A stretch of DNA of 64,000 nucleotides from a virus: the IMG/VR virus record IMGVR_UViG_3300042320_001961, positions 1 through 64,000 of that record; one strand, 5' to 3'. The stretch's first letter is position 1, and the number at the start of each line of letters is the position of its first letter. The notes under the pieces are model-generated. The model searched no databases. It was not told the DNA's origin and was given only the letters and a program-made list of their open reading frames with translations. Positions 1 through 64,000 of this stretch are shown one piece after another. Both the position numbers and the translations under genes were made by a program.

Positions 1-1063
1 CGGTTAAGATGATGGGAAGGATGGTGGCGCTTGAGTGTTCTTTGGTGTACTCCTCAATATGGTTGAAAATACATTTAAAGCAGGTACCGCCACCGCCGAT
101 CAGTTTGAAGTCGGACAGGATGTTTTCGACGGCGCAGACATGGTGGAGGCGTGTGTCGAAACAGAAGGCTTCGCCGCAGATTGAATCGACACTCTTGACC
201 GCGCCGTGGATTTCAGACATAAAGTCGGTCAGAAGCTGTTCATCAATCGAGCCTGAGACGTCGATGTAGATCAGGACGTGAACTTGGTTCCCAGAAAAGT
301 CATCCAGGTACAGACCATTGTACACATGGCGCCGATCATAACCGGAGAAATCCGTCCTCGACTCGGTAATGTACTTGTAGAGGATAGTGCGCCAGTCGAT
401 TGTAGGTTCGAGAAGTTCGGCAAACACTCGCTCTAAAGTTGCCCCCATCGAGCCCGCCTTCTTCATACGAGCGATGGTAGCCGCCTTGGCCATGGCGTCT
501 TTCCAGTCGATCCCGCTGTCGCCCTGGCCGTCTCCATCACCTTCACCTTCACCCTCACCCTCACCCTCACCTTCCGGATTACCATTAAACAGGCAAGCAT
601 TCACCTGAGTAATACCGTATTTCTGTTGAAGGTGCTTGGGATTCTCTGCCTGCTTCTGCTTGATAATCGAGTAGATCTCTCGCACGCTCAAGTGCTTCAG
701 ATCGTCGTCTCTGATCGCACCATCGGTAAGCTTGATGTTGTTCTCGTCGCAGATTCCATTGACGACAATATCTGCAGCGATGTTTGAGATCGCCGGGTCG
801 TTCATGGAGATATCTTTCATCCGAGGAACATGCAGCAACGCAGCATGCAGCACCTCGTGGATCAGAACACCTTGAAAGGTTTCGTCGTCAAGGGTATCTG
901 AAAATTCTTTGTTGAAAAAGATTGACTGGCCGTTTGTAGAGGCAGTAGGAATGTTTTCGCTTTCTTTCACTTGGGCATGAAATAGCAAAGTGCCGAAGAA
1001 CGGGGAGTTTTTGAGCAGCTTTACCCGGGACTTGATGACTCGTTCGGCGATTGGAGGTGCCAT
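1..1063 (-). CDS. VWA/metallopeptidase-like protein, 3' end cut off
   Basis: This open frame starts at an ATG at 1061-1063 and runs without a stop to the window edge, giving 354 residues. A zinc-binding HEVLH motif sits at residues 69-73, as in the predicted metallopeptidases that pair with MoxR ATPases (COG3864/DUF2201-like). A Gly-Glu-rich linker (about 164-180) separates it from a C-terminal VWA-type domain with the metal-site motif DVSGS at 266-270. The family usually acts beside a MoxR-type AAA+ protein, and such a gene lies directly upstream here (1138-2142, same strand), so the two probably form one chaperone or protein-remodelling unit. The frame stops within a VWA core strand (ends PIILT), so only a short C-terminal part should be missing. 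Domain assignment is from motifs; the substrate is unknown. Confidence 0.85.
   Translation of the reverse strand, partial: MAPPIAERVIKSRVKLLKNSPFFGTLLFHAQVKESENIPTASTNGQSIFFNKEFSDTLDDETFQGVLIHEVLHAALLHVPRMKDISMNDPAISNIAADIVVNGICDENNIKLTDGAIRDDDLKHLSVREIYSIIKQKQAENPKHLQQKYGITQVNACLFNGNPEGEGEGEGEGEGDGDGQGDSGIDWKDAMAKAATIARMKKAGSMGATLERVFAELLEPTIDWRTILYKYITESRTDFSGYDRRHVYNGLYLDDFSGNQVHVLIYIDVSGSIDEQLLTDFMSEIHGAVKSVDSICGEAFCFDTRLHHVCAVENILSDFKLIGGGGTCFKCIFNHIEEYTKEHSSATILPIILT
524..583 (-). repeat. Gly-Glu/Gly-Asp linker repeat
   Basis: A hexameric DNA repeat (ctcacc-type on the plus strand) encodes alternating Gly-Glu then Gly-Asp residues between the HExxH and VWA halves of the metallopeptidase-like protein. 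It is in frame and looks like a flexible acidic linker. It is not an array with spacers. Confidence 0.8.
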
Positions 1064-1101
1064 GTTGGGGAGGAGTGACAGGTGTACAAACTTGAGAAGG
1101 A

Positions 1102-1120
1102 GGGCGGGATTTCCCCGCCC
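1102..1120 (-). other. intercistronic GC-rich hairpin
   Basis: A perfect 7-bp inverted repeat, GGGCGGG against CCCGCCC with a 5-nt loop, lies between the MoxR stop and the metallopeptidase-like start. On the minus strand it is followed by TCCTTCTC rather than a clean T run. It may be a weak or partial terminator or an mRNA-stability stem. Confidence 0.4.
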
Positions 1121-1137
1121 CCTAGCCAGTGAAACGC

Positions 1138-2142
1138 TCAATTGAGCAGCTTGGCGTACCGAGCCATGAAGGACTGGAGGTCTTTGTCTTTGTTGACCTT
1201 GACGGCGAAGTTCTCGAACATGCCTTTGGCGGACAGGGCAGTAATCGCGTCGTAGAAGAACACGCCGAGGTAGTCTTCGGTTGTCGCTCCAACGAGCCAT
1301 TTGGCTGCGTTGAAATAGTTGTCCACGGTCTCGGAGCGTGCCACCAGCGCACCAGTAACCGCATAGACCATGCTGGGTTCGTTGGGCATCTTGACAGACA
1401 TGTCGCCGTTCAAGACTTTCTCCACGGCAGGCAGTTTGCTGTAGATCTTGATGAAGGTTTTGAATTCGGCTGCAGCACCGTCACCCACTGCCGCGTCAAC
1501 GCTCAGGCCGATCTTGAGAAGGTCGGAAGCGTATCCCCAGCTCCGGGGGCTGGGCCAGGCGATGGCGTCTTTGCTGAACCTGTGGAGGGAGTCGGGGCGG
1601 AAGTTCAGGTAGGAAATGATTTCTTCCCGGATGCCATGCTTGATCGCGTAGGTCTTCCAGGAGTTCAGGTCGTGCTCGATAGTGAAGTGCAGGAAGCGGT
1701 TGGTGAGAGGGGCGGGCATTTGGTTGACTGCAGCCCGGTCCTCGACACGGTTACCGGCAGAGAAAACGAACCAGTCATCGGAAACGACATAGTCTCCCAC
1801 ACGGCGGTCCAGGACGAGCTGCATGGCCACGTTCTGAATGGCCGGGGGAGCGAGGTTGATCTCATCCAGGAAGAGGATACCCCTCCCGGACTGGGGGAGA
1901 AAGCTGGGGGGAGCGAAGTGGGCGATCCCTTCCTTGACGTAGGGAAGGCCGCGAATATCAGTGGGGGCGAGCTGGCTGAGGCGTACGTCGATCACCTCCA
2001 TGCCGTTCTGTTCGGCCACTTGCTGAACGATTGAGCTTTTGCCGATTCCAGGTGCGCCCCACATCATCACAGCGTGGTGAATATTCCCCGAGATCAGGGA
2101 TTGCAGGGTTTTGGCTGCTTCGGAGACGTTGAGTGTGAGCAT
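1138..2142 (-). CDS. MoxR-type AAA+ ATPase
   Basis: A 334-residue AAA+ ATPase of the MoxR type. The Walker A motif GAPGIGKSS is at residues 29-37 and Walker B (GILFLDEIN) at about 88-96, followed by an arginine-containing sensor region around 'PLTNRFLHF'. MoxR proteins use ATP to remodel partner proteins, normally together with a VWA-domain protein; the next gene downstream (1-1063) is such a partner with an added HExxH motif. The start is the ATG at 2140-2142, preceded by an inverted repeat ending flush with the start. An antisense frame of 301 codons over the same bases is a shadow. The role in infection is unknown; activation or assembly of a metalloprotein or virion protein are possibilities. 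Confidence 0.9.
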   Translation of the reverse strand: MLTLNVSEAAKTLQSLISGNIHHAVMMWGAPGIGKSSIVQQVAEQNGMEVIDVRLSQLAPTDIRGLPYVKEGIAHFAPPSFLPQSGRGILFLDEINLAPPAIQNVAMQLVLDRRVGDYVVSDDWFVFSAGNRVEDRAAVNQMPAPLTNRFLHFTIEHDLNSWKTYAIKHGIREEIISYLNFRPDSLHRFSKDAIAWPSPRSWGYASDLLKIGLSVDAAVGDGAAAEFKTFIKIYSKLPAVEKVLNGDMSVKMPNEPSMVYAVTGALVARSETVDNYFNAAKWLVGATTEDYLGVFFYDAITALSAKGMFENFAVKVNKDKDLQSFMARYAKLLN

Positions 2143-2143
2143 T

Positions 2144-2178
2144 GGGTGAGGGGTTTTCCTCTCGGGACCTCCTCACCC
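2144..2178 (-). promoter_or_regulatory. inverted repeat at the MoxR start
   Basis: An 8-bp perfect inverted repeat (GGGTGAGG / CCTCACCC) with a 19-nt loop ends one base before the MoxR start codon. The loop and its flank hold the only purine-rich Shine-Dalgarno-like bases (GAGAGGAAA). The stem could modulate initiation or could be the end of a transcription unit for hsp20. Seen in sequence; the role is inference. Confidence 0.4.
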
Positions 2179-2189
2179 TAACACACGCG

Positions 2190-2561
2190 TCAGGTAACTG
2201 CAATGGTCGTTGCGTCCTGTGTCTGGACCGTCACATACAGTAACCCGTCAGCCATGGTCGCACTTTTGACGGTGGCGGAGGACGGCATGGGGAAACTGAT
2301 GGAGAAGGGGGCGACACGCGCTCCTGCCATCACGTACGAGGAGTAGTCCCTGGTGGTGTCGGACGATACATCCAAACGCCCCGGAGAAACACTAACTTTA
2401 ACATCTTCTTTCTTGAATCCCGGCAAAGCGATTTCGTACACAATCTGATCATCGCAAACTTTCGCATTATGGCGAGGGACTGTTGCGCCTCCTCGCACTA
2501 CAGGAACAGAACTCATGCCGTCAAGGGCGCGGAGAAGGGAAACTGCGGTCTGGGGTAACAT
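2190..2561 (-). CDS. hsp20: small heat-shock protein (Hsp20)
   Basis: A 123-residue protein with an alpha-crystallin-like core. The region 'YEIALPGFKKEDVKVSVS' followed by a beta segment and 'DGLLYVTV' near the C-terminus matches the family. Small heat-shock proteins hold unfolding proteins in an ATP-independent way; hsp20 genes are a common feature of cyanophage genomes. It lies upstream of and in line with the MoxR and metallopeptidase-like genes, suggesting a small protein-quality module. A host-like extended -10 (TGCTATGAT, 2617-2625) lies about 55 nt upstream of the ATG. The length is short but within the phage range. Confidence 0.9.
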   Translation of the reverse strand: MLPQTAVSLLRALDGMSSVPVVRGGATVPRHNAKVCDDQIVYEIALPGFKKEDVKVSVSPGRLDVSSDTTRDYSSYVMAGARVAPFSISFPMPSSATVKSATMADGLLYVTVQTQDATTIAVT

Positions 2562-2616
2562 GTGATAAGGGGATTGAAATCAAGCGCCAGGAGAACCCGG
2601 CAACAAGATTTCACCG

Positions 2617-2625
2617 ATCATAGCA
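2617..2625 (-). promoter_or_regulatory. host-like extended -10 promoter for hsp20
   Basis: On the minus strand TGCTATGAT fits the extended -10 pattern TGnTATnnT in the 103-bp gap between the endolysin stop and the hsp20 start. No convincing -35 is seen. The position suits transcription of hsp20 and the two genes after it. Confidence 0.45.
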
Positions 2626-2664
2626 CGGAACCCGGTTCGGTCGACCTCCCGTCACAAGTCGGGA

Positions 2665-3954
2665 TTACCGCACTAAGATCATGCCCCAGCCGCTGCCGCT
2701 GCCTTCTACCATCCACCTGGGCTCGAAATTCTTGAAACTGTAACGCAGGCGGAAACCGTTTTGTGAGCCGAGGAAGCCACCGTACACAAGATCGGCATCC
2801 CCCCACGGGTCGTTGACAATATACTGCGATTTTTCCACATCGACACCGATGATCACGCACCAATGCCCGCCCCCGGACGGGGCGGTAACCGGCCCTTTGT
2901 GAAGGTAGCCTACTGGCACAGGAATATCTTTCTCGAGTTGTGCGATTACATCTTTACGTGTAAGATTCTGCCTGAAAGTGGCGTGAATACCTAGATCGCG
3001 CAAGGCGCGGACTTGGGCGGTGGAGTTGGTAGTATCGCCGTACTTGAATACGTATTTTGTCATGTAGAGGTCGTCTGCTCCTCTATTTCCGCCCAAGCAC
3101 CCCGGCTTTAAGAACTCTGCCGACATCGCACAACTGGAGCTAAAGCACATCCTCGCTCCATGATTAGTGACCGAATCAAGTTGCGTGTAGTACGGTACGT
3201 TTAGCAGGACAAGTTTATTGTCCGGTTGATGGATTTCCGGCTTACCTGGGGCTACAATATCCCAATGCGGCTTGTAGATATACCAGGTCCCCGCACCATA
3301 ATCAATAGTTACTTTGATATGGGCGCCTTCATCCACTGAATCAGTAATGGTATAAGACCGCCCTTTCGGGACTTGCACTACCTGTTGTGGGGTAAGTTCA
3401 AAAGACTGCAGCGGCTCTTTCTTGAGCAAAGTGTCAACCTTCGCGGTCATTAACCTTTTGTCTGATTTGAATTTCTCCAAGCCGGACGACCACAACGCGC
3501 CTTCGGCTGTCCGCCTGCGTTTTAGGCCTTCTTCGACATTCGATCCCGGGTTTCGATAAAGCAGCAATGCTTCAGGTACTCGTTCCCAGTCCTTATCCCT
3601 TAAATAACGGCTTATGGTCGTGAAGTTCGGGGAGTTATAAAATCCGGCCCCTAGGTTGTATGAGAAGGACAGCAACGCCCCAATCTGCTCTTCAGACATC
3701 GAAGCAGCGTGAGGAAGTTTTAAAACTGCGGGCAAAAAAGCTGTTTGTAGCTGATGCTCGAGTAGCGAATCAGCTTCCTGCTGAGTAATTTTATCTCCTT
3801 TCTTAAAAGGTTTTCCCTGCCTATCTTTGGTACTGCCCCAACCAATTGTCCAAGGCTCACCGCCCGTCTTAGGGTCCGGATACGCAGTTAAATGGCAACC
3901 TTCAAACCTTTTAATCAGCGCGATTCCCGATTGGGGAATCTTTCTCGTCGTCAT
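2665..3954 (-). CDS. endolysin: GH24 lysozyme plus C39-like peptidase
   Basis: A 429-residue protein with two enzymatic halves. Residues about 10-165 match GH24 (T4-type) lysozyme: the catalytic Glu is in 'IKRFEG' (E18), Asp is D27 and the Thr is in 'WTIGWGS'. These cut the glycan strands of peptidoglycan. A beta-rich segment (about 185-245) follows. Residues about 255-400 look like a C39-type papain-fold peptidase: Cys in 'RMCFSSSCAM' (C270), His in 'GGHWCVI' (H364) and Asp in 'NDPWG' (D382). It overlaps by 44 nt the gene for a small membrane protein that could serve as holin or spanin, consistent with a lysis cassette. The C39 half could cut peptide crosslinks; that target is inferred. Confidence 0.85.
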   Translation of the reverse strand: MTTRKIPQSGIALIKRFEGCHLTAYPDPKTGGEPWTIGWGSTKDRQGKPFKKGDKITQQEADSLLEHQLQTAFLPAVLKLPHAASMSEEQIGALLSFSYNLGAGFYNSPNFTTISRYLRDKDWERVPEALLLYRNPGSNVEEGLKRRRTAEGALWSSGLEKFKSDKRLMTAKVDTLLKKEPLQSFELTPQQVVQVPKGRSYTITDSVDEGAHIKVTIDYGAGTWYIYKPHWDIVAPGKPEIHQPDNKLVLLNVPYYTQLDSVTNHGARMCFSSSCAMSAEFLKPGCLGGNRGADDLYMTKYVFKYGDTTNSTAQVRALRDLGIHATFRQNLTRKDVIAQLEKDIPVPVGYLHKGPVTAPSGGGHWCVIIGVDVEKSQYIVNDPWGDADLVYGGFLGSQNGFRLRYSFKNFEPRWMVEGSGSGWGMILVR

Positions 3955-4312
3955 CGTCGTCGTTGTCGTCTAAGCCCGGGGGGTAACTATGAGCTTTAAA
4001 CACAACTCCGACCACATCGTCACCGTCTTCGATTTCACCGATTTCCGGATGACCTGGACCCGTCTCCATCAGCTTTCTCAACTCGTCTGGGATCCCGTTA
4101 CCACCAGACATTGTGGGTTGTTGAACTCGCGACACGATCCGGTCAAAAAGGTTCTTTTTACCGGCAAAATCCAAGGAGTCCGACTCGATCTCCAGGGTCA
4201 AAGACTTCATCCTGACGCCATGTTCCTGCATTTTCATCGACAAGGCGGCCAGGGCGGCTAAAAGGCCCAAGCCCCAGCTTGAAAAAATGAAAAAATAGAG
4301 GATTAGAGTCAT
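3911..4312 (-). CDS. small membrane protein, possible lysis accessory
   Basis: A 133-residue protein with one clear N-terminal membrane helix (residues about 3-24, 'FFIFSSWGLGLLAALAAL'), then a charged region and a C-terminal Asp-rich tract ('DDNDDDDDE'). A single N-terminal helix with a soluble tail, placed immediately before and overlapping the endolysin, suggests a holin, antiholin or spanin-like role, but no family signature is recognised. The start ATG at 4310-4312 follows a TGATATAAT promoter-like element by about 23 nt. Confidence 0.7.
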   Translation of the reverse strand: MTLILYFFIFSSWGLGLLAALAALSMKMQEHGVRMKSLTLEIESDSLDFAGKKNLFDRIVSRVQQPTMSGGNGIPDELRKLMETGPGHPEIGEIEDGDDVVGVVFKAHSYPPGLDDNDDDDDEKDSPIGNRAD

Positions 4313-4335
4313 GGCAAAGGGGTTTCCAAGCGATT

Positions 4336-4344
4336 ATTATATCA
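4336..4344 (-). promoter_or_regulatory. host-like extended -10 promoter for the lysis pair
   Basis: TGATATAAT on the minus strand is a perfect extended -10 (TGnTATAAT). It overlaps the TGA stop of the upstream gene and ends 23 nt before the ATG of the membrane protein. The same 9-mer in the same arrangement precedes nrdB (26516-26524). Confidence 0.6.
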
Positions 4345-4641
4345 CGATCTGCGAGATCGTGTTCCCGAGCATTTCCATTTGGCGCGGGAAAGGCAGAGAG
4401 GGGTATTTTTATCTTTGCCGGAGCAGTCGTAGCCGTATTGCTTACGTTGTCCTTCTGAGCGGGTGCAGTACCGGTCGCCTTTTGACGTGCCTGGGGCGAT
4501 GGAATAGCCTTTGGCTCCGTAACGAACTTTGCGTTCGCGGCCAGTGTCCGGATCGGTTACTGTTTTGACGTATTTTTTCTCCCCGTACTCCGGCGCTACT
4601 GACCAGCCATCGGGAATTTGACAGTCAAATTCACTCGTCAT
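4342..4641 (-). CDS. small P-x-G-W protein with a phage DUF domain
   Basis: A 99-residue protein. The N-terminus carries the P-x-G-W motif found in five other proteins of this window ('IPDGWSV', residues 9-15). The rest, with 'RKVRYGAKGYSIAPGT', 'GDRYCTRS' and 'LSRAKWKCSG', resembles a small domain widespread in large phages that I believe is catalogued as DUF6321 (not checked). Four conserved Cys could bind metal. It overlaps the preceding gene by 11 nt. The function is unknown; it is probably a virion or DNA-associated protein given its late-type operon. Confidence 0.75.
   Translation of the reverse strand: MTSEFDCQIPDGWSVAPEYGEKKYVKTVTDPDTGRERKVRYGAKGYSIAPGTSKGDRYCTRSEGQRKQYGYDCSGKDKNTPLCLSRAKWKCSGTRSRRS
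4343..4361 (-). other. hairpin at end of the 4342-4641 gene
   Basis: A perfect 8-bp stem, CACGATCT / AGATCGTG with a 3-nt loop, covers the last codons and touches the stop codon. No T run follows on the minus strand; the TATAAT element does. It may separate the structural unit from the lysis unit. Confidence 0.4.
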
Positions 4642-5329
4642 TTAGAGTAGAAGCGTCTTGATTACCGCTTAAGTGTTGGGATTTTGTGATCTTGGGGCCC
4701 AGGGTTCCGCCGGACTGAGTAACATTCCAGCCGTCAGGCACTTTTACCTCTGCGTATTTGGAATCTCCACATTCGGAAGAATCGGAAGACTTAACCTTTA
4801 CACAATTCGGTACTTTTTTACCGTTAAGCTCTTTTTGACCTACCATTTCATATCCGCGCCAGCACGGATCCGGGCCCTGCATTTCCTCGGCAAATACAAC
4901 GTCCCTGTCTTTACCCGTATGCTGCATGTACTGGGCGACAGAATTTAGGTAATCCGAGGCGATCGTGAGTTTTCCCGCTACCCACTCAGGAATATCACTT
5001 GATTCGGTAATTAACGAGTCGATTAAAAGGGCGTTGCGGGCGGCAGACCGTAAGTCGCCCTGTGCCATTTGGCCCTCCGGGTCGTCATGGTCCGTCTCGG
5101 ACTCGCAATACTCTTCATCCATCTCTTCTTTAATGGCTTTATCCCGGACCATTTTCCAGTCATCGCTGTCGTCGTCGTGATCACGACCCTCACCCGTGTC
5201 ATACTTCGACTTGCCCGCACTGCGCAAAGCGGCGGCTATTGCTTGTTTTTGGGGCATGCCTTCCTCCATCAACTTACTTATGTTATGGGCGATTACGTCT
5301 TCGGACGTACCGGACTTTAAAGGTGACAT
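4631..5329 (-). CDS. unknown P-x-G-W protein, likely virion-associated
   Basis: A 232-residue acidic protein. The N-terminus has a helical module 'LMEEGMPQKQAIAAAL' that recurs in the next gene upstream. The centre has 'GYEMVGQKELNGKKVPNC', a motif I associate with T4-like head and structural proteins. The C-terminal 35 residues begin with the P-x-G-W motif ('VPDGWNV'). The start ATG directly abuts the TAA of the 5330-7345 gene (TAAATG), so translation is probably coupled. The role is not recognised; a capsid-internal or scaffold-like role is a guess from the motifs. Confidence 0.75.
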   Translation of the reverse strand: MSPLKSGTSEDVIAHNISKLMEEGMPQKQAIAAALRSAGKSKYDTGEGRDHDDDSDDWKMVRDKAIKEEMDEEYCESETDHDDPEGQMAQGDLRSAARNALLIDSLITESSDIPEWVAGKLTIASDYLNSVAQYMQHTGKDRDVVFAEEMQGPDPCWRGYEMVGQKELNGKKVPNCVKVKSSDSSECGDSKYAEVKVPDGWNVTQSGGTLGPKITKSQHLSGNQDASTLNDE

Positions 5330-7345
5330 TTACTTAATAGGATGAGCGGATCTCATGCGGACAACTTGCCTCACCGCTTCGGCAAATCTCCCGTACTCGG
5401 AATTATCCGAGGTTTTCTTACCCAGTTTGGGGGCTTTACTTTTCGGCTTAACTCCTGTCTCTTTCCTAATCTGGGCGAGAGCTTGACTAGAAGACATGCC
5501 CTCGTTCATAAGCTCTTTTATTCTGTTTTTGTTATCACTGCTTTTTCTCTTTTTCTCCTGGGGAGTGAATTTGGCGAGAATGTCGGGAAGCTTGTTTCTT
5601 ATGAAATCACCCATCTCCTCCTCTTGGGCGAGAGGAGAATTCTCCATCCTCCGTTGAAGTTCGTTAGCCTTTTGAACATCCGCTAAAACTCTCTCACCCC
5701 TTTTCCTGATCGCAGACTCTGCAATTTTTTTCTGAGCGCCGAAGCCTTTGCCCGAGGTAGCGGGCTTAGATTTACGACCAAGACGTTCTTCGGGCAAGGC
5801 TTCTCGGGTAGGTGCAGGCGCCTCTTGCTCTTGACTTGGGGGTTCTGGCTCCGGCTGTTGTTCACTCGGAGCAGGTGCTTGCTGACTTTCACCCGGCGCT
5901 TTCTCTTCCTCCGGCAAAGCGATATTCAGTCCGAACTTTTTGTTAATAGCGTCTATAGCGGACTTTTTGTCGACATCAAACTCTTGAGAAAGCTCTTCAA
6001 GGGTATCTTCTGCCACGAACTGTAGGTCGTCATCAGTAAGGTCAACAGACCTGGGCATAATTTTACCTTCTTTGCGGGCAACTTGCTGAGCCCGAGCCAG
6101 GGCATCTTTTTTCTGCTGTATGAACTTAGCGCGAAATAGGTTAACAGCTTGTTCCGGCGAAGCTTTGATGCCAGTATCCGCTTCTTGCTCGGGTCCTTCC
6201 AAGTCGGCAGGGGTTTCTTCCGAAATTGCTTTATCCTCCTCGATTTCTCTTTCTCTGGTTTCTTTACGAGCGATTTCTTCCCGCTTCTGCTGTGCTTTTT
6301 CTTGTCTTAACTGTTGCTTTTCTTGTTCTTGCTGTTTACCCTTTTCAATGTCAGTATCCCGCGCTTGCGCCTTGGCCGAACCGGGCAGCGGAGCAGCTCC
6401 TCTCTTACCTTTACCGGCTAAGCGGTCAATATAATCTCTAAGCTCTTCTCTTTGCCTGCCGCCGCTCGACTTCACCAAGTCGAACATTTCCTGCAGCGAT
6501 TTCGCCCATTCCGCAGGATCCATATCGTCCTTAGCGGCCATAAGCGCATCGATTTTTTCTTGCTGCTCGGAAGTAGGTTCGGCCGGTTTCCCCAACTCTT
6601 TGATGCGTCTTTGAACAGGGGAGCTGGGATCGATACCTCCCTCTCGTTTGGGGACCGGCTTAGGCTCCGGCTTTTTCTTCGTCTCCGGTCGAGAGGGTTT
6701 CGTCCCCTTCTGCTCGTCTACTTCAACATCACTTTTAATATCGCCAGGCTTAATAGGTTCTTGGCCGTCTTCTCTTCTCTGCCTGGTGGTTGTTTCATCT
6801 ACGCCCGTACCGGATCTAGCCCAGGTCTCAGGCATGCCCATGGCGTCTTTGCCTCTTCCGCCAGGTTGTTTTCTCTGTTGCCGAACGGACATTGCCTTGG
6901 GACCGCGTTCCCTCGGACCAGCAGACTCGCGTTTCTGCGCTCTTTCCTCTTTGTCTACCCCTTCCTCGTCAGGCGACAATCTTTCCCCGGGGTGGCTACC
7001 CACACCCGCCTTGGTCATCACGGCATCGGCAATAGCCATTGCCTCGTTCTCTTTGTACGTGCGGCCGGGATTCTGACCATCCAAGTACGCCCCGACATAG
7101 CCATGACCGCGCTTCATCAGGCTGTTGACAGCCGCCATAAACACATCTTTCTCACTCGCTCCCTGCGAGTCAAGCCGCTTCACATATTCATCAAGTTTTT
7201 CTCTTCCGGCTACAGAACGCTGATACCTACCCTTGCACTTAGGATCTACGCTGCCGTCCGACAGAATACAAGGATTTCGGGTTCGTCTCTGCCCCTTCGG
7301 CGTGACATTCTTAGGTGTGGGGCGCTTTTTTTCCTCGGCAGCCAT
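5330..7345 (-). CDS. large low-complexity charged protein
   Basis: A 671-residue protein rich in Lys, Glu, Gln, Pro and Arg, with long predicted coiled-coil stretches (about 290-420) and a Pro-Gln-Glu-rich part (about 465-515). The N-terminal 140 residues are more globular, with 'RNPCILSDGSVDPKCKGRY' and 'LMKRGHGYVGAYLDG'. The C-terminus holds 'ELMNEGMSSSQALAQI', the same short helical module as at the start of the downstream protein. It is preceded by a GTTGAAAGC element 27 nt upstream of the ATG. Composition suggests a scaffold or internal virion protein; no enzyme motif is visible. Confidence 0.75.
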   Translation of the reverse strand: MAAEEKKRPTPKNVTPKGQRRTRNPCILSDGSVDPKCKGRYQRSVAGREKLDEYVKRLDSQGASEKDVFMAAVNSLMKRGHGYVGAYLDGQNPGRTYKENEAMAIADAVMTKAGVGSHPGERLSPDEEGVDKEERAQKRESAGPRERGPKAMSVRQQRKQPGGRGKDAMGMPETWARSGTGVDETTTRQRREDGQEPIKPGDIKSDVEVDEQKGTKPSRPETKKKPEPKPVPKREGGIDPSSPVQRRIKELGKPAEPTSEQQEKIDALMAAKDDMDPAEWAKSLQEMFDLVKSSGGRQREELRDYIDRLAGKGKRGAAPLPGSAKAQARDTDIEKGKQQEQEKQQLRQEKAQQKREEIARKETREREIEEDKAISEETPADLEGPEQEADTGIKASPEQAVNLFRAKFIQQKKDALARAQQVARKEGKIMPRSVDLTDDDLQFVAEDTLEELSQEFDVDKKSAIDAINKKFGLNIALPEEEKAPGESQQAPAPSEQQPEPEPPSQEQEAPAPTREALPEERLGRKSKPATSGKGFGAQKKIAESAIRKRGERVLADVQKANELQRRMENSPLAQEEEMGDFIRNKLPDILAKFTPQEKKRKSSDNKNRIKELMNEGMSSSQALAQIRKETGVKPKSKAPKLGKKTSDNSEYGRFAEAVRQVVRMRSAHPIK

Positions 7346-7372
7346 TTTAATGGTTTATCCTAAATATAAAAA

Positions 7373-7381
7373 GCTTTCAAC
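7373..7381 (-). promoter_or_regulatory. GTTGAAAGC late-promoter-like element
   Basis: An exact 9-mer on the minus strand, ending 27 nt before the ATG of the 5330-7345 gene; the TGA inside it is the stop codon of the 7377-7559 gene. Confidence 0.65.
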
Positions 7382-7559
7382 TGTCCTGAGTCTTCCACCC
7401 CTCCGGGACTTCGATGTTCAATTTTTTCTCCTCTGACGAGAAGATAGGGTTATCGCCACCTGTCACAGTGGCTTCCTGCTCTTGCTCTTTACGTTTTTCA
7501 GGTTTGTCGCCAGAGACCATACCTTCTCCCCCCGCACGCGCCATATCCATGTTCATCAT
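7377..7559 (-). CDS. 60-residue P-x-G-W protein
   Basis: A tiny hydrophilic protein whose last 11 residues are 'VPEGWKTQDS' preceded by Glu, the P-x-G-W motif at the extreme C-terminus. The rest is Gly, Glu and Lys-rich and looks disordered. Its ATG overlaps the TGA of the 7556-7984 gene (ATGA), a sign of translational coupling. Function unknown. Confidence 0.7.
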   Translation of the reverse strand: MMNMDMARAGGEGMVSGDKPEKRKEQEQEATVTGGDNPIFSSEEKKLNIEVPEGWKTQDS

Positions 7560-7984
7560 GAGCTGAAAATTTCCTCTAGTAATTCATTGCTGAACTCTTT
7601 ACCGTTCTCGTTGCGGAGGAGTTCGTCCGTCCGTCTCTGCTCTTCATGGCACACTTTACTTATATCGGCCAGCATCCCCAGCACGGCAGACCTATCCCAC
7701 TCAGCGATTTCCGCCTGCTCGGACAGTTTCTGATACCGTTTAAGGATTTCTTCGAGGATCGTGAGGCTCATTTCCCTGACGGCAAGCCAGTTATTTTTTA
7801 CTTCTTGATCCTCTACTTCTTCCTGATAATGGTGGCTTTGGGATATGAGACGGATGAGACTTTTACCCACCTGCGCAATAGATTTAGGGCCGATTCGGTC
7901 CAAATCGATCTCGCTAAGCTGGTTAATAATCAGCTCTTGGGCGTCGCGTCCGAGACAAGAGAAATCGCGTAAAGAATTTCGCAT
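7556..7984 (-). CDS. unknown helical protein
   Basis: A 142-residue, almost entirely helical, acidic protein ('LIINQLSEIDLDRIG', 'MSLTILEEILKRYQKLSEQAE'). No family is recognised. It sits between gp25 and a P-x-G-W microprotein. The start codon lies only 7 nt after a GTTGAAAGC element, far closer than elsewhere, so either the message is nearly leaderless or the true start is further in. Confidence 0.65.
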   Translation of the reverse strand: MRNSLRDFSCLGRDAQELIINQLSEIDLDRIGPKSIAQVGKSLIRLISQSHHYQEEVEDQEVKNNWLAVREMSLTILEEILKRYQKLSEQAEIAEWDRSAVLGMLADISKVCHEEQRRTDELLRNENGKEFSNELLEEIFSS

Positions 7985-7991
7985 GTATCAA

Positions 7992-8000
7992 GCTTTCAAC
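7992..8000 (-). promoter_or_regulatory. GTTGAAAGC element (short spacing)
   Basis: An exact 9-mer overlapping the gp25 stop codon. It ends 7 nt before the ATG of the 7556-7984 gene, the only spacing outside 20-27 nt. Confidence 0.55.
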
Positions 8001-8499
8001 TGATTGACGTCCTTACTGTAATTATTCGCCCGCCTGAGTCCACAGCGTACCGTACTGTGATGTAGCACGTGCCCTCTTCGCCAATTGACAACGACACATT
8101 CAAAGACTCCTCGGACAGGTACGGCACCGCGCTTAAGATCTGTTTTTTAATATTCTGCTCTTCGATGTCTTCGCTTAAGGTATCGAACAGCAGTTCGCGG
8201 GTCCCGAGGAACGGGTTTCCAACACGTTCGCCTATTCTGGTTTCCAGAACCTCTTGGATGGCTTGGCCGATGCGGTCGTATCCGTACGATGTGGAGATAC
8301 CGCCATTACCGTCGAGTTGCAGTGGGTAAGTTAACCCCCTCAACGTGTTGTTTTGTAATGATGAATTCGTAGAGGAAGAATCAAAAAATAGTTGAGGGTT
8401 CTGGCGCGAATCCCTGTTCTCCATGTTGAGACGGTCGCGCAATGCGAATTTGTTCTTGATCCTGTCGAGTTCGGGAGTGTCGATCCTATTTCTCGTCAT
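7996..8499 (-). CDS. gp25-like baseplate wedge protein
   Basis: A 167-residue protein of the GPW/gp25 family. Typical features are 'YPLQLDGNGGISTSYGYD' near residue 57 followed by 'IGQAIQEVLETRIGERVGNP' and 'LGTREL', then a C-terminal beta strand pair. In T4 and related contractile tails gp25 is part of the baseplate wedge core and contacts sheath and gp6-like proteins. The ATG overlaps the TGA of the tape measure (ATGA). The N-terminal 55 residues are an extension compared with short family members. Confidence 0.88.
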   Translation of the reverse strand: MTRNRIDTPELDRIKNKFALRDRLNMENRDSRQNPQLFFDSSSTNSSLQNNTLRGLTYPLQLDGNGGISTSYGYDRIGQAIQEVLETRIGERVGNPFLGTRELLFDTLSEDIEEQNIKKQILSAVPYLSEESLNVSLSIGEEGTCYITVRYAVDSGGRIITVRTSIS

Positions 8500-11400
8500 G
8501 ATACTTTAGACCTCATAACGTTTTGGACATCGGCGTATTCTTTCCACGCCTCGTCGATAATGGTGATGACGGGTTGTTTGAGTTCGCGGGCGATTTGCTC
8601 GGCATCGGCAAAGAACGCGCTTGTTTGTACGGTCAGGTTAAAGTTAATTTGGGTCGGGCCGCCGCTACTCGTAACGACTTCACGATTGCGTAGGTTCTGG
8701 CCCACTAAACTTGATAAAGTGGCGAAGCCGTTGCTCGGGATAACGAACTCGCCGTCATTAACCACCAATGGTTCGCGTCCGCTCATTCTTGCTTCCAGGC
8801 CTAGCGCCGGACCGGCGAAATTCAATCCTTTGTTGTTGATTGTTGGGATTTGGTAAGAAGTTACAGATACCGCCGCTCCTAGCAACTCTCCGACACCAGA
8901 CAACTTGTCCTTAACCGGGCCGGGGGCTTGTTCCCAAATACCTTGTATGACAGTGGCGATTGTCCTGGGCAAGGCGGTTGCAGCGGATAAAGTAGCGTTT
9001 AGCAGGCCGACAAACCCGTTGACCATCGCCTTAAGGGCGTTTTGAAGGCCTTTGCCCGCCCAGTCCATTAGATCTGAAAATCCTTTGGTGAAGTTGTTCC
9101 ATGTACTACGGAGTCCTTGACCTATAGAGTCTAAAAACTCGGCCATTTTGTCTCTGACTCCCTTGTCCATTAAGGGGGCAACGCCACCGATGACCCCGCC
9201 GATAACCGCACCGGCTGCCGTTCCGATCCCTGGCACGATAGAGCCAATAGTCGCCCCTAGCATCACCCCTTCGAACCCCCCGGATAGGGCAGATCCCGCA
9301 GCCTCTAGCGAGCCAGACTGAGCAGCTTGTGCCCCGGGTCCGCCAAAGATACCGAGCCCGAGGGCACCGGCTCCGGCCAAAGCTCCGCCAATAAGGGCGC
9401 CCTTGCCAAGGCGTGGAAGATTGCGGCGCATCATTGCCATTCTCCCTCGCATCCCATACCTTTGTAAATATCTCCTTCTTAACTCTCTTTCTCTAATCCC
9501 CCTAGCCTGCATTGGTCCGTCTTCAGGGAAAAATAATTCAGGTTCTAGTAAGGTGTTGTTTACTTTTCCTAAAATGTCTATCTCGGGAGACCAATTCGCA
9601 AATCCGGAGGGTTTGGGCCTAGATCTAGCTGCCGCCCTTGGAGAAATTCTGAAACCGGTTAGACCCCCTCTAGCTTCTCTTAGTCTACTTTGCAGCATGC
9701 TAGTCTCTCTAGTTATCCTTTCATTTAGGGTTAGTTGCTGACCGGACCCCCTCAAGAATCTGAGATTTGAAGTAATGCCATACTCCGGATTATTAAACAG
9801 AGACGTCTCAGCGGTTATTCTAGAAGTTGAGGGTCTTACGATATCTTTTAACCACTGAGGCTGAAGTACCCAGTTAGATCTTTGGAATCTAGCCACATCT
9901 GACGTTAATATACTCCTTTCGGGGAACGGTGAAGACAAAGCAGTATAAGATGATGGCCGCATTCTCCTAGATAACGGGTCTATCAATCCACGCGACAAGG
10001 GACTGAACCTGTTCACACCCGTCATAGGGTCGGTCAGCAAAAGCCTGCGATTGAATTGAGTCTCAATACCCATAGCCATATTACCTAGGGCATTGAGCAT
10101 TCCGAATCTCCCCCTGGAAGTAAAGATATTCCTTAAAAGTCCTGCCCCACCCATTAATGCTCCAGGACCTAACAAAGCACCAGCGCCCATGGCCAAAGCG
10201 CTGAACATGTTACCTCCACCGCCCGTTACATCGCCTACAGCACTTGCTCGGGCAAGGGGTCCTATCCCTGGCAAGAAACCGGCAATAAACTTAACGATTT
10301 TGCCGCCAACTTCCCCAAAAGCCTCTGTCAGTAAAGAGTTGATTCCCTTGTTGAGGGAAGGCAATACCGCAGTAGCGATCTCGGGTACTTTGTCTACCAG
10401 GGTTAGGAACAACTCTTTGATAAGGACGATAGCCGTCTTGCCCACCTCGGTTAAAAGGCTTGCGCCGATCTCGGCCACAAATCCCCTCTCCTTTGTGTCG
10501 TCGCGTTCCCGTATCGACTTGCCGATTTTTTGAATGTATTCGCGAACACCTTTACCAATGCCTTCGATAAAAGAGATTATGTTTGTAGGATCAAAGTTTT
10601 TCGATGCAATCTGGTCACGTATTTCTTTAAAAAATCCCGTTATACGAGCGAAAGCGTCGTCAGGAATCGCTTGTCTTACACTGTTGTACACATTGGTAAA
10701 GAATTCTACAACCCTTTGAAAAGTGTCTTTTACCAAGAACAGGATAGTCTTGAATTGTTCGGACTTAAAGTACTCGGTGATCTTGGCAAATATGCCAGTC
10801 ATGAACTGGATCGCGTCGATAAGCGGCCTCAGCGGGTCGCCTATGCCAAATATTTCTTTGATGCTGGAGAACAAAGTTTTGAACAATCCGCTGGGACCGA
10901 AGACTTGATTAATGAGTTTATCGACTTCGTCAAACATTGTCGTCTGTTTACCGAACCGGTCTATTACTTTACGCAAAGAGCCGAATGTCCCAGATTCAGT
11001 ATTAAACAGTTGTGTATTCAAATCCTCAAGGACGATGCGGAAACCGGCCGCCCTTTTCGCCATTTCTTTTAACTTAGCGATTGTTTCCGGATCGTTAACA
11101 ATCTCCATTAACAATTCCGTACGTCTTGCCGGACTGTCTATGAATCCCTGACCTCCCGCCCGTTTAATCAACTCTGAACCTAGAAAGGCGGACATCGGGT
11201 CGCCGGAATTGACAAGATCTCGGCCCATTACTTTGCCGGATAGGAATTGTTGAGCAAGCCCGCCAAAATTGTCCCCTATACCGGCTCGGCGGAAATCTCG
11301 CTGGAAGGCTAGAATCCCGGTTGTAAGACTTTGCCTTAAGTCCTCTGGCAAGTTCTTACTTATGAACGGAGTTGCAGCAAGCGTTCTCTGAACGTCTTTC

Positions 11401-11735
11401 ATCGTGCCGCCAGCTTTGACGGCAACGTTGTTCAACGCGGTCCCGAGCTGCGTACTTATACTCAAAGACGCTTCGTTTGAAAACCCTTTGAATACTTGAG
11501 TCAATAACGCTGCTTGGTTTTGAGCGGCACGGAGCGAAGAAGCCCCAATAAGGCCTTGCTCTCCGATAGATTTTTGAAACTCACGGTTAATCTGGCTTAA
11601 CGCACTGCGGACAACATCCAGTTTCAAGCCGCTAACCAGGAATTGATTGTCCAGGTTGGCTGAGAACCGTTTGAAGTCGGTTAGGGCACGGGCGGTATTA
11701 GCCCGGACGTTAAGTTGGAGATTCGTTATTGCCAT
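8496..11735 (-). CDS. tail tape measure protein
   Basis: A 1079-residue protein with alternating helical stretches, an N-terminal alpha-helical region and Gly/Ala-rich hydrophobic segments around residues 775-860 ('GALIGGALAGAGALGLGIF', 'GTAAGAVIGGVIGGV'), the layout usual for tape measures. The tape measure sets tail length and is ejected with the DNA. At about 0.15 nm per residue, a family rule of thumb, it would imply a tail near 160 nm if all of it is helical. It lies between the tube/baseplate gene and gp25, a normal tail order. Confidence 0.88.
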   Translation of the reverse strand: MAITNLQLNVRANTARALTDFKRFSANLDNQFLVSGLKLDVVRSALSQINREFQKSIGEQGLIGASSLRAAQNQAALLTQVFKGFSNEASLSISTQLGTALNNVAVKAGGTMKDVQRTLAATPFISKNLPEDLRQSLTTGILAFQRDFRRAGIGDNFGGLAQQFLSGKVMGRDLVNSGDPMSAFLGSELIKRAGGQGFIDSPARRTELLMEIVNDPETIAKLKEMAKRAAGFRIVLEDLNTQLFNTESGTFGSLRKVIDRFGKQTTMFDEVDKLINQVFGPSGLFKTLFSSIKEIFGIGDPLRPLIDAIQFMTGIFAKITEYFKSEQFKTILFLVKDTFQRVVEFFTNVYNSVRQAIPDDAFARITGFFKEIRDQIASKNFDPTNIISFIEGIGKGVREYIQKIGKSIRERDDTKERGFVAEIGASLLTEVGKTAIVLIKELFLTLVDKVPEIATAVLPSLNKGINSLLTEAFGEVGGKIVKFIAGFLPGIGPLARASAVGDVTGGGGNMFSALAMGAGALLGPGALMGGAGLLRNIFTSRGRFGMLNALGNMAMGIETQFNRRLLLTDPMTGVNRFSPLSRGLIDPLSRRMRPSSYTALSSPFPERSILTSDVARFQRSNWVLQPQWLKDIVRPSTSRITAETSLFNNPEYGITSNLRFLRGSGQQLTLNERITRETSMLQSRLREARGGLTGFRISPRAAARSRPKPSGFANWSPEIDILGKVNNTLLEPELFFPEDGPMQARGIRERELRRRYLQRYGMRGRMAMMRRNLPRLGKGALIGGALAGAGALGLGIFGGPGAQAAQSGSLEAAGSALSGGFEGVMLGATIGSIVPGIGTAAGAVIGGVIGGVAPLMDKGVRDKMAEFLDSIGQGLRSTWNNFTKGFSDLMDWAGKGLQNALKAMVNGFVGLLNATLSAATALPRTIATVIQGIWEQAPGPVKDKLSGVGELLGAAVSVTSYQIPTINNKGLNFAGPALGLEARMSGREPLVVNDGEFVIPSNGFATLSSLVGQNLRNREVVTSSGGPTQINFNLTVQTSAFFADAEQIARELKQPVITIIDEAWKEYADVQNVMRSKVS

Positions 11736-11742
11736 TTATTTA

Positions 11743-13665
11743 TTATATCCTCTCCCAGACATAATTTACACAAGTGACACGGTAACCATTAACAGAAGAG
11801 CAGGATGAGTCAGTAGCTTGATTTCTGCTGCACCTTTGGCCCTGAACCAAGGGTTTGCATTTTTCGGCCAAATCCGCTCTTACTTGGGCAGTTTGACTTT
11901 GAAGTCTGCTTGGTTTGCACGGGTCTTCAGTTCTAATCCACAGGTCGATAGCTGATATTGTCTCTTTCGTGCAACCGTGAATCCAGGCAATTACTTTGTC
12001 ATCAAAACTAACATTCTTCGCTCTATTCTCCGCTGTTATGTTTTCTATTGTCCTCAAGTAATTCTCTCTTTTACACCCGAATTCTACCCTGGCATCAACG
12101 TAAGACCCCAACTCCCTGGAGCTAGAGTAAAAATTACCCTTTACTCTTGTGAATGAGCTTCTCAGTAGAGAGATTCTTTCCCTCACCCCTTGTCTTTGGA
12201 ATAAACGTTGCCAATCTTTCCAGAATCTGTCGGACAAAAACTGATCGGCTTGGCGGAATACTTCTTGAAATTGTGCCTTTTGTCTTAAACCATAAGAACA
12301 AAATTCGGTGTCATTTTGGGAATTAGAGGCATTAGTGGTGGGCGTGGTTTTAGTTTCTTCAGTTTTGTTTTCTCCTTCGCCCCCTCCTGGTGCCGCTGGC
12401 GCAGCCGGGACTCCCACACCAGACCTGGGCAGCAGCGGGTCGTTTACCAGCGGCATTCTCCCCGGCCTGGCTATGTCAACAAACCCGTCATTAATCGTCC
12501 ATTCAGGAACTTGCTCAAGTTCAAAAGATACTTCTGCGTTGACAAGTGCTCCGGCGTCCCAGGCTCGTTCGCGGACACGTATGTTCTGGATTACGCAAGG
12601 CCCAAAAACCCTGGCTCCCCAAACAAATTCGAGTACGGGAGGTCCATCATTCCCGTTCTCACCATCCCGTGCCATGAACAGTTGTTGCAAACCTCTTTCA
12701 AGAGAATCGACCCGCTTGCCAATAACATAACCCGTCAACAAGACCTTGCCAAATATAAGCTTTCTGTTCTTATTTGATTTCCAGGACAAGGGCTGGCCGC
12801 TATTTGCCGGATCAGACACACCCCAAGTCTCAGCCCGGTTATAGTCCGGCCCGGAGTCAAGTTGCAGCTCTTCGGGGTTGAAAAGAAACTGCCATACACT
12901 TTGTGAACTTGCACCGCCGATGGATGGGGTGACGGTGCTGGGAGCGCCCGGATTCGCGTTATACACTTTGCCCCAGTCTATGGGAGGTTGATTAAGTATA
13001 GACGGGTCGATTATGCTGGGTAAAAAGTTAGATTTGGGCTGCTCGGGAGGTTTTGGTGTTGGGGCAGGAGACGGCACCGGTTGACTTTGCGAAGGCGCAG
13101 GTTGTTCCGGTACTGGTTGAACAGGGGGTGGAAAACTTTGTCCCGGGTTGTAACCTTCTGGTAGGGGAAATACTTGTCTACCTCCTGTTATAGGAGGGAT
13201 AGACGCTATAAGTCTTGAAGTCCTTTGTAACTGACTTCCTTCAAAATCGTAAGGATTTGCTTGCAGATTATTGACGGCTGAAGCTGCAGATCCCGGTGCG
13301 CTTGAAGAAGGCGAAGAAGTTACAGCGCCCGATGCTTGAGTCTTTTGTTGCGCTCCCCTTCTTGTCCAATACCTTAGACTGGCGATGCGATTTTGCATCC
13401 CCCCAGACGTACCGGCAACAAATTTAATTTTTTCCAGGTTCTGTGCTACCGAGACATGAGAACCCTTTCTGGTGACCGTATCTGATACTCCAAAGTAATC
13501 GAATTCGGGGGTAAAAAACCCCGTCCTTTCCATTAAACTCTGGGTCCCCAAAAGTCTCTCAACTATAGACGGCCTTTTTGCCTGAGGAACCTCAAGAGGG
13601 ATCTCGTCTAGGGGTTGAGAGTATTTTTCTAAATCTTTGTGATTAAGATCCTCGTACTTCGCCAC
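11743..13665 (-). CDS. CIS tube-type baseplate protein
   Basis: A 640-residue protein. The core around residues 255-390 contains 'WQFLFNPEELQLDSGPDY', 'WGVSDPANSGQPLSW' and 'EFVWGARVFGPCVIQNIRV', matching the tube/LysM-linked proteins that join tail tube to baseplate in contractile injection systems (CIS tube family). It is preceded by a Ser/Pro/Gln-rich linker (about 115-235) and followed by a Cys-containing C-terminal helical part that I do not recognise. The start is GTG at 13663-13665, 24 nt after a GTTGAAAGC element, and it leads a unit with the tape measure and gp25. Confidence 0.75.
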   Translation of the reverse strand: MAKYEDLNHKDLEKYSQPLDEIPLEVPQAKRPSIVERLLGTQSLMERTGFFTPEFDYFGVSDTVTRKGSHVSVAQNLEKIKFVAGTSGGMQNRIASLRYWTRRGAQQKTQASGAVTSSPSSSAPGSAASAVNNLQANPYDFEGSQLQRTSRLIASIPPITGGRQVFPLPEGYNPGQSFPPPVQPVPEQPAPSQSQPVPSPAPTPKPPEQPKSNFLPSIIDPSILNQPPIDWGKVYNANPGAPSTVTPSIGGASSQSVWQFLFNPEELQLDSGPDYNRAETWGVSDPANSGQPLSWKSNKNRKLIFGKVLLTGYVIGKRVDSLERGLQQLFMARDGENGNDGPPVLEFVWGARVFGPCVIQNIRVRERAWDAGALVNAEVSFELEQVPEWTINDGFVDIARPGRMPLVNDPLLPRSGVGVPAAPAAPGGGEGENKTEETKTTPTTNASNSQNDTEFCSYGLRQKAQFQEVFRQADQFLSDRFWKDWQRLFQRQGVRERISLLRSSFTRVKGNFYSSSRELGSYVDARVEFGCKRENYLRTIENITAENRAKNVSFDDKVIAWIHGCTKETISAIDLWIRTEDPCKPSRLQSQTAQVRADLAEKCKPLVQGQRCSRNQATDSSCSSVNGYRVTCVNYVWERI

Positions 13666-13689
13666 AGACCAAGTAAATGCTTATACTTG

Positions 13690-13698
13690 GCTTTCAAC
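13690..13698 (-). promoter_or_regulatory. GTTGAAAGC late-promoter-like element
   Basis: An exact 9-mer in the intergenic space, 24 nt before the GTG of the tube/baseplate gene and just after the primase stop codon. Confidence 0.65.
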
Positions 13699-13703
13699 GA
13701 TTT

Positions 13704-14687
13704 TCACACAGGCGGATCGCTATGCTCAAAGCTCCAGGCAATCGCGTTCTTAACAATTTCTTCAGGATCTTTGTCCCAGCCGTTGAAGTGAGGGTTTTTT
13801 TCCACCCGTTCCAGCACCCAGCTCAGGATTACATTGCCGATTGTTTCCTTCATCCTCGCGATACGAGACGTGTTACGCCACAAACACTCGTAACGGCTTG
13901 AACCATTCGAGCCGTCAAATTTCTCGATTTCAAGAAGCAAGCCACCAATCTTGCGTCGGACAAATGTACGCTTTCCAGGCGAAAGCCTGGCGAATATCTT
14001 GCGCTGATCGTCTTCTGTTCCCCAGTCCGGCTCGTACTCTTTTGACTCAGGATCGCGGTTAATAACGTATTGAGAGGCAGAGACAGAATCGGCCAGTGAC
14101 TGCAACACTCCCAACGGTGTGACTACTTCGTCATTGAAATATACGATCGAGTCGGGTTTGGAGCCAAAATACAACCGGGCGACATCGACACATGATTTAT
14201 CAGCGTTTAGGCCATGTGCCAAAGCCGTAGAAAACAGTTTCGCCTGTTGAAATTCTGTCACCTCCTCCTCGAGAAAGATAATACCTCTGAACTTGGGATG
14301 TTCGGGAGTACTTGAGAAGGAGTGGTGTAAAATGTTGAATCGGATTCCAAGTTGTCCTGCTTGTTGGATGATTTCCTCAGCCGAATCGCCATCATCATAA
14401 TCCACACCTAGGACTTGGCAGCTCTTGAACAAAGGCTCGATCCTGCGCCTGCGTTTCCAATCCGGACACTCGTTGAATACAAAAGGCGACCATGTCTTGC
14501 CTTGGACTATGGCCCTGGCGAGTGATTTTGGTGTGACATCGGCTGTGTCAGTGCCGAGCCGGAGACCCAGGACCCTAACCTCGCTTTTAGGATTGCCATA
14601 CTTATCGGTTAAATTGCCGTATTGGATCTTGGCCGACGGTTTATGGTCCCAAGACTCTTGATCTAAGGAAATAGTAGCGGTTGTCAT
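13704..14687 (-). CDS. AEP-type primase / primase-polymerase
   Basis: A 327-residue protein with the motif trio of archaeo-eukaryotic-type primases: the acidic metal-binding motif 'VLGVDYDDG' (about residue 95), the His motif 'ILHHSFSST' and the third motif within 'DVARLYFGSKP'. Such proteins make primers, and some extend DNA. It lies two genes after an SF3-type helicase and a FEN-like exonuclease on the same strand, forming a replication cassette that differs from the DnaG-type primase and DnaB-type helicase of T4. The start ATG overlaps the TGA of a 27-codon upstream gene. The exact primase subclass is uncertain. Confidence 0.8.
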   Translation of the reverse strand: MTTATISLDQESWDHKPSAKIQYGNLTDKYGNPKSEVRVLGLRLGTDTADVTPKSLARAIVQGKTWSPFVFNECPDWKRRRRIEPLFKSCQVLGVDYDDGDSAEEIIQQAGQLGIRFNILHHSFSSTPEHPKFRGIIFLEEEVTEFQQAKLFSTALAHGLNADKSCVDVARLYFGSKPDSIVYFNDEVVTPLGVLQSLADSVSASQYVINRDPESKEYEPDWGTEDDQRKIFARLSPGKRTFVRRKIGGLLLEIEKFDGSNGSSRYECLWRNTSRIARMKETIGNVILSWVLERVEKNPHFNGWDKDPEEIVKNAIAWSFEHSDPPV

Positions 14688-14767
14688 TTAATGTAAGGGA
14701 GAAGCATTAGGATCAGGATACCGTAGAATAGTGTAATTGTCAATAGCAAGGCGATGAGTCGAGTCAT
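14684..14767 (-). CDS. 27-residue single-helix membrane microprotein
   Basis: An 84-nt frame with ATG at 14765-14767 encodes 27 residues: a short Met-Thr-Arg start, about 20 hydrophobic residues ('LIALLLTITLFYGILILMLL') and a Pro-Tyr-Ile-Lys end. It begins 2 nt after the helicase stop (TGATAATG) and its TGA overlaps the primase ATG (ATGA), so it is packed exactly like a real gene. It would be a single-pass membrane peptide. What it does is unknown; tethering of replication to the membrane or interference with a host membrane protein are guesses. Confidence 0.6.
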   Translation of the reverse strand: MTRLIALLLTITLFYGILILMLLPYIK

Positions 14768-14769
14768 TA

Positions 14770-16623
14770 TCATAGCTTTTGTGGGTCGTACCCGGCGTTG
14801 TATATCCACTCTGTATTACATCTGTTCTTAACGTCGGTCAAATAGGTCAATTCTTCTTGATCTGTAACAGTAGCCATTAGGTCGCGGGCAAGCCGGTAAA
14901 TCTGTTTCTTCTCCCCCCTAATCATTTCCCAAGTCCTTACGATATGTGACATTTTCTTTCCCATACTAAACCCGTCTCTAAGTGTAAGAGCGGAAAACAC
15001 ATTCTCAGTCGCCATTGCCAAATCTTTGTCGGCTTTATAATTGTTAAATATTTCGTACGCTTTGTCGACGCTTGTGATCAAAAGTTTTCTCTGCGCCCAG
15101 TAAGGGTGTGCTTGCTCGCGTTTTGCATTCTCCCAGTGCGCTTTCATATTTCGCCTAAGGTTATTAGCTTTCATATCAATCGCGATGAATCTTGTAGCTT
15201 CGAGAACACTGGCAAGCGAACCGAGAGTAAGCTCGGGCAGATAGTCTCCCTGGCCTTTGTGACATCTAATGGCATAAGCAAGAAAACTAAACCGCAAATA
15301 ACATTCCAAAGCATTTTTATGTATCTGTATCCTAAGGTACGGGAGTAACTGCTCGCTATGGAAATGGACGTCTGTTCCCGAACGGACTTTGGACAGGAAG
15401 AAGTCGGTACACTCGCGCATTACCTTCATAAACAGTGTGACCTCATCGACCTTAAGCGTCTTGCACAAGTGTTTTATATTCGCAACTGGATGTATATCTC
15501 TTTTCATAGTCTCGGACATTTCTTCCTGCTCGAATGCCCGGTAAGTCGATATCAGGGCGAGGCGGCTTATCGCCCCCGAGTCCAAACTATAAGATATCTC
15601 GGACCTGACTTCGTTACAATTTGCGATTATAACTGTGTTTGATACCACTTCAATAGAATCGGTACCCTTGTTTTCGACTTTCTCTGTGCCGCCTGTGACT
15701 ACAGACTTAAAACTATGCGCCTTGAGCATGTTCTCAAGCGATTCGAGAGTTAAATCATCGTTGTACGCGAGATGTGAAGTGACAACTGCGCCTTGGTTAA
15801 AACGGCTACCGAACTGGCCAAAGTTAACTACATTATAACCACAATACTGCATCGCTTTCATAATCCCACCCAAGACGGTACTTTTGCCGACCCCGGGTTC
15901 CCCGACAATCACTCCAGCCTTTCGAAATCCGTGCATCAATACTTCACTACTGCCGGGATGGATGTTGCCACTCCTCCCTACACAAGCCCTTCCAATGATC
16001 AGTTTGAACATCTCTGCTTCGGCTGGAGGGAAAATGGTTACAATATCTTCGAATTTTAACTTCCTTACTCTCTCCTCAAACCAATCGTCTTCTGGCACAT
16101 AAGCATACACGTTGTTAAGGCTTTTAGCCTTAAATTCGTTCTCTATCGAGTTGGGCGAATACGCTATTCCTAGGTCATAGGTTCCCCCTCCCATTTTCTT
16201 ATGTCTAATCGCCTTAAGATTCTCTACCCCTAGGACATAGTCCGTGACTTCACTCGCCCTCCCCGACCTATACATAAACAGCGGCATTGCAAAGTCACGG
16301 CAATCCGGGTCTTTGAACAAGCCGCCTTCTTCGTCCAACGCTTCGTTTTGTAGGCTTTCGAGAGTAAACTCAGAGGCCGGGATTAAAAACTCAAACCATT
16401 TGGGATAATTTATCCCTCTGGGCAAGCTATCCTTAAAGTGTGATTCTCCCGGACTGAACTTCTCGTACAAGTCATGAAAAGAGGTGAGCTTAGAGTCGAT
16501 GTTGACACGCAAGTAGTACCCACGCGACTCCAAAGCGGAAATACTGCTTGCATATTTTGACGCTGGGCCCTTCTCCTTCAAAAGGGCGTCTGACGAGTTC
16601 GCTTCCTTTTTCTTACTGGGCAT
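14770..16623 (-). CDS. SF3/D5-like replicative helicase
   Basis: A 617-residue P-loop ATPase. Walker A is 'GEPGVGKST' at residues 241-249, followed by 'FGSRFNQG', the acidic 'LAYNDDL' motif, and the motif C-like strand 'NTVIIANCNE' with a sensor Asn; this order fits superfamily 3 helicases (D5/phage replication type). The first 200 residues are an N-terminal domain without a recognised signature. Placed with an AEP primase and a 5'-3' exonuclease, it is most likely the replicative helicase. It overlaps the exonuclease gene by 11 nt, so the genes are translationally linked. Confidence 0.82.
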   Translation of the reverse strand: MPSKKKEANSSDALLKEKGPASKYASSISALESRGYYLRVNIDSKLTSFHDLYEKFSPGESHFKDSLPRGINYPKWFEFLIPASEFTLESLQNEALDEEGGLFKDPDCRDFAMPLFMYRSGRASEVTDYVLGVENLKAIRHKKMGGGTYDLGIAYSPNSIENEFKAKSLNNVYAYVPEDDWFEERVRKLKFEDIVTIFPPAEAEMFKLIIGRACVGRSGNIHPGSSEVLMHGFRKAGVIVGEPGVGKSTVLGGIMKAMQYCGYNVVNFGQFGSRFNQGAVVTSHLAYNDDLTLESLENMLKAHSFKSVVTGGTEKVENKGTDSIEVVSNTVIIANCNEVRSEISYSLDSGAISRLALISTYRAFEQEEMSETMKRDIHPVANIKHLCKTLKVDEVTLFMKVMRECTDFFLSKVRSGTDVHFHSEQLLPYLRIQIHKNALECYLRFSFLAYAIRCHKGQGDYLPELTLGSLASVLEATRFIAIDMKANNLRRNMKAHWENAKREQAHPYWAQRKLLITSVDKAYEIFNNYKADKDLAMATENVFSALTLRDGFSMGKKMSHIVRTWEMIRGEKKQIYRLARDLMATVTDQEELTYLTDVKNRCNTEWIYNAGYDPQKL

Positions 16624-17815
16624 TGAACCTGATCAGCATGGCTTTGTAGTCTTTTCGGGCTTGTTTGAGTTCTTTGATTCGTTGAGAGTCTACTGACTCC
16701 GGATCAGCCTTCTTCAACGATTCAAGTTCTTTAATCTCATCTAAGGCGGCTTTATCCTCCTCTACGATTTTAGCACATTTCTCGAACGGGCCGTCGGGCG
16801 GCAGGTCGATGCAATGCTTTTTGTTGAGCCCTCTGAGGTTGGGGTAAAGCGCCTCCCGGCGCTCTTTGACGGCCCGCTCGCTGAACAGGGCGATCTCGTG
16901 GCGGTCCGGGGCCGGAATCTCGGGCAGGAACATCCCCAACCCCCTGAGGTAGGTTTCCGCCTTGGCGAGGTGGTCAGGGCGGTTTGAACGGCTCGTATCG
17001 GCCATTATCCCGGCCAGGGTGGCTTCCTCGTCAGGAGTCCAGCCCCAGACTTCGTCTTCCTCGTACAGGTCGAAGAAACGGAGGGGCGTCCCGGGCATTA
17101 AATTATCACCCTTGTCCCCGACTTCCACCTTGACAGTATAAGTTTCTCGCGCAGTTTTAATATGCAATTTCTCCTTTCTTAAGTAATAGTCGCATACTTC
17201 ATGCTCTGTACGAATTCTGTAATGCCACGGCCCAGTATTACACCAGACAACCTTATGCTCATCAGACACTAAGCCTTGCCAATCCCCATCCAACGTACTT
17301 AACAGGATGTAGCGGTCGATAGGCGGTGAGTTTCGCTGTATACGTGCGATTTTACCGGCGACATCATCCGCTTCATAAAATTCCTTTTCAAAGAAGTGGA
17401 ACGTCGAGCCAGGCGCTTTGAGATATTTATAGCCTTCTTCAAGAATTATAGGAAACAAAGATGGTTTGTCCGGTCTACCCCCCTTATACTCCGGCATGCC
17501 CAAGGCATGGGCTTCGATACTTCTCCAGTACCCTTTCAAGCCGTCGCCAAACTCACCTTTAAAATCATCGACGACTACTGCAGTAAAGTCATGCCGTGGT
17601 ATCGAGTCGATTCCGCGATTGAGTTTATAAGCCCATAACGCTTTGACAACATTCCTTAGGGCGGGCTCATTGTCCTCGCCGACTATATCCAGGGCCGATT
17701 CGGTGAACGAGTGAATCGCGTGCGCGTACACCTTGTAGTCAATAACAACGAGCGGGAGGTTTTTCTCGGCTTCTAAGGCCTTTTCTAACCATTTTTCTTT
17801 AAAAGAGGGTTTCAT
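16613..17815 (-). CDS. FEN-like 5'-3' exonuclease
   Basis: A 400-residue protein of the PIN/FEN nuclease type. Acidic motifs in order: 'LPLVVIDYK' near the start, 'AVVVDDFKGEF', 'YEADDVAGKIA', 'STLDGDWQGL' and 'VGDKGDNLMPG', equivalent to the metal-binding Asp/Glu set and the H3TH loop of T4 RNase H and the Pol I 5' nuclease. It would remove RNA primers and trim flaps during lagging-strand synthesis. The C-terminal 100 residues are charged and coiled. First gene of the replication cassette. The start ATG has no strong Shine-Dalgarno; a weak extended -10 (TGTTAATAT, 17840-17848) overlaps the stop of the preceding gene. Confidence 0.82.
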   Translation of the reverse strand: MKPSFKEKWLEKALEAEKNLPLVVIDYKVYAHAIHSFTESALDIVGEDNEPALRNVVKALWAYKLNRGIDSIPRHDFTAVVVDDFKGEFGDGLKGYWRSIEAHALGMPEYKGGRPDKPSLFPIILEEGYKYLKAPGSTFHFFEKEFYEADDVAGKIARIQRNSPPIDRYILLSTLDGDWQGLVSDEHKVVWCNTGPWHYRIRTEHEVCDYYLRKEKLHIKTARETYTVKVEVGDKGDNLMPGTPLRFFDLYEEDEVWGWTPDEEATLAGIMADTSRSNRPDHLAKAETYLRGLGMFLPEIPAPDRHEIALFSERAVKERREALYPNLRGLNKKHCIDLPPDGPFEKCAKIVEEDKAALDEIKELESLKKADPESVDSQRIKELKQARKDYKAMLIRFNAQ

Positions 17816-17842
17816 GGGGGTAGATTTTTCTTCCCCTAAATA

Positions 17843-18625
17843 TTAACATATTTTCCACCCCTTGTGGTGAGATTGTTTTTGTCTGGCGACTGAACTTAAG
17901 TTTCCAGGGATCAGTTTTTGTTCTGGGAATAGCTTCGCTAGTTCAGATGCAGACCTCTGTAAAACTATCCCGTGGACAGGGTGACTCCAATTTCTAGGGA
18001 TATAGCCTGGGTGATTTTTTCCTGATAAAGATTGAGAAATTTTTCTTTTGTGCTCTTCGGACAAATTTTTGCCTTTCCACGGATTTCTATCCCCTAGTTT
18101 AGCTTCTGATAGCTTTCTCTTGTGTCCCTCAGAAAATTTTTTCCCATACATAGGATTCTTCTTCCCCCTTAAATCCAGAGATATCAGAGCTTTAGAGATC
18201 TTTTCCCTGGTTTCTTCTGAATGGGTTTTACCAAAAAATGGATTGCGGGGTCCTGAAAAATCTAAAGACTTCCTAAATTTAGATATCTTTTCTTTAGCTG
18301 ATTTGCTGTGAGTTTTTCCGTACATCGGGTGATTTACCCCATAAGCAGCAAATTTAAATCCAGTGCTAGATTGATAGGCTTTATTTGCGAAATGGGGATT
18401 TTCTACTACTTTATACAGCTTCTGTATTTTTATTTCAGCTAACAGTGCCTCATCAGCAGAGCGATGAGTAGTTAATATAATTTTAGCAGTTGGCTTAAAA
18501 GTCTTATCTCTGTAAGACCCTAAATATTTATCTGTCTCTGGAGTTTTTCCATCAGGACACTTTCTGTACCCAATGTACCCCTTACCAAACTCCTCATACG
18601 AGTAATAAGTGTAATAAATTGCCAT
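17843..18625 (-). CDS. GIY-YIG homing endonuclease with NUMOD3 repeats
   Basis: A 260-residue protein. The N-terminal 90 residues resemble a GIY-YIG nuclease variant ('YYTYYSYEEFGKGYIGYR', then 'KYLGS' and Glu in 'ALLAEIKIQ'). Four NUMOD3-type DNA-binding repeats follow ('NPMYGKTHS', 'NPFFGKTHSEETREKIS', 'NPMYGKKFS', 'NPWKGKNLSEEHKRKIS'), and the C-terminus looks like a DNA-binding helix-turn-helix. Such free-standing enzymes spread by cutting alleles that lack them. The gene is visibly more AT-rich than its neighbours, in keeping with recent arrival. It sits between the replication cassette and a small late unit. Confidence 0.88.
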   Translation of the reverse strand: MAIYYTYYSYEEFGKGYIGYRKCPDGKTPETDKYLGSYRDKTFKPTAKIILTTHRSADEALLAEIKIQKLYKVVENPHFANKAYQSSTGFKFAAYGVNHPMYGKTHSKSAKEKISKFRKSLDFSGPRNPFFGKTHSEETREKISKALISLDLRGKKNPMYGKKFSEGHKRKLSEAKLGDRNPWKGKNLSEEHKRKISQSLSGKNHPGYIPRNWSHPVHGIVLQRSASELAKLFPEQKLIPGNLSSVARQKQSHHKGWKIC

Positions 18626-18640
18626 TTATTCAGCAAATGT

Positions 18641-18871
18641 TTACACTCCAAAGAACTTGGCGCTCAGAACGCGCTGCGCTCTGACAAATTTGCGCAGAGG
18701 ATAATTCGTAATCATCGCCCATTCCAGCAAGGTCTTAGGCTTCATCTCCTCCAGGCTTAGGTTAAGACTAGGGTCAGAATCTGATACAAAGAATTTTTCG
18801 CCGTCTCGGGCGACAACAAGAAAATCGGTTTGCGTGTCAAACCGAATCGGTTTAGAAAGTTTCTCGATCAT
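18641..18871 (-). CDS. 76-residue unknown protein
   Basis: A small protein with an N-terminal beta-like part ('FDTQTDFLVVARDGEKFFV') and a C-terminal helix with several basic residues. Its ATG overlaps the TGA of the P-x-G-W gene upstream (ATGA). No family recognised. Confidence 0.65.
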   Translation of the reverse strand: MIEKLSKPIRFDTQTDFLVVARDGEKFFVSDSDPSLNLSLEEMKPKTLLEWAMITNYPLRKFVRAQRVLSAKFFGV

Positions 18872-19269
18872 GCCGCCCGCCCCTTCACTCCTTCTTTGGC
18901 AAGACGGCGAATTTGAGCATCAGCTTCCTTAGGCGCTTCGGGAAGTTCACGCTTGAACGAACGTTCGCCTTTACCACCTTTAGTGGCGGTCTCGATCTTG
19001 GATTCAAGGCTGGCTTCGGACTTCGGATCCGGCATGCAGACACCTTTCTGGTTGCTGGTGCCTGGAGGGCATTGAGATACCGACCTGCCTTGGTACAGGG
19101 CAGGAGTGCCAGCATCCTCAAAAGACACCTTGTCCGAGGCGTCCTCGTGGGCCCCAGGGTCCCCCAGGTCCGGCATTTTGATCTCACTTTGACCGATAGG
19201 CGTCCCAGAGACCCAACTCTCCTTCGGCGCTTCGCTCCAGCCCTTAGGCTTCTCGTAATAACTTGTCAT
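18868..19269 (-). CDS. P-x-G-W protein, late unit
   Basis: A 133-residue hydrophilic protein. The P-x-G-W motif is at residues 8-11 ('YYEKPKGWSEAPKES'). The rest is Pro, Gly, Asp and Lys-rich with two Cys ('SQCPPGTSNQKGVCMPD') and looks largely unfolded. A GTTGAAAGC element lies 25 nt before the ATG, so it is probably expressed late. Function unknown; the shared motif suggests a common binding partner with five other proteins here. Confidence 0.7.
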   Translation of the reverse strand: MTSYYEKPKGWSEAPKESWVSGTPIGQSEIKMPDLGDPGAHEDASDKVSFEDAGTPALYQGRSVSQCPPGTSNQKGVCMPDPKSEASLESKIETATKGGKGERSFKRELPEAPKEADAQIRRLAKEGVKGRAA

Positions 19270-19294
19270 TTTAAACGTTTAACGCTTTTTTAAA

Positions 19295-19303
19295 GCTTTC
19301 AAC
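19295..19303 (-). promoter_or_regulatory. GTTGAAAGC late-promoter-like element
   Basis: An exact 9-mer overlapping the TGA stop of the 19299-19796 gene, 25 nt before the ATG of the P-x-G-W gene at 19269. Confidence 0.65.
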
Positions 19304-19796
19304 GGAAAATATCACTTAACGCAGAGAAAATGCCTTCCTCGTTAACCCCGTGAGAAAGGAGTTTAGACGCCTTGGAGGAGAATTTTTCAGGCTTAGCTCT
19401 TTTGCCCAGCTTGCGATAAACCCGAACTAAAGTTTCAGCTTTGTCCTCTACTTTAGAAAGTAGCTCTTCGGACTGTTCTTTTTGCTCTGCCACTCTCGGA
19501 TCCCATTTAGAGACTAAGTACCTGACAAGTTTTTGAACTTCTTTTTCGCTTAAGTTATTGTCTGAGATCGACTCTAAAATCGAGCCGGTTATCACCCTAA
19601 GCTCAGACTTAGAGTACCAGTCATTAGACCTATGCTTTAGCCAAAAAGAGTCCATGGCGTTAAACGCATCGGATAACAGATCGGGATTGAAAATCCTCCT
19701 GTCGAGAAGATTTTTATTTACAAAGTTAGCAACGCTTGAATAAAGCTTCTCAGAAAGAGGGAGATTTTCAAGAAGATTGAAAGTGAAATTTACCAT
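19299..19796 (-). CDS. 165-residue unknown helical protein
   Basis: A mostly helical protein ('LSEKLYSSVANFVNKNLLD', 'EEQ/EL'-type coiled segment near 110-130, 'SSKASKLLSHGVNEEGIFSAL' near the end). No family recognised. It has its own GTTGAAAGC element 20 nt upstream, so a late role is likely. Confidence 0.65.
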   Translation of the reverse strand: MVNFTFNLLENLPLSEKLYSSVANFVNKNLLDRRIFNPDLLSDAFNAMDSFWLKHRSNDWYSKSELRVITGSILESISDNNLSEKEVQKLVRYLVSKWDPRVAEQKEQSEELLSKVEDKAETLVRVYRKLGKRAKPEKFSSKASKLLSHGVNEEGIFSALSDIFR

Positions 19797-19816
19797 TTGA
19801 GAGATATGTACGCAAA

Positions 19817-19825
19817 GCTTTCAAC
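19817..19825 (-). promoter_or_regulatory. GTTGAAAGC late-promoter-like element
   Basis: An exact 9-mer overlapping the TGA stop of the HNH gene (19821), 20 nt before the ATG at 19796. Confidence 0.65.
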
Positions 19826-20294
19826 CGAAAAATCCGTAAGTCGCCCATTCCGGGTCTTTAGATTGTTGTACGGTTTCCACTACCTTGGGCAGGGGAGGCC
19901 TTGGTTTCTTTTTTAATACCATTCCCGTTTGTTGCAGGGGCCTATCCGCCTTCTTAACATTACACCTGGAGCATGCCAGCACAAGGTTTTCCCAGGTGTC
20001 TTGACCGCCTCTGCTTCTGGCAATAACATGGTCGATTGTTAGACTCCTGGTGCTGCCACAATACTGACAACTGTAACCGTCTCGCCTGTAGATTCCCGTC
20101 TTTGTAGGTTTTTCTCTGGCCGCCCGATTAAGCGGCATTTTAATATACTTGAGAAGGCGGATTACTTTCTCTGATACCCGCTGCGCCCTGTTTTTTAGTA
20201 AAAGAACAATAGCCCTTCTGCCACGGACAATGTTCAAAGGCGTGTAGTCGAAGTTTAGAACTAAAACCTCAATCTCTGGACTTAAACTTGTCAC
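19821..20294 (-). CDS. HNH endonuclease, cyanobacterial-type
   Basis: A 157-residue HNH protein: 'RRDGYSCQYCG', 'LTIDHVIARSRGGQDTWEN' and 'LACSRCNVKKADR' give the two zinc-binding Cys pairs and the catalytic HNH core. The N-terminus 'VLVLNFDYTPLNIV' and the C-terminal 'PLQQTGMVLKKKPRPP' are typical of a conserved family common in cyanobacteria, so it may have been acquired from the host. The start is GTG at 20292-20294, overlapping the zinc-ribbon gene by 26 nt. In phages such proteins may act in packaging, homing or repair; no choice can be made here. Confidence 0.88.
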   Translation of the reverse strand: MTSLSPEIEVLVLNFDYTPLNIVRGRRAIVLLLKNRAQRVSEKVIRLLKYIKMPLNRAAREKPTKTGIYRRDGYSCQYCGSTRSLTIDHVIARSRGGQDTWENLVLACSRCNVKKADRPLQQTGMVLKKKPRPPLPKVVETVQQSKDPEWATYGFFG

Positions 20295-20445
20295 CCGTAC
20301 CTCCGCAATCAGTGCATTCTACCGCTTCGGATCTCGGACATTCTTTACCCGGATCGTATATTTCAAGCACGTTAAATCCCCGTCCCTGGCAGTTTTTGCA
20401 CCAAGGGCGTTTGAAGTCGGGTATCAATACTTGCGGATTGCTCAT
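20269..20445 (-). CDS. small zinc-ribbon protein
   Basis: A 58-residue protein with two CxxC pairs ('CKNCQGRGF' and 'CTDCGGTG') spaced as in zinc-finger cores of the DnaJ central-domain type. I place the start at the ATG at 20443-20445 because it overlaps the TGA of dut (ATGA); a longer upstream frame to 20547 would lie wholly inside dut. Function unknown. Confidence 0.7.
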   Translation of the reverse strand: MSNPQVLIPDFKRPWCKNCQGRGFNVLEIYDPGKECPRSEAVECTDCGGTGDKFKSRD

Positions 20446-21092
20446 ACCCCTGTAGAACCGAACCCGCCCAATGACCTTTCCGTCTTGGTAAGTACGCTTT
20501 TGTCCCTGGTTACGACGGAGTCGGATTGGTCGATGGCAAGTTCGCACACCCCTTGGGCAATTCGTGCGCCATGAGTGAACACGTGGTAATTGTCTCCCAA
20601 CGCGCCTTTACCGATTTCGTTCGTCAAAGATACCTTGACCCAGCCTCTGTATCCCGAGTCGATGACTCCTGGCGAGTTCGTGACAACCACGCCGTGATTA
20701 TTGCACAAGCCGCTTCTGCCTACAATCTTGTACTGAAGGACAAACTGATTCCAAGGAGGGCCTGGATACACTTTTTGTATCTCTGGCAAGACGATTTTGA
20801 AACCAGAATTCACAAGGACTGTCTCCCCAGGCGGGAGAAAAACCGCCCCCCCTTCGTTCTCGATTTTTTCAAGAAAGAAGGGAAGCAATTCCGATTCAAA
20901 ATGCTCGCCATTGATATACAGCTTATAGCCGTATTTCAAAGCGTCGGACTCGAACTCTCGGAAAAAGCGGATCGCGTCAACCCGATTAAATCCGCCCTCT
21001 ACGAACGCTTTGATGTCCGATCCAGCATCACCCGGGTGCGCCACTTGGGGGGCAAAGTTCTCGTCTTCAACGTAAAAAGTAGGCTTAAGCAT
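20442..21092 (-). CDS. dut: dUTPase
   Basis: A trimeric-type dUTP diphosphatase with all five motifs: 'HPGDAGSDIKA' (1), 'GRSGL' (2), 'GVIDSGYRGWVKV' (3), 'GARIAQGV' (4) and the Gly-rich C-terminal arm 'RSLGGFGSTG' (5). It converts dUTP to dUMP, keeping uracil out of DNA and feeding dTMP synthesis. An insert of about 65 residues between motifs 1 and 2 makes it longer than the usual ~150 residues. I prefer the ATG at 21090-21092 (preceded by AAGGAG) giving a normal N-terminus; a GTG at 21126-21128 overlapping the upstream stop would add 12 residues. Confidence 0.92.
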   Translation of the reverse strand: MLKPTFYVEDENFAPQVAHPGDAGSDIKAFVEGGFNRVDAIRFFREFESDALKYGYKLYINGEHFESELLPFFLEKIENEGGAVFLPPGETVLVNSGFKIVLPEIQKVYPGPPWNQFVLQYKIVGRSGLCNNHGVVVTNSPGVIDSGYRGWVKVSLTNEIGKGALGDNYHVFTHGARIAQGVCELAIDQSDSVVTRDKSVLTKTERSLGGFGSTGV

Positions 21093-21124
21093 GGGAAATT
21101 GATTTCTCCTTAGGGGGGATTCTA

Positions 21125-21496
21125 TCACACTAAAGCCTTTAGTGAGGCTTTGCTAACGGGCATTCTGACATAAGGACCTTGGCCCACCTGTGAAACAGGA
21201 ATGCCCAGGGCCTTTGCCGCGAGCACTAATGAACCGTGGTACACATACACTTTTTTGACAGAATTTAGTCTATTCCTTACGAGAGAGGAATGGGAAGAAG
21301 AAGAGCTTAATCCTATCGTCAAGTCAAGACTTAACAAAAAGTCTCTCGAGTGGATAATTTGCTCTATTTGATCCTCGGTAAGTTCGTTGCCCCAATTGCT
21401 TTCACGAACTTCGGACCTGGGGCCAACTCCGTAAGAATTGACCTCAGGGTGAGACAGAAAGGCTGAAACTGCCCAATCCTTGTCTTCTTGACTCAT
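21125..21496 (-). CDS. unknown protein in the nrd-dut operon
   Basis: A 123-residue protein with a Ser-rich middle ('IGLSSSSSHSSLVRNRL') and a C-terminal part, 'HGSLVLAAKALGIPVSQVG', that resembles a small helix-turn-helix. No family recognised. It lies between nrdA and dut, so a link to nucleotide supply or its control is possible but unproven. Confidence 0.7.
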   Translation of the reverse strand: MSQEDKDWAVSAFLSHPEVNSYGVGPRSEVRESNWGNELTEDQIEQIIHSRDFLLSLDLTIGLSSSSSHSSLVRNRLNSVKKVYVYHGSLVLAAKALGIPVSQVGQGPYVRMPVSKASLKALV

Positions 21497-21537
21497 TGTT
21501 GTAGGAAAGTATGTGAACAGATTTTAACACAAAGAGT

Positions 21538-24500
21538 TCAACCCTGGCAAGCCAGGCATTCTTTGTATTCCGGCTCGGCCTCGGGGGAAAGCATCGCTTC
21601 CAAGCCTTCGTACCCACCTTCGACATGGCTGCCGTTAATCCATATTTGCGGTACGGTTTGATACGGCCAGTCCTCGACGCTGATTTCCGACCTGTCCTTT
21701 TCTTGAATAACAAATCCGGCCCTGGTAAGGAGTTCTTTGGCTTTTACGCACCACGGACAACCATCTTTCGTAACAATTAACGCGACTGGGGACGAGACAG
21801 TTGCCGCCTTATTTGTTTTCTTAACTTGTAAAGAAGTTGACTTCAAATAATACAAAGACTTAAGGCCGACTTTCCAAGCCGACAAATGCAGCTTGTACAG
21901 GTATTCTGCCGTTGACTCAGGATCGACAAACAGGTTCAGAGACTGACCTTGGCATACGTACTTTTGGCGGTCAGAAGCCTGTTTTACCAGCTCAAACTGG
22001 TCGATTTCCCGGGCCGTTTTGAATACGTTTTTTACATTCTCGCTTAAAAAGTCGAGATGCTGTACGCTTCCACGCTCATCAAGAATACTATCCCATACGT
22101 CTTGAGTATTTTTACTTATTGAGGTGAGGTGCGCTTCGAGGTAGGGGTTTCTGCGCACAAAAGTTCCTTTGTCATTAGTCGCGACGAACAAGTTCGCGAT
22201 GATGGGTTCGATGCCCTCGCTTACTGCACCGCAGATTACAGAGTTCGTCTTGGTAGGAGCGATTGCAGTCCGAGTAGCGTGGCGGATTCCATGCCCCTCG
22301 CACCATTCCGGCTCGCCATACTCTCTCGCCATGTCCTGAGACGCTTTTAGGGTCATTTCGTCTATATATCTGTGGGTTTCAATGTTTAACTCGCGTGCTT
22401 TTTGGCTTGCGAAAGGCAGTCCGCGAGACTGGTAAAGGGCATGCAGACCCATAGTCCCCAGCCCGAGTGAACGGGACTTGGACGTGAATCTTACCGCACG
22501 CCCCATGGACGGGATTCTCTTCGCCTTGTGGATAAATTCTTCGACAATCGCGTCCAGAAAATAGATTCCTAGTTCTGGAACGGTTTTACCGGTGTTTCTC
22601 CCCTTCCAATCTTTCCACTCGTCGAACTTAGCCAGGTTAAGAGATGATAGTACACATGTAAACGAATGATTTTCATCCATAGGCAACATGATCTCTGAAC
22701 ATAAGTTCGATGATATAATATTCAAATTGCGTTTCTTGAAGCATTCTGGCGCCTGGTTATTAGCATTGTCTACAAACATTAAGTAAGGCGAGCCGGATAC
22801 CAAACGACTTCTCAACACCTCTCCAAATATTCTCTGCTTGTCTTTATCGCCCTCTAACATCTCCTCAATCCACTTGTTCTTTACAACTACAGCAAGGTTC
22901 GAGTCGATGAAATTGCGCGGATCACCCTGGCTATGGTCCTTGCTTCGCAAGGCGTCCATGAGGTCGGGGTGCTCAATAGGGATGTAAAGAGCGAATGAGC
23001 CGCGCCTTGTGTTCCCCTGGCTCACGATTGCGGCAGTACGATCATAAAGGCGCATCCATTCCACAATCGAGCCGGACTTGCCACCACCGCTGATCGGAGA
23101 GCCGCTGGGGCGAAGTTCACCAAAATAACTCCCCACACCCCCGCCATGCTTACTAAGAGCAGCAACTTCTTTCAAATGGCTAAAGATGTTATTTGTATCG
23201 TCTTTGATGGTATGAGAATAGCAATTGTGTACTACTACCCCTTGAGAGATAAAACTGTGGTCATCTGCAACTTCAATATCCCAGACAGTTGTTTCACGGT
23301 CCTGTTTCTCCACTTTAAAAGACCGGGATAATCCATAACCATGCGGAAAACTTTTTGGGAGAGTTACCCAGAAAGCTCCGTGATCATCATAATTCAAATC
23401 TTCCACTTCGTTTCTTTGTTTATGGTAAGAGGCTATATTCCTCCTCATAGACGGGAATTTCCCGAGAAGGTGGGAAATGTACCAGAGCTGATACGCTAAC
23501 TTTTCGTTGGCAATGCCTATAACAGTTTGATCTCCATCATTTTTAATTGATCCGTCTCCTACTACAAACCCGTCCAGGAAAGACTTTAAGGTGCTATCGG
23601 GTTGGTCAAAGAACCAATCTGGCAAAGTCTTATTTTTACAACCTTTCCCAAACTCTTTATCAAAGAAACTTTGGAGATATTTATTATGTATCCTGGCATT
23701 TGCATGCTGATGCCCACGGCAATTGAAAGTGATTGATTTAGTGCCGACTAAACCAAATTTTTTCTCTGATATTTCAAGCCAACGGTCTAAATACTCTTCC
23801 TCATCGTGCCCCATAGCTATAGCAATAGTACCGTTACTAGAAGTACTACCTTCGGCAAACCATAAACCAAACCACCAGGACAAATCTTGATCCAGGAAGC
23901 AATTCGGAATCTCTTTAACTTTAAACTGTCCGGAGTTATTGCATAGTTGAGATGACCCTTTGTTGTATCTTTTACTACCAATTTTAAATTCAAAAGTTTT
24001 TACTTTATTTCTACGGCGAAAAACAGAAGTTATGGGTTCAATGGCGATTTGATGAACTTCGGGGTCAAGGTCTTCGACTTTTACCCAACCCGTGTTAGTG
24101 AGAACGGGGTGATTACCGGTAATATTTAAAGAGTAGTTACCTCTATTACTTATGGAGAGATTGTACAGGTCATTATCAGTCTCCCTAGACCATTTATTTA
24201 ATACTGGCTTCCAGTTACCCAGGTGGGTTAGAACAAGATCTCCAATTTCAAGGTCTTGAATTTCTTTAAAGCCATTTTTAGTGTGAACTTTGGTCCCTGT
24301 CTCCAAGCAGGAAACCGGAAGTCCTCTATTCGTACCGAAATTACTTAACACAGGAGACGCACCTCCCATGTAACCCTTCCAAAACATCTCCATAATATCT
24401 TCGCCGATTCCCGGTCTTTTAAGATATTTTTCGGCCGTTAACGAGCACCGCTTCCACATCTCGCGTGGAGTCTCGCCCGGAAGCAAATAGCCATTCGCAA

Positions 24501-24564
24501 GTACTTGTTGCGCTTCTTCGTTGAGCCAGTCGGGGTGTGTAGCTAGGGTGTCAATGTCAAACAT
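21538..24564 (-). CDS. nrdA: ribonucleotide reductase large subunit with intein and glutaredoxin
   Basis: A 1008-residue class I RNR alpha subunit made of four parts. Residues 1-85 and 448 to about 915 are the catalytic barrel, with 'SSNLCSEIMLP' (Asn, thiyl-radical Cys, Glu), the redox Cys in 'FTCVLSSLNL' and the other redox Cys at 448. Residues 86-447 are an intein. Residues about 925-995 are a glutaredoxin domain (CPWC at 936-939). The end 'ECLACQG' is the redox-active swinging tail. No ATP-cone is present at the N-terminus, so dATP control is probably absent. After splicing the product is about 646 residues. It reduces NDPs to dNDPs together with NrdB, encoded upstream in the same operon. 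Confidence 0.92.
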   Translation of the reverse strand: MFDIDTLATHPDWLNEEAQQVLANGYLLPGETPREMWKRCSLTAEKYLKRPGIGEDIMEMFWKGYMGGASPVLSNFGTNRGLPVSCLETGTKVHTKNGFKEIQDLEIGDLVLTHLGNWKPVLNKWSRETDNDLYNLSISNRGNYSLNITGNHPVLTNTGWVKVEDLDPEVHQIAIEPITSVFRRRNKVKTFEFKIGSKRYNKGSSQLCNNSGQFKVKEIPNCFLDQDLSWWFGLWFAEGSTSSNGTIAIAMGHDEEEYLDRWLEISEKKFGLVGTKSITFNCRGHQHANARIHNKYLQSFFDKEFGKGCKNKTLPDWFFDQPDSTLKSFLDGFVVGDGSIKNDGDQTVIGIANEKLAYQLWYISHLLGKFPSMRRNIASYHKQRNEVEDLNYDDHGAFWVTLPKSFPHGYGLSRSFKVEKQDRETTVWDIEVADDHSFISQGVVVHNCYSHTIKDDTNNIFSHLKEVAALSKHGGGVGSYFGELRPSGSPISGGGKSGSIVEWMRLYDRTAAIVSQGNTRRGSFALYIPIEHPDLMDALRSKDHSQGDPRNFIDSNLAVVVKNKWIEEMLEGDKDKQRIFGEVLRSRLVSGSPYLMFVDNANNQAPECFKKRNLNIISSNLCSEIMLPMDENHSFTCVLSSLNLAKFDEWKDWKGRNTGKTVPELGIYFLDAIVEEFIHKAKRIPSMGRAVRFTSKSRSLGLGTMGLHALYQSRGLPFASQKARELNIETHRYIDEMTLKASQDMAREYGEPEWCEGHGIRHATRTAIAPTKTNSVICGAVSEGIEPIIANLFVATNDKGTFVRRNPYLEAHLTSISKNTQDVWDSILDERGSVQHLDFLSENVKNVFKTAREIDQFELVKQASDRQKYVCQGQSLNLFVDPESTAEYLYKLHLSAWKVGLKSLYYLKSTSLQVKKTNKAATVSSPVALIVTKDGCPWCVKAKELLTRAGFVIQEKDRSEISVEDWPYQTVPQIWINGSHVEGGYEGLEAMLSPEAEPEYKECLACQG
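21574..21792 (-). other. glutaredoxin domain inside nrdA
   Basis: Residues about 925-997 of NrdA carry a thioredoxin-fold glutaredoxin: strand 'VALIVTKDGCPWC', helix, 'TVPQIWINGSHVEGGYEGLEAM' split here as TVPQIWI and GGYEGLEAM, with the cis-Pro before Gln. It lies just ahead of the RNR's own C-terminal CxxC tail, so it is placed to reduce that tail in the same chain. Confidence 0.85.
23224..24309 (-). mobile_element. intein with LAGLIDADG endonuclease in nrdA
   Basis: An in-frame 362-residue intein. It begins with Cys ('CLETGTKVHT', block A), has a block-B-like 'TGNHPVLT', two LAGLIDADG-type helices ('FGLWFAEGS' and 'FLDGFVVGDGS'), and ends with 'DDHSFISQGVVVHN' (blocks F and G) followed by Cys. 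The last Asn codon is at 23224-23226 and the +1 Cys codon at 23221-23223. The insertion is immediately before the RNR redox cysteine, a highly conserved site where an intein is hard to lose by deletion. It should self-splice; the endonuclease part would promote spread to empty nrdA alleles. Confidence 0.92.
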
Positions 24565-24592
24565 GATAAAAAAAAGACGAAAAATTCCTTCA

Positions 24593-24612
24593 CAAAAGAT
24601 TTACATCTTTTG
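24593..24612 (-). other. 5'-UTR hairpin of nrdA
   Basis: A perfect 8-bp inverted repeat (CAAAAGAT / ATCTTTTG with a 4-nt loop) lies 28 nt before the nrdA start. On the minus strand it is followed by GAAGGAA and a run of T's, so it could act as a weak terminator after the HNH gene or as a leader structure controlling nrdA. Confidence 0.4.
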
Positions 24613-24668
24613 CGTTAGTTAGCAATTAAGGGGTTGGTTATCTCTTAGGGGTTAGGGAGGCCGAGGGC

Positions 24669-25157
24669 TCAGTCTTTCCATTTCGCACCTTCCTCCATAA
24701 GGCCGTCATCCCAACTATCTTCAACATTTTTACTCCTATTGCACCAGTAGAGATTAGTTAGCCTATTATCCGGTTTGCCATCTTCGCCAGTAGGATGCCT
24801 ATGGCAGATGACTATGTTCTCTCCACTGGGTTTTTCAGGTCCAAATAACTCCATCACGGCTTGGTGGACAAACGGCTCTTCACGATGCGGAACTCCCTGA
24901 CTTTCCCAAGTAAGATTGACTCTATGCTTACCCCTATCATCCGATCGAGGCTTTCTTAACTTGAACGAGCCGTTCTGTTGGACACGCCTAACCCTGCCCA
25001 TATCACTCACTTGATAAGGGGAGTCTTTCCATCTAAGCCATTTTTCTTTCTTCTCATCTTCAGGGTCCAGGGCAGGGACTTCTTCCATGCTCGTGTACTC
25101 GTCATCATCATCTTCAGGCAAAGACCACCCCGTTGGTATGTTAATGTTTACATCCAT
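24669..25157 (-). CDS. NUMOD4-HNH endonuclease with P-x-G-W leader
   Basis: A 162-residue protein. After an acidic N-terminal segment comes a NUMOD4 motif ('RWKDSPYQVSDMGRVRR') and then an HNH_3-type nuclease ('VHQAVMELFG', 'VICHRHPTG', 'DNRLTNLYWCNRSKNVED'). This pairing is typical of homing endonucleases. The first residues, 'MDVNINIPTGWSLPED', carry the P-x-G-W motif seen in five other window proteins, which is unusual for this family. I choose the ATG at 25155-25157, 4 nt after the preceding stop; an earlier frame start would overlap that gene. It lies between nrdB and nrdA, a position used by homing endonucleases in other phages. Confidence 0.82.
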   Translation of the reverse strand: MDVNINIPTGWSLPEDDDDEYTSMEEVPALDPEDEKKEKWLRWKDSPYQVSDMGRVRRVQQNGSFKLRKPRSDDRGKHRVNLTWESQGVPHREEPFVHQAVMELFGPEKPSGENIVICHRHPTGEDGKPDNRLTNLYWCNRSKNVEDSWDDGLMEEGAKWKD

Positions 25158-25161
25158 TACA

Positions 25162-25320
25162 CTAAATATCCCAAGCGTCGGCTGGCTGCTTTTTGTTAAT
25201 TTTGCGGACTCTCGAAAGGTCAAGAAGCCTGTCCGCCTTGCCCGCTTGTGTAATAAGGCAAGTAGTCCCGTGAGACGACTTCATAATCTTCTCGTTCTTG
25301 TCAGTCTTAGATAAAGCCAT
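25162..25320 (-). CDS. 52-residue unknown protein
   Basis: A small basic protein ('MALSKTDKNEKIMKSS...' to '...KQPADAWDI') with ATG at 25318-25320 and a TAG at 25162-25164. It fits tightly between two same-strand genes with gaps of 5 and 4 nt, which supports it being real. No family recognised. Confidence 0.55.
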   Translation of the reverse strand: MALSKTDKNEKIMKSSHGTTCLITQAGKADRLLDLSRVRKINKKQPADAWDI

Positions 25321-25325
25321 GGTGA

Positions 25326-25481
25326 TTAGTTAATCTTTTTAAGGTAATTGAGGCGGGCGAAGTAGTAAGCGCTCCAGGCAAGTTCGGGATCAGTGAAAGT
25401 CTTAACCCCAGACAAAGTCTTTACTACCCATGTGTTTCCGGGCTGCTGGAGATAAGGCTTTGGAAACGGGTAGTCAGCCAT
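25326..25481 (-). CDS. 51-residue unknown protein
   Basis: A small protein beginning 'MADYPFPKPYLQQPGNTW' with ATG at 25479-25481 and TAA at 25326-25328. It lies 9 nt after nrdB and 5 nt before the next small gene. Aromatic-rich with a single helix-like C-terminus ('WSAYYFARLNYLKKIN'). No family recognised. Confidence 0.55.
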   Translation of the reverse strand: MADYPFPKPYLQQPGNTWVVKTLSGVKTFTDPELAWSAYYFARLNYLKKIN

Positions 25482-25490
25482 TAGATCAGG

Positions 25491-26495
25491 TCATGTCAGA
25501 ACCAGGTCCAAGGCCCTAAGATCGACGTTGTCAAAGTCTTGGCTTGGCTTTGCAACATAGCCGCTCCCATTCTTCGCCATTGAAAAGAAGTCGTTATTCG
25601 TCTGGCCTTTGACCATAGGGTCGAACCAGGAAGCGATGTTCCGAGCTGATGCAATCTGTTCATCGCTCATTTCATAACGCATGTCAAGATCAAGGTTTTG
25701 GAAACGGTCGTTAGCTCGGTACAATATATAAGCTTTCAGGTCATTTAGAGCGATAGGAATAGCAGTGTTATCGACTTTGTCAAAAATGCTTTCCAAAAAG
25801 CTGTACTCATTGGCTATGATAGCGTCGAATCCTCTCTTGATCTGGGCTTTTTCCTCTTCTGTAATACCTACCTCTTTTACTAAGTATTTAAATAGTAAAC
25901 TTCCAGCATCGCTGTGTTTTACTTCGTCGGAAACTGACCATGATATGATTTGCGCTAGTCCTTTGAGTCTACCGCCCCTGTTAAAGGATAGTAAAATTGC
26001 AAAGGACGAGTATAGTGAGACTCCTTCACCACAACCAGAAAAAACAGCTAAAGATACTTTTTCCGACTCGCACTCAGTAAAGAACCTTTCAACTTTTGTT
26101 TTAGCCGCCTCGTCCGCCATGAACTCTTCGAACTCGTTAAGCCCAAGGGTGTCTGAAAGATAGTTATAAGCCGCTGCATGGATACGTTCAAACGCGCTGA
26201 ACGTCCTTGCCATGTCTTGGATCTCCGGCTTAGGGAACGTTCTGCATACCGTGTCTCCCCAATAACATGAGATGCCTAGTTCGGCGGAGGTGAAACCGCG
26301 CAACACACCGGCCACCAAATCTTTCTCCGACTGCGATAAGTTATGATCCCAGTCCAGGCAATCACTTTTCAGGCTGACTTCCCACGGATTCCACACCGAC
26401 AAGATCGCCTTTTTAAAATAATCGTTGAATTCAGGAAAGTCGTATCCATGGTCGAATTTGTAGACCATGGGGGGATGAGAAAGGATCGAGGCCAT
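25491..26495 (-). CDS. nrdB: ribonucleotide reductase small subunit
   Basis: A 334-residue class I RNR beta subunit with a ferritin-like fold. Metal ligands by position: E72 ('TSAELG'), E103 and H106 ('AFERIH'), E157 ('GEGVSLY'), E191 and H194 ('DEVKH'); the radical Tyr is Y110. The spacing E72-E103 (31) equals D84-E115 of E. coli, so the usual first-ligand Asp is a Glu here. NrdB supplies the radical for NrdA. First gene of the nucleotide operon that runs to 19821, behind a TGATATAAT promoter 20 nt upstream. Confidence 0.93.
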   Translation of the reverse strand: MASILSHPPMVYKFDHGYDFPEFNDYFKKAILSVWNPWEVSLKSDCLDWDHNLSQSEKDLVAGVLRGFTSAELGISCYWGDTVCRTFPKPEIQDMARTFSAFERIHAAAYNYLSDTLGLNEFEEFMADEAAKTKVERFFTECESEKVSLAVFSGCGEGVSLYSSFAILLSFNRGGRLKGLAQIISWSVSDEVKHSDAGSLLFKYLVKEVGITEEEKAQIKRGFDAIIANEYSFLESIFDKVDNTAIPIALNDLKAYILYRANDRFQNLDLDMRYEMSDEQIASARNIASWFDPMVKGQTNNDFFSMAKNGSGYVAKPSQDFDNVDLRALDLVLT

Positions 26496-26515
26496 TTAAA
26501 ATGTGGGTTGAAATG

Positions 26516-26524
26516 ATTATATCA
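26516..26524 (-). promoter_or_regulatory. host-like extended -10 promoter for nrdB
   Basis: TGATATAAT on the minus strand, a perfect TGnTATAAT, overlapping the TGA stop of the 26522 gene and ending 20 nt before the nrdB ATG. No clear -35. This suggests early or middle transcription of the nucleotide operon by host-type polymerase. Confidence 0.6.
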
Positions 26525-27043
26525 CAAAGCGAGAGTTTCCGGGAACCGTTCTCGAAGTTGAGCCAGGGCCGAGTCGGGCAACGTAGCCGAAAGCGTCCTA
26601 TAGGCGTCTTGCAGGGCGGAAGTCCGGTCACCACGCATAGGGGATTTATAGGTCTCACCACCTTTGAAATTGGGCACTACGGTGTACATTTTCTCCGACT
26701 TAATGTCCTGCACGAGGTAGTAATTCCTCCCCTGGACAACACCATCCTCGAGGACGATGTGCCCGATTGGGAGGTCGATGGTGCCGACATCGGCAGGGTC
26801 TTTGTCCCCAGCCTTAGGGCGATAGTCATCTTTACCGCCGTAACCGTCTCGGTTATCTGCTACTTTCGCAGCACCAAACTCCGAGTCGGGGGATACGTCT
26901 CTGCTGTGGTAATCGTCTTCCCCCTCGCCGATCTGGTTAGAAGGAATGTCGTTAGGGCCTGTGCCCATTCTCGCCTCACCAAACTCGTAAGACATTTCGT
27001 CTTTGTTCAGTGACGACCAGCCATAAGGCGCTTTGGTTTCCAT
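26522..27043 (-). CDS. P-x-G-W protein, late unit
   Basis: A 173-residue protein. The first residues 'METKAPYGWSSLNKDEM' hold the P-x-G-W motif (residues 6-9). Residues about 30-85 are acidic and look disordered. The C-terminal half, 'GHIVLEDGVVQGRNYYLVQD' onward, looks like a small beta domain followed by helices. It is a single-gene unit between a terminator plus GTTGAAAGC element and the nrdB promoter, so it is expressed separately and probably late. Function unknown. Confidence 0.72.
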   Translation of the reverse strand: METKAPYGWSSLNKDEMSYEFGEARMGTGPNDIPSNQIGEGEDDYHSRDVSPDSEFGAAKVADNRDGYGGKDDYRPKAGDKDPADVGTIDLPIGHIVLEDGVVQGRNYYLVQDIKSEKMYTVVPNFKGGETYKSPMRGDRTSALQDAYRTLSATLPDSALAQLRERFPETLAL

Positions 27044-27067
27044 TAGCTCGACTTGTTAAGATAACAA

Positions 27068-27076
27068 GCTTTCAAC
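27068..27076 (-). promoter_or_regulatory. GTTGAAAGC late-promoter-like element
   Basis: An exact 9-mer placed just downstream of a rho-independent terminator and 24 nt before the ATG at 27043. A fresh start of transcription is needed here, which supports promoter function. Confidence 0.72.
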
Positions 27077-27080
27077 TAAG

Positions 27081-27105
27081 AAAACCCCGGACATAAGCCC
27101 GGGGC
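27081..27105 (-). terminator. rho-independent terminator
   Basis: On the minus strand a 6-bp GC stem (CCCCGG / CCGGGG, loop 8 nt) is followed by TTTT, starting 14 nt after the stop of the 27119-28081 gene. Confidence 0.8.
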
Positions 27106-27118
27106 GTGCTAAGGGCGA

Positions 27119-28081
27119 TCAGGCGAAGTTCAGATCCAGGGCGTCCGGATTGACTTCTTCCTGCCTGCTCAGGATCAGTGTGCAACGGATCCGAGTCTTG
27201 CCATCGCTTGTGAGTTCCTTGTCCTTGATATGGAGCAGGGCGGGCTTTTCCTGGGTGATTTCGGGACTCGTCGCCAGCAGCGAGCGGAGACTGGTATGAG
27301 CCCAGGTCTCAGCAGTTTGACCGGTCCCCACCGGATAATCGCCGATCACGATCCGATACGAGGTACCGAATCTCGTGTTCGCGCTCCGATAGCCAATCAC
27401 GCTGTACTGACCAATTTCGAGGTCGCGGAAGTCGATCTCGCTGTCGCAGTCGGAGCGCATGCCCCCAGACCCACGGGGAGTAACCTCCTGCACAAGGGGA
27501 AGAATGTCATCTACCGCCTTGTTCTTTTTGAGCAGGGAGTTGAGAGCTTTTGTCTCAGGCGGGTTCTGGTAGTCGATGAACCGAACCGCGATTGGCATGG
27601 CGGTTTGACCCGAGCCATCCTCTTCGTCAACAGACACCATCAGGCAAGCGTCGGGTCCACGGCCGGAGAAGTTGAATTTAGCGAATTCAGCCTCAAGCGT
27701 TACAGCTTGGCCGTTAATTTCTACGCCCAAGCCCTCCTTGCCCAGAGTGACAGGGATGTAGCGATTGCCCCATTGAATGGTGAACGAGCCGGTGGAAGTA
27801 CCTTCGACTTCGTCATTCCCTGCCTTGAGAATGGGGCCGAAAAGGCGGTTGTAAACACCGTCTTCTGCCTTGATGAGGAAGGTGTTCTCTTCGAGAGGGA
27901 GTTCTTCGCCAGTCAAAGCGGTAAACACTTTGTCCAGCGCGAGACGCATCGCCTTGGGCAGATTCGCGTTAGGCAGAGCTGTGTACTGCTTAGAGTACTC
28001 ACGTCCTGCGAGCGGGGCGAGATCGGGGCTTGCGGTCCCCACCTCGATCACGTTGACGGTAAAAGTTGTAGCCGTGGTCAT
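27119..28081 (-). CDS. 320-residue unknown protein, single-gene unit
   Basis: A soluble, beta-rich protein with two parts joined near residue 190 by a Pro-Arg-Gly-Ser-Gly linker. The second half ('EIGQYSVIGYRSANTRFGTSY', then 'WAHTSLRSLLA' and 'KTRIRCTLILS') is compatible with an OB-like barrel, and the acidic-hydrophobic end 'DALDLNFA' recalls the tails of single-strand DNA-binding proteins. That makes an SSB-like role possible, but I do not recognise a family. It has its own terminator and a GC-rich leader, signs of an independently and perhaps strongly expressed gene. Confidence 0.75.
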   Translation of the reverse strand: MTTATTFTVNVIEVGTASPDLAPLAGREYSKQYTALPNANLPKAMRLALDKVFTALTGEELPLEENTFLIKAEDGVYNRLFGPILKAGNDEVEGTSTGSFTIQWGNRYIPVTLGKEGLGVEINGQAVTLEAEFAKFNFSGRGPDACLMVSVDEEDGSGQTAMPIAVRFIDYQNPPETKALNSLLKKNKAVDDILPLVQEVTPRGSGGMRSDCDSEIDFRDLEIGQYSVIGYRSANTRFGTSYRIVIGDYPVGTGQTAETWAHTSLRSLLATSPEITQEKPALLHIKDKELTSDGKTRIRCTLILSRQEEVNPDALDLNFA

Positions 28082-28138
28082 ACGATTTGGTCCTTTGGAT
28101 TTGGACGATAGGGAGAAATTCCCCTCGTCATGTTTTTA

Positions 28139-28146
28139 CTATACAC
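28139..28146 (-). promoter_or_regulatory. weak promoter-like element
   Basis: TGTATAGT on the minus strand resembles a -10 hexamer (TATAGT) about 57 nt upstream of the 28081 start, within the 87-bp gap after the 28169-28447 gene. No -35 seen. Confidence 0.3.
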
Positions 28147-28168
28147 CGCGCCGGGGGCGGGTGCGAAT

Positions 28169-28447
28169 TCAAATGTCAGGATTTGCTGACAGAAATTCTT
28201 GCGCTTTGAGGCGTATCGCGTAAAGCTGGGTCGAACATGGGTTAAGAGGGCACAAGGGTGGGATATAAAGCACGAGTCGGCCGCGCCACCACACCGCCCT
28301 CTCAAAAGGGCATTTGGGCGGGATTCGGTCCACCCAGGCCTGGGCGAGTTCCCGCGTCCATACCCTCGGTTCGAGAAAAGGCAAACGAAACTTGGGCAAG
28401 GAGGAGGTGAATTTGCCCCACCAGCGAGGGGGTTTAGCTCTTGCCAT
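28169..28447 (-). CDS. 92-residue Trp/Pro-rich protein
   Basis: A short basic protein rich in Trp, Pro and Arg ('KPPRWWGKF', 'RAVWWRGRL') with several Cys. Its ATG overlaps the TAA of the giant fibre gene by one base (TAATG), a usual sign of coupled translation. The stretch is more GC-rich than its surroundings. No family recognised; it could be a small assembly factor for the preceding fibre protein, but that is a guess from position only. Confidence 0.5.
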   Translation of the reverse strand: MARAKPPRWWGKFTSSLPKFRLPFLEPRVWTRELAQAWVDRIPPKCPFERAVWWRGRLVLYIPPLCPLNPCSTQLYAIRLKAQEFLSANPDI

Positions 28448-31400
28448 TAGACAGGATCTACTTGCAGAACACCAGCGTTACTTACACTGATGTCGTATTC
28501 AGTTCCGTCAGGGGATGAGATTCTAAACGAGTTAGGAACTTCTTTTTTCAAAAGAACGGAGGGGATAGAAACTGTACTAACCGTCTTACCTGCTAACTCT
28601 TGGTAGATAGAGAACGGGCCGGAATTAAAGGACGCTGAGTCCAATCCGGAGATTATACAATCCTTGGCAACTGCGGCAGCACCAGAGCTAAGTATACTCT
28701 GAGCCGTGCTTTGCGAGATTTTGTAAACCCCGCTTGAATACGGGAACGGTTTAAAGGATAAGCCACAAGTATTAGGATTGGATAAAAATCCCGTGTAAAA
28801 GAATTTCATATCCCAATCTTTGTTATCAAAGTTCCATTTCACAAAGGGAGCAATTCGGCTTGTAATTCTACAGTTTCCTCTGCCGCCCATGCCAAGCATT
28901 TTAACCCAGCAAGGCTCAGAACTATTGTGAGTGAACTTAAACTCCAGAGTTTTATTTCCCCCATCGCCATAACTTGCCCGTCTGAAATCAAAAACGATGT
29001 CGCAGTTTTGCCCCAAAAGACCACCAGCTTGATCAAAGAAGGCGACGAACGTCTTTTGGCTGGTATTTGCCATTTCTAGATTAGTTACAATACTGTAATC
29101 TGATCCGGAAGTAGTCAATTCTGGTGTAACCCGAATCTGAGTTTTTTCGCCCACACTGGCCGTGGCATTAATAAACTTACCTGGCACTTGAGAGTAAGCT
29201 GTGCCAGACGCGCTGCTTCCGCTGCAATTCAACCAGTTAATTACTGTATCCCGTGTATTTACCCCAAACCCCCCATTAAGGGTTAGATAAGTGCTTTCAG
29301 CATTTGTCCCATTAGTGTTAATGTCAATTGTCAGATCTTGGAAAATTATGCCAGCAGATATAGCTCTATCGATGACTTGAGGGATCCTGGTTCCGGCGAA
29401 TTTTGTGTTGTCCGAAGGTACAGAGCCGTCTATATTAATCCGGATTTTAGGGGTTGTAACAGCACCCCTCGCCCCAGCTACAACAACAGTCGACCAGCTA
29501 TTTGCAATCATTAATGGTCCTGCTTCGGTAGCAGTTATATTGTCATGGACACTGATTACAAGTTCGGCTCCTAGGGGGAGGTAGGCTCCGGCCGCAAATT
29601 CCAGCGCATCTGTTACTGTCTGGAAAATTGTTCTTCTGAATATCGAACTAGAATTGGGGCTGTAAGATACTTCATTTGTCTCGAAGTACCCACCAGGTAC
29701 TGAGTTTTCCCCGGTAAGCGGGGTACCCCTGGAGACGTGAAGCACGATGTAGGGGCTTGTGCCCTGAGATTTTACATACCCCGGGATATCTTTAGCCCAT
29801 TTGGCGATCCCTTTCTCCGTGACTAGGGCAGAGTCTGAGGCATTACTTTCGTCTCTTACGGGGAGAGATTGGCTAGAAGTTCTAAGACTTGTAAGCTTTG
29901 TACTATTCTCTAGAGAGGGGTCTTCGCCAATGCAAAGACTGGAGAATCCTACGGCATCAGTATTACCTGGCAGACCAGAATTTACAACGAACTGGGCTAT
30001 ATCGTCTGAAGGATCGTTAGGGTCTCCGCCCGGGATTTCTACGTTGACCTGGGTAACAGAAATGCCCCTACCGCCAGTGACATTATTATTTAACCTAGCA
30101 TCAAGTTCGTTAGCCAGGTCGAAGGCAGTAACAGCGACTTTGTCACTAATCCCCAGAAACGCTGGATTCTTCGCCCCTCTGATATCTTCTTTCTTGGCGA
30201 GTTGTACAATACCGGCCCGGTCGCGTGATGCATAGACTAGGGGAGGGTTTGGCGATGCGATGATATCGCCAGTAGTCAAAGATTTGAACTGGGTATCGTT
30301 ACTGAAGAAAAGGCTTGTACCCCGCCCCATGATAAGGCTGGAGCCGTCTTGCATAAGCAACGTACTTCTTATGATTACGTTGTTCAGCACCTGGTTGGTA
30401 AGGCCTTCGGCTCCAGATTCTGACGCGTAAGGAATCGAGAACTGCTCGCCCGACCTAAGGTCAAAGACAGTAGTACCGAGGTAATAGTTACCCTCCTCGT
30501 TCATACCGGTGGCGTATACTCGGCCACCATTCTCTTCGGTAATAATCTTACCAAGAATGAACTCTTGCTCTAAAGGTTCGCCTTGGAATGTTGGGAACGA
30601 AGTGTCGTAGTTCAGGTATCCAGTCCATTCCCAGGTGTGCCCGGAAGCGCGGATGACGGACGGACGTCTCAACCCGATCAGGATGCCGACAGAGGCGGAT
30701 GCCGAGGTACGGACCGTGATAGGTTCGGTCGATGCCTGGAGCGGGGCACTGAAGTTCACAGAAGCCCTTGCCTGCATTAGGGCCAAAGCCTGCTTAGTAG
30801 CACTTTCAACGGGGTCTTCCGTAAGCTCGGGATAATCGCTATCCAGAGACGGGTAAAAGTCTCCGGTAAATACATCGCGAGCGCGGGAACCTTGCGTCAA
30901 ATATGTAACGTATTTTCCACTGTTTTGGACACTGGCTCCTGGTGTAAACACCTCTTCATAAGTGCGTACTTGAGTGATGGTTAACGGGTTATCTTCAAGT
31001 TCGGATGAATTATTTAAAGGGAAACCGGCAACACCCGATTGCTTCTCAAGGACATAATAAGGCTGCGGACGTCTCATCCCCCGAAGACGCTCGAATCCTT
31101 CGAGTACGACTCGATACACTCGGTCATCCGCTCGCCTCTGATCAATAGCGCGGATGATTTTTACCGCCGACCGGTTGAACATAAAGTCCAGGGAGGCGAA
31201 GACGGCATCTTGCCCAGTCGGGTTGTCAATCAGCTTATACCTAAAGGCGTAGTTAAACCGTTTGGTGAGGTATCCATCGGCGTTTTGATCTGTACTTTCT
31301 TCGGAGATACCTTGAGTCGTTACATTAATATACCAGGCTGGAGATCCGGTTACTGTATTCCCGGTTTCCTGATCAATATCAATAGGTGCGCTGTCCCATG

Positions 31401-34400
31401 CAAATATTTTAGAGCTGTCGTCTAGATTACCAAATCCGGGGGAATTGGTTGCAGCGAGTTGGAGATCGCCAGTATACAGTATAGAATTGCCGACTTCATC
31501 AAAACCGTTAATATAGATACGTTTTCTGTTAGGTCTGTTGGGACCGCCGGACAACTCCCAAGTACTCGTACCGATTTTTTTGGTGTAGCTGTATTGGCCG
31601 AAAGCGATATTAGAGGCGGAAGGAGGACGTTCTAGGCTAAACGGACTGGCAATGTTCGAGTTTTGAACATAGATTCTGATGGTTTCGGGCGCCTCATTTT
31701 CACCAGTCTTATTTGCCAGCACATAAGCCAGGGTTTTATTATAGTCAATAACAAGACCAGTACTTACCTCAATATCTTCTAATGTGGCGGGACGACCGTC
31801 GGGAAGTTGAGTGTATTGCAGCGGCAAAGGGGGGACAATCTGTGTAATCCGGGTACCGCTGTATTCAGTCGCCGGGGCGGCTTGATCCTGACTAAAAGAC
31901 TTAGCTTTGTACCCAATACCTCGAAGTGAGATGTCACCAAAGTCCGAGCAAGAGTTAGTAATCGACAGATCAGCGCCGGACTCGGAAATAAAATGATCGC
32001 TGTTACCGATACAGAATACGGACACGATTTGGATCGTGGCATCGTTACTGCCTCTGATTCCAAAGTGGCGGTACTTGAACTTATCTGCATTGCTGGATTT
32101 GTATTTCTTGCCTTCGCTGTCCGTTTTATTAATAGGCGGGTCTTGAAAATACGTATTGTCTAAGTAACAGTTCGGGTCGGTCTGAAGCGAGACTTGGGTA
32201 AAGTTCGCGGTGACCATCGACTTAAAGCCAGACACACGTGAACCGTTCGCCCAGAGGCCGTTCAGACCGAAAATACTCCGAACCGAGCAGTTAAAGACGT
32301 AAGGCGAACTGGATCGGGTCGAGTTGATGTCCGGCAAGGGGACAATAGCGCCATCCGAGTTGCGAATTCTGGTGGCGCCGGGATACATAACAGCCGCGTT
32401 ACTGTCCGAGTCGGGACTAGGAATTCCTGTCTGATTCTCCTCAATGTCCTGAGACCGGTTCTGCTTTGTAGAGGCGATAGGGGCGACGATAGTGGTTTCA
32501 GCAGCAATCGCTTCAAGCAACTCATCTTCCCACCCATCAACATCTTTGAACAGGGAGTTAATCCGGGAATAGTAAGATGTTTCGCTGCCGCCCCCGATAA
32601 TCTCTTGCTCCGAAGCAAATTCAATAGCGGTGACGGTATTATGGCTTCTCGAGTATTGCAAGTTGTCGGTGAAAGTCATCAACGACACATAGGTTCCACC
32701 AGTAACTTTGAATATAGCGGTTTTTTCGGTCTGCGGGTCGTTCTGGACCGGGCTGAGTTCCGGAACGTACATCGGCCGGATGCGGACCTTGCGCAGATCG
32801 ACCCCGTCTACCGATATTCCCCGGGGAATGATAAGACCCCCGGTCTGAGGGTTGACAACAGCCAGATTGTCAAAGAAGAGTTTGTCGTTTACTTCAAAAG
32901 TCCCTCCAACGTATTCAAGGCTGATGATCCAGTTCGAGCTGGAGCCGGATTGTTTTTGCACCCGAGCGATGTTACCAACACCCCCAGACTCTGAGTAAAG
33001 GACTCGGCCCAAGTTCAACTCGCGTGGCGGTTGCGTGTTAACCGAATTACCGACATTCACCACGATGGTAGTGGCTTTGTCTCCTATAACCGAGTTAGAA
33101 ATTGTGAACCCTGTATCTACTTTTTGAACGAGTCCGGTCCCTTCACTTACCGTAAGACCGGAAAGGACACCAGGACTATTATCAACATAATAGTCACCCG
33201 GAGCGATTTCCAGCATGACCTTGTCGTACCGGTCGTTGTTCTGGCCGGAGCGACGAGATTCTCTAACACCTTCAAGCAGCGCACGTTCAATGGTGCGGAA
33301 CGGACGATCTTTATCAAAGCCCCTGTTATCGATTGAATCTTCGCCGATCGTCTGATCGATGTAGATTGTATTTCTGGAAAGAGGAGTGAAAGAGGCGTTA
33401 GATCTGTTGCATCGGGGGGCTTGAGGGACGTTTACGAGTCCGCCAGTACCATTCGCATACAATGCCACTGTTTCGTCATATTGCCTGTAGCACTTGCCAA
33501 GTGTCGGGTCGGCTTGTGACGGCTCGAAACTGTATACTCCTGCGGAAAGAATGGGATATGTGGTGGGCAATCTGGCCCCGTCCGGGCACTCGGCAATAGT
33601 CCTATCGCCAATAAACTCTTTACCACCACAAGAAAGGAACGTACCAAGAACCGGATTGCACTCTGATCCCGGTGCCTCTTCAAACTTCCACTGCCCGGTA
33701 GCTGCATGGTAAAACAGCTCGAGATGAGCGTCTCGGATGTTTACAATCCAGTCGTCTGGAGACCCGTTGAGTAATTCGTTACTTACGGGGTTTGTGCGAA
33801 TAATTAAAGGGAAACGGTCGAACGTCCCGGAAATATCGACTAACGCGATTCGGTCGCTGTCGCTGGGAGATTCGGGAAGCGTGACAATAATGCTGCCGTT
33901 ACCGGTATCTGCAATTACTCTGTCCGAGACTAACGCGGTGTAATCGTCGCGCTGGATGGGGGTGTTAGAAAGATTTCTCGGATACGGATTAAGGGCGGAG
34001 ATGAAGGTGTGTGGGCGGATGTCAATGTAACCAGTACCAAAGACTTCGCCTGTGTCGGGATCAGTGGCCAAGCCGTCGCCATTCGTGTCAAGAGTGATCT
34101 TCGCCAGCGGAATATGCGCTTCGTTAACGCTTGGCAACGAGCTGGACACCGAGACGGTGTAAGGTGCGTCTTGCTGTTCAAGCAGATAGATGTAGGATGC
34201 TGTTCCCGCGCCACCCAGCAACTTGATGTTTTGCCTGGGCCAGGAAACAGCGTCCCCCGACCGGTTTATAAAGCTTCCGGCCTCAATTGTTACACCCTGG
34301 CCACCCTCGAATGCGAAAGTGGACGGCAACCCTACAACCGCTAAAAGTTCGTTTTCATTTCCATTAAGTACGATACCGTCATGAGCAAGACGACCGATGG

Positions 34401-34605
34401 CGGTCTCCGGCTCAAGCCGGGGATTAGCAATTTCCCAATCCTTAATAGCGTCGCGCTGGCCAATATCCCAGCCTTCCTGCTCACCGCTAGTCGCTACGTC
34501 ATAGTAATCAGAGCGGGGCTCCCCGGTAAACTCCGTCCCTTCCTGGACTTTATTCAGATACTGGCTAGAGACTACTTTGCCGTTTTGAAAAGCGATTTTT
34601 TCCAC
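28447..34605 (-). CDS. giant tail fibre / baseplate-attached protein
   Basis: A 2052-residue virion protein. The N-terminal ~200 residues ('VSSQYLNKVQEGTEFTGEP', 'GIVLNGNENELLAVVG') look like a baseplate attachment region. Around residues 395-520, 'TIGEDSIDNRGFDKDRPF' and 'RYDKVMLEIAPGDYYVDNSP' resemble the start of pectate-lyase-like beta-helix repeats used by many tail spikes and fibres. The remainder is Asn, Ser and Thr-rich beta structure. The start is GTG at 34603-34605, 22 nt after a GTTGAAAGC element. It probably contacts or recognises the host surface; the receptor cannot be inferred. Confidence 0.8.
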   Translation of the reverse strand: MEKIAFQNGKVVSSQYLNKVQEGTEFTGEPRSDYYDVATSGEQEGWDIGQRDAIKDWEIANPRLEPETAIGRLAHDGIVLNGNENELLAVVGLPSTFAFEGGQGVTIEAGSFINRSGDAVSWPRQNIKLLGGAGTASYIYLLEQQDAPYTVSVSSSLPSVNEAHIPLAKITLDTNGDGLATDPDTGEVFGTGYIDIRPHTFISALNPYPRNLSNTPIQRDDYTALVSDRVIADTGNGSIIVTLPESPSDSDRIALVDISGTFDRFPLIIRTNPVSNELLNGSPDDWIVNIRDAHLELFYHAATGQWKFEEAPGSECNPVLGTFLSCGGKEFIGDRTIAECPDGARLPTTYPILSAGVYSFEPSQADPTLGKCYRQYDETVALYANGTGGLVNVPQAPRCNRSNASFTPLSRNTIYIDQTIGEDSIDNRGFDKDRPFRTIERALLEGVRESRRSGQNNDRYDKVMLEIAPGDYYVDNSPGVLSGLTVSEGTGLVQKVDTGFTISNSVIGDKATTIVVNVGNSVNTQPPRELNLGRVLYSESGGVGNIARVQKQSGSSSNWIISLEYVGGTFEVNDKLFFDNLAVVNPQTGGLIIPRGISVDGVDLRKVRIRPMYVPELSPVQNDPQTEKTAIFKVTGGTYVSLMTFTDNLQYSRSHNTVTAIEFASEQEIIGGGSETSYYSRINSLFKDVDGWEDELLEAIAAETTIVAPIASTKQNRSQDIEENQTGIPSPDSDSNAAVMYPGATRIRNSDGAIVPLPDINSTRSSSPYVFNCSVRSIFGLNGLWANGSRVSGFKSMVTANFTQVSLQTDPNCYLDNTYFQDPPINKTDSEGKKYKSSNADKFKYRHFGIRGSNDATIQIVSVFCIGNSDHFISESGADLSITNSCSDFGDISLRGIGYKAKSFSQDQAAPATEYSGTRITQIVPPLPLQYTQLPDGRPATLEDIEVSTGLVIDYNKTLAYVLANKTGENEAPETIRIYVQNSNIASPFSLERPPSASNIAFGQYSYTKKIGTSTWELSGGPNRPNRKRIYINGFDEVGNSILYTGDLQLAATNSPGFGNLDDSSKIFAWDSAPIDIDQETGNTVTGSPAWYINVTTQGISEESTDQNADGYLTKRFNYAFRYKLIDNPTGQDAVFASLDFMFNRSAVKIIRAIDQRRADDRVYRVVLEGFERLRGMRRPQPYYVLEKQSGVAGFPLNNSSELEDNPLTITQVRTYEEVFTPGASVQNSGKYVTYLTQGSRARDVFTGDFYPSLDSDYPELTEDPVESATKQALALMQARASVNFSAPLQASTEPITVRTSASASVGILIGLRRPSVIRASGHTWEWTGYLNYDTSFPTFQGEPLEQEFILGKIITEENGGRVYATGMNEEGNYYLGTTVFDLRSGEQFSIPYASESGAEGLTNQVLNNVIIRSTLLMQDGSSLIMGRGTSLFFSNDTQFKSLTTGDIIASPNPPLVYASRDRAGIVQLAKKEDIRGAKNPAFLGISDKVAVTAFDLANELDARLNNNVTGGRGISVTQVNVEIPGGDPNDPSDDIAQFVVNSGLPGNTDAVGFSSLCIGEDPSLENSTKLTSLRTSSQSLPVRDESNASDSALVTEKGIAKWAKDIPGYVKSQGTSPYIVLHVSRGTPLTGENSVPGGYFETNEVSYSPNSSSIFRRTIFQTVTDALEFAAGAYLPLGAELVISVHDNITATEAGPLMIANSWSTVVVAGARGAVTTPKIRINIDGSVPSDNTKFAGTRIPQVIDRAISAGIIFQDLTIDINTNGTNAESTYLTLNGGFGVNTRDTVINWLNCSGSSASGTAYSQVPGKFINATASVGEKTQIRVTPELTTSGSDYSIVTNLEMANTSQKTFVAFFDQAGGLLGQNCDIVFDFRRASYGDGGNKTLEFKFTHNSSEPCWVKMLGMGGRGNCRITSRIAPFVKWNFDNKDWDMKFFYTGFLSNPNTCGLSFKPFPYSSGVYKISQSTAQSILSSGAAAVAKDCIISGLDSASFNSGPFSIYQELAGKTVSTVSIPSVLLKKEVPNSFRISSPDGTEYDISVSNAGVLQVDPV

Positions 34606-34624
34606 AATAAGCTTAAACTACTAC

Positions 34625-35110
34625 TCAGCTTTCAACGACTTTCGCCCACAGTACTCTTGCGATCCAAGCGGGTCGAGGGCCAAAACTACTCAGCTCGATA
34701 AGGACTTCGGCCCCTGTTTCTGCATAATCGTCTAACGAGTTTCCACTTGCCCAGTCAACCGGGTAGTCAAAGTAGGCGGAAAATGTCGTCAACGGTTCGC
34801 CTACAAATCTTGCCAGAATCCGTATTTCGCGGTAATTTCCTGGCCTGACCTGGAGCGGATCGGTGTTCGGAATGGGTAAATTGTCCGGATCGGTGATGTC
34901 AAGTTCGAGGTAGTTGCCAGCGAACAAGTTACCCGCGATCGGTTTATTAACGCAAGCGCCTCCTAACTCGACAGGGAGTCCAGACTGGTCAAAGACCCAT
35001 GCTCTGCCGTCTGCCGTGTTTGTGACAATCTCGCCTTCGTCCCCGTCCCCCAGAAACGGTTCTTCGTTCGCCAAAGGCGTACTTAAGTTCTGAATACTCG
35101 CTTCTGCCAT
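34625..35110 (-). CDS. small structural protein, fibre/baseplate type
   Basis: A 161-residue protein from the ATG at 35108-35110 ('MAEASIQNLSTPLANEEPF'). The first 40 residues, with 'DGDEGEIVTNTADGRAWVFD', follow the pattern of many phage fibre N-termini; the rest is beta-rich. A longer frame start at 35143 would overlap the GTTGAAGGC element, so the shorter start is preferred. It lies ahead of the giant fibre gene and is likely a partner of it. Confidence 0.72.
   Translation of the reverse strand: MAEASIQNLSTPLANEEPFLGDGDEGEIVTNTADGRAWVFDQSGLPVELGGACVNKPIAGNLFAGNYLELDITDPDNLPIPNTDPLQVRPGNYREIRILARFVGEPLTTFSAYFDYPVDWASGNSLDDYAETGAEVLIELSSFGPRPAWIARVLWAKVVES
34628..34636 (-). promoter_or_regulatory. 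GTTGAAAGC late-promoter-like element
   Basis: An exact 9-mer adjoining the TGA stop of the 34625 gene, 22 nt before the GTG of the giant fibre gene. Confidence 0.65.
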
Positions 35111-35135
35111 TTTAAAATAAATTCCTATACACCTT

Positions 35136-35144
35136 GCCTTCAAC
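35136..35144 (-). promoter_or_regulatory. GTTGAAGGC element, minus arm of divergent pair
   Basis: A one-base variant of the 9-mer on the minus strand, 25 nt before the ATG at 35110, two bases away from the plus-strand copy. Confidence 0.6.
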
Positions 35145-35146
35145 GA

Positions 35147-35155
35147 GTTGAAAGC
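35147..35155 (+). promoter_or_regulatory. GTTGAAAGC element, plus arm of divergent pair
   Basis: An exact 9-mer on the plus strand, 20 nt before the TTG start of the first gene of the plus-strand baseplate unit. Confidence 0.68.
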
Positions 35156-35175
35156 CAGTTATAGGGTAAAAATTC

Positions 35176-36180
35176 TTGTCTACTTACGCCACGGATTCCT
35201 GGTCGACAATTACCGGTCTTGCTTCGGTCGCCTACGGGTCGCCCGAGAGATACCCGGAAGTAGCGAATCAGGTAATTGCGAACTCGCCTGTCGGAGGGAT
35301 TGTAAACAGCATGACCCCGGCCATGTTGATCGAGCAAGCGTTAACCGAGGATAAAGTCCTGTCTGCTCTTGAACAAGAGTATGAGACTAATCGCGAGTTT
35401 TCTAGGTACGTAAACACGCCGGGAAACAACCTGGCCAAAGTTGCCAGTAATTTGCACAAAAACGTCTTGACATCATATGGCGAAATGTCTAGTTATGAGA
35501 CGTCGTTGTCTAATGTTATTGATTATTTAGAAGTGCCCGGGATTTCCGGCCCCGGCCTTGTCAACAGGCTTAAAAAAACTGTTCCCGACTTAGAAGTCTA
35601 CTCTAACCTGGCATCTGTAGTGCCTGCACGCAAGCCGGACAAATTGCCAGCCGGTTCTTTATTGCCGCTTTCCGACTCGGTCGGTTTGACATCTGATTAC
35701 AGAGGGGTCGAATTTTCTACAGGGTATCTTACTCCGGAAGATTATTTCGTCGGTATCGCTTTGCCCGGGGCTGGGTCTACGGCTCAGAACCTTCCCGACA
35801 CAATTCTTAAATCGTTGTCAGAAGGGTATGTCGGTTACGCTACTACCAGGCCTTTGGAATCGCTGCTCAGGCCGGGATTAGACTCTCTTCTCTCATTAAG
35901 TGATGTCCAAGAGGCGAGGAACGTGTCTCGCTCTCTGGCTGGCCTGGGGACTATCGGCACGATTCGAGACTTTACTGGCATCGGAGCATTAAGTCCTGCT
36001 GACCAGAAAATGTACGCTGTTGATGTGGCGAAGCTTGTGGTGGAGATCAATGGTTACACCACCTATCAGCCCGAGGTCAATTCCAATGGCGATTTCATCA
36101 CCCCGTTAAAGGATACTGAGAACTCTGACCCGGGCAGAGGACTCCCATTCTCGCAAAGAACCCGTACTACAACCTTTTGA
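35176..36180 (+). CDS. LysM/gp53-like baseplate protein
   Basis: A 334-residue protein whose N-terminal 40 residues ('TYATDSWSTITGLASVAYGS' and 'YPEVANQVIANSP') look like a LysM repeat, as in T4 gp53-type wedge proteins that link the wedge to the hub. The rest is helical without a recognised signature. The start is TTG at 35176; no ATG fits nearby. It heads a plus-strand unit of baseplate genes (gp6-like, gpI-like and gp5-like) and follows a divergent GTTGAAAGC element. Confidence 0.75.
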   Translation: MSTYATDSWSTITGLASVAYGSPERYPEVANQVIANSPVGGIVNSMTPAMLIEQALTEDKVLSALEQEYETNREFSRYVNTPGNNLAKVASNLHKNVLTSYGEMSSYETSLSNVIDYLEVPGISGPGLVNRLKKTVPDLEVYSNLASVVPARKPDKLPAGSLLPLSDSVGLTSDYRGVEFSTGYLTPEDYFVGIALPGAGSTAQNLPDTILKSLSEGYVGYATTRPLESLLRPGLDSLLSLSDVQEARNVSRSLAGLGTIGTIRDFTGIGALSPADQKMYAVDVAKLVVEINGYTTYQPEVNSNGDFITPLKDTENSDPGRGLPFSQRTRTTTF

Positions 36181-36188
36181 TATAAGTT

Positions 36189-37490
36189 ATGGCATTAGAG
36201 ATATTCGCACCAATACTGCCTCTGCAGCTTGATAATAGGAATGTTGGGGACATTGTCCGAGCAATACAGACTCGGATGTTCATCGAGTCGGACGGGACGC
36301 TTAATGATTTTACTCCCGCCTCGCCTTTGTCCGCGATAAGCGAGGGCCAAGGGTTCGCCCAAGCCGAACTTCTATACTATTTGAATACTTTGCCCGAGGC
36401 TGTTACGTTGCAATGGCTTAGGAGTCTGGGTGTCCAAAGAAAGCTGGGATCTAGGGCATTGGCTGAAGTAACCTTTTACAAGGTTCCGGGATATAGTAGG
36501 CCTGTGACTATACCAGGTGGGACGAGGGTGTTCGCCAGAAGCGGCCAATCCTACATCTTGTTGGATCAAGTGCAGATTGTCGACCAAAGTGCTGTTGGCA
36601 CGGTACAATCCGAGCGCTGGGGGGAAGTTTATAACGTAGCGCAGGATGAAATTACCCGCATCGAGCGAAATTTCCTCGGGCTCGATTTCATTACTAATCT
36701 CGAACCGGCATCGGGCGGTACGGATCTTGAAACCGTTGATCAGATGAAGATCCGGGCTTTTGAATTGCTGGGGCGGAGAAACCTTACATCGAGAGAAGAT
36801 TACAGGTCTGAAGTCAGAGCAATAGCACCTGAAGCATCAATTGTCGAGGTATTGCCCTATGAGGAGAGGTTTCAAGACGATGTAGAGAATAATCGTGGGA
36901 TTTTTATAGTGGCGGGAGGAGAGGACGGTTCGCCTTTGACTACTGCGACTCAATCCGTCTTGTTAACATCGCTTAGAGACCGCACCCCTATCGATGTTAA
37001 ACTATTTCTTACACCTCCAACTATTCTACCAGTTGAGGTCGTGGTGAGTATATCTTGGAATCCGAGAATTACTACAACTTTCAGTGATACTTTAGCTTCA
37101 CAAGTAAACGATTTATTAAAAGGTATTTTCTCTCCGTCTAGTCTAGGGTTAGGGACCAACGTCTCTTATACTGATGTTTCCCGGCAAGTGTTAGCCCTGG
37201 ACTTCGTCCAAGATATCCCTATTCTCGACCTTAAAGAAATGGCGTTAGATCCGGAGATTACCGGGAATACGGATGGAGTTTGTGGTAGATTTCTCGGTAC
37301 GGAAGACGAAGAAACGCTAACATGCTCGTACACTTATAACCAATTCGTTGATAGAGTGTCTGCCTCGTCGCTCATATGTCCGAACAGCACTTCGGCCTTT
37401 AGACTCTATCGCTCAATCGTTTCTTTAACCTCGGTAATCGACTCGACTACCATCACTTACACGTACGACAATTCATATGATATCATCTAA
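36189..37490 (+). CDS. baseplate J / gp6-like wedge protein
   Basis: A 433-residue protein of the baseplate-J family. Indicators are 'DFTPASPLSAISEGQGFAQA', 'YLNTLPEAVTLQWLRSLGV', the beta segment 'TIPGGTRVFA', 'ETVDQMKIRAFELLGRRNLT' with 'SREDYRSEVRAIAP', and the C-terminal 'PVEVVVSISW'. These proteins dimerise and connect adjacent wedges around the baseplate (T4 gp6, P2 gpJ). It overlaps the following gene by 14 nt. Confidence 0.9.
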   Translation: MALEIFAPILPLQLDNRNVGDIVRAIQTRMFIESDGTLNDFTPASPLSAISEGQGFAQAELLYYLNTLPEAVTLQWLRSLGVQRKLGSRALAEVTFYKVPGYSRPVTIPGGTRVFARSGQSYILLDQVQIVDQSAVGTVQSERWGEVYNVAQDEITRIERNFLGLDFITNLEPASGGTDLETVDQMKIRAFELLGRRNLTSREDYRSEVRAIAPEASIVEVLPYEERFQDDVENNRGIFIVAGGEDGSPLTTATQSVLLTSLRDRTPIDVKLFLTPPTILPVEVVVSISWNPRITTTFSDTLASQVNDLLKGIFSPSSLGLGTNVSYTDVSRQVLALDFVQDIPILDLKEMALDPEITGNTDGVCGRFLGTEDEETLTCSYTYNQFVDRVSASSLICPNSTSAFRLYRSIVSLTSVIDSTTITYTYDNSYDII

Positions 37491-39369
37491 TAGTTCTTGG
37501 GATCGTAAATCAAGCAAAAGGGGAAAGTCTCCGGCTTTTGCCCTTAACCCGGCTCGTGTGAACTTCCAGTTCGCCAATGACAGAGCGAGGAGTAAAATAT
37601 TTCAGCATGTAATCGGCCAAGTGGAGTTCACCCAAGACGGCCAAAGCAGGAACCGGGCAAGAGACGAGGTAATTCGGAGGGAGTATGACCAGAAGACTCT
37701 GTCCGAGTACAAATACAGAAGTATTTCGCATGTTCATACCATTCCTGTTCTCCTGTCTGATGAAGTAGAAGTCTTGGCACATGGAGTACCTGTCCCAAAT
37801 GGCTTAGAAAACTGCGCCATGGCCGGGATGAGTTGCAGCGATGGTGCAAGTGATACTGAGTGTGAAGTGGGAAAGTGCGTTATTGGGAGACTGGTTAACG
37901 AGGAACCGGGCAAATGGAGATACGAGTCTTATACTGTGCCGGACCTTTACTACTATTTATACGGTGAAGAGGTTGTAGAGACTTTGTCTGTTTCACGGGG
38001 AGTGTTTCCACTTCCAGGAACAAATGAATCGGTTAGCGTAAACAAAGTGGCCAGTGTCTACTCGACAGTATATCTCCCCCCGAGCACATATTCGGACGAG
38101 AGTTTTACAAGGCGAGTGGTAAAATTCCTTTCACCGACATCGCTTCAAGACTCTTTAGATATATTTGTACGACTTATCCTTAGCAGCGATATACTCGCCA
38201 CCGTTTCACTGGAGAGAAAGACTTACGATCGAGTATTTAACTCTGTTACAGAGTCTTTGCCATCGGCATGGTCTGAATTTATAGCTGCGGAATTAGATGA
38301 GCTTTGGGATGACAGGGAAAATCTTACAAATAGAGAGTTTGTAGCAGAATCTTATAACGTGTTGGGCTTGTTGTATCAAAAAGCAATACAGTTCGCGCTA
38401 AGCTCGTTCAGACTGCCTAGAGTTTCAATAGACGGGCAGATTTCTCGGCCGGTGTATAATAGACTTCCGGGTGTGTCCGGGGCGTATAATAACGAAGACA
38501 GTGATTCGGATGTTGCAAAATGGCTGACCTCCGGCTCGGATATGGAACTCAGCGATTCCAAGACGCGAATAGACTGGTTTTATAATAATTTTCTCGACCC
38601 GGAAACTTGCTATCCACTAAACCTGGACTGGATCGCTCAGCACATGGGTTTCTTTGGTGGGATGTGGAACTTGGAATGGGATTCTTCGTTCAAACGCTTG
38701 CTTTTAAGGAATGCGCATAAGAATGATTTACCCGAAGGCGGCTTATGGACTCTAGACCCGGAAGAAGACAGTTTAAGGGGACTGGATTTATCACAGATCG
38801 AAGTACTTCAAGGTACCAGTACCATTGCTCGATACAGGAAAAAGACCTTTAATGGTGATAGCGATTTTGTTGAGGAGAGTGTGGTCTCTGACTTGGTGAT
38901 AGACATTAGTCAATGGCCAGGACTTATCCCAGCCAGGGGCTCTTTACTGTCCGTATTGTTCATGTTCTGGGCTTTTAATATAAAGGCGGTAAGTGGTGAG
39001 GAGTTTGTTCAGGACGGAGATGGATTTTATAGGGTGAGAAGCGGGCTTAGGCAAGCAGAATCCAACGCTCCGGTTAACTTGCCCGTTGTCTGGGACGTTA
39101 TACACGTAGGTACGGAACAAGATGCCGAGGTGGGGATGTACGCTAATCAATTAGTGGCGGGCATGGCTGTTTGCCGAGACGTTAACTTGTCGAACACTAT
39201 TGTTATAAGAATGCCGTTTTATTATAACAGGGACGGGAGGACTTGGGATTCCGCTAGGAGTATAATGGATAACTGGATGACCGCTACGGCCGATAAAAAG
39301 CTGCAGTACGGGTACCCTGTAGCTGATTTGCTAGTGGCTGAGGATGTATTTTTTGAAATAGAGTCATGA
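37477..39369 (+). CDS. gpI/gp7-like baseplate wedge protein
   Basis: A 630-residue protein directly after the baseplate-J gene, where P2-type gpI or T4 gp7 would be expected. The segment 'YPLNLDWIAQHMGFFGGMW' followed by 'FKRLLLRNAHKN' has the pattern of the P2 gpI tail-protein family (a strand-rich hub followed by a conserved helix). The rest is not recognised. It ends in an ATGA overlap with the gp5-like gene. Confidence 0.68.
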   Translation: MISSNSSWDRKSSKRGKSPAFALNPARVNFQFANDRARSKIFQHVIGQVEFTQDGQSRNRARDEVIRREYDQKTLSEYKYRSISHVHTIPVLLSDEVEVLAHGVPVPNGLENCAMAGMSCSDGASDTECEVGKCVIGRLVNEEPGKWRYESYTVPDLYYYLYGEEVVETLSVSRGVFPLPGTNESVSVNKVASVYSTVYLPPSTYSDESFTRRVVKFLSPTSLQDSLDIFVRLILSSDILATVSLERKTYDRVFNSVTESLPSAWSEFIAAELDELWDDRENLTNREFVAESYNVLGLLYQKAIQFALSSFRLPRVSIDGQISRPVYNRLPGVSGAYNNEDSDSDVAKWLTSGSDMELSDSKTRIDWFYNNFLDPETCYPLNLDWIAQHMGFFGGMWNLEWDSSFKRLLLRNAHKNDLPEGGLWTLDPEEDSLRGLDLSQIEVLQGTSTIARYRKKTFNGDSDFVEESVVSDLVIDISQWPGLIPARGSLLSVLFMFWAFNIKAVSGEEFVQDGDGFYRVRSGLRQAESNAPVNLPVVWDVIHVGTEQDAEVGMYANQLVAGMAVCRDVNLSNTIVIRMPFYYNRDGRTWDSARSIMDNWMTATADKKLQYGYPVADLLVAEDVFFEIES

Positions 39370-42300
39370 GCGAGTTTTTTAAACATGCCGGGGTGATGGC
39401 CCGAGCGCAAAGCAGGATTGTCGAAACGTTAGGTGTGCCTTTTGCCGACCCCTTTAACGAAGAAGCGGTAATCATTGATGTTAACGATCCCAAAAGGCTT
39501 GGCAGGGTCAAGGTCACTACGGACGACGGATTCACCTCTAAATGGATCCCTGTGTCCGGTTCGAGTAGCGGCACGTTAAGCTCGAGATATATCGGCTCGA
39601 ACGTCTTGGTTGGTAAGACAAATGGCCGAAGCGAAAACATGTATGTCATAGGTATTGTTAAGAATGACAAGGATGTTGGATTGAATGGGTCGCCTTTCCA
39701 ACTCCCTATAATCGATGAGAGCATGGCGGTCTGGAATGGATCTTCCGACCCTGGAATGACTTGCAATAGGGAGAACGAGGGGCGCACGTATATATTAAGC
39801 AATGAAATTAATCAAGATGTTGTTGTCTGTCTTAGGCGGAGTAGCCCTCAAGTTGGTAATAAACCGGCTTGGGCTTGGAAATCCCTAACCAACGGTCTCT
39901 GGATCGAAAAAGGTATTAACCCGGGGAACGAAACCACAATCCCGATCGAGCAAGCGCAGTTGAGAAATCCGGGCATACCGGAGTGTACTGAGTCACTGCT
40001 TGGCGAGAAGCACGACTTTTCTGAGGATAGGGGATTCAGAACGACAAGCATGGTCTGCAGAAGGGATGAGAACGGCGAGTTTGGCTGGATCCCGGAATCC
40101 TCTCCTCCTGTATTCTTCAGAACCACTTTGCCTACTTGCTCAGAGAAATTGCACGGCATGGAGGCGGTTGTAGACGATGGGAACAATTCGGAAATTGTAA
40201 AATGTTTGAGATATCAAGGGCTTATGAGGTGGGTGAAGGAGGGTAAAAGACTCCCGCACAAGTTTCACAAAAAGGATAAACCGCTTACGAAGGTGGAATT
40301 TCTGGATGGGTATGGGCCGGTGCCCGCACTTGAAGAGGGCGGGTTCGATTGGCTCAAGGAACCAGAGATTATTGAAACAGTCTTCGATACCGTAATCTCC
40401 AACATCCCTTTAACTAATACAGATCCAGCCCTTAGAAACGCATTGCAACTGGCGGGGCTGTTACCGGCTCAGGCGTTTAACGGTGCGCAGGTATTGTCTA
40501 CCGCTGCGAGAGAGGCGATGAACCGCAGACTCGGGGTTCCTGTCGACACTTTAACTAACACGTTGCGTCAAGAGATAGATAGAGATGGAAAACTTTCGTT
40601 TGAAACTGCACAACTATTAACGGGCATAGGTGATGCGGGCAGAGTGTTAACTAACGGGGTTGTTGGGGGCGCGGTTGATCAGGCGTTAGTAAATATCGGC
40701 CAAAACGCCTTAAGAAATTCGCTGCTTTCGTTAAGTCCGCAGACCGCGTCGGTAATGACCGGCTTGATGTCTGGAGGAGTCTGGGGAGCGATTGATACAG
40801 CCACTATCCTCGGGCTGAGCAAACTCCCCCCTGAGGTGAACAAGTACGTCCAGCCGGTTGTCGGAATCGCCAGGAACGTGCTCGCGGGGTATCCGACCGC
40901 CTTAGGAAATATTCTTAACACGGCGTCTGGTGGCGGATTGACTGCCGCTGTTTCCGGCACGTTTAACTCGCTGCTCGGCAGGAACGCAATAACGCCTCAG
41001 ATCCTGTCCTCTACCGCCTCGTTGATTGGGGGTGGGGCCCTGGGGCCAATGGGGCAAATGTTCAACCAGTTCAGTAATTTGGCCGGAATGCCGATGGCGC
41101 CAGGCGCCCTGGGATCGTTACCGTTTCTCGCTAGCACAGCGATGGGTGCGCTGGGCATTGGCAACGCAGTGCAGTCGTTGTTTGGTGGCTTAGGGGGTGG
41201 CATAGGCTTTAACGGGCTTGCCGCTCTTATAGGGGGAGGGTTCAACCCAATATCAACTGCGCTGTTTGGGATTGGAGCATTGTCCTCGTTGTTTGGTGGG
41301 GCGGGCGGTAACTGTCCCTGCGATCCTAAGTGTCGCAAAGTTGCGCATGGAGTCGATACGGACGGCCAGAAATTACTCGATCCGTGTGGTGCTTTGACGA
41401 GTGTAAATGCCAATGCCTATTGTCCCACAGGCTTTTGTTTACCAAACAATGTCGGAGACGTAGCATTTGACTTGGGACTTACTCCTACTCTAGTTGGTAA
41501 AAATCTAATCCCGCCTAACACAAGTGACTTGACCCAGATGATATACGGGTCGCAGCGTCTTGTAAACATGGCGGAGAAGTTCTATGAATCTCGTTATGCG
41601 GACGAGGCGGAGAAAGAGGCGGAATTTGCTTACACGTTTGAAAACGTAGAAAAAGGGTTCAAAATGGCGGATAATAATATTACCCGCATTGAATCGGTTG
41701 AAAGGCGACTTATAGACTCCGGGTATAATACGCTGCAGAATATATTCTGGAAGCCGGGGCCAGAAACCGCTATTCTCGAGCAGCTTATAACCGATGTTAG
41801 GGAAAATTCCCAGGCCTTGCAGTCTATATACCGGTTTGTCAAAGCCTTAGACCTGGCTAAAGACGGGCCAAGGGTCGGTGTTAGCGTCACCCCGTCAATC
41901 GGACTGGCGTTAGCTAATATTCCGGGTCTTGCGGGGTTGTACGAAAAGAACAAGATCGAGACTACTAAGATTATGGAGGGCGGTATAAAGCCTGCTCATC
42001 TTGAATGGGAGACGATGACTCCTGGCCTGGGAACTCCTGTTAAGCTCGGACTTTACAATCCGCCGCTGCCAATCGTCTTCCCTAACGAGCGTACGCTGTT
42101 TGACGAGGCGAGATTCCTGTCCATATCGCTTGATTCGAAGATTGTGGATGATTTGCAAGAAAACAAGCCGCCTATTGATCAGGTGCTGTCTCCGAATCAA
42201 ATCAACACTCTTAAGAATACGTTTATTCAAAGGGCGGGTGATGCGTCTCCAACAAGTGGCGGCACTGTTACACAAGATTTGCCATTGCCCGAAGGGTTTG

Positions 42301-42485
42301 TTATTCCGGATGGGACTGTATTCCCCGAAGGGTCTTCGCTACCAACAGGTGTAGCACTACCGTCCGGGACTTTACTACCAGCCGGTACTGTCTTCCCGGA
42401 CGGGTTCGTATTCCCCGGGCAAGAACGCACTTCACTGTACGAAGAGTTGAAAGCGAGGGAGAGCGGAGAAACCGACTGTGAATAA
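39366..42485 (+). CDS. gp5-like hub/spike protein with OB fold
   Basis: A 1039-residue protein. Residues about 25-100 form a gp5/VgrG-type OB-fold ('AVIIDVNDPKRLGRVKVTTD' then 'KWIPV', 'GSNVLVGKTNG', 'YVIGIV'). A long Gly/Ala-rich helical region (about 340-660) resembles a tape-measure-like or membrane-active segment, followed by a Cys cluster ('GNCPCDPKCRKVAHG') that could bind metal. Residues 974-1015 are seven six-residue repeats of the form [LIF]-P-x-G-x-x, suggesting a narrow beta spike. It therefore combines hub and tip features. Position after gpI-like and before terminase fits baseplate assembly. Confidence 0.78.
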   Translation: MSEFFKHAGVMARAQSRIVETLGVPFADPFNEEAVIIDVNDPKRLGRVKVTTDDGFTSKWIPVSGSSSGTLSSRYIGSNVLVGKTNGRSENMYVIGIVKNDKDVGLNGSPFQLPIIDESMAVWNGSSDPGMTCNRENEGRTYILSNEINQDVVVCLRRSSPQVGNKPAWAWKSLTNGLWIEKGINPGNETTIPIEQAQLRNPGIPECTESLLGEKHDFSEDRGFRTTSMVCRRDENGEFGWIPESSPPVFFRTTLPTCSEKLHGMEAVVDDGNNSEIVKCLRYQGLMRWVKEGKRLPHKFHKKDKPLTKVEFLDGYGPVPALEEGGFDWLKEPEIIETVFDTVISNIPLTNTDPALRNALQLAGLLPAQAFNGAQVLSTAAREAMNRRLGVPVDTLTNTLRQEIDRDGKLSFETAQLLTGIGDAGRVLTNGVVGGAVDQALVNIGQNALRNSLLSLSPQTASVMTGLMSGGVWGAIDTATILGLSKLPPEVNKYVQPVVGIARNVLAGYPTALGNILNTASGGGLTAAVSGTFNSLLGRNAITPQILSSTASLIGGGALGPMGQMFNQFSNLAGMPMAPGALGSLPFLASTAMGALGIGNAVQSLFGGLGGGIGFNGLAALIGGGFNPISTALFGIGALSSLFGGAGGNCPCDPKCRKVAHGVDTDGQKLLDPCGALTSVNANAYCPTGFCLPNNVGDVAFDLGLTPTLVGKNLIPPNTSDLTQMIYGSQRLVNMAEKFYESRYADEAEKEAEFAYTFENVEKGFKMADNNITRIESVERRLIDSGYNTLQNIFWKPGPETAILEQLITDVRENSQALQSIYRFVKALDLAKDGPRVGVSVTPSIGLALANIPGLAGLYEKNKIETTKIMEGGIKPAHLEWETMTPGLGTPVKLGLYNPPLPIVFPNERTLFDEARFLSISLDSKIVDDLQENKPPIDQVLSPNQINTLKNTFIQRAGDASPTSGGTVTQDLPLPEGFVIPDGTVFPEGSSLPTGVALPSGTLLPAGTVFPDGFVFPGQERTSLYEELKARESGETDCE
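42285..42410 (+). repeat. seven hexapeptide repeats in the gp5-like protein
   Basis: Seven in-frame 18-bp units encode LPEGFV, IPDGTV, FPEGSS, LPTGVA, LPSGTL, LPAGTV and FPDGFV, then a partial FPGQ. Hydrophobic, Pro and Gly positions are fixed while codons vary, so the repeat is under protein-level selection. Confidence 0.9.
42446..42454 (+). promoter_or_regulatory. GTTGAAAGC element within the gp5-like 3' end
   Basis: An exact 9-mer on the plus strand, inside the last codons of the gp5-like gene and 23 nt before the GTG start of terminase, matching the usual spacing. Confidence 0.5.
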
Positions 42486-44058
42486 GAGCCAATTGGCGAA
42501 AGAGAAATCTCTTGTCAAAGAGATGATGCTGAAAGTTGAGAGTTTGAGCCAGGAGGAGAGAAAAGAACTGCTTCGGCTAAAGTGCCGCACGGAATTTATT
42601 ACTTACGCTAGAGTTATTACAAGAGAAGTCACAAACAGCGGCGTATTCGTCCCGTATAAAGTACACGAGTTAATATGTGACTATGTTCAGAATATTTGCG
42701 ATGGAAATCCAAATTACAAACGAACGACTATATCATTGCCGCCTAGGAGCGGCAAAAGTATGCTTATATCTAAATTAATGCCGAGTTGGCAGCTAGGACG
42801 TAGCCCCAGCGCTCAGTTCATCATGGCGTCTTATGGTCTTAAGCTCACGCACGAGAACTCCAGGGCGATATTGAGTTATATTACAAGCGATACGTTTAAA
42901 TGGATATTTCCTGAATGCAGTATTAATAAAAAAGACTGTAACCTTAAAACTATGAGAACTGGTCAAGGGGGAATTATAATGTCCGCTAGTGCAGGGTCCG
43001 GTGTTACTGGCTTCGGATTTGGTGTAATTAGCGAAGAAGATTTACCGGGTATTGGTATTTTAGACGATTTACTTGAAGACGGCAATTCACTACAAGTACT
43101 TGAATCGACTTTTGCCTGGACTGCGACTCAGTTCCTTACTAGAGGTTTACCAAATAACTGTGTTATGTCGATGGGAACTAGATTCCACGTGGAAGATGTT
43201 ATCGGCAGATTGCTATCAAGTGACCCGGAAGGTTGGCTAGAGCTAAATGTGCCCGCTTTGTGCCTTGATGAGGAAAACGACCCTATAGGAAGAAGGTTGG
43301 GTGAGTCACATTGGCCGGAATTTTTCCCTGTAGAAGAACTAAAAGCTATTGAAAAGCAGGACAAAAACACCTTTGAAACGCTATATCTAGGTAGGCCTAA
43401 GGGCGCCAGCGGTTCGATTTTTAAACACTCCTGGTTCGAGCAGCATGAGAGAAATCGTCAACAATACGAGTTTGTATTCGCAACTGCCGATACTGCCCTT
43501 AAAGAAAAAGAGATGAACGATTACTCGGTCATGTGCGTGTTTGGGGTTGTTAAAAAGACTAGGAAATTACACCTTATTAATGTTTATAAAGAACATATGG
43601 AGTTTCCTGACTTGTTAAAGGTGATGCCGCTGTGGTTGAAAACCTGGAAAGTAAGGGCTATTTATATCGAGAGCAGGGCTAGTGGACTTCCTTTGATACA
43701 AATGCTTCGCAAAGAATTACAGATTCCGGTGAAGGAGGTAATCCCAACCAAAGATAAGGTTATGAGGGCGAATGAAGTGGCTCCCGTGGCGGAAGACGGT
43801 CGAGTTTCGATATATTCAGAAATTCCCAAGCTCGGTGAATTAATGTCAGAGCTGTGTGCTTTTCCTTACTCAAAGAATGATGATTTTGTCGACGCTTTTG
43901 TCATGGGTTTAAGGGTGTATAGGGATGAGATTATGGGGGCGGCCAAGGCTGCCCATGGAGGATCTAGAGTTCAACTTCCTCAAATCAATCATATTGGGGG
44001 CAGTCAAAGAGTTACGGGAAGACTCGGAAGAGGGAGCTTGCCAACTCAGTATTTATAG
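42478..44058 (+). CDS. terL: terminase large subunit
   Basis: A 526-residue packaging motor. The ATPase half has Walker A 'LPPRSGKSML' (about 87-96) and Walker B 'IGILDD' (192-197) followed by Glu; the nuclease half has acidic residues in 'FATADTALKE', 'AIYIESRASG' and 'DDFVDAFVMG', the RNase H-like triad of large terminases. It cuts concatemeric DNA and pumps it into proheads. The start is GTG at 42478-42480, overlapping the gp5-like stop by 8 nt. No small terminase is recognised nearby. Confidence 0.92.
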   Translation: MNKSQLAKEKSLVKEMMLKVESLSQEERKELLRLKCRTEFITYARVITREVTNSGVFVPYKVHELICDYVQNICDGNPNYKRTTISLPPRSGKSMLISKLMPSWQLGRSPSAQFIMASYGLKLTHENSRAILSYITSDTFKWIFPECSINKKDCNLKTMRTGQGGIIMSASAGSGVTGFGFGVISEEDLPGIGILDDLLEDGNSLQVLESTFAWTATQFLTRGLPNNCVMSMGTRFHVEDVIGRLLSSDPEGWLELNVPALCLDEENDPIGRRLGESHWPEFFPVEELKAIEKQDKNTFETLYLGRPKGASGSIFKHSWFEQHERNRQQYEFVFATADTALKEKEMNDYSVMCVFGVVKKTRKLHLINVYKEHMEFPDLLKVMPLWLKTWKVRAIYIESRASGLPLIQMLRKELQIPVKEVIPTKDKVMRANEVAPVAEDGRVSIYSEIPKLGELMSELCAFPYSKNDDFVDAFVMGLRVYRDEIMGAAKAAHGGSRVQLPQINHIGGSQRVTGRLGRGSLPTQYL

Positions 44059-44097
44059 TGCTAAAATTATTAAGCCATTATTCAGGAGATTAATCCA

Positions 44098-44430
44098 ATG
44101 GAAAAAGAGACCTTTTTAAGAAAAGTCGTACTCTTCGTACAGCCCGGATGCCCCGCTTGCGAAGCTATGAAACCGATTTGGGGGCAAGTGGCCGGAGAAG
44201 TATCTGAAGAATACCCAGAACTGCGTGTGGGCTGGGGAGAATACGACGTCACTGAAGATAACTGGGAATTTCTTGAGTCTCTTAAGCCGGGAACTTCCGG
44301 GCAAGGAACTCCAGAAATCGCTGTTTTTGACGAAGAGTGCGATTTGATCGGGTTTAACGGTGAAGGCATTATGCCCGCTTCGCAACTTAAAAGCTTCGTG
44401 ATCAACTCGATTAAGGGAGGCAGAGCCTGA
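44098..44430 (+). CDS. thioredoxin-like protein
   Basis: A 110-residue thioredoxin-fold protein with the active site CPAC (C18-C21), a following helix, and 'QGTPEIAVFD' carrying the cis-Pro strand. Thioredoxin-like proteins reduce disulfides, for instance in ribonucleotide reductase, or act as folding factors. AGGAG lies 10 nt upstream of the ATG. It overlaps the sigma-factor start by one base (TGATG). Confidence 0.85.
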   Translation: MEKETFLRKVVLFVQPGCPACEAMKPIWGQVAGEVSEEYPELRVGWGEYDVTEDNWEFLESLKPGTSGQGTPEIAVFDEECDLIGFNGEGIMPASQLKSFVINSIKGGRA

Positions 44431-45155
44431 TGACCACGCAAGGTATTAATGTCGAGCTGAGAAGGGAGAGGCTTAGGAATAATTATAATCGGAGGAAGAC
44501 GGAGTACGAGCGGACTCGCGATTTTCACATCCGGGAAAATATGTGGAAAGCGAGTTATGCCGCTAGGAAAGTGGCATCGTTTTCTGGTGTTCCATTTGAT
44601 GAGTTGAGGTCTGTTGCCCTTGAAGCAATGGTCAAACTTTATGACAAGTGGGACCCGGAAAAAGCCAATTTCAGTACTTGGTTAAATCGCTCGTTGACTT
44701 TTCAGCTATTGAATTATTTGCGCGATAACTCGCGAATGATCAAGATACCCCGATCGTATTCAGACGCTTATATGAAAATGAGGAGGATTGTGGGGCGGAA
44801 CCCAGACCTCACTGACGCGCAGATATCTGAAGCTACCGGTCTGACCGAATATCTTATAGCCGAGACGCGTGAGGCGTTTCAAATGACGTATTTGGAGATT
44901 AACGAAGAGACGGAGATGCCAGTTGATGACGGGGGGATTGATGACGATAATCTCGCCTCGATGTTTAGCGATTACGGGGATATTATAGGTAGGCTTTCGA
45001 AACTTTCCCCAGAAGAATACACATTTCTAATGGATGTTTACATTCACAAAAGAGCTGTGTCAACTATCTATCGTAAGAACCCGGGGATTAATAGTGCGGA
45101 GAAGATTGCAGCGAGGACGGACGAGCTGCTTAGCAAACTTATGAGTGATGGGTAA
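44430..45155 (+). CDS. phage sigma factor (sigma-70 family)
   Basis: A 241-residue sigma-like protein. Region 2 is clear: 'FDELRSVALEAMVKLYDKWD' followed by 'FSTWLNRSLTFQLLNYLRDN' and 'MIKIPRS', which binds the polymerase clamp and the -10 element. Region 3 is 'LTDAQISEATGLTEYLI'; a region-4-like C-terminus is weak. A short sigma dominated by region 2 suits a -10-only late promoter, as with T4 gp55. The many GTTGAAAGC elements are candidate targets; that link is inference. Confidence 0.82.
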   Translation: MTTQGINVELRRERLRNNYNRRKTEYERTRDFHIRENMWKASYAARKVASFSGVPFDELRSVALEAMVKLYDKWDPEKANFSTWLNRSLTFQLLNYLRDNSRMIKIPRSYSDAYMKMRRIVGRNPDLTDAQISEATGLTEYLIAETREAFQMTYLEINEETEMPVDDGGIDDDNLASMFSDYGDIIGRLSKLSPEEYTFLMDVYIHKRAVSTIYRKNPGINSAEKIAARTDELLSKLMSDG

Positions 45156-45861
45156 GTCGATATATACGGAGATTGGCGAGCAGCAATACAATAAAAAACA
45201 GTTCGCGGAGAGATGGAAGTCTATTACTTCATCTTATGAGACAGGTGTCTTTTTTAACGAAGAGGACACCCTGTTCATGAGGCAAATCTGTCTCAAGATT
45301 GAAAGGTTCAGGAAAATATTGCTAAGGCCTGGACAGTGCAAGTTCAAGCTCACAAGCAAAGAGTTTAATGGTCGCAAAGTCAAGGGTGTAGTCTTGATGA
45401 CACCCTCGTCTAAGTACGAAGTATGGGTGGGAAAATCGTATGTAATGTCGAAAATATTTCCGAGAACTTATGCCCCCGACCCGGCCAAGGAGAATAGAAA
45501 ACTCGCGATCCGCGCATTACGAAATATTATCCAACCGCAAATCGATCTTTATAAAAGACGAGTCTCGGGTCAAAATGTTGTTAAATCGTCGTTGACAGGC
45601 AAGCCGATACACGGAGCGTATCATGTCGATCATGTCTATCCGTTTATACGGCTTGTCGAGGAATGGTGCCGGGACAATTCTCTAGACCTGGAAACAATAC
45701 CCGTCAAATGTGTGGGTGTCACTTGCCGTCTATCTTGCATCAAGATGTCAGAAAGCTGGTTTGATTACCACGCTTTGAATGCGCAGTACCAAGTGCTTGA
45801 CCCGAGGGAAAACATCATCAAAGGTGCGAAATACTATGGCAAGTCTTCAGACAATATTTGA
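45148..45861 (+). CDS. HNH-like nuclease (DUF3223/DCL-type)
   Basis: A 237-residue protein. The segment 'SLTGKPIHGAYHVDHVYPF' followed by 'LVEEWCRDNSLDLETI' matches the HVDH-type core seen in DUF3223/DCL-like proteins of phages and plants, thought to be HNH-related. The ATG at 45148 overlaps the sigma-factor end by 8 nt. It may be a homing-type nuclease or an RNA/DNA processing factor; the assignment is moderate. The 3' end overlaps the convergent gene at 45834-46352 by 28 bp. Confidence 0.65.
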   Translation: MGKSIYTEIGEQQYNKKQFAERWKSITSSYETGVFFNEEDTLFMRQICLKIERFRKILLRPGQCKFKLTSKEFNGRKVKGVVLMTPSSKYEVWVGKSYVMSKIFPRTYAPDPAKENRKLAIRALRNIIQPQIDLYKRRVSGQNVVKSSLTGKPIHGAYHVDHVYPFIRLVEEWCRDNSLDLETIPVKCVGVTCRLSCIKMSESWFDYHALNAQYQVLDPRENIIKGAKYYGKSSDNI

Positions 45862-46352
45862 TCGAGCAGGTTAGCAACTTCTCGAGATATTGACTCAGGC
45901 AGTTCGATATTGCCCGACCTATTAAGCCATATTTGTTGCCGGGATTCTCCCGGAGAAAACATGCTGGCGACGGAGACGGACTCTCTGCCTACATAAACGT
46001 CTTGCTCCTCGCCATACCGTCTTTTTAAATACTGGACGATGGGAGAATTTTCCCCCTGCTTTTCGATCTCAACTTCGAGGGTTTTAAGCGAACTTTGTAG
46101 GGCGGAGAATAGCCTGTCTCCTGTCAAGTCCCCCTCCGCTTCGATCGTTACCGAAGCGGCCCCTAAAGCGCGTACATATTGCGACAAGTTGTGTTCGACT
46201 TCGCGAGTATAGCCTTCGGCTACTGTGCGGAGAAACTCACGCCTTATCTGCTCTTTTGACAGTTCATTCAAAGAGTTTTGGACGGCCTTTTTTGCAGCGT
46301 CTTGCACCACGTCTTTGAAAAACAGTCCGAGAAGCGGTTTTAGAAACAACAT
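45834..46352 (-). CDS. 172-residue unknown protein downstream of the tail hub
   Basis: A protein with an N-terminal hydrophobic stretch ('MLFLKPLLGLFFKDVV'), helices and a beta-containing C-terminal part ('RRYGEEQDVYVGRESVSV'). It follows the tail-hub gene by 4 nt on the same strand, so it is likely a small structural or assembly partner. No family recognised. Confidence 0.68.
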   Translation of the reverse strand: MLFLKPLLGLFFKDVVQDAAKKAVQNSLNELSKEQIRREFLRTVAEGYTREVEHNLSQYVRALGAASVTIEAEGDLTGDRLFSALQSSLKTLEVEIEKQGENSPIVQYLKRRYGEEQDVYVGRESVSVASMFSPGESRQQIWLNRSGNIELPESISREVANLLDQILSEDLP

Positions 46353-46356
46353 GGCG

Positions 46357-49300
46357 TTATTGACACTTTAACTGGTCGAATATTTCTTGCGCGGCTTGTT
46401 GCCTTTCCGCTTCTTTTTGACCGGGGGCCCTTTCAAATAACCTATTGAACTCAAAAGCAGCTTTTTTAGGGTCGTTAGTACTGTTGAGGGCTTGCACGGT
46501 TGCAGGTCCCCCGCTGTCTGCCCCTTTTAACTCCTGGACGAACCACTGCATTTGCACACCGAAATCTTGCCAGGGCTTACCGAGTCTGCGTGCGAGATCA
46601 TCCAAGCCTTTCTTTCTGTCGCACCACTGAAAGATTCCTATACAACCTCTTCCTTGGGAGTCGAGATATCGCGGATTTTTGTTGTCCGCTGCTGGGTTTA
46701 GTTCAGTTCCTTGCCTAGACTCGATAATTGCATTGCCTACAACCCCCGCGTAACCCGCCTTAGTGTTTATACCGCCTTGTCTCGCAGCATTTATAATGGC
46801 GTTAACTCTGTCTTTAGGGTATTTGCTCCCTATATATTCGCAATTAGCTGGAGGAAACTCGCTAGTCACATTACTTGCCGCTGCCGCCTCCGTTTGCTCA
46901 GCCGTTTCTCTCGACCGTTGCAAGAACTCTCTGACCTCTTCCGCCTCTTTACAAAGTTCGTCGCAAGATGTTTTGCCATTGCCCAGGTTCCAGCACAAAT
47001 CCCCTAACGACCTGATATACCCATAATAATCGCGGTATTTAAAATTTTCCGTAACTAAGTAGTCTTCAAAGGTGGGAGGAGCCGGAACGTTGTTTACTGC
47101 TACACCCCAATCACTCACCCCAGTCACCTTCACCCTAAGGTCTCCATCCCATCTGTATTCAGCACTTTTAACGAACCATTTTGAAAATCGTTGAGGGATC
47201 CAGACTCCGGGGTCGATATTGTTCGGCCGCCCCTTCTCAATCCACTCATCATATTTGGTTACGAACGCGAGGATCGTCCTGCCAGGAACAATTCTTAACG
47301 AGCGCGGGATACCTTTGAACTCGGTCTCTACCGTGACGCCGACAGGAGTTGGGGAGTTCTGCACCCCTTGGCCGTATTTGGAACCAGAAGAGCCGGATGA
47401 CGAGCTTGTTTGGGGCTGTCTTGAGCAGTTGGTTAACGAGCCTTCTCTGAGGTGAGCGAGTATCATTTGTCCCTCAGGGGTATCTATTACTATAAAGTTC
47501 CCGAGTCCGTCTCCGCACCCATCCCCATTTCCTGTACTTTTGCCACATCCCGTTTCGCCAACTCTATTAAATTTAGCACCACCTATCAGTCCGATCGAGT
47601 CTCCTTCTTTTATTCCCGCACCGACAAAATCTATACCATAGTGGGGTCGAGTTACTCCATCTACAGTTCTACTCAAACTATACTCAGAAGTTACCATAGA
47701 CTGGGTAAGTCTTTTACCCCCCACTGTGACATATTTAGCCACATCAGCCGCTGTTATAGGCTGTCTATTTCTTGACCCCGTCCACCTAGCATCGAGGTGT
47801 GCGCCAGTAGAACTTCCCGTGTTACCCAGTTGGCCTAAACATTGGCCTATAGGGGCGGAAGCGGCTGGTGGGAGTTGCGGTGCAACAGGTGCTGCAGATC
47901 CCGGCGTCCTAGCCTTCTCCGCCGCTATAGACTGCATTACTGGGCCCATTAACTGCTTGTACAAAGCTTCTTTTTGGCTAGCTGTACCTTTCTCAAAGAT
48001 ATTTTTCACCTCTGGAGACATTCTCCCCACCTCGAGAATAGTTCCACCTCTACGAGGTACTGCAAGGCCGTCCCTGTGGTTAAGGGGGAAAGCCCCGTAA
48101 GTCTGTGAAAGAACATCGTCAAGCTGCCAGATTTTTGTACCGGCGGTAGGGGGTATTACACCCGATCTACCAAAACATTTAGGTTCTACTTCTTGATAGC
48201 AATCGTTGTGTATTTCGATTACTTGCTTGCCTTGTCTAACCGCTTCAGATGTTTTTGAATACTGGCTGCTTGGACTGCTTGTTGGCAAACTGCTAGATGG
48301 GGGGAAGTAAAACTCAACAAAGTCAGACACTCCATACGCCTGGGCGTTTCTCTGCGCCCATTTTACTAATTCGACATTAAGTTCTCTTTCGTTAGGAGCG
48401 CCGGAACCCGCTGCATCGGCATGTCCAGCCATGAGAAATATTCCCTTAGGCTTGGATGTATCAGTAGCTCTCCAGTTTTTGTCAGAAGCTTTAGGGGACT
48501 CAGGCACTACCTTCGCCCCGGTGGTAATAGGTCCAGGTGCCGTTTGAATCGTTTTAATCCCAGCCTCTTTCTTCTCTTCGTCTGTAAGATCGAATGCCGG
48601 GATGGCGAAATTCCACACCAACGACGGTTCGAGGGTAACGGTAGTAGTACCGGCCGATGACTTTGGAATATAGAATCGAGTATGTAGCAGTTTCTCGGGA
48701 TTCGACTCTCCCAATACCTGGTTAATCGCAACTTTACTGCCCTTCTTCAAATCGCCTTGAATCGCCAGTAAATTACCCACCTCTTGATGAATAGGACGGA
48801 TCGTACACTTCTTTGCCTTATCACACACTTTAAGGACGTAGTTTGTCTGTATATTAATCCATAGGGAACCGTTAACGTCCTTCGTAAAGGTTCTGTTCTC
48901 AACAAGTCCGTCTAAAAACGATATAGGAACGTTATCATTAACACCAATACCATATAAGTTCGTATTCTCTACCTTGGTGTTTTTAACGGCCGGACCGTTA
49001 CCTCTCCACACATATCCGCTTGTCGACTGATTGACTTGAAACCTCCTTTTCAAGACGGTAAACTGCTCGGGGAACTGCTTGAGACTTGTTTTGACACTCG
49101 CCATCTTCGCCTTTCTCTTATCCGGGAAAGTATCTTCTAAAGTGTATTCTTCTCCATCGATTGGGGTGGTGTCATAATCAACACCTAAGCCGCGCTTAAA
49201 CTCAAGTTCAGCGTTAGAATTCATAAAATCACGTTCGACCGACCCGCTTATATTGTAATACTCGTAAAGGCCTTTGCCCAAGTAAAATATTGAGCAGCCT

Positions 49301-50157
49301 TGATTGACATTTGCCCGTGTACAGATCGAAATCTTATTCGCATACTCTTTCAAAGGTAGTTTGCTATAATTTCCCCCTACGCTGCCAATATACTTTTTAA
49401 GGACTTCTTCCCCTGTAACCGCCTTCTCTCTAAACCCACTAGGCATTATGTATTTCTGGCCATAATTCGCTTCAGGCGAGTTGCAAAACGACACCCGGTA
49501 CCCGTATTGTTTCGCAATTTCCTTCAAATTCTCTTCCAACGTCTCGTTCTCTTTCATCTGGAAGTTCGCCAGATTCTGGTTAAAAGCAATGGTTTGAGGG
49601 TCGAGCCCGGAAATCGTCACTTTGGGATAAGTTTTCCCGTGACTGATATTGAACCGGTTTACCCGAAAATAGCTCTCCAGGCTGAAGACGTTGCTGCCGA
49701 CATTGTAATAGAAAATTACAACCAAATGAGCGAATTGTGAAAAACTAGCTCTGCTGATGCCCGGATCTTCAAATTCCGAGCTTTGTTCGTACGGACGGCA
49801 AGGTCTTTCGCGAGTCGACACCTGGCCCTTTTCGCACTTCGGCAGCAAGATATGGTTCGCGGCTGCCAACTGCTCACCAGTGTACGCTGCAGCCGTATCA
49901 AAAAGTACCGCCCAAGACGCCCCGGTCATGTACGGGTCGGACAACGTGACGTTTACTGTCGACCCGGACAAGGCGTTTACAAACTGAGTTGCTCCTTGGA
50001 CCGAAGTCTCGGCATTCGCGGTCAACGCATCAGGCGACCAGTTCATTGACAAGGTTACCCCGGCAATCTGCCTTTCCGGGAACCATATAATCTCCTGATC
50101 GCCGGTAGAAAACGGCCTATAACCTACCAGGCACCTGCAACGATAGAGGCTATGCAC
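46357..50157 (-). CDS. tail hub with three wall-hydrolase domains
   Basis: About 1266 residues. Numbered from a TTG at 50181, residues 20-460 are hub-like (gpD/gp27-type). Residues 577-735 match zinc amidases (H587, E599, H658, E717), cutting the sugar-peptide bond. Residues 780-915 resemble an M23 endopeptidase in permuted order: 'GNTGSSTGAHLDARW' comes before 'HYGIDF' and 'ILAHL'. Residues 945-1030 return to hub-like sequence. Residues 1110-1270 match phage tail lysozymes ('AGVVGNAIIESRQG', 'GCIGIFQWCDR'). So one chain could open glycan, stem and crosslink bonds during entry. I prefer the GTG at 50155-50157, right after the upstream stop; the TTG at 50181 would overlap that gene by 23 nt. 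Confidence 0.82.
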   Translation of the reverse strand: MHSLYRCRCLVGYRPFSTGDQEIIWFPERQIAGVTLSMNWSPDALTANAETSVQGATQFVNALSGSTVNVTLSDPYMTGASWAVLFDTAAAYTGEQLAAANHILLPKCEKGQVSTRERPCRPYEQSSEFEDPGISRASFSQFAHLVVIFYYNVGSNVFSLESYFRVNRFNISHGKTYPKVTISGLDPQTIAFNQNLANFQMKENETLEENLKEIAKQYGYRVSFCNSPEANYGQKYIMPSGFREKAVTGEEVLKKYIGSVGGNYSKLPLKEYANKISICTRANVNQGCSIFYLGKGLYEYYNISGSVERDFMNSNAELEFKRGLGVDYDTTPIDGEEYTLEDTFPDKRKAKMASVKTSLKQFPEQFTVLKRRFQVNQSTSGYVWRGNGPAVKNTKVENTNLYGIGVNDNVPISFLDGLVENRTFTKDVNGSLWINIQTNYVLKVCDKAKKCTIRPIHQEVGNLLAIQGDLKKGSKVAINQVLGESNPEKLLHTRFYIPKSSAGTTTVTLEPSLVWNFAIPAFDLTDEEKKEAGIKTIQTAPGPITTGAKVVPESPKASDKNWRATDTSKPKGIFLMAGHADAAGSGAPNERELNVELVKWAQRNAQAYGVSDFVEFYFPPSSSLPTSSPSSQYSKTSEAVRQGKQVIEIHNDCYQEVEPKCFGRSGVIPPTAGTKIWQLDDVLSQTYGAFPLNHRDGLAVPRRGGTILEVGRMSPEVKNIFEKGTASQKEALYKQLMGPVMQSIAAEKARTPGSAAPVAPQLPPAASAPIGQCLGQLGNTGSSTGAHLDARWTGSRNRQPITAADVAKYVTVGGKRLTQSMVTSEYSLSRTVDGVTRPHYGIDFVGAGIKEGDSIGLIGGAKFNRVGETGCGKSTGNGDGCGDGLGNFIVIDTPEGQMILAHLREGSLTNCSRQPQTSSSSGSSGSKYGQGVQNSPTPVGVTVETEFKGIPRSLRIVPGRTILAFVTKYDEWIEKGRPNNIDPGVWIPQRFSKWFVKSAEYRWDGDLRVKVTGVSDWGVAVNNVPAPPTFEDYLVTENFKYRDYYGYIRSLGDLCWNLGNGKTSCDELCKEAEEVREFLQRSRETAEQTEAAAASNVTSEFPPANCEYIGSKYPKDRVNAIINAARQGGINTKAGYAGVVGNAIIESRQGTELNPAADNKNPRYLDSQGRGCIGIFQWCDRKKGLDDLARRLGKPWQDFGVQMQWFVQELKGADSGGPATVQALNSTNDPKKAAFEFNRLFERAPGQKEAERQQAAQEIFDQLKCQ

Positions 50158-50158
50158 T

Positions 50159-50890
50159 TCATGCCACTTCGATAACCACAACTAACGCGCCGGATCCTTC
50201 ACCGTCACCCTGGCCGGGTTCGGTTGTATCGATCTCCAGACTCAAGATATCGCCGACGGCAAAGCCGTCACCGCCGTCCAGGATGTCGGTAATCTCGGTC
50301 ACAGAACCGTCCACAATCGTCCCCTCGAGCGAGGCGTCTTCGTACTGAGCAGGATCGTTTTGTTCACCGACCTCGAGATAAGCTCGGAACACAACACCGG
50401 TCGCATCGCCTCCGTCTAGACCGTCAACCGTATAGTTTTCACCACCGTCAAGTACATCGCCTAGGGAGACAAGCGGACCCACGGGAATGACATTCTGCGT
50501 GATTTGGGAAAGCGTTGCGGAAAGGTTATACACTGCTACCATAAAGTGATAATCTCCCTCACCAGCGATTCCCACGTACCTTGTAATATTCACAAGCTGA
50601 TCATTGAGCTGGTTCTCGTACGGATCCGTCACAACATCCGGATTCGCAACCAACGCGTCCACCACCAGTTCCAAGACCCCATACGCGAATTGCTTGGCCG
50701 AGAAGCCCATGCTAGGCCCGCAAGTGTTGTATTTTTCCAGCAGTTCCGAGCGAATTTCAGGGGTGTTCCCCGTCTCATCGTACTCGTTGACAAGTTTATT
50801 CTGCAAGACGGTGGCAAAAAAATCTCCGAGCGAAGCTTTGTACTCAAACTCGATGCCAACAAGCCTTTTTAATCTAGCGATTGTAGCCAT
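50159..50890 (-). CDS. structural protein ahead of the tail hub
   Basis: A 243-residue protein. The N-terminal half is helical ('GDFFATVLQNKLVNEYDE', 'QFAYGVLELVVDALVANP'). The C-terminal half has two copies of a DGG-containing beta unit ('VLDGGENYTVDGLDGG' and 'ILDGGDGFAVGDILSLEI'), a type often seen in cyanophage virion proteins. It leads a unit with the tail hub and has a GTTGAAAGC element 26 nt upstream. Probably a tail or baseplate component. Confidence 0.7.
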   Translation of the reverse strand: MATIARLKRLVGIEFEYKASLGDFFATVLQNKLVNEYDETGNTPEIRSELLEKYNTCGPSMGFSAKQFAYGVLELVVDALVANPDVVTDPYENQLNDQLVNITRYVGIAGEGDYHFMVAVYNLSATLSQITQNVIPVGPLVSLGDVLDGGENYTVDGLDGGDATGVVFRAYLEVGEQNDPAQYEDASLEGTIVDGSVTEITDILDGGDGFAVGDILSLEIDTTEPGQGDGEGSGALVVVIEVA

Positions 50891-50916
50891 AATACTCGAT
50901 CTAATCTATTCCTTAA

Positions 50917-50925
50917 GCTTTCAAC
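50917..50925 (-). promoter_or_regulatory. GTTGAAAGC late-promoter-like element
   Basis: An exact 9-mer overlapping the TAG stop of the 50925 gene, 26 nt before the ATG at 50890, heading the tail-hub unit. Confidence 0.65.
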
Positions 50926-51248
50926 TAAGAAACCCGCACCTTGAGGGCGCTTCCCGTGCGGTACATGCCTCCGACTGGGACGGGAGGAGTGGCGGCAGCG
51001 GCAGCGGTATCGTCAGCGAATTCCCTAAGGCCGGTAAAATCGATTTGGGAGAAAGGGATGACGTCCTGCTCGCCTACACGTCTTGCAACTCCATCCGCGC
51101 CGACATAAAAGATCTGGGCCTTCGGCTCGTTAAGAAACAGCTCTCCGCGTTTCACATTGGCGGCATCATCGTCATACAACGACTGCACGTAGCTTTTAGT
51201 TTTGTTCGGGTCGGATGAAAACCGAACACCCCATCTCGGTCTAGGCAT
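50925..51248 (-). CDS. small fibre-type structural protein
   Basis: A 107-residue protein. The end 'FADDTAAAAATPPVPVGGMY' followed by 'RTGSALKVRVS' resembles the C-terminal segment common to cyanophage fibre and short structural proteins. The middle has 'ELFLNEPKAQIFYVGADG', a fibre-like beta pair. Single-gene unit with a GTTGAAAGC element 20 nt upstream. Confidence 0.7.
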   Translation of the reverse strand: MPRPRWGVRFSSDPNKTKSYVQSLYDDDAANVKRGELFLNEPKAQIFYVGADGVARRVGEQDVIPFSQIDFTGLREFADDTAAAAATPPVPVGGMYRTGSALKVRVS

Positions 51249-51268
51249 TGAAATAATCGTCTCATAGG

Positions 51269-51277
51269 GCTTTCAAC
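51269..51277 (-). promoter_or_regulatory. GTTGAAAGC late-promoter-like element
   Basis: An exact 9-mer in the divergent space between 51248 and 51315, 20 nt before the ATG at 51248. Confidence 0.66.
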
Positions 51278-51291
51278 GTGCTAGGCTTGGG

Positions 51292-51307
51292 GGGCGAAAC
51301 CTCGCCC
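51292..51307. other. hairpin in divergent intergenic space
   Basis: A perfect 6-bp inverted repeat (GGGCGA / TCGCCC with a 4-nt loop) lies between the divergent 51248 and 51315 starts, seven bases before the kinase ATG. No T run on either side. It could affect initiation of the kinase gene. Confidence 0.35.
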
Positions 51308-51314
51308 GTTTAAA

Positions 51315-51908
51315 ATGCACACGATTATTTTCCTGGGGCCCGATCGGGTTGGAAAAACTTCTCTCCTTAACAAGACGGCGTCTAACTTAAAAAACGCGGG
51401 ATACCTAGTTCATACTCTTCACTTTTCAGGAATCAAGCCGGAACATAACTCTCCTGTTGAACAGTTCAGGGAAAAGCTTACAGACATTCCTTTGCCGGCC
51501 CCAGACTATTTCCTAATCGATCGTTTCGTCTCCGACACATTGTTTTACGAGGAGCGCAGGGGGCAAATGCCCCCCATCAACCCGATCTGCTCACAAGAGC
51601 CTGAGTCGATTTTGATCGACTTGAGCGAAAGAGTTGATGTCGTAATCTTGGGCCGGGGCTGGGATCAAACCATGATCGATCGGCACATCACCGAGCTTAA
51701 AACCAATAATCCCCGCGCTTCTACGTACTGGATAAACGCCCAACTCGAGTTGAGAATGAACGAGCATAACGGGTATTATGGACATACCGAGAAGTTCTTC
51801 AAAGCCCAAAGCCTTATACCCCGTTCTTGTGTATTCAGCCTCCCCCGGCCCGACACCGATAAAGACGTGTTCACCAACTGTCCTTCTATCCCCCTCAGAC
51901 AAAGGTGA
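51315..51908 (+). CDS. P-loop nucleotide kinase-like protein
   Basis: A 197-residue protein with a Walker A motif 'FLGPDRVGKTSLLNK' near the N-terminus and 'FLIDRFVSDTLFYE' around residue 70, the DR-S pattern of thymidylate and deoxynucleoside kinases. It probably phosphorylates a deoxynucleoside or its monophosphate, adding to the RNR/dUTPase pathway; the substrate is uncertain. It is not preceded by GTTGAAAGC, in keeping with an early or middle gene, and a terminator follows. Confidence 0.75.
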   Translation: MHTIIFLGPDRVGKTSLLNKTASNLKNAGYLVHTLHFSGIKPEHNSPVEQFREKLTDIPLPAPDYFLIDRFVSDTLFYEERRGQMPPINPICSQEPESILIDLSERVDVVILGRGWDQTMIDRHITELKTNNPRASTYWINAQLELRMNEHNGYYGHTEKFFKAQSLIPRSCVFSLPRPDTDKDVFTNCPSIPLRQR

Positions 51909-51968
51909 AAGCATTGTAGGTGCTTTTCTCTGAATGGTTCTCCGTTCAAAATATATCAGCTCCTGGGC

Positions 51969-51999
51969 GGGTACACAGTCTTTGTGTCCCGTCTTTTTT
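51969..51999 (+). terminator. rho-independent terminator after the kinase gene
   Basis: On the plus strand GGGTACACA pairs with TGTGTCCC (one bulged T), then GTCTTTTTTATT follows. It lies about 60 nt after the kinase stop and upstream of phoH. Confidence 0.6.
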
Positions 52000-52016
52000 A
52001 TTACCTGGAAAATTCA

Positions 52017-52766
52017 ATGGCTAAAGCGCGTACAAGGCGAGAGAAGGTCACCGAGTCATCAGTGCCGGGATACGATGAAATTGCTTATGGGATCCCTGCA
52101 GGGCGGGGAGACGGCCTCAGGACGATCCACCCTGCGAATGACAGCCAGCGCGAAGCTTTGGATTATTTGCGAAGCCGAACTCTTACTATTTTAACGGGTC
52201 CCCCGGGGACGGCTAAAACACTTCTCTCCGTCTTCATTGCTTGCGAAAAACTTCAAAAACGGCAAATCGATAAAATATACTATGTCAAACCGATTGTCGA
52301 TACGCCCGGTGAAAAAGGTATTGGTTATTTGCCAGGCAACGAAATGGAAAAGCTCGAGCCGCATATTGCATCGCTAAGGGACGCGTTAAGCGTGTTTATG
52401 GCGAAAGGGAAGGCGGATTACTTGATTGATAAAAAGATTATCGAGTTTTTGCCCATTGAACATTTAAGAGGTCGGTCGCTGCACCGTTGCATGGTAATTG
52501 CGGACGAGATGCAGAATGCCACTGCGCATAGCGTGCTGACTATTCTCTCTCGACTTGGCGACCATAGTTCTATCGCGTTACTCGGTGACGTGATCCAGCG
52601 CGATTTAGCCAATAGATTTGGAAAGGACGGTCTGAGCGATGCGGTTCACAGACTGTCTAAACTCGACGAGTTTGTCGGTTCAGTGGAATTCCAAATCGAT
52701 GATATTGTCCGCTCGGAATTTGTAAAACAGGTTATTTTGTCGTACCGCGATTTGTACGAGAGCTAG
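52017..52766 (+). CDS. phoH: PhoH-like ATPase
   Basis: A PhoH-family P-loop ATPase of about 249 residues with Walker A 'LTGPPGTAKTLLS', 'YYVKPIVDTPGEKGIGYLPG', Walker B 'MVIADEMQNAT' and the sensor 'IALLGDVIQRDL', all standard for the family. phoH is very frequent in marine and freshwater phages; its role in infection is not settled and may involve RNA or phosphate stress. I choose the ATG at 52017 over a GTG at 51984 that lies inside the terminator region. Confidence 0.92.
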   Translation: MAKARTRREKVTESSVPGYDEIAYGIPAGRGDGLRTIHPANDSQREALDYLRSRTLTILTGPPGTAKTLLSVFIACEKLQKRQIDKIYYVKPIVDTPGEKGIGYLPGNEMEKLEPHIASLRDALSVFMAKGKADYLIDKKIIEFLPIEHLRGRSLHRCMVIADEMQNATAHSVLTILSRLGDHSSIALLGDVIQRDLANRFGKDGLSDAVHRLSKLDEFVGSVEFQIDDIVRSEFVKQVILSYRDLYES

Positions 52767-52956
52767 AGGGGGAGGATTGCTGTGTCGGAGAAGGAAAAAA
52801 AAGAGCTGCTGTAAACATCCACCTATCTGTACAGGCATTAACTTGCTTAGGCCCTATGGCCCAGTTAGGTATTTCGCAAAGGGCGATAAACGCTAGGCAG
52901 AACAACGCCTCGAATATAAGGAAAGCTAGTCCCTCTGTTAACCTAATTTTTTCCAT
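52732..52956 (-). CDS. small membrane protein
   Basis: A 74-residue protein with a membrane helix at residues about 9-30 ('GLAFLIFEALFCLAFIALC') and a shorter hydrophobic patch near 47-54; the tail is Ser/Thr/Pro-rich. It has a GTTGAAGGC element 23 nt upstream, one arm of a divergent pair. The 3' end overlaps phoH by 35 bp on the opposite strand. A real gene is likely but not certain; function unknown. Confidence 0.5.
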   Translation of the reverse strand: MEKIRLTEGLAFLIFEALFCLAFIALCEIPNWAIGPKQVNACTDRWMFTAALFFPSPTQQSSPSSSRTNRGTTK

Positions 52957-52979
52957 CGGTTGTACGCCCTGTATACTAA

Positions 52980-52988
52980 GCCTTCAAC
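52980..52988 (-). promoter_or_regulatory. GTTGAAGGC element, minus arm of divergent pair
   Basis: A one-base variant of the 9-mer on the minus strand, 23 nt before the ATG at 52956 and five bases from the plus-strand copy. Confidence 0.58.
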
Positions 52989-52993
52989 TCCGA

Positions 52994-53002
52994 GTTGAAA
53001 GC
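52994..53002 (+). promoter_or_regulatory. GTTGAAAGC element, plus arm of divergent pair
   Basis: An exact 9-mer on the plus strand, 20 nt before the ATG of the 1017-residue virion protein. Confidence 0.68.
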
Positions 53003-53022
53003 TTTTAGAGAATACCTTTTTA

Positions 53023-56000
53023 ATGGCAACTAGGATAGATAAGACTCCGGGGTTGTCCCAGACTCCGCAAGACGCGATAATTCGGTCGTTGAGGTCAAAG
53101 GCCGGTAAAAGAGAGCAGAGAACGGATTTTATAGGACTTAAACGATCAAATTCTCTTTCCGATGTTTCTGACCCGCGAAAAGCCTTAAATAATACACTCG
53201 CTAAACTTAACGAAGGGGATGTAGAAGAGCAGGAATTTTACAATTCCCAGTATGATTCGTCAGACTGGGCGGTCACAAAAGACTTCGCACTCGAAGGGAT
53301 TACTAAGGACGCGTTACTCCCCTTGCTGGGGGTGTCAGCCCAAGACGGGGTTGTAAACCTTAATCCGCGTATAAGGATCCAAGACAGAATTTCCCAGGTA
53401 GATTCTTTTTCCGGTATAGACAGTTTTAACAGCCTGCATGCGGGACCCTCAGCTCAATTTTACAGAGTAGCAAAGCTCCAAGTAATAGGCTTTTTAAAAT
53501 TCGATTTTAATACTGTAACCGGAGAGATTACAGTAAACGAACTTAAAGGCGTAGACGGGGTCACTGATCTTACTGACGAAGAAATTTTGTCAGGTAGAGG
53601 GTATGTTATTCTACTTGTAGAGTGGTATGAGTTAGAGAATGGACCTAAGGCTGATTTGTCTGGTACAGGTATCTACTTGAGGGTGGACAGTGAGGACGGA
53701 TGGAGTGTAGAAGAAGGCCTTAGTAGTCTTACTAGCATAAGGAGTATACTCGGAAGTTTAAGATTTTCCCAAAGGCCTTTTAGGTTGGGCAGAGGTTATT
53801 CCAGTATTAATCCGCCCCCGTGGTTCTCTGAGTCTCCCAGTACCGGTATTCCGGATACAGTCGAGAATTTGATTAGAAAACCCTCTGGCGATCCTGTTGT
53901 CGAAAGAGGTTACTGGTATTCTAAGGCGGTTATTGAAAGTCGCTGGAGCGCCGAAGAAATACGTCAAATAGGGGCTCCTACGGGGGAAGTTATTGTTCAA
54001 GACTCAAACATGAGGTGGGAATCACCCCCGAACCCACTAAGATTTGAAACAGGAGACTGGGGAATTAGATGGGACGGGTATCTTTATATCACTCCAGGAA
54101 TATATTCTTTTCAAGTAGAAACGAATTGTCTCGTAAAAATTGATGTTTATCTGGACGAATGGACTGAAGTTTTTAGCTCAGGTGTGCCGAGTTCGGAAAA
54201 TTCTAAGTACTTTTCTGCTACCTCTTTTGATGTAAACAGTATAGATAATAAGTTTAAGTATTTCTACTCGAGTACGGAGTGGGAAGCTTATATGCCTATT
54301 ACTATCCGCATGTATGTTGGGGGGACTGACAGGTCCGAACCGTCTGTCATAGTGCCCACCGAGCCCAACATTTTCCTAAAAACTACAAAACTTCAAGATC
54401 CGGTTAATTTTTACAGCGAGCTGATAGACATAGAGTTGGAGGAACTTAGTCCGGGGGAATTTGCCATATTTTCTGATGATTTAGTCAGTATACTGATCCC
54501 AGTTGAGGATGAGTACGCATCTGTCAGTTACGAGCTTGTTGAGAAAGACGGCCAGGCCTTGGGTGATCCGATAGTTGTGGAGATTAGTGAAATTGGAGTT
54601 ATAACCGATCCGGAATTGGAAGAAGGCGAATATAAGTTGAGGATTTTTCCCGTCTTGAGCGAGGAATTTGAAGATAATCTCGAGCCGCTGTGGAGGGGGA
54701 GGATAGCTTCACCGGGAGAAGGGAGAACGTCTTACTCGGATTTGGTAAGTGGAGATTTTACCCCGAACCAGCAAAAAATACCTTTTGATTTCAGGCCGAG
54801 TTGGTGGAAAGTCTCCCAAGGTCATCCGTATGACAGGAGCTTAGCCCTTTCTCCCAGTAACACACCTTTTGACGGATTCGCATCCAATATATTTAAAGAC
54901 GAGTTTAGCTCGGGAGCAGACGGATTCGGATTGTACGGAGACGGAGATAATAACTATACTCAAAGACCTAATATTATAATGGGAGAGTCAAAGTATGAAG
55001 AATCTTCACCTAAGGGTAGTAATTATATCGGGATCTCTTTGAGTTCGGATAGATTTGGAGAAGGCGGCAGATTTATCGCTGACGCTTTCCCCCTCAATAA
55101 TTCTGTATTCGACGACCCGGGCCTGCTAGGCGAGAACGAGCTTGGCGGGGACCCCAATCACAAGACCTCCGCGTTTGGTAAAGTAACCCCTGAAGTGGCT
55201 CAGATATATCTTTGGACTACTGGGCCGGAAGAACTTCAGGGTAAATATTTCTTGTCTGTAGATTCTGCGTCCGTTACTTCTGACGACGACCCTGAGCTAT
55301 ATGGACTCCCCGACTTCTCCTCAAACGAATGGCTTTCTCCTATATCGATATCTGCTGTTCAGGTGTGCGATAACTCGGACTTTGAAGACTCTAGCGTAAA
55401 GAAGTTTCCAGCCGTACTACCAATACTTTTAGAAAAAGTAGAAGTATCCGGGTTTACAGTAATCTTGTTCTCTGTACTTCTGCCCTCCCTATTGCCGGAG
55501 GGTTCTGAAGTCTCGCAGTTCAGCGGCAAGTTCATCAGGTTCTATACAAGTAATAGCAGAGAGTTTCAAAATACACTTGTAGATACAGGGGAATCTATTT
55601 GTTTCTCCGATGTCATTAAGTTGACTTATGACAACGACGATAACCTAATACCGTTTCAAAGTGAGATTCCCCAGGCTCTTTCGGAACGTGTAACCCCGTT
55701 TGGATTTGATGGCATATCCGGGATATGCTACCCGCCCTACATAGTGTCCGATCCTTTGTTAAAGGATACAGCGATTGGGGATGACGATCTTTACGACGCG
55801 CCAGCGGGTTGGTATGACGTGTTTTGGGGCGACCCGACCAAGGCCGGATTGGGAGGTAAAACTTTAACCCTGAGTAGAAGTCTTGAATTCAGAGGCAAAG
55901 ACGCTGTAGAACTCATTATAACACCAGTTAATTTCAGTTTCTCTCTTTACTCCCATAAGTTCAGAGTAGATATGCCTCTGGAAGCAGAGGACTATGACGA

Positions 56001-56076
56001 GGATGTCTTAACCTATCTGGGGAACGGTGAGCAAGTCTCTGACACTTACTATTTGTTCGTAAACTTGCCCAATTAA
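53023..56076 (+). CDS. large virion protein with PA14-like region
   Basis: A 1017-residue acidic protein. Around residues 340-450 the pattern 'FETGDWGIRWDGYLYITPG' then 'YSFQVETNCLVKIDVYLD' and later 'MPITIRMYVGG' resembles PA14-type carbohydrate-binding beta domains. The rest is beta-rich, Ser/Asp/Glu-rich and not recognised. It is likely a fibre or tail-decoration protein. It converges on and overlaps the 56073-57608 gene by 4 bp. Confidence 0.72.
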   Translation: MATRIDKTPGLSQTPQDAIIRSLRSKAGKREQRTDFIGLKRSNSLSDVSDPRKALNNTLAKLNEGDVEEQEFYNSQYDSSDWAVTKDFALEGITKDALLPLLGVSAQDGVVNLNPRIRIQDRISQVDSFSGIDSFNSLHAGPSAQFYRVAKLQVIGFLKFDFNTVTGEITVNELKGVDGVTDLTDEEILSGRGYVILLVEWYELENGPKADLSGTGIYLRVDSEDGWSVEEGLSSLTSIRSILGSLRFSQRPFRLGRGYSSINPPPWFSESPSTGIPDTVENLIRKPSGDPVVERGYWYSKAVIESRWSAEEIRQIGAPTGEVIVQDSNMRWESPPNPLRFETGDWGIRWDGYLYITPGIYSFQVETNCLVKIDVYLDEWTEVFSSGVPSSENSKYFSATSFDVNSIDNKFKYFYSSTEWEAYMPITIRMYVGGTDRSEPSVIVPTEPNIFLKTTKLQDPVNFYSELIDIELEELSPGEFAIFSDDLVSILIPVEDEYASVSYELVEKDGQALGDPIVVEISEIGVITDPELEEGEYKLRIFPVLSEEFEDNLEPLWRGRIASPGEGRTSYSDLVSGDFTPNQQKIPFDFRPSWWKVSQGHPYDRSLALSPSNTPFDGFASNIFKDEFSSGADGFGLYGDGDNNYTQRPNIIMGESKYEESSPKGSNYIGISLSSDRFGEGGRFIADAFPLNNSVFDDPGLLGENELGGDPNHKTSAFGKVTPEVAQIYLWTTGPEELQGKYFLSVDSASVTSDDDPELYGLPDFSSNEWLSPISISAVQVCDNSDFEDSSVKKFPAVLPILLEKVEVSGFTVILFSVLLPSLLPEGSEVSQFSGKFIRFYTSNSREFQNTLVDTGESICFSDVIKLTYDNDDNLIPFQSEIPQALSERVTPFGFDGISGICYPPYIVSDPLLKDTAIGDDDLYDAPAGWYDVFWGDPTKAGLGGKTLTLSRSLEFRGKDAVELIITPVNFSFSLYSHKFRVDMPLEAEDYDEDVLTYLGNGEQVSDTYYLFVNLPN

Positions 56077-57608
56077 ACAGCCAAAAACATTGCTTCTTTT
56101 GTCTGCCCAAGAGAGTTTTTATACGATAACAAAGGCCAGGACTTTAAGTTTATTTGCTGGTTTAACGTAATTGGAACCAGTGTCCGGTAATATACAAAAC
56201 CTCCGTTGTCTGCGTCTTGAGATATATTCTGAACAAGGGTGCCTACTGTAGTATCAAATCCAAGACTGGAGTCCCCTGAAGCATTATAGGCTGATGCGCT
56301 TATGCTATACTTGAATAATGTAGCCTCCTCGCCATCGGGATTATATATCCTCGGATTCAAGTAAAGCTTTCCTAAAAGATTTACAAAAGGCTTGTTGTCA
56401 TTGCTAAAAATTCGTGAATAGCGATCTCCGTCTCGGACCCAGATCCCCGGGACAGTAATATCCTCTAACTTGTAGTCTTTCGGGCCGGACAAAGTGGACA
56501 AATCACTGTAATCCACAACCTCTAACGAGTTGTCAGGATCCCGGAATATTACCCTACTATTAGTAATCAGGTCTTGACCCGTAAAAATATTATATCTTAT
56601 GCTTAAGCCTTCGTCCTCATCCTCCTCAGACCTGGGGGTTCTGAGGTTTTGTATATAATCTGAAAATCCGGACTTAACAGATTCTACTCTGTTTAATATT
56701 TCTTGCAAGCCTTCGCTCAAGGTTTCAGAAGCTCTATACGCAGCCCCTTGGTCTGACCTTCTATAACTGAAGATGTAAGAGGTAAAGTTAAAACCGAATA
56801 GGTTAGAGAGATTTTTAGAATTAAGGGTATCTGATCTGTCAATTCTAACCAGATACGAGTCCGAGGATCTGAAAGAATCGAACTCCGACCCTAAATTTAC
56901 CCACTCCTCTTTCCTATCATCGTATAGGAAAAAGCCTCCCCGGGCAGATGACTTTACAGTATATGTATACTGTTTGGACAGTAAGAGGGCAGCGTGGCCG
57001 CCAGGACTATCCTTTAAAACATACTCATTATTATAGTTTACGCACTTGTTAAGGGTGGGTGTCTCTCCCTCTTTGCAAGAAGGTATTATCTCCAAGATCT
57101 CTCCTACCTTATACTTAGACCCGGGTGACACTACTTCTGCCGAGGACGATATTCTGCCATCTGATTCAACAGTTATTTGAATAACTGCGTCTCTAGACTC
57201 TGATTCAAGACCTATCGCCCTCACGTTTAGTTGATAAGGGTATGCTGGTTCTGCTCCGAAAGAATTAGTGACCTTGTACCCCGATCCATTACCTATTACC
57301 TCGATATCCGCCAAAGATCCATTACTCGAGAATACTACTGGGAAATTTCCAGCGTAATCAAACCAGACATTATTGCCATCAGAAAAAGTAAAATCTTCTG
57401 TGACAAATTTAGTTCTCCTACTTTGTAAGAAAGACTCATTTACGAATCCTGTAATGTTCTCTGGAGACTGAATAAAAGACTTTAGTTTGCTTGAGAAAGC
57501 GAATAAGTTAATATCGTCTTGCACAGGGGGTGAGTACAGTTTTTGTACTGCATCAGTGGCATTAATTCCCTGCTCGGAGAGATTAAATCTAGTGTAAAGT
57601 CCTGACAT
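56073..57608 (-). CDS. unknown virion-type protein
   Basis: A 511-residue beta-rich protein (Ser, Asn, Asp and Tyr-rich, 'GNGSGYKVTNSFGAEPAYPY', 'VVSPGSKYKVGEILEI') with the repetitive feel of cyanophage structural proteins. No family recognised. It follows the leucine-rich-repeat gene by 2 nt on the same strand, so the two are likely co-expressed and may interact. Confidence 0.68.
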   Translation of the reverse strand: MSGLYTRFNLSEQGINATDAVQKLYSPPVQDDINLFAFSSKLKSFIQSPENITGFVNESFLQSRRTKFVTEDFTFSDGNNVWFDYAGNFPVVFSSNGSLADIEVIGNGSGYKVTNSFGAEPAYPYQLNVRAIGLESESRDAVIQITVESDGRISSSAEVVSPGSKYKVGEILEIIPSCKEGETPTLNKCVNYNNEYVLKDSPGGHAALLLSKQYTYTVKSSARGGFFLYDDRKEEWVNLGSEFDSFRSSDSYLVRIDRSDTLNSKNLSNLFGFNFTSYIFSYRRSDQGAAYRASETLSEGLQEILNRVESVKSGFSDYIQNLRTPRSEEDEDEGLSIRYNIFTGQDLITNSRVIFRDPDNSLEVVDYSDLSTLSGPKDYKLEDITVPGIWVRDGDRYSRIFSNDNKPFVNLLGKLYLNPRIYNPDGEEATLFKYSISASAYNASGDSSLGFDTTVGTLVQNISQDADNGGFVYYRTLVPITLNQQINLKSWPLLSYKNSLGQTKEAMFLAV

Positions 57609-57610
57609 TT

Positions 57611-60600
57611 TTAGGGGTTTACCAAGTCTTCCGGGTCTAATCCGGCATCGATGATAGATTGGTACCTGGTTGTTACGTCTTCGTAACGCACTAAAGTGAT
57701 TATAGAGGTAGTTGCTGGAGAGATGTAAGCAAATCCTAGGTCTACTCTTACCCCAAAGAGATTTTTGAACGCTATGGCTTGTGCGCTTTCGACTGTAACC
57801 TGAGTCTCGTTAATTCTTGTTTTATAGTATACACCTTGAATTAGTTCCCCCGGAATCTGAACAATACGTGTCCCAACAATATTCTCCACTTGCACCTGAT
57901 TACCGTTCTCGTCGAATTGATTAACTGTTTCATATACATAAAACTCTTCGTCTCTAAACAGTGAAGTTATTATGTCTCCTCCCTTGCGCACTTGGGTGGG
58001 GAATATTTCAGACTGTGAGTAGTTTATATATTTTCCGTTAGAATCTAGTTTATTAAATCCTACTCTCACAAAACAATTTCTAAATCTGCCTATCAAATTT
58101 ATTTGTATAACATCTGATATAATAGCCCTTATGGCTTCTATGGACAAATTGTTGTAGGACAGATTAACAGTGATGTTCCTGGAGTTTCCTAGGAATACTT
58201 TGAATAAACAACCGGGGACATAGGACGTTATGTTGTTTTCGGATAAGTCTAGAAAAACGACACTGCTAAACCCAGGCAAAATATTCAAGGATCCCGAAAG
58301 CCTACAATTCTTGGCCCGGAAAGCTACTAATTTTGAAAAACCAGAGGAGAACCAATTTGTTATGTTGACAGTATTTCTAAAAAAGTACAAAGTTGACGGC
58401 AAAGTGTTAGGTATATCTCTGTCTATAATAATTTCCGTAGAGCTTACGGACAAAACTCGGGCTATTTCCGGACCATTTACCTCTCCCTTAATGACATCAT
58501 TCACTAATACTTTAGTATTAAAATTGCTTGCGCCAGTAATTGTATAAATATTATCTTTTTCCTCCCAAGCGTTTCCAGGTGTCTGGATTACTCGGGAAAT
58601 AGATAGGCCGGATATTTCTGTGTATGAATCGTTGTTCCTTATCGCTGCGCCCCTGGATTGCGGTAAAAACCAATTAGAGGGATAGGTACTCCTTAACGAA
58701 GAGTCCAGTATCACAATCGATATCTGAGAGTCTACTACACCCTCGAAAGATGGCAATAGGGCCCCACCTCTTGAGGCGTTTTGACCATTACAGTCTAGAT
58801 AGGCCAGATCTCTAGAGAAAAGAGGGTTTATAGGGGTAATAGATAGGCTCCTGAGGTCGTAAAAGCTAGAAAACTGTGTAACTACAGAAAGCACTTTAGT
58901 GTTTAATTCTGGGTTAGGCCTGGCAGAAATAGTTGGAAATCTGCCAGTGAATCCAGAGTTAAATGTCCCGAAGTATGTTAGTTCTCTCAGGTTAATAAGG
59001 TCTTTTTCCCTGAATCTAAACTGTTGCTGTATAAACGGTACGCTTAGTGTGAGTAGTTTGTGTGGAGATCCCGAAGCCCTTTCGGGTGCAAAATTTTCAG
59101 GTAAAAAGTAGTCAATACCGTTTTTAACTACAGGGGTAATTTGCCGAGAATTATATAACTCTATTGAAGTCAGTTCTCCAGTGTTTTCAGTAGAAGAATC
59201 CCCTAGTGAAAACATTTGACCCCCGAGTATAGACCCGTGCAAATCAATAGATCGGAGTGCCGGTGTACGAAGTGGAGCGGATGAGTTTGAGATATTTAAC
59301 GAGTTTGCACATCGGACGGCTAAAAGCTCCCTCAAAGATTTCCAAGTATTATTTTGTATGTTAATCGTAGTCCCGGTGTCAGAAATATCAATGAATGTGG
59401 AATTTAAGTACCAATTACTCCAGTCCTCAGCAGGATTTCCTATAAAGCCTGTAATATTATGGCGCCTGTCAGAAAATCCGGAGATATTGAAAGACGTCAT
59501 TCTATAATTCGAAATATGCCCCGGATCTGATGGGTTTGTAGATGTACCTATGTCATATATTGTCCCTGATGCACCTGAACCAGAAATGTTGTACTGAGTC
59601 AGTCCGCCCGTGTTTTTAATCGACGGTAATTTTTGGCCGGAAATGAAGGCTGTTAGTCCGCGAGTATTAGTGTTCCATTCCAGTACCCTTAAGTTGGGGA
59701 AAACATCACTTAAGTTGGAATTAAGTCCCCTGAATCTGTCCCCGAGGTAAAGTTCTTGTAAATTTGTAAATTGGCGATAATCAACCCCGGCAGTCCTGCT
59801 CTCGTTTAAAATATATTTCTCAAATTTTTCATCCGCCCAATCATCCCCGGCGCTGTTTATCATCGGCCCGCTTTTGGGGATTGTTAAATAGCTTACTACT
59901 GTATAAATGGGGTGATTGAATGAGGGGACAGCCCCTGAATTCCTGACATCGAACCAGGACATCGGACCTGATTTCCAAGTGTCTCCGCTGTTTTTAAGAT
60001 CGAGTACCCGGAGCTTGTTAGGGAGTGTTTTTAACCAGAGTGGCAGGATCGTCATCGAACCTCCGGACACTCTAAGTTCCTCGAGGTTGTTAAACCCTAT
60101 AAGGCCAAGGTCTTTTTTGTCAGGAGTTTCTCTGATATCGATACCGTTGAACTCCAAGCCTTTGACTTTTTCTGGATTCAGGTAAAGATACAGGTACAAA
60201 TCGTATACCAGTTGATATCCAGTACTCGTGATATCTATATCTAAAGTGAACTCGTTTGTACCTGAGGGTTGAGAAGATGGTTCTACTTGTAAAAAGTCTA
60301 CAAATTCAGTATTAGGCCTTTGCTGGACAACTTGCACTTGGTACCCGTAAAAATTAATTAACGAGTCAGTGAATTTAAATTTTATACTACCCCTGGAAAG
60401 TCTGCAAAATATCTTGAGTGGGGAGTTTTTAGTGGCCAGTAATTTCAAAGGTGTTACTGGTTGCCCAGGCCCGTTAATGACACTGAGCTTAAGGGTGTGG
60501 GAGGGAGACTCAGGGACGGAAGACTTCCGGACGAAAGAACCCTCGGGGACAAAAATTCTATTGACATGGGACTTTCTGCGTACGCGGACAGACCCCGGAT

Positions 60601-61132
60601 ACGAAGCGTTTTTGAAGAACCCAGGATTATCCTCGTCCAAGTTGGAGCTGAAAAGACTTGAGCGGGATGTCGAGAGGGAAATTAGTCTTTTTTCTGGGTT
60701 TTCGAAAAGACTTTCGGAAAGTACATTAGCGCGGTAAAAAGCACCTTCGCACTTTATGCCTCCGTTAAAAATTATTACATTCGGACGGTTTAGAGCATTG
60801 GAGCCCGTAACACCCAAGGTGTACTTAGGCGAAGCGTATAGCTTGTCAACCTCAAGCTCCTCAAGGATTCGATCTCCTGATATATTATCAATTCTATGCA
60901 GGGTCGAAAGCAGGAAGGAAGATAGACCGGAGACCGACCTAAGATCCTCTCTACTAATAGTTTCAGATAACTGATAAATTTGGTCAAGAGATTCAGGATC
61001 TAGAAGTATATTTCTTAACGCGTTTCGCTTGTCCGACTCGAAGATTTCGGAAAGGTTTTGAAACCCGTCGGAAATCAGCCCGATGTCTGGGCGAGAAAAT
61101 TGTCCAAATCCCCTAAAAACCCCTTCGGACAT
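57611..61132 (-). CDS. leucine-rich-repeat virion protein
   Basis: A 1173-residue protein with irregular leucine-rich repeats, for example 'GFNNLEELRVSGGSMTILP', 'FTNLQELYLGDRF', 'FPNLRVLEWNTN', 'LRSLSITPINPLFSRDLAYL', 'FSKLVAFRAKNCRLSGSL' and 'FSSVVFLDLSENNITS'. Such repeats form curved protein-binding solenoids. The flanking sequence is beta-rich and resembles the neighbouring virion proteins. A GTTGAAAGC element lies 20 nt before the ATG at 61130-61132. A receptor-binding or host-adhesion function is plausible. Confidence 0.78.
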   Translation of the reverse strand: MSEGVFRGFGQFSRPDIGLISDGFQNLSEIFESDKRNALRNILLDPESLDQIYQLSETISREDLRSVSGLSSFLLSTLHRIDNISGDRILEELEVDKLYASPKYTLGVTGSNALNRPNVIIFNGGIKCEGAFYRANVLSESLFENPEKRLISLSTSRSSLFSSNLDEDNPGFFKNASYPGSVRVRRKSHVNRIFVPEGSFVRKSSVPESPSHTLKLSVINGPGQPVTPLKLLATKNSPLKIFCRLSRGSIKFKFTDSLINFYGYQVQVVQQRPNTEFVDFLQVEPSSQPSGTNEFTLDIDITSTGYQLVYDLYLYLYLNPEKVKGLEFNGIDIRETPDKKDLGLIGFNNLEELRVSGGSMTILPLWLKTLPNKLRVLDLKNSGDTWKSGPMSWFDVRNSGAVPSFNHPIYTVVSYLTIPKSGPMINSAGDDWADEKFEKYILNESRTAGVDYRQFTNLQELYLGDRFRGLNSNLSDVFPNLRVLEWNTNTRGLTAFISGQKLPSIKNTGGLTQYNISGSGASGTIYDIGTSTNPSDPGHISNYRMTSFNISGFSDRRHNITGFIGNPAEDWSNWYLNSTFIDISDTGTTINIQNNTWKSLRELLAVRCANSLNISNSSAPLRTPALRSIDLHGSILGGQMFSLGDSSTENTGELTSIELYNSRQITPVVKNGIDYFLPENFAPERASGSPHKLLTLSVPFIQQQFRFREKDLINLRELTYFGTFNSGFTGRFPTISARPNPELNTKVLSVVTQFSSFYDLRSLSITPINPLFSRDLAYLDCNGQNASRGGALLPSFEGVVDSQISIVILDSSLRSTYPSNWFLPQSRGAAIRNNDSYTEISGLSISRVIQTPGNAWEEKDNIYTITGASNFNTKVLVNDVIKGEVNGPEIARVLSVSSTEIIIDRDIPNTLPSTLYFFRNTVNITNWFSSGFSKLVAFRAKNCRLSGSLNILPGFSSVVFLDLSENNITSYVPGCLFKVFLGNSRNITVNLSYNNLSIEAIRAIISDVIQINLIGRFRNCFVRVGFNKLDSNGKYINYSQSEIFPTQVRKGGDIITSLFRDEEFYVYETVNQFDENGNQVQVENIVGTRIVQIPGELIQGVYYKTRINETQVTVESAQAIAFKNLFGVRVDLGFAYISPATTSIITLVRYEDVTTRYQSIIDAGLDPEDLVNP

Positions 61133-61152
61133 CGAAAACTCAAATCTTAAGA

Positions 61153-61161
61153 GCTTTCAAC
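61153..61161 (-). promoter_or_regulatory. GTTGAAAGC late-promoter-like element
   Basis: An exact 9-mer overlapping the TGA stop of the 61157 gene, 20 nt before the ATG of the leucine-rich-repeat gene. Confidence 0.65.
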
Positions 61162-64000
61162 TTTCTATATAATTCAAAGACACCTGCACTTGTCCCGGGG
61201 ATTCTGTCGACCTCGCCACAACAAACGTAGCGATGTTTGAATAAACACTGTTATACACACCTTCTCCGCCTACATAGAACACGTTTTTAAGGTCGATTTG
61301 AGTAGGTTTGTTGGCGGATACGTAATAAGTTGCAATGGGAGTACCGATTGATGGTTGGGTGAATGTACGTAATGGGTAGTCTGAGCCCGTGAACACGCCC
61401 GGGACTATAAAATTGCCGCACTTTCTCGGACTCGTATTGATCGATTTAAATGTAGTAAGACTTTGCTCTGAGGCGTCTAAGGTAGGGGCTGTGCCAGCCT
61501 GGGTATAGGCAGCCACCGCTTTCACCGCCCCGTCCTCCTCAGGGGGGTCAGACCACTCCCCGTGCTTATCAACTCCGTTGTCAGATATGGACAGGGACGA
61601 CCTGTGCGGAGTCAATGGGGATACCCTAATTCCTTCAGAAGTTTTTTGTCCTATCCATACCCCTCCGAGCTGGGCTCCTTGCCTACTTTGGATAAACACG
61701 CGGACAAATGGCAAATCGCCAGGAGCTATCTCCGAAGTTAATATCTCTACAACTCTAGACTTTTGGTCCATTCTTGCAATATAAATAATATTGTACGAGA
61801 CTTTAGCAAACCCTTCTTCTATGCCTTCTGGTAAAGATTCCCCAATAGGTATTAGGTATAGAACTACTCCGTCTAAATTTCTGGTAATACCCCCAGTGGT
61901 TTCTACGCTGACCTTATTGTCCCCTTGAGATATTGTGACGGTGTAATTCTTCGGTTCGAGATTGGGCCAAGGCGAGTTAGGATCTGACACAAAATAAGTG
62001 GTTATGTCTTCGTCTTCGTTATATTCAGATATAATAACTACTTGATCTCTGATCTCTTTCCCAGCCTTACAAAACAGCCCTCTGCATATTCCTCCTTCAG
62101 TCCCTGGAGCGGAGAAAACGAAATCAGGCTCGAGATTCATAAACCTTCCGGTGAAAAAGTCTTCTTCTTGTATTTCCAGGCCGAATGTATTATACCGCAC
62201 TTCTGAGCCTGTTTCTACATAAAGGCAGTTATCAGAGAAATCGCTTACAAAATCGTACGGCAATCCTTCGTAAAAGGTTTGGCCATCATACTCCACTGGG
62301 CCTTGCTCAATTCCCCAGTCCCCTGACGGTTCCAGAGCATAGATCGGACTTTGATCGTCTGATACATTAGGCCAGCAGAATCCAAATCGGATGGAGGCGA
62401 AATTCCCCGGATTAGGGCCAGGAGTTCGTCCCCCCGTCCAGTATATATAGAACTCGTTAGAATTTACGTCCACGGAAGACAACAGGACCTGATCTCTACG
62501 AAAATAGTCTATTTCAAGGTCGTATCCATGTTCGTTGGGGGATACGGGGGCGTAAGTAAATGGCAACTTGACCGTATCTATTGGCTCTGGCAGGGCCGAC
62601 CTGCTCGATAAATACCTATAACTTACCGGTCTTTTTAACCGCAACAAAGCTGAGTCTGTCGGGAAAGCTGTCTTGTCTACAAAAACCCCGAAAACATCAT
62701 TAGCCAATACTCGCAGATATTGCTGTCCTGTAACGTCCCAGTTACTTTGAACGGTAGGATCCCTAAATTGTCCTTGTGAAGCAGCGTTATATAACGCTAT
62801 GGCTGTGTGCGTACTTGAGTTGGACTGAGAGATTTCCAGCTCAGGTAAATTTAATTCGAATAACGGGTTTATAAAAAACTTTCCCTTCAGCCTTCTATTC
62901 TCCGGCAGTATTTGCCATCTATAACCCTCTTGGTGATTATAGGCATACTCTGGGCATCCGGACTGTCGAATAAATTTGATTTCACAGTCCGTTGTAGAAA
63001 AGATATTGATTTTTTCTGGAAAAATCTCCTTCTTATTGGGGATTTCATCCCCTTGCGAGTTGGTTATAAAGCTGCGCGATTTGAACCCGGTCAAAGTCGT
63101 CCAGTCCAACGGACTTATAGTGTTCTGGACTTCACTAGCATTAACGCTTAAAGACCGGGTACCAGACGAAATACTTTTAGGGGAGGTAGTTCCATCGTCA
63201 TACCCATCAATATAATAAGACGCACCGAACTTGTCGACAAACTGTTCTAGACGCACAGAACTCGAGTCTTGTATGTCTAGTTTGTAAGTGAAGAAAAAGA
63301 ACGGATCCCCTAGGCAAGGCTTTTTGAGTTGATTTTCAATTACTAGCGTATGTATAGTTACCCATCTGCACTCATCATTTCTCACTGGCACATAGGCATA
63401 AAACCTCGCGCCAATAGCGCCGTACCAGCCAAACTCGATCTTGAACATGGTTACAGCGTCTGGGTCGAGAATATAACCGGTTTGACCTTCGCCGTTAAGA
63501 GGGTCCCCGTTCATTATGTTCTGCCCGATAGTAGTTTCGTATTGCACTTGCCCGTCCACTATCACCTCTTTGGTATTTTCCCCATATCGCGCATCACTTA
63601 AAAATACCGTCTCATCCAGAGGGACAACTGACCGCCGTATAATCGAGAAATTACCCCCGTTGGTGAGACGGAACATATAAGAGTCGGTGAAATTTTCAAT
63701 CCCGAACTCGAGGGTAGTTCCTGGGCCTGCCCCAATTTCACTTAACTTGACCCCGTATGTAAATCCACTTATTCTGCCTGGCTGATACCTAAAAGCTCGC
63801 GTCGATTTGAGCAGTATCCCCGTGTTGATACCGCGTGCGCCCCCTATCCTGTTGCCGTTGACCGGCAAATCTGTACTCGCTGCTATTGGCCAAGAGGGAG
63901 TAAAAGCCTGGGGATTGTCAGTTATAATAACATAAGGCAGTTTTAATTCTTTTTCAATGTCTGTTACTGTATCTTCTGATTCGTGAACAGTAAACTCCCA
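61157..64000 (-). CDS. large virion-type protein, 5' end cut off
   Basis: An open frame of more than 940 codons with its stop at 61157-61159. A TTG at 63866-63868 could look like a start, but the frame stays open to the window end ('WEFTVHESEDTVTDIEKELK', 'YVIITDNPQAFTPSWPI' and on), so the true start is outside. The visible part is beta-rich, with Ser, Asn and Tyr-rich stretches like its neighbours. No family recognised; probably a tail or fibre component. Confidence 0.75.
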   Translation of the reverse strand, partial: WEFTVHESEDTVTDIEKELKLPYVIITDNPQAFTPSWPIAASTDLPVNGNRIGGARGINTGILLKSTRAFRYQPGRISGFTYGVKLSEIGAGPGTTLEFGIENFTDSYMFRLTNGGNFSIIRRSVVPLDETVFLSDARYGENTKEVIVDGQVQYETTIGQNIMNGDPLNGEGQTGYILDPDAVTMFKIEFGWYGAIGARFYAYVPVRNDECRWVTIHTLVIENQLKKPCLGDPFFFFTYKLDIQDSSSVRLEQFVDKFGASYYIDGYDDGTTSPKSISSGTRSLSVNASEVQNTISPLDWTTLTGFKSRSFITNSQGDEIPNKKEIFPEKINIFSTTDCEIKFIRQSGCPEYAYNHQEGYRWQILPENRRLKGKFFINPLFELNLPELEISQSNSSTHTAIALYNAASQGQFRDPTVQSNWDVTGQQYLRVLANDVFGVFVDKTAFPTDSALLRLKRPVSYRYLSSRSALPEPIDTVKLPFTYAPVSPNEHGYDLEIDYFRRDQVLLSSVDVNSNEFYIYWTGGRTPGPNPGNFASIRFGFCWPNVSDDQSPIYALEPSGDWGIEQGPVEYDGQTFYEGLPYDFVSDFSDNCLYVETGSEVRYNTFGLEIQEEDFFTGRFMNLEPDFVFSAPGTEGGICRGLFCKAGKEIRDQVVIISEYNEDEDITTYFVSDPNSPWPNLEPKNYTVTISQGDNKVSVETTGGITRNLDGVVLYLIPIGESLPEGIEEGFAKVSYNIIYIARMDQKSRVVEILTSEIAPGDLPFVRVFIQSRQGAQLGGVWIGQKTSEGIRVSPLTPHRSSLSISDNGVDKHGEWSDPPEEDGAVKAVAAYTQAGTAPTLDASEQSLTTFKSINTSPRKCGNFIVPGVFTGSDYPLRTFTQPSIGTPIATYYVSANKPTQIDLKNVFYVGGEGVYNSVYSNIATFVVARSTESPGQVQVSLNYIES

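Follow-up and report, generated by a model that had tools for sequence, protein, structure and literature searches.

A candidate single-element late promoter that differs by one base between two clades of TIM5-like phages

A 9-nt word, GTTGAAAGC, recurs ahead of genes on both strands of a 64-kb stretch of viral DNA (the window, meaning the whole stretch analysed), which raises the question of what the word does and which protein reads it. A preliminary description took it for a strand-specific late promoter made of a -10 element alone, and this reading is supported by the position of the word relative to genes, its enrichment before virion genes, the lack of a strong upstream box and the presence of the phage's own sigma gene. 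We consider it likely that the phage sigma factor encoded at 44430-45155 reads GTTGAAAGC as a late promoter consisting of one -10-type element, that GTTTAAAG is its other form in TIM5-like phages, and that sigma and sites have diverged together. Promoters with a single element and a phage sigma are already known; the element itself and the lineage-wide one-base difference seem to be new here.

Relatives and genomes compared

The best phage relatives of the TerL protein are cyanophages S-TIM5, S-TIM54, S-TIM61 and S-TIM66 (58%), and the same S-TIM cyanophages are the best phage relatives of the sigma factor (39% for S-TIM5 SigF). S-TIM5 and its isolates infect marine Synechococcus. Comparison of the record with S-TIM5 gave 51 reciprocal best hits, in matching gene blocks. 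Like S-TIM5 and related cyanophages (Aurunvirus), the virus has a homologous terL, an adjoining sigma gene, common virion gene blocks and the element in all but one base, and is TIM5-like by these features; it differs from S-TIM5 in carrying GTTGAAAGC in place of GTTTAAAG and in a sigma factor that is only 39% identical. A megablast search of the phage collection with the first 25 kb of the window gave no match, and a sigma profile search of genome contigs gave a single weak match, in Spirosoma endophyticum (30%), and thus no link to a host.

For comparison, 17 of 21 relative contigs were taken whole, together with S-TIM5, and G002, G012, G019 and G020 were covered by pattern count only; de novo search on single loci of 9-24 kb was too weak for most distant relatives, and whole contigs were used. 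The close clade comprises this record, G001, G003, G004 and G005, and amounts to about four independent genomes because the G001 sigma is 99% identical to that of the record. The sister clade comprises 13 environmental genomes and S-TIM5. Outside S-TIM5, gene starts are simple calls (the longest open frames, with candidate starts taken from near their beginning). An unrooted tree of 45 sigma sequences splits the two sets with support of 100/100; its labels were assigned by clade, since many of the loci are short and have few sites of their own. Other genes split along the same clade line as sigma.

A strict element a short distance before gene starts

The 13 exact copies of GTTGAAAGC and the two of GTTGAAGGC that the preliminary description had placed in the window are all present at the same coordinates, and dinucleotide shuffles of the window contained on average 1.04 copies of GTTGAAAGC (maximum 4; 0 of 100 reached 13). 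The sites, and two genes discussed below, are as follows.

7373-7381, minus strand: GTTGAAAGC, 27 nt before gene 5330-7345 (minus)
7992-8000, minus strand: GTTGAAAGC, 7 nt before the ATG of 7556-7984 (minus), the outlier in distance
13690-13698, minus strand: GTTGAAAGC, before 11743-13665 (minus), ortholog of an S-TIM5 virion gene
19295-19303, minus strand: GTTGAAAGC, before 18868-19269 (minus), no assigned function
19817-19825, minus strand: GTTGAAAGC, before 19299-19796 (minus), no assigned function
27068-27076, minus strand: GTTGAAAGC, before 26522-27043 (minus), immediately after a terminator-like hairpin
34628-34636, minus strand: GTTGAAAGC, before 28447-34605 (minus), tail fibre ortholog
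35136-35144, minus strand: GTTGAAGGC, before 34625-35143 (minus), with an ATG 25 nt past the motif; back to back with 35147
35147-35155, plus strand: GTTGAAAGC, before 35176-36180 (plus), virion ortholog
42446-42454, plus strand: GTTGAAAGC, before terL 42478-44058 (plus), with the sigma gene farther downstream on the same strand
50917-50925, minus strand: GTTGAAAGC, before 50159-50890 (minus), virion ortholog
51269-51277, minus strand: GTTGAAAGC, before 50925-51248 (minus), virion ortholog
52980-52988, minus strand: GTTGAAGGC, before 52732-52956 (minus); back to back with 52994
52994-53002, plus strand: GTTGAAAGC, before 53023-56076 (plus), virion ortholog
61153-61161, minus strand: GTTGAAAGC, before 57611-61132 (minus), virion ortholog
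44430-45155, plus strand: phage sigma-70-family factor of 241 aa (PHROG 351, PF04542, predicted fold), with a clear region 2, a weak region 3 and no recognised region 4; proposed reader of the element
45145-45861, plus strand: protein without assigned function that overlaps the end of the sigma gene; orthologs lie directly after sigma in relatives

In list order, the motif ends 27, 7, 24, 25, 20, 24, 22, 25, 20, 23, 26, 20, 23, 20 and 20 nt before the start codon, exactly the spacing described previously (20-27 nt at 14 of 15 sites, 7 nt at one), and the start codons behind these sites include GTG and TTG. The full virus record, of 85,161 bp, holds 21 exact copies of GTTGAAAGC, eight of them outside the window, and no occurrence of the same word written backwards. 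Words with at most one mismatch number 39 in the window (including the 15 above) against 29.8 expected, a count that 6 of 100 shuffles reach; with one-mismatch words so near expectation, the element is strict.

Copies were said to be oriented with the gene that follows, and this is borne out across the record, where 22 of the 23 GTTGAARGC sites lie 12-75 nt upstream of a called gene on the same strand; the backwards control CGRAAGTTG occurs at one place, also upstream of a gene. A tighter mask, limited to the stretch 22-60 nt ahead of start codons, covers 3.9% of positions and holds 17 of the 21 exact copies of GTTGAAAGC (binomial 5e-21). The same mask holds 58 of 77 exact GTTGAAAGC copies in four genomes of the close clade and, for GTTTAAAG, 130 of 193 copies in nine genomes of the sister clade. 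An unbiased motif search run on the starts of the 70 called genes of this record, returned GTTGAAAGC as the best upstream motif, with a log-likelihood of 120.6 (32-38 for three shuffles). A terminator had also been reported directly before the site at 27068; the hairpin is present (CCCCGG-loop-CCGGGG-TTTTCTTA). Perfect hairpins within 50 nt occur at just 2 of 23 sites, compared with 60 of 4000 random positions, so terminator coupling is ruled out as a general property of the element.

The element is enriched before virion genes

The genes behind the sites had been called virion-type or otherwise late-type. This holds in part: 8 of the 15 are orthologs of S-TIM5 virion or packaging genes, six have no S-TIM5 ortholog and one matches a hypothetical. 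Across the record, GTTGAARGC stands before 14 of 23 genes with a virion ortholog in S-TIM5, 1 of 24 with another kind of ortholog there and 7 of 31 with none. The accompanying claim that lysis and nucleotide-metabolism genes lack the element is correct for exact GTTGAAAGC but does not extend to the other form, since a GTTTAAAG word lies ahead of a possible start of both the endolysin gene 2665-3954 (47 nt) and nrdA (43 nt). The orthologs of phoH, nrdB, primase and flap nuclease in the record have no GTTGAARGC upstream.

In S-TIM5, counted over all 212 CDS with starts and labels as deposited, exact GTTTAAAG lies at most 75 nt upstream of 17 of 47 virion or packaging genes versus 8 of 165 others (p 1.6e-7). 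Nearly all of these have a divergent neighbour or 20 nt or more of free space ahead of them, and among such genes GTTTAAAG precedes 16 of 26 virion genes and 8 of 85 others; among genes packed behind a same-strand neighbour it precedes 1 of 21 virion genes and none of 80 others. The 30 of 47 S-TIM5 virion genes that have no exact copy are as expected for genes inside operons.

A phage sigma factor encoded next to terL

The sigma gene at 44430-45155, close to terL, matches sigma region 2 (PF04542, 7.8e-8) and PHROG 351 (8.2e-15). A Pfam scan of 39 sigma relatives detected region 2 in 39/39 and a weak region 3 in 11, and region 4 was absent from the best 25 of the 34 Pfam families in that scan. 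The predicted structure (mean pLDDT 74.5, pTM 0.40) superimposes on sigma domain 2 (8b3z) with a Z score of 12.5 and 1.7 A over 79 residues, and gives looser matches, spanning about 120-145 residues, to domains 2 and 3 of other sigma factors; the C-terminal helices of the model, at 175-239, are scarcely covered by the structural alignments. A sigma gene lies downstream of terL at 63 of 75 terL loci. The other 12 comprise nine loci that end in or soon after terL and three distant terminases (27-28% identity).

The protein at 45145-45861, whose gene overlaps the 3' end of the sigma gene, may be a partner of the sigma factor. Its identity as a known co-activator was considered and set aside: searches of PHROG and of PDB sequences gave no match, the one Pfam match was far under the cut-off, and the best fold match (2k0m, E 9e-3) names no function.

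One base of the element differs between the clades

Unbiased search placed GTTGAAAGC on top in 5/5 genomes with the close sigma, and recovered a GTTTAAAG-type motif in S-TIM5 and in 9/13 environmental sister genomes (weakly in G008). The search gave other patterns in G009, G010, G015 and G017; in these genomes exact GTTTAAAG stands ahead of genes at 6 of 11, 10 of 15, 5 of 9 and 8 of 16 places, respectively, and the backwards control at none. Counted over genes, the GTTG form (GTTGAAAG) and the GTTT form (GTTTAAAG) stand upstream of 86 versus 10 genes in the five genomes of the close clade, and of 14 versus 165 in the 14 genomes of the sister clade. A later scan added 17 loci whose sigmas are 58-67% identical; some of these loci are near-alike, and two come from contigs that had been included before; 15 of the 17 carry 3-9 copies of GTTGAARGC, and the two shortest, L183 (10.9 kb) and L184 (7.1 kb), have a close sigma and no copy.

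The same difference is found promoter by promoter. Ten orthologous promoters are shared with S-TIM5, and in every one of them base four is G in this record and T in S-TIM5. Against the 13 other sister genomes the record shows G/T at 76 of 78 orthologous promoters and G/G at two, both in G016, and against G003, G004 and G005 it shows G/G at 36 of 38, with one G/T and one T/T. Presence of the motif at orthologs is correlated (p < 0.05) in 12 of 17 genomes and is not significantly concordant in the other five (G007, G013, G008, G009 and G015). The sister clade accepts G to some extent, with 11 of its 53 GTTGAAAG words upstream of genes; five such genes are in G016, where a search for a second sigma gene to go with the mixed sites found none, leaving a single sigma. 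Base composition was considered as the cause of T versus G and set aside, since the GC-rich loci L039 and L043 (57% GC; in G010 and G011) still have GTTTAAAG.

It is this concerted one-base difference between sister clades that stands out. Because the sigma tree has a single split, the match between sigma and motif counts as one event regardless of the number of sites. Fixed sigma differences between the clades (22 versus 37 distinct sequences) include residues 85, 88, 90, 92 and 103. At 88/90/92, the 22 sequences of the G clade have S, T or N, and Q, and the 37 of the T clade have C or N, Q, N or H, and H (mostly C/Q/H). Clade-fixed differences occur all along the protein, so these residues are leads only for specificity. 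We suggest, at slightly less than an even chance, that in this family a sigma factor has naturally changed its promoter specificity throughout a lineage. A whole late regulon would then have GTTTAAAG in one sister clade and GTTGAAAGC in the other, base four having changed in concert at conserved sites and along with the sigma factor (in region 2.4, residues 88/90/92); this sigma would work without contacting a -35 box and might be helped by the protein encoded by the overlapping gene. The sigma gene, the GTTTAAAG form and the one-base difference go beyond the preliminary description and make up the bulk of the evidence presented here.

Geometry of the sites and alternative readings

The median distance from motif start to start codon is 32 nt in the close clade (n=79) and 35 nt in the sister clade (n=159), a count that, edge effects aside, took in distances of 22 nt or more. 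Two sites of the record fall outside it, at 14 and 16 nt from the called start, and are too near for a leader. Counting from the first base of the motif, position 14 is a purine in 97% of close-clade sites (n=79), preceded by T in 68%; sister-clade sites have a purine in 57% at position 14 and 69% at position 15. The position-14 purine is thus near-invariant in the close clade only, and the sister-clade start is not fixed by sequence. In neither clade is any position upstream of the motif strongly conserved, nor any at 20-26 downstream, and the second box of a canonical sigma-70 promoter, about 17 bp away, was not found. Where genes diverge, motifs may stand back to back (16 pairs in 10 of 19 genomes), separated by gaps of 0, 2, 5, 8, 9 or 11 bp, which leave no room for a fixed upstream box. 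The A that follows the switched base is hardly ever replaced, its one-letter variants in the sister clade lying upstream of genes in 1/30, 1/45 and 0/26 cases; we presume that this is the flipped-out A of a -10 element, for which such intolerance is expected. On that count the switched base would lie near -12, which we take to be the pair read by region 2.4 of sigma-70.

From these sequence features we infer a promoter role for the element, its reading by sigma 44430-45155, its start site and its late timing. Host RNA polymerase core carrying the phage sigma would read GTTGAAAGC, chiefly with region 2 of the sigma and probably also with the beginning of region 3, and would melt it. Transcription would start about 14 nt downstream of the first base of the motif, 5-6 nt past its end, giving leaders of roughly 13-22 nt. 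The element would drive many virion and packaging operons and some function-unassigned genes, on either strand. Sigma and sites would have diverged together, which would explain why the fourth base of orthologous promoters is G in the lineage of this record but T in its sister clade.

The motif might instead bind another phage regulator, an activator that recruits host polymerase with its host sigma. With one split in the sigma tree, any co-diverged regulator would give the same pattern, the uncharacterised protein whose gene runs over the sigma gene's end in relatives could be such a regulator, and an enrichment of T-A-G-A at positions 13-16 in the close clade could belong to a host -10 box. 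We nevertheless judge an activator unlikely, because the sites lack the TAnnnT box that this would imply at 13-18 (just 13% have T at position 18), the 4 nt between motif and TAGA are short for an activator plus a -10, and the phage-encoded sigma factor would be left without sites.

Two further readings are less probable still. The motif could be the -35-like box of a two-part promoter with a weak -10 farther down: its letters are alike, TTGAAA resembling TTGACA and TAAAG the -35 of sigma-28, and AT-rich TAGATAAT-like stretches are seen by eye 6-8 nt downstream at some S-TIM5 sites. This is very improbable, since the motif starts at most 34 nt from the start codon at 68% of close-clade and 48% of sister-clade sites, where transcripts would then begin inside the gene; there is also no T-rich box at the usual spacing, and region 4, the reader of -35 boxes, is missing from the best 25 Pfam families noted above. 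Equally doubtful is a role in RNA, as a signal for leader translation or processing, which would suit the narrow distance to the start codon, the coding-strand orientation and the few Shine-Dalgarno-like words in the record (14 of 63 genes). A translation signal would be needed just as much behind packed same-strand neighbours, where the motif is nearly absent (1/101 in S-TIM5), and the divergent back-to-back pairs suit promoters; Shine-Dalgarno frequency shows no significant difference between genes with and without the motif in 9/9 genomes. The single-element promoter read by the phage sigma is the reading that we retain.

Comparison with known phage systems

Phage T4 late promoters have the element TATAAATA, and the upstream motif found here is not that element but GTTGAAAGC or GTTTAAAG. 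In the T7-like phages, RNA polymerase and a whole promoter set diverged together in related phages; that enzyme is a single-subunit polymerase of the phage, whereas a sigma factor acts together with host polymerase. T4 gp55 is, in the available part of its account, a small, diverged sigma whose similarity is limited to domain 2 and which serves late genes from simple promoters (PMC2988020). T4 needs gp33 and the gp45 clamp. A closer parallel is the gp36 sigma of phiEco32 with its middle and late promoters, described in the accessible portion of its report as lacking region 4 and using a single element, tAATGTAtA, with starts 6-8 bp downstream (PMC8948821). As far as that portion goes, the two systems share a phage-encoded sigma-70-family factor and one element upstream of genes without a second box; they differ in the element and the phage family, and the starts and sigma dependence are experimental there and predicted from sequence here. 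Phage 7-11 gp47, in the partial text available, is likewise a phage sigma that serves late genes from sites upstream of virion operons, but through a two-part element, GTAAtg-(16)-aCTA. Another cyanophage, Ma-LMM01, is reported, in the section of the source at hand, to be without a phage-specific promoter motif. In the literature searched, which included parts of PMC5780444 and PMC10452541 and did not cover the S-TIM5 genome paper, no description was found of the GTTGAAAGC/GTTTAAAG element or of how late genes of TIM5-like phages are switched on.

The family offers a natural experiment, in which two sister sets of phages have the same genes and largely the same promoter places, with sigma factors that presumably read one core base apart. 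How a sigma factor and many sites change together, and which residues set specificity, become directly testable in this family, and the two forms might serve as separate promoter-sigma pairs in laboratory cyanobacteria. The motif at 42446 has both terL and the sigma gene downstream of it, an arrangement by which the sigma factor may boost expression of its own gene.

Motif arrangement and forms

Copies of the late-promoter-like motif are placed back to back at the following sites, in the window and in G004, a contig of the close clade:

35136-35155, window: divergent motif pair
52980-53002, window: divergent motif pair
G004:C1:22804-22821: divergent motif pair, gap 0
G004:C1:39693-39710: divergent motif pair, gap 0

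In G004 the divergent copies abut directly, which makes each pair a perfect 18-bp palindrome. Simultaneous use of both copies by two polymerases would not be possible.

In the sister-clade phage contig G016 (L140-L146), GTTTAAAG predominates (17 genes), but GTTGAAAG precedes 5 genes as well. The contig has a single sigma gene, and specificity is possibly relaxed in this phage. The window itself holds the sister-clade form GTTTAAAGC at 3993-4001 (-), 47 nt ahead of where the endolysin gene (2665-3954) may start.

Genes in the window

45145-45861 (+): gene for a 238-aa protein, overlapping the end of the sigma gene
21538-24564 (-): nrdA ortholog, 1008 aa

Orthologs of the 238-aa protein are encoded directly behind sigma in relatives (70 ORFs), and H159, D161 and H162 are invariant. 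Its structure is predicted confidently (pLDDT 88), and the top PDB fold for this model is 2k0m (E 9e-3, target TM 0.77, ~112 columns).

The nrdA ortholog has 1008 aa, whereas the gene of the related cyanophage S-TIM5 has 636 codons; in the 1008-aa protein the best profile match covers residues 446-946, a combination that makes an insertion or intein possible.
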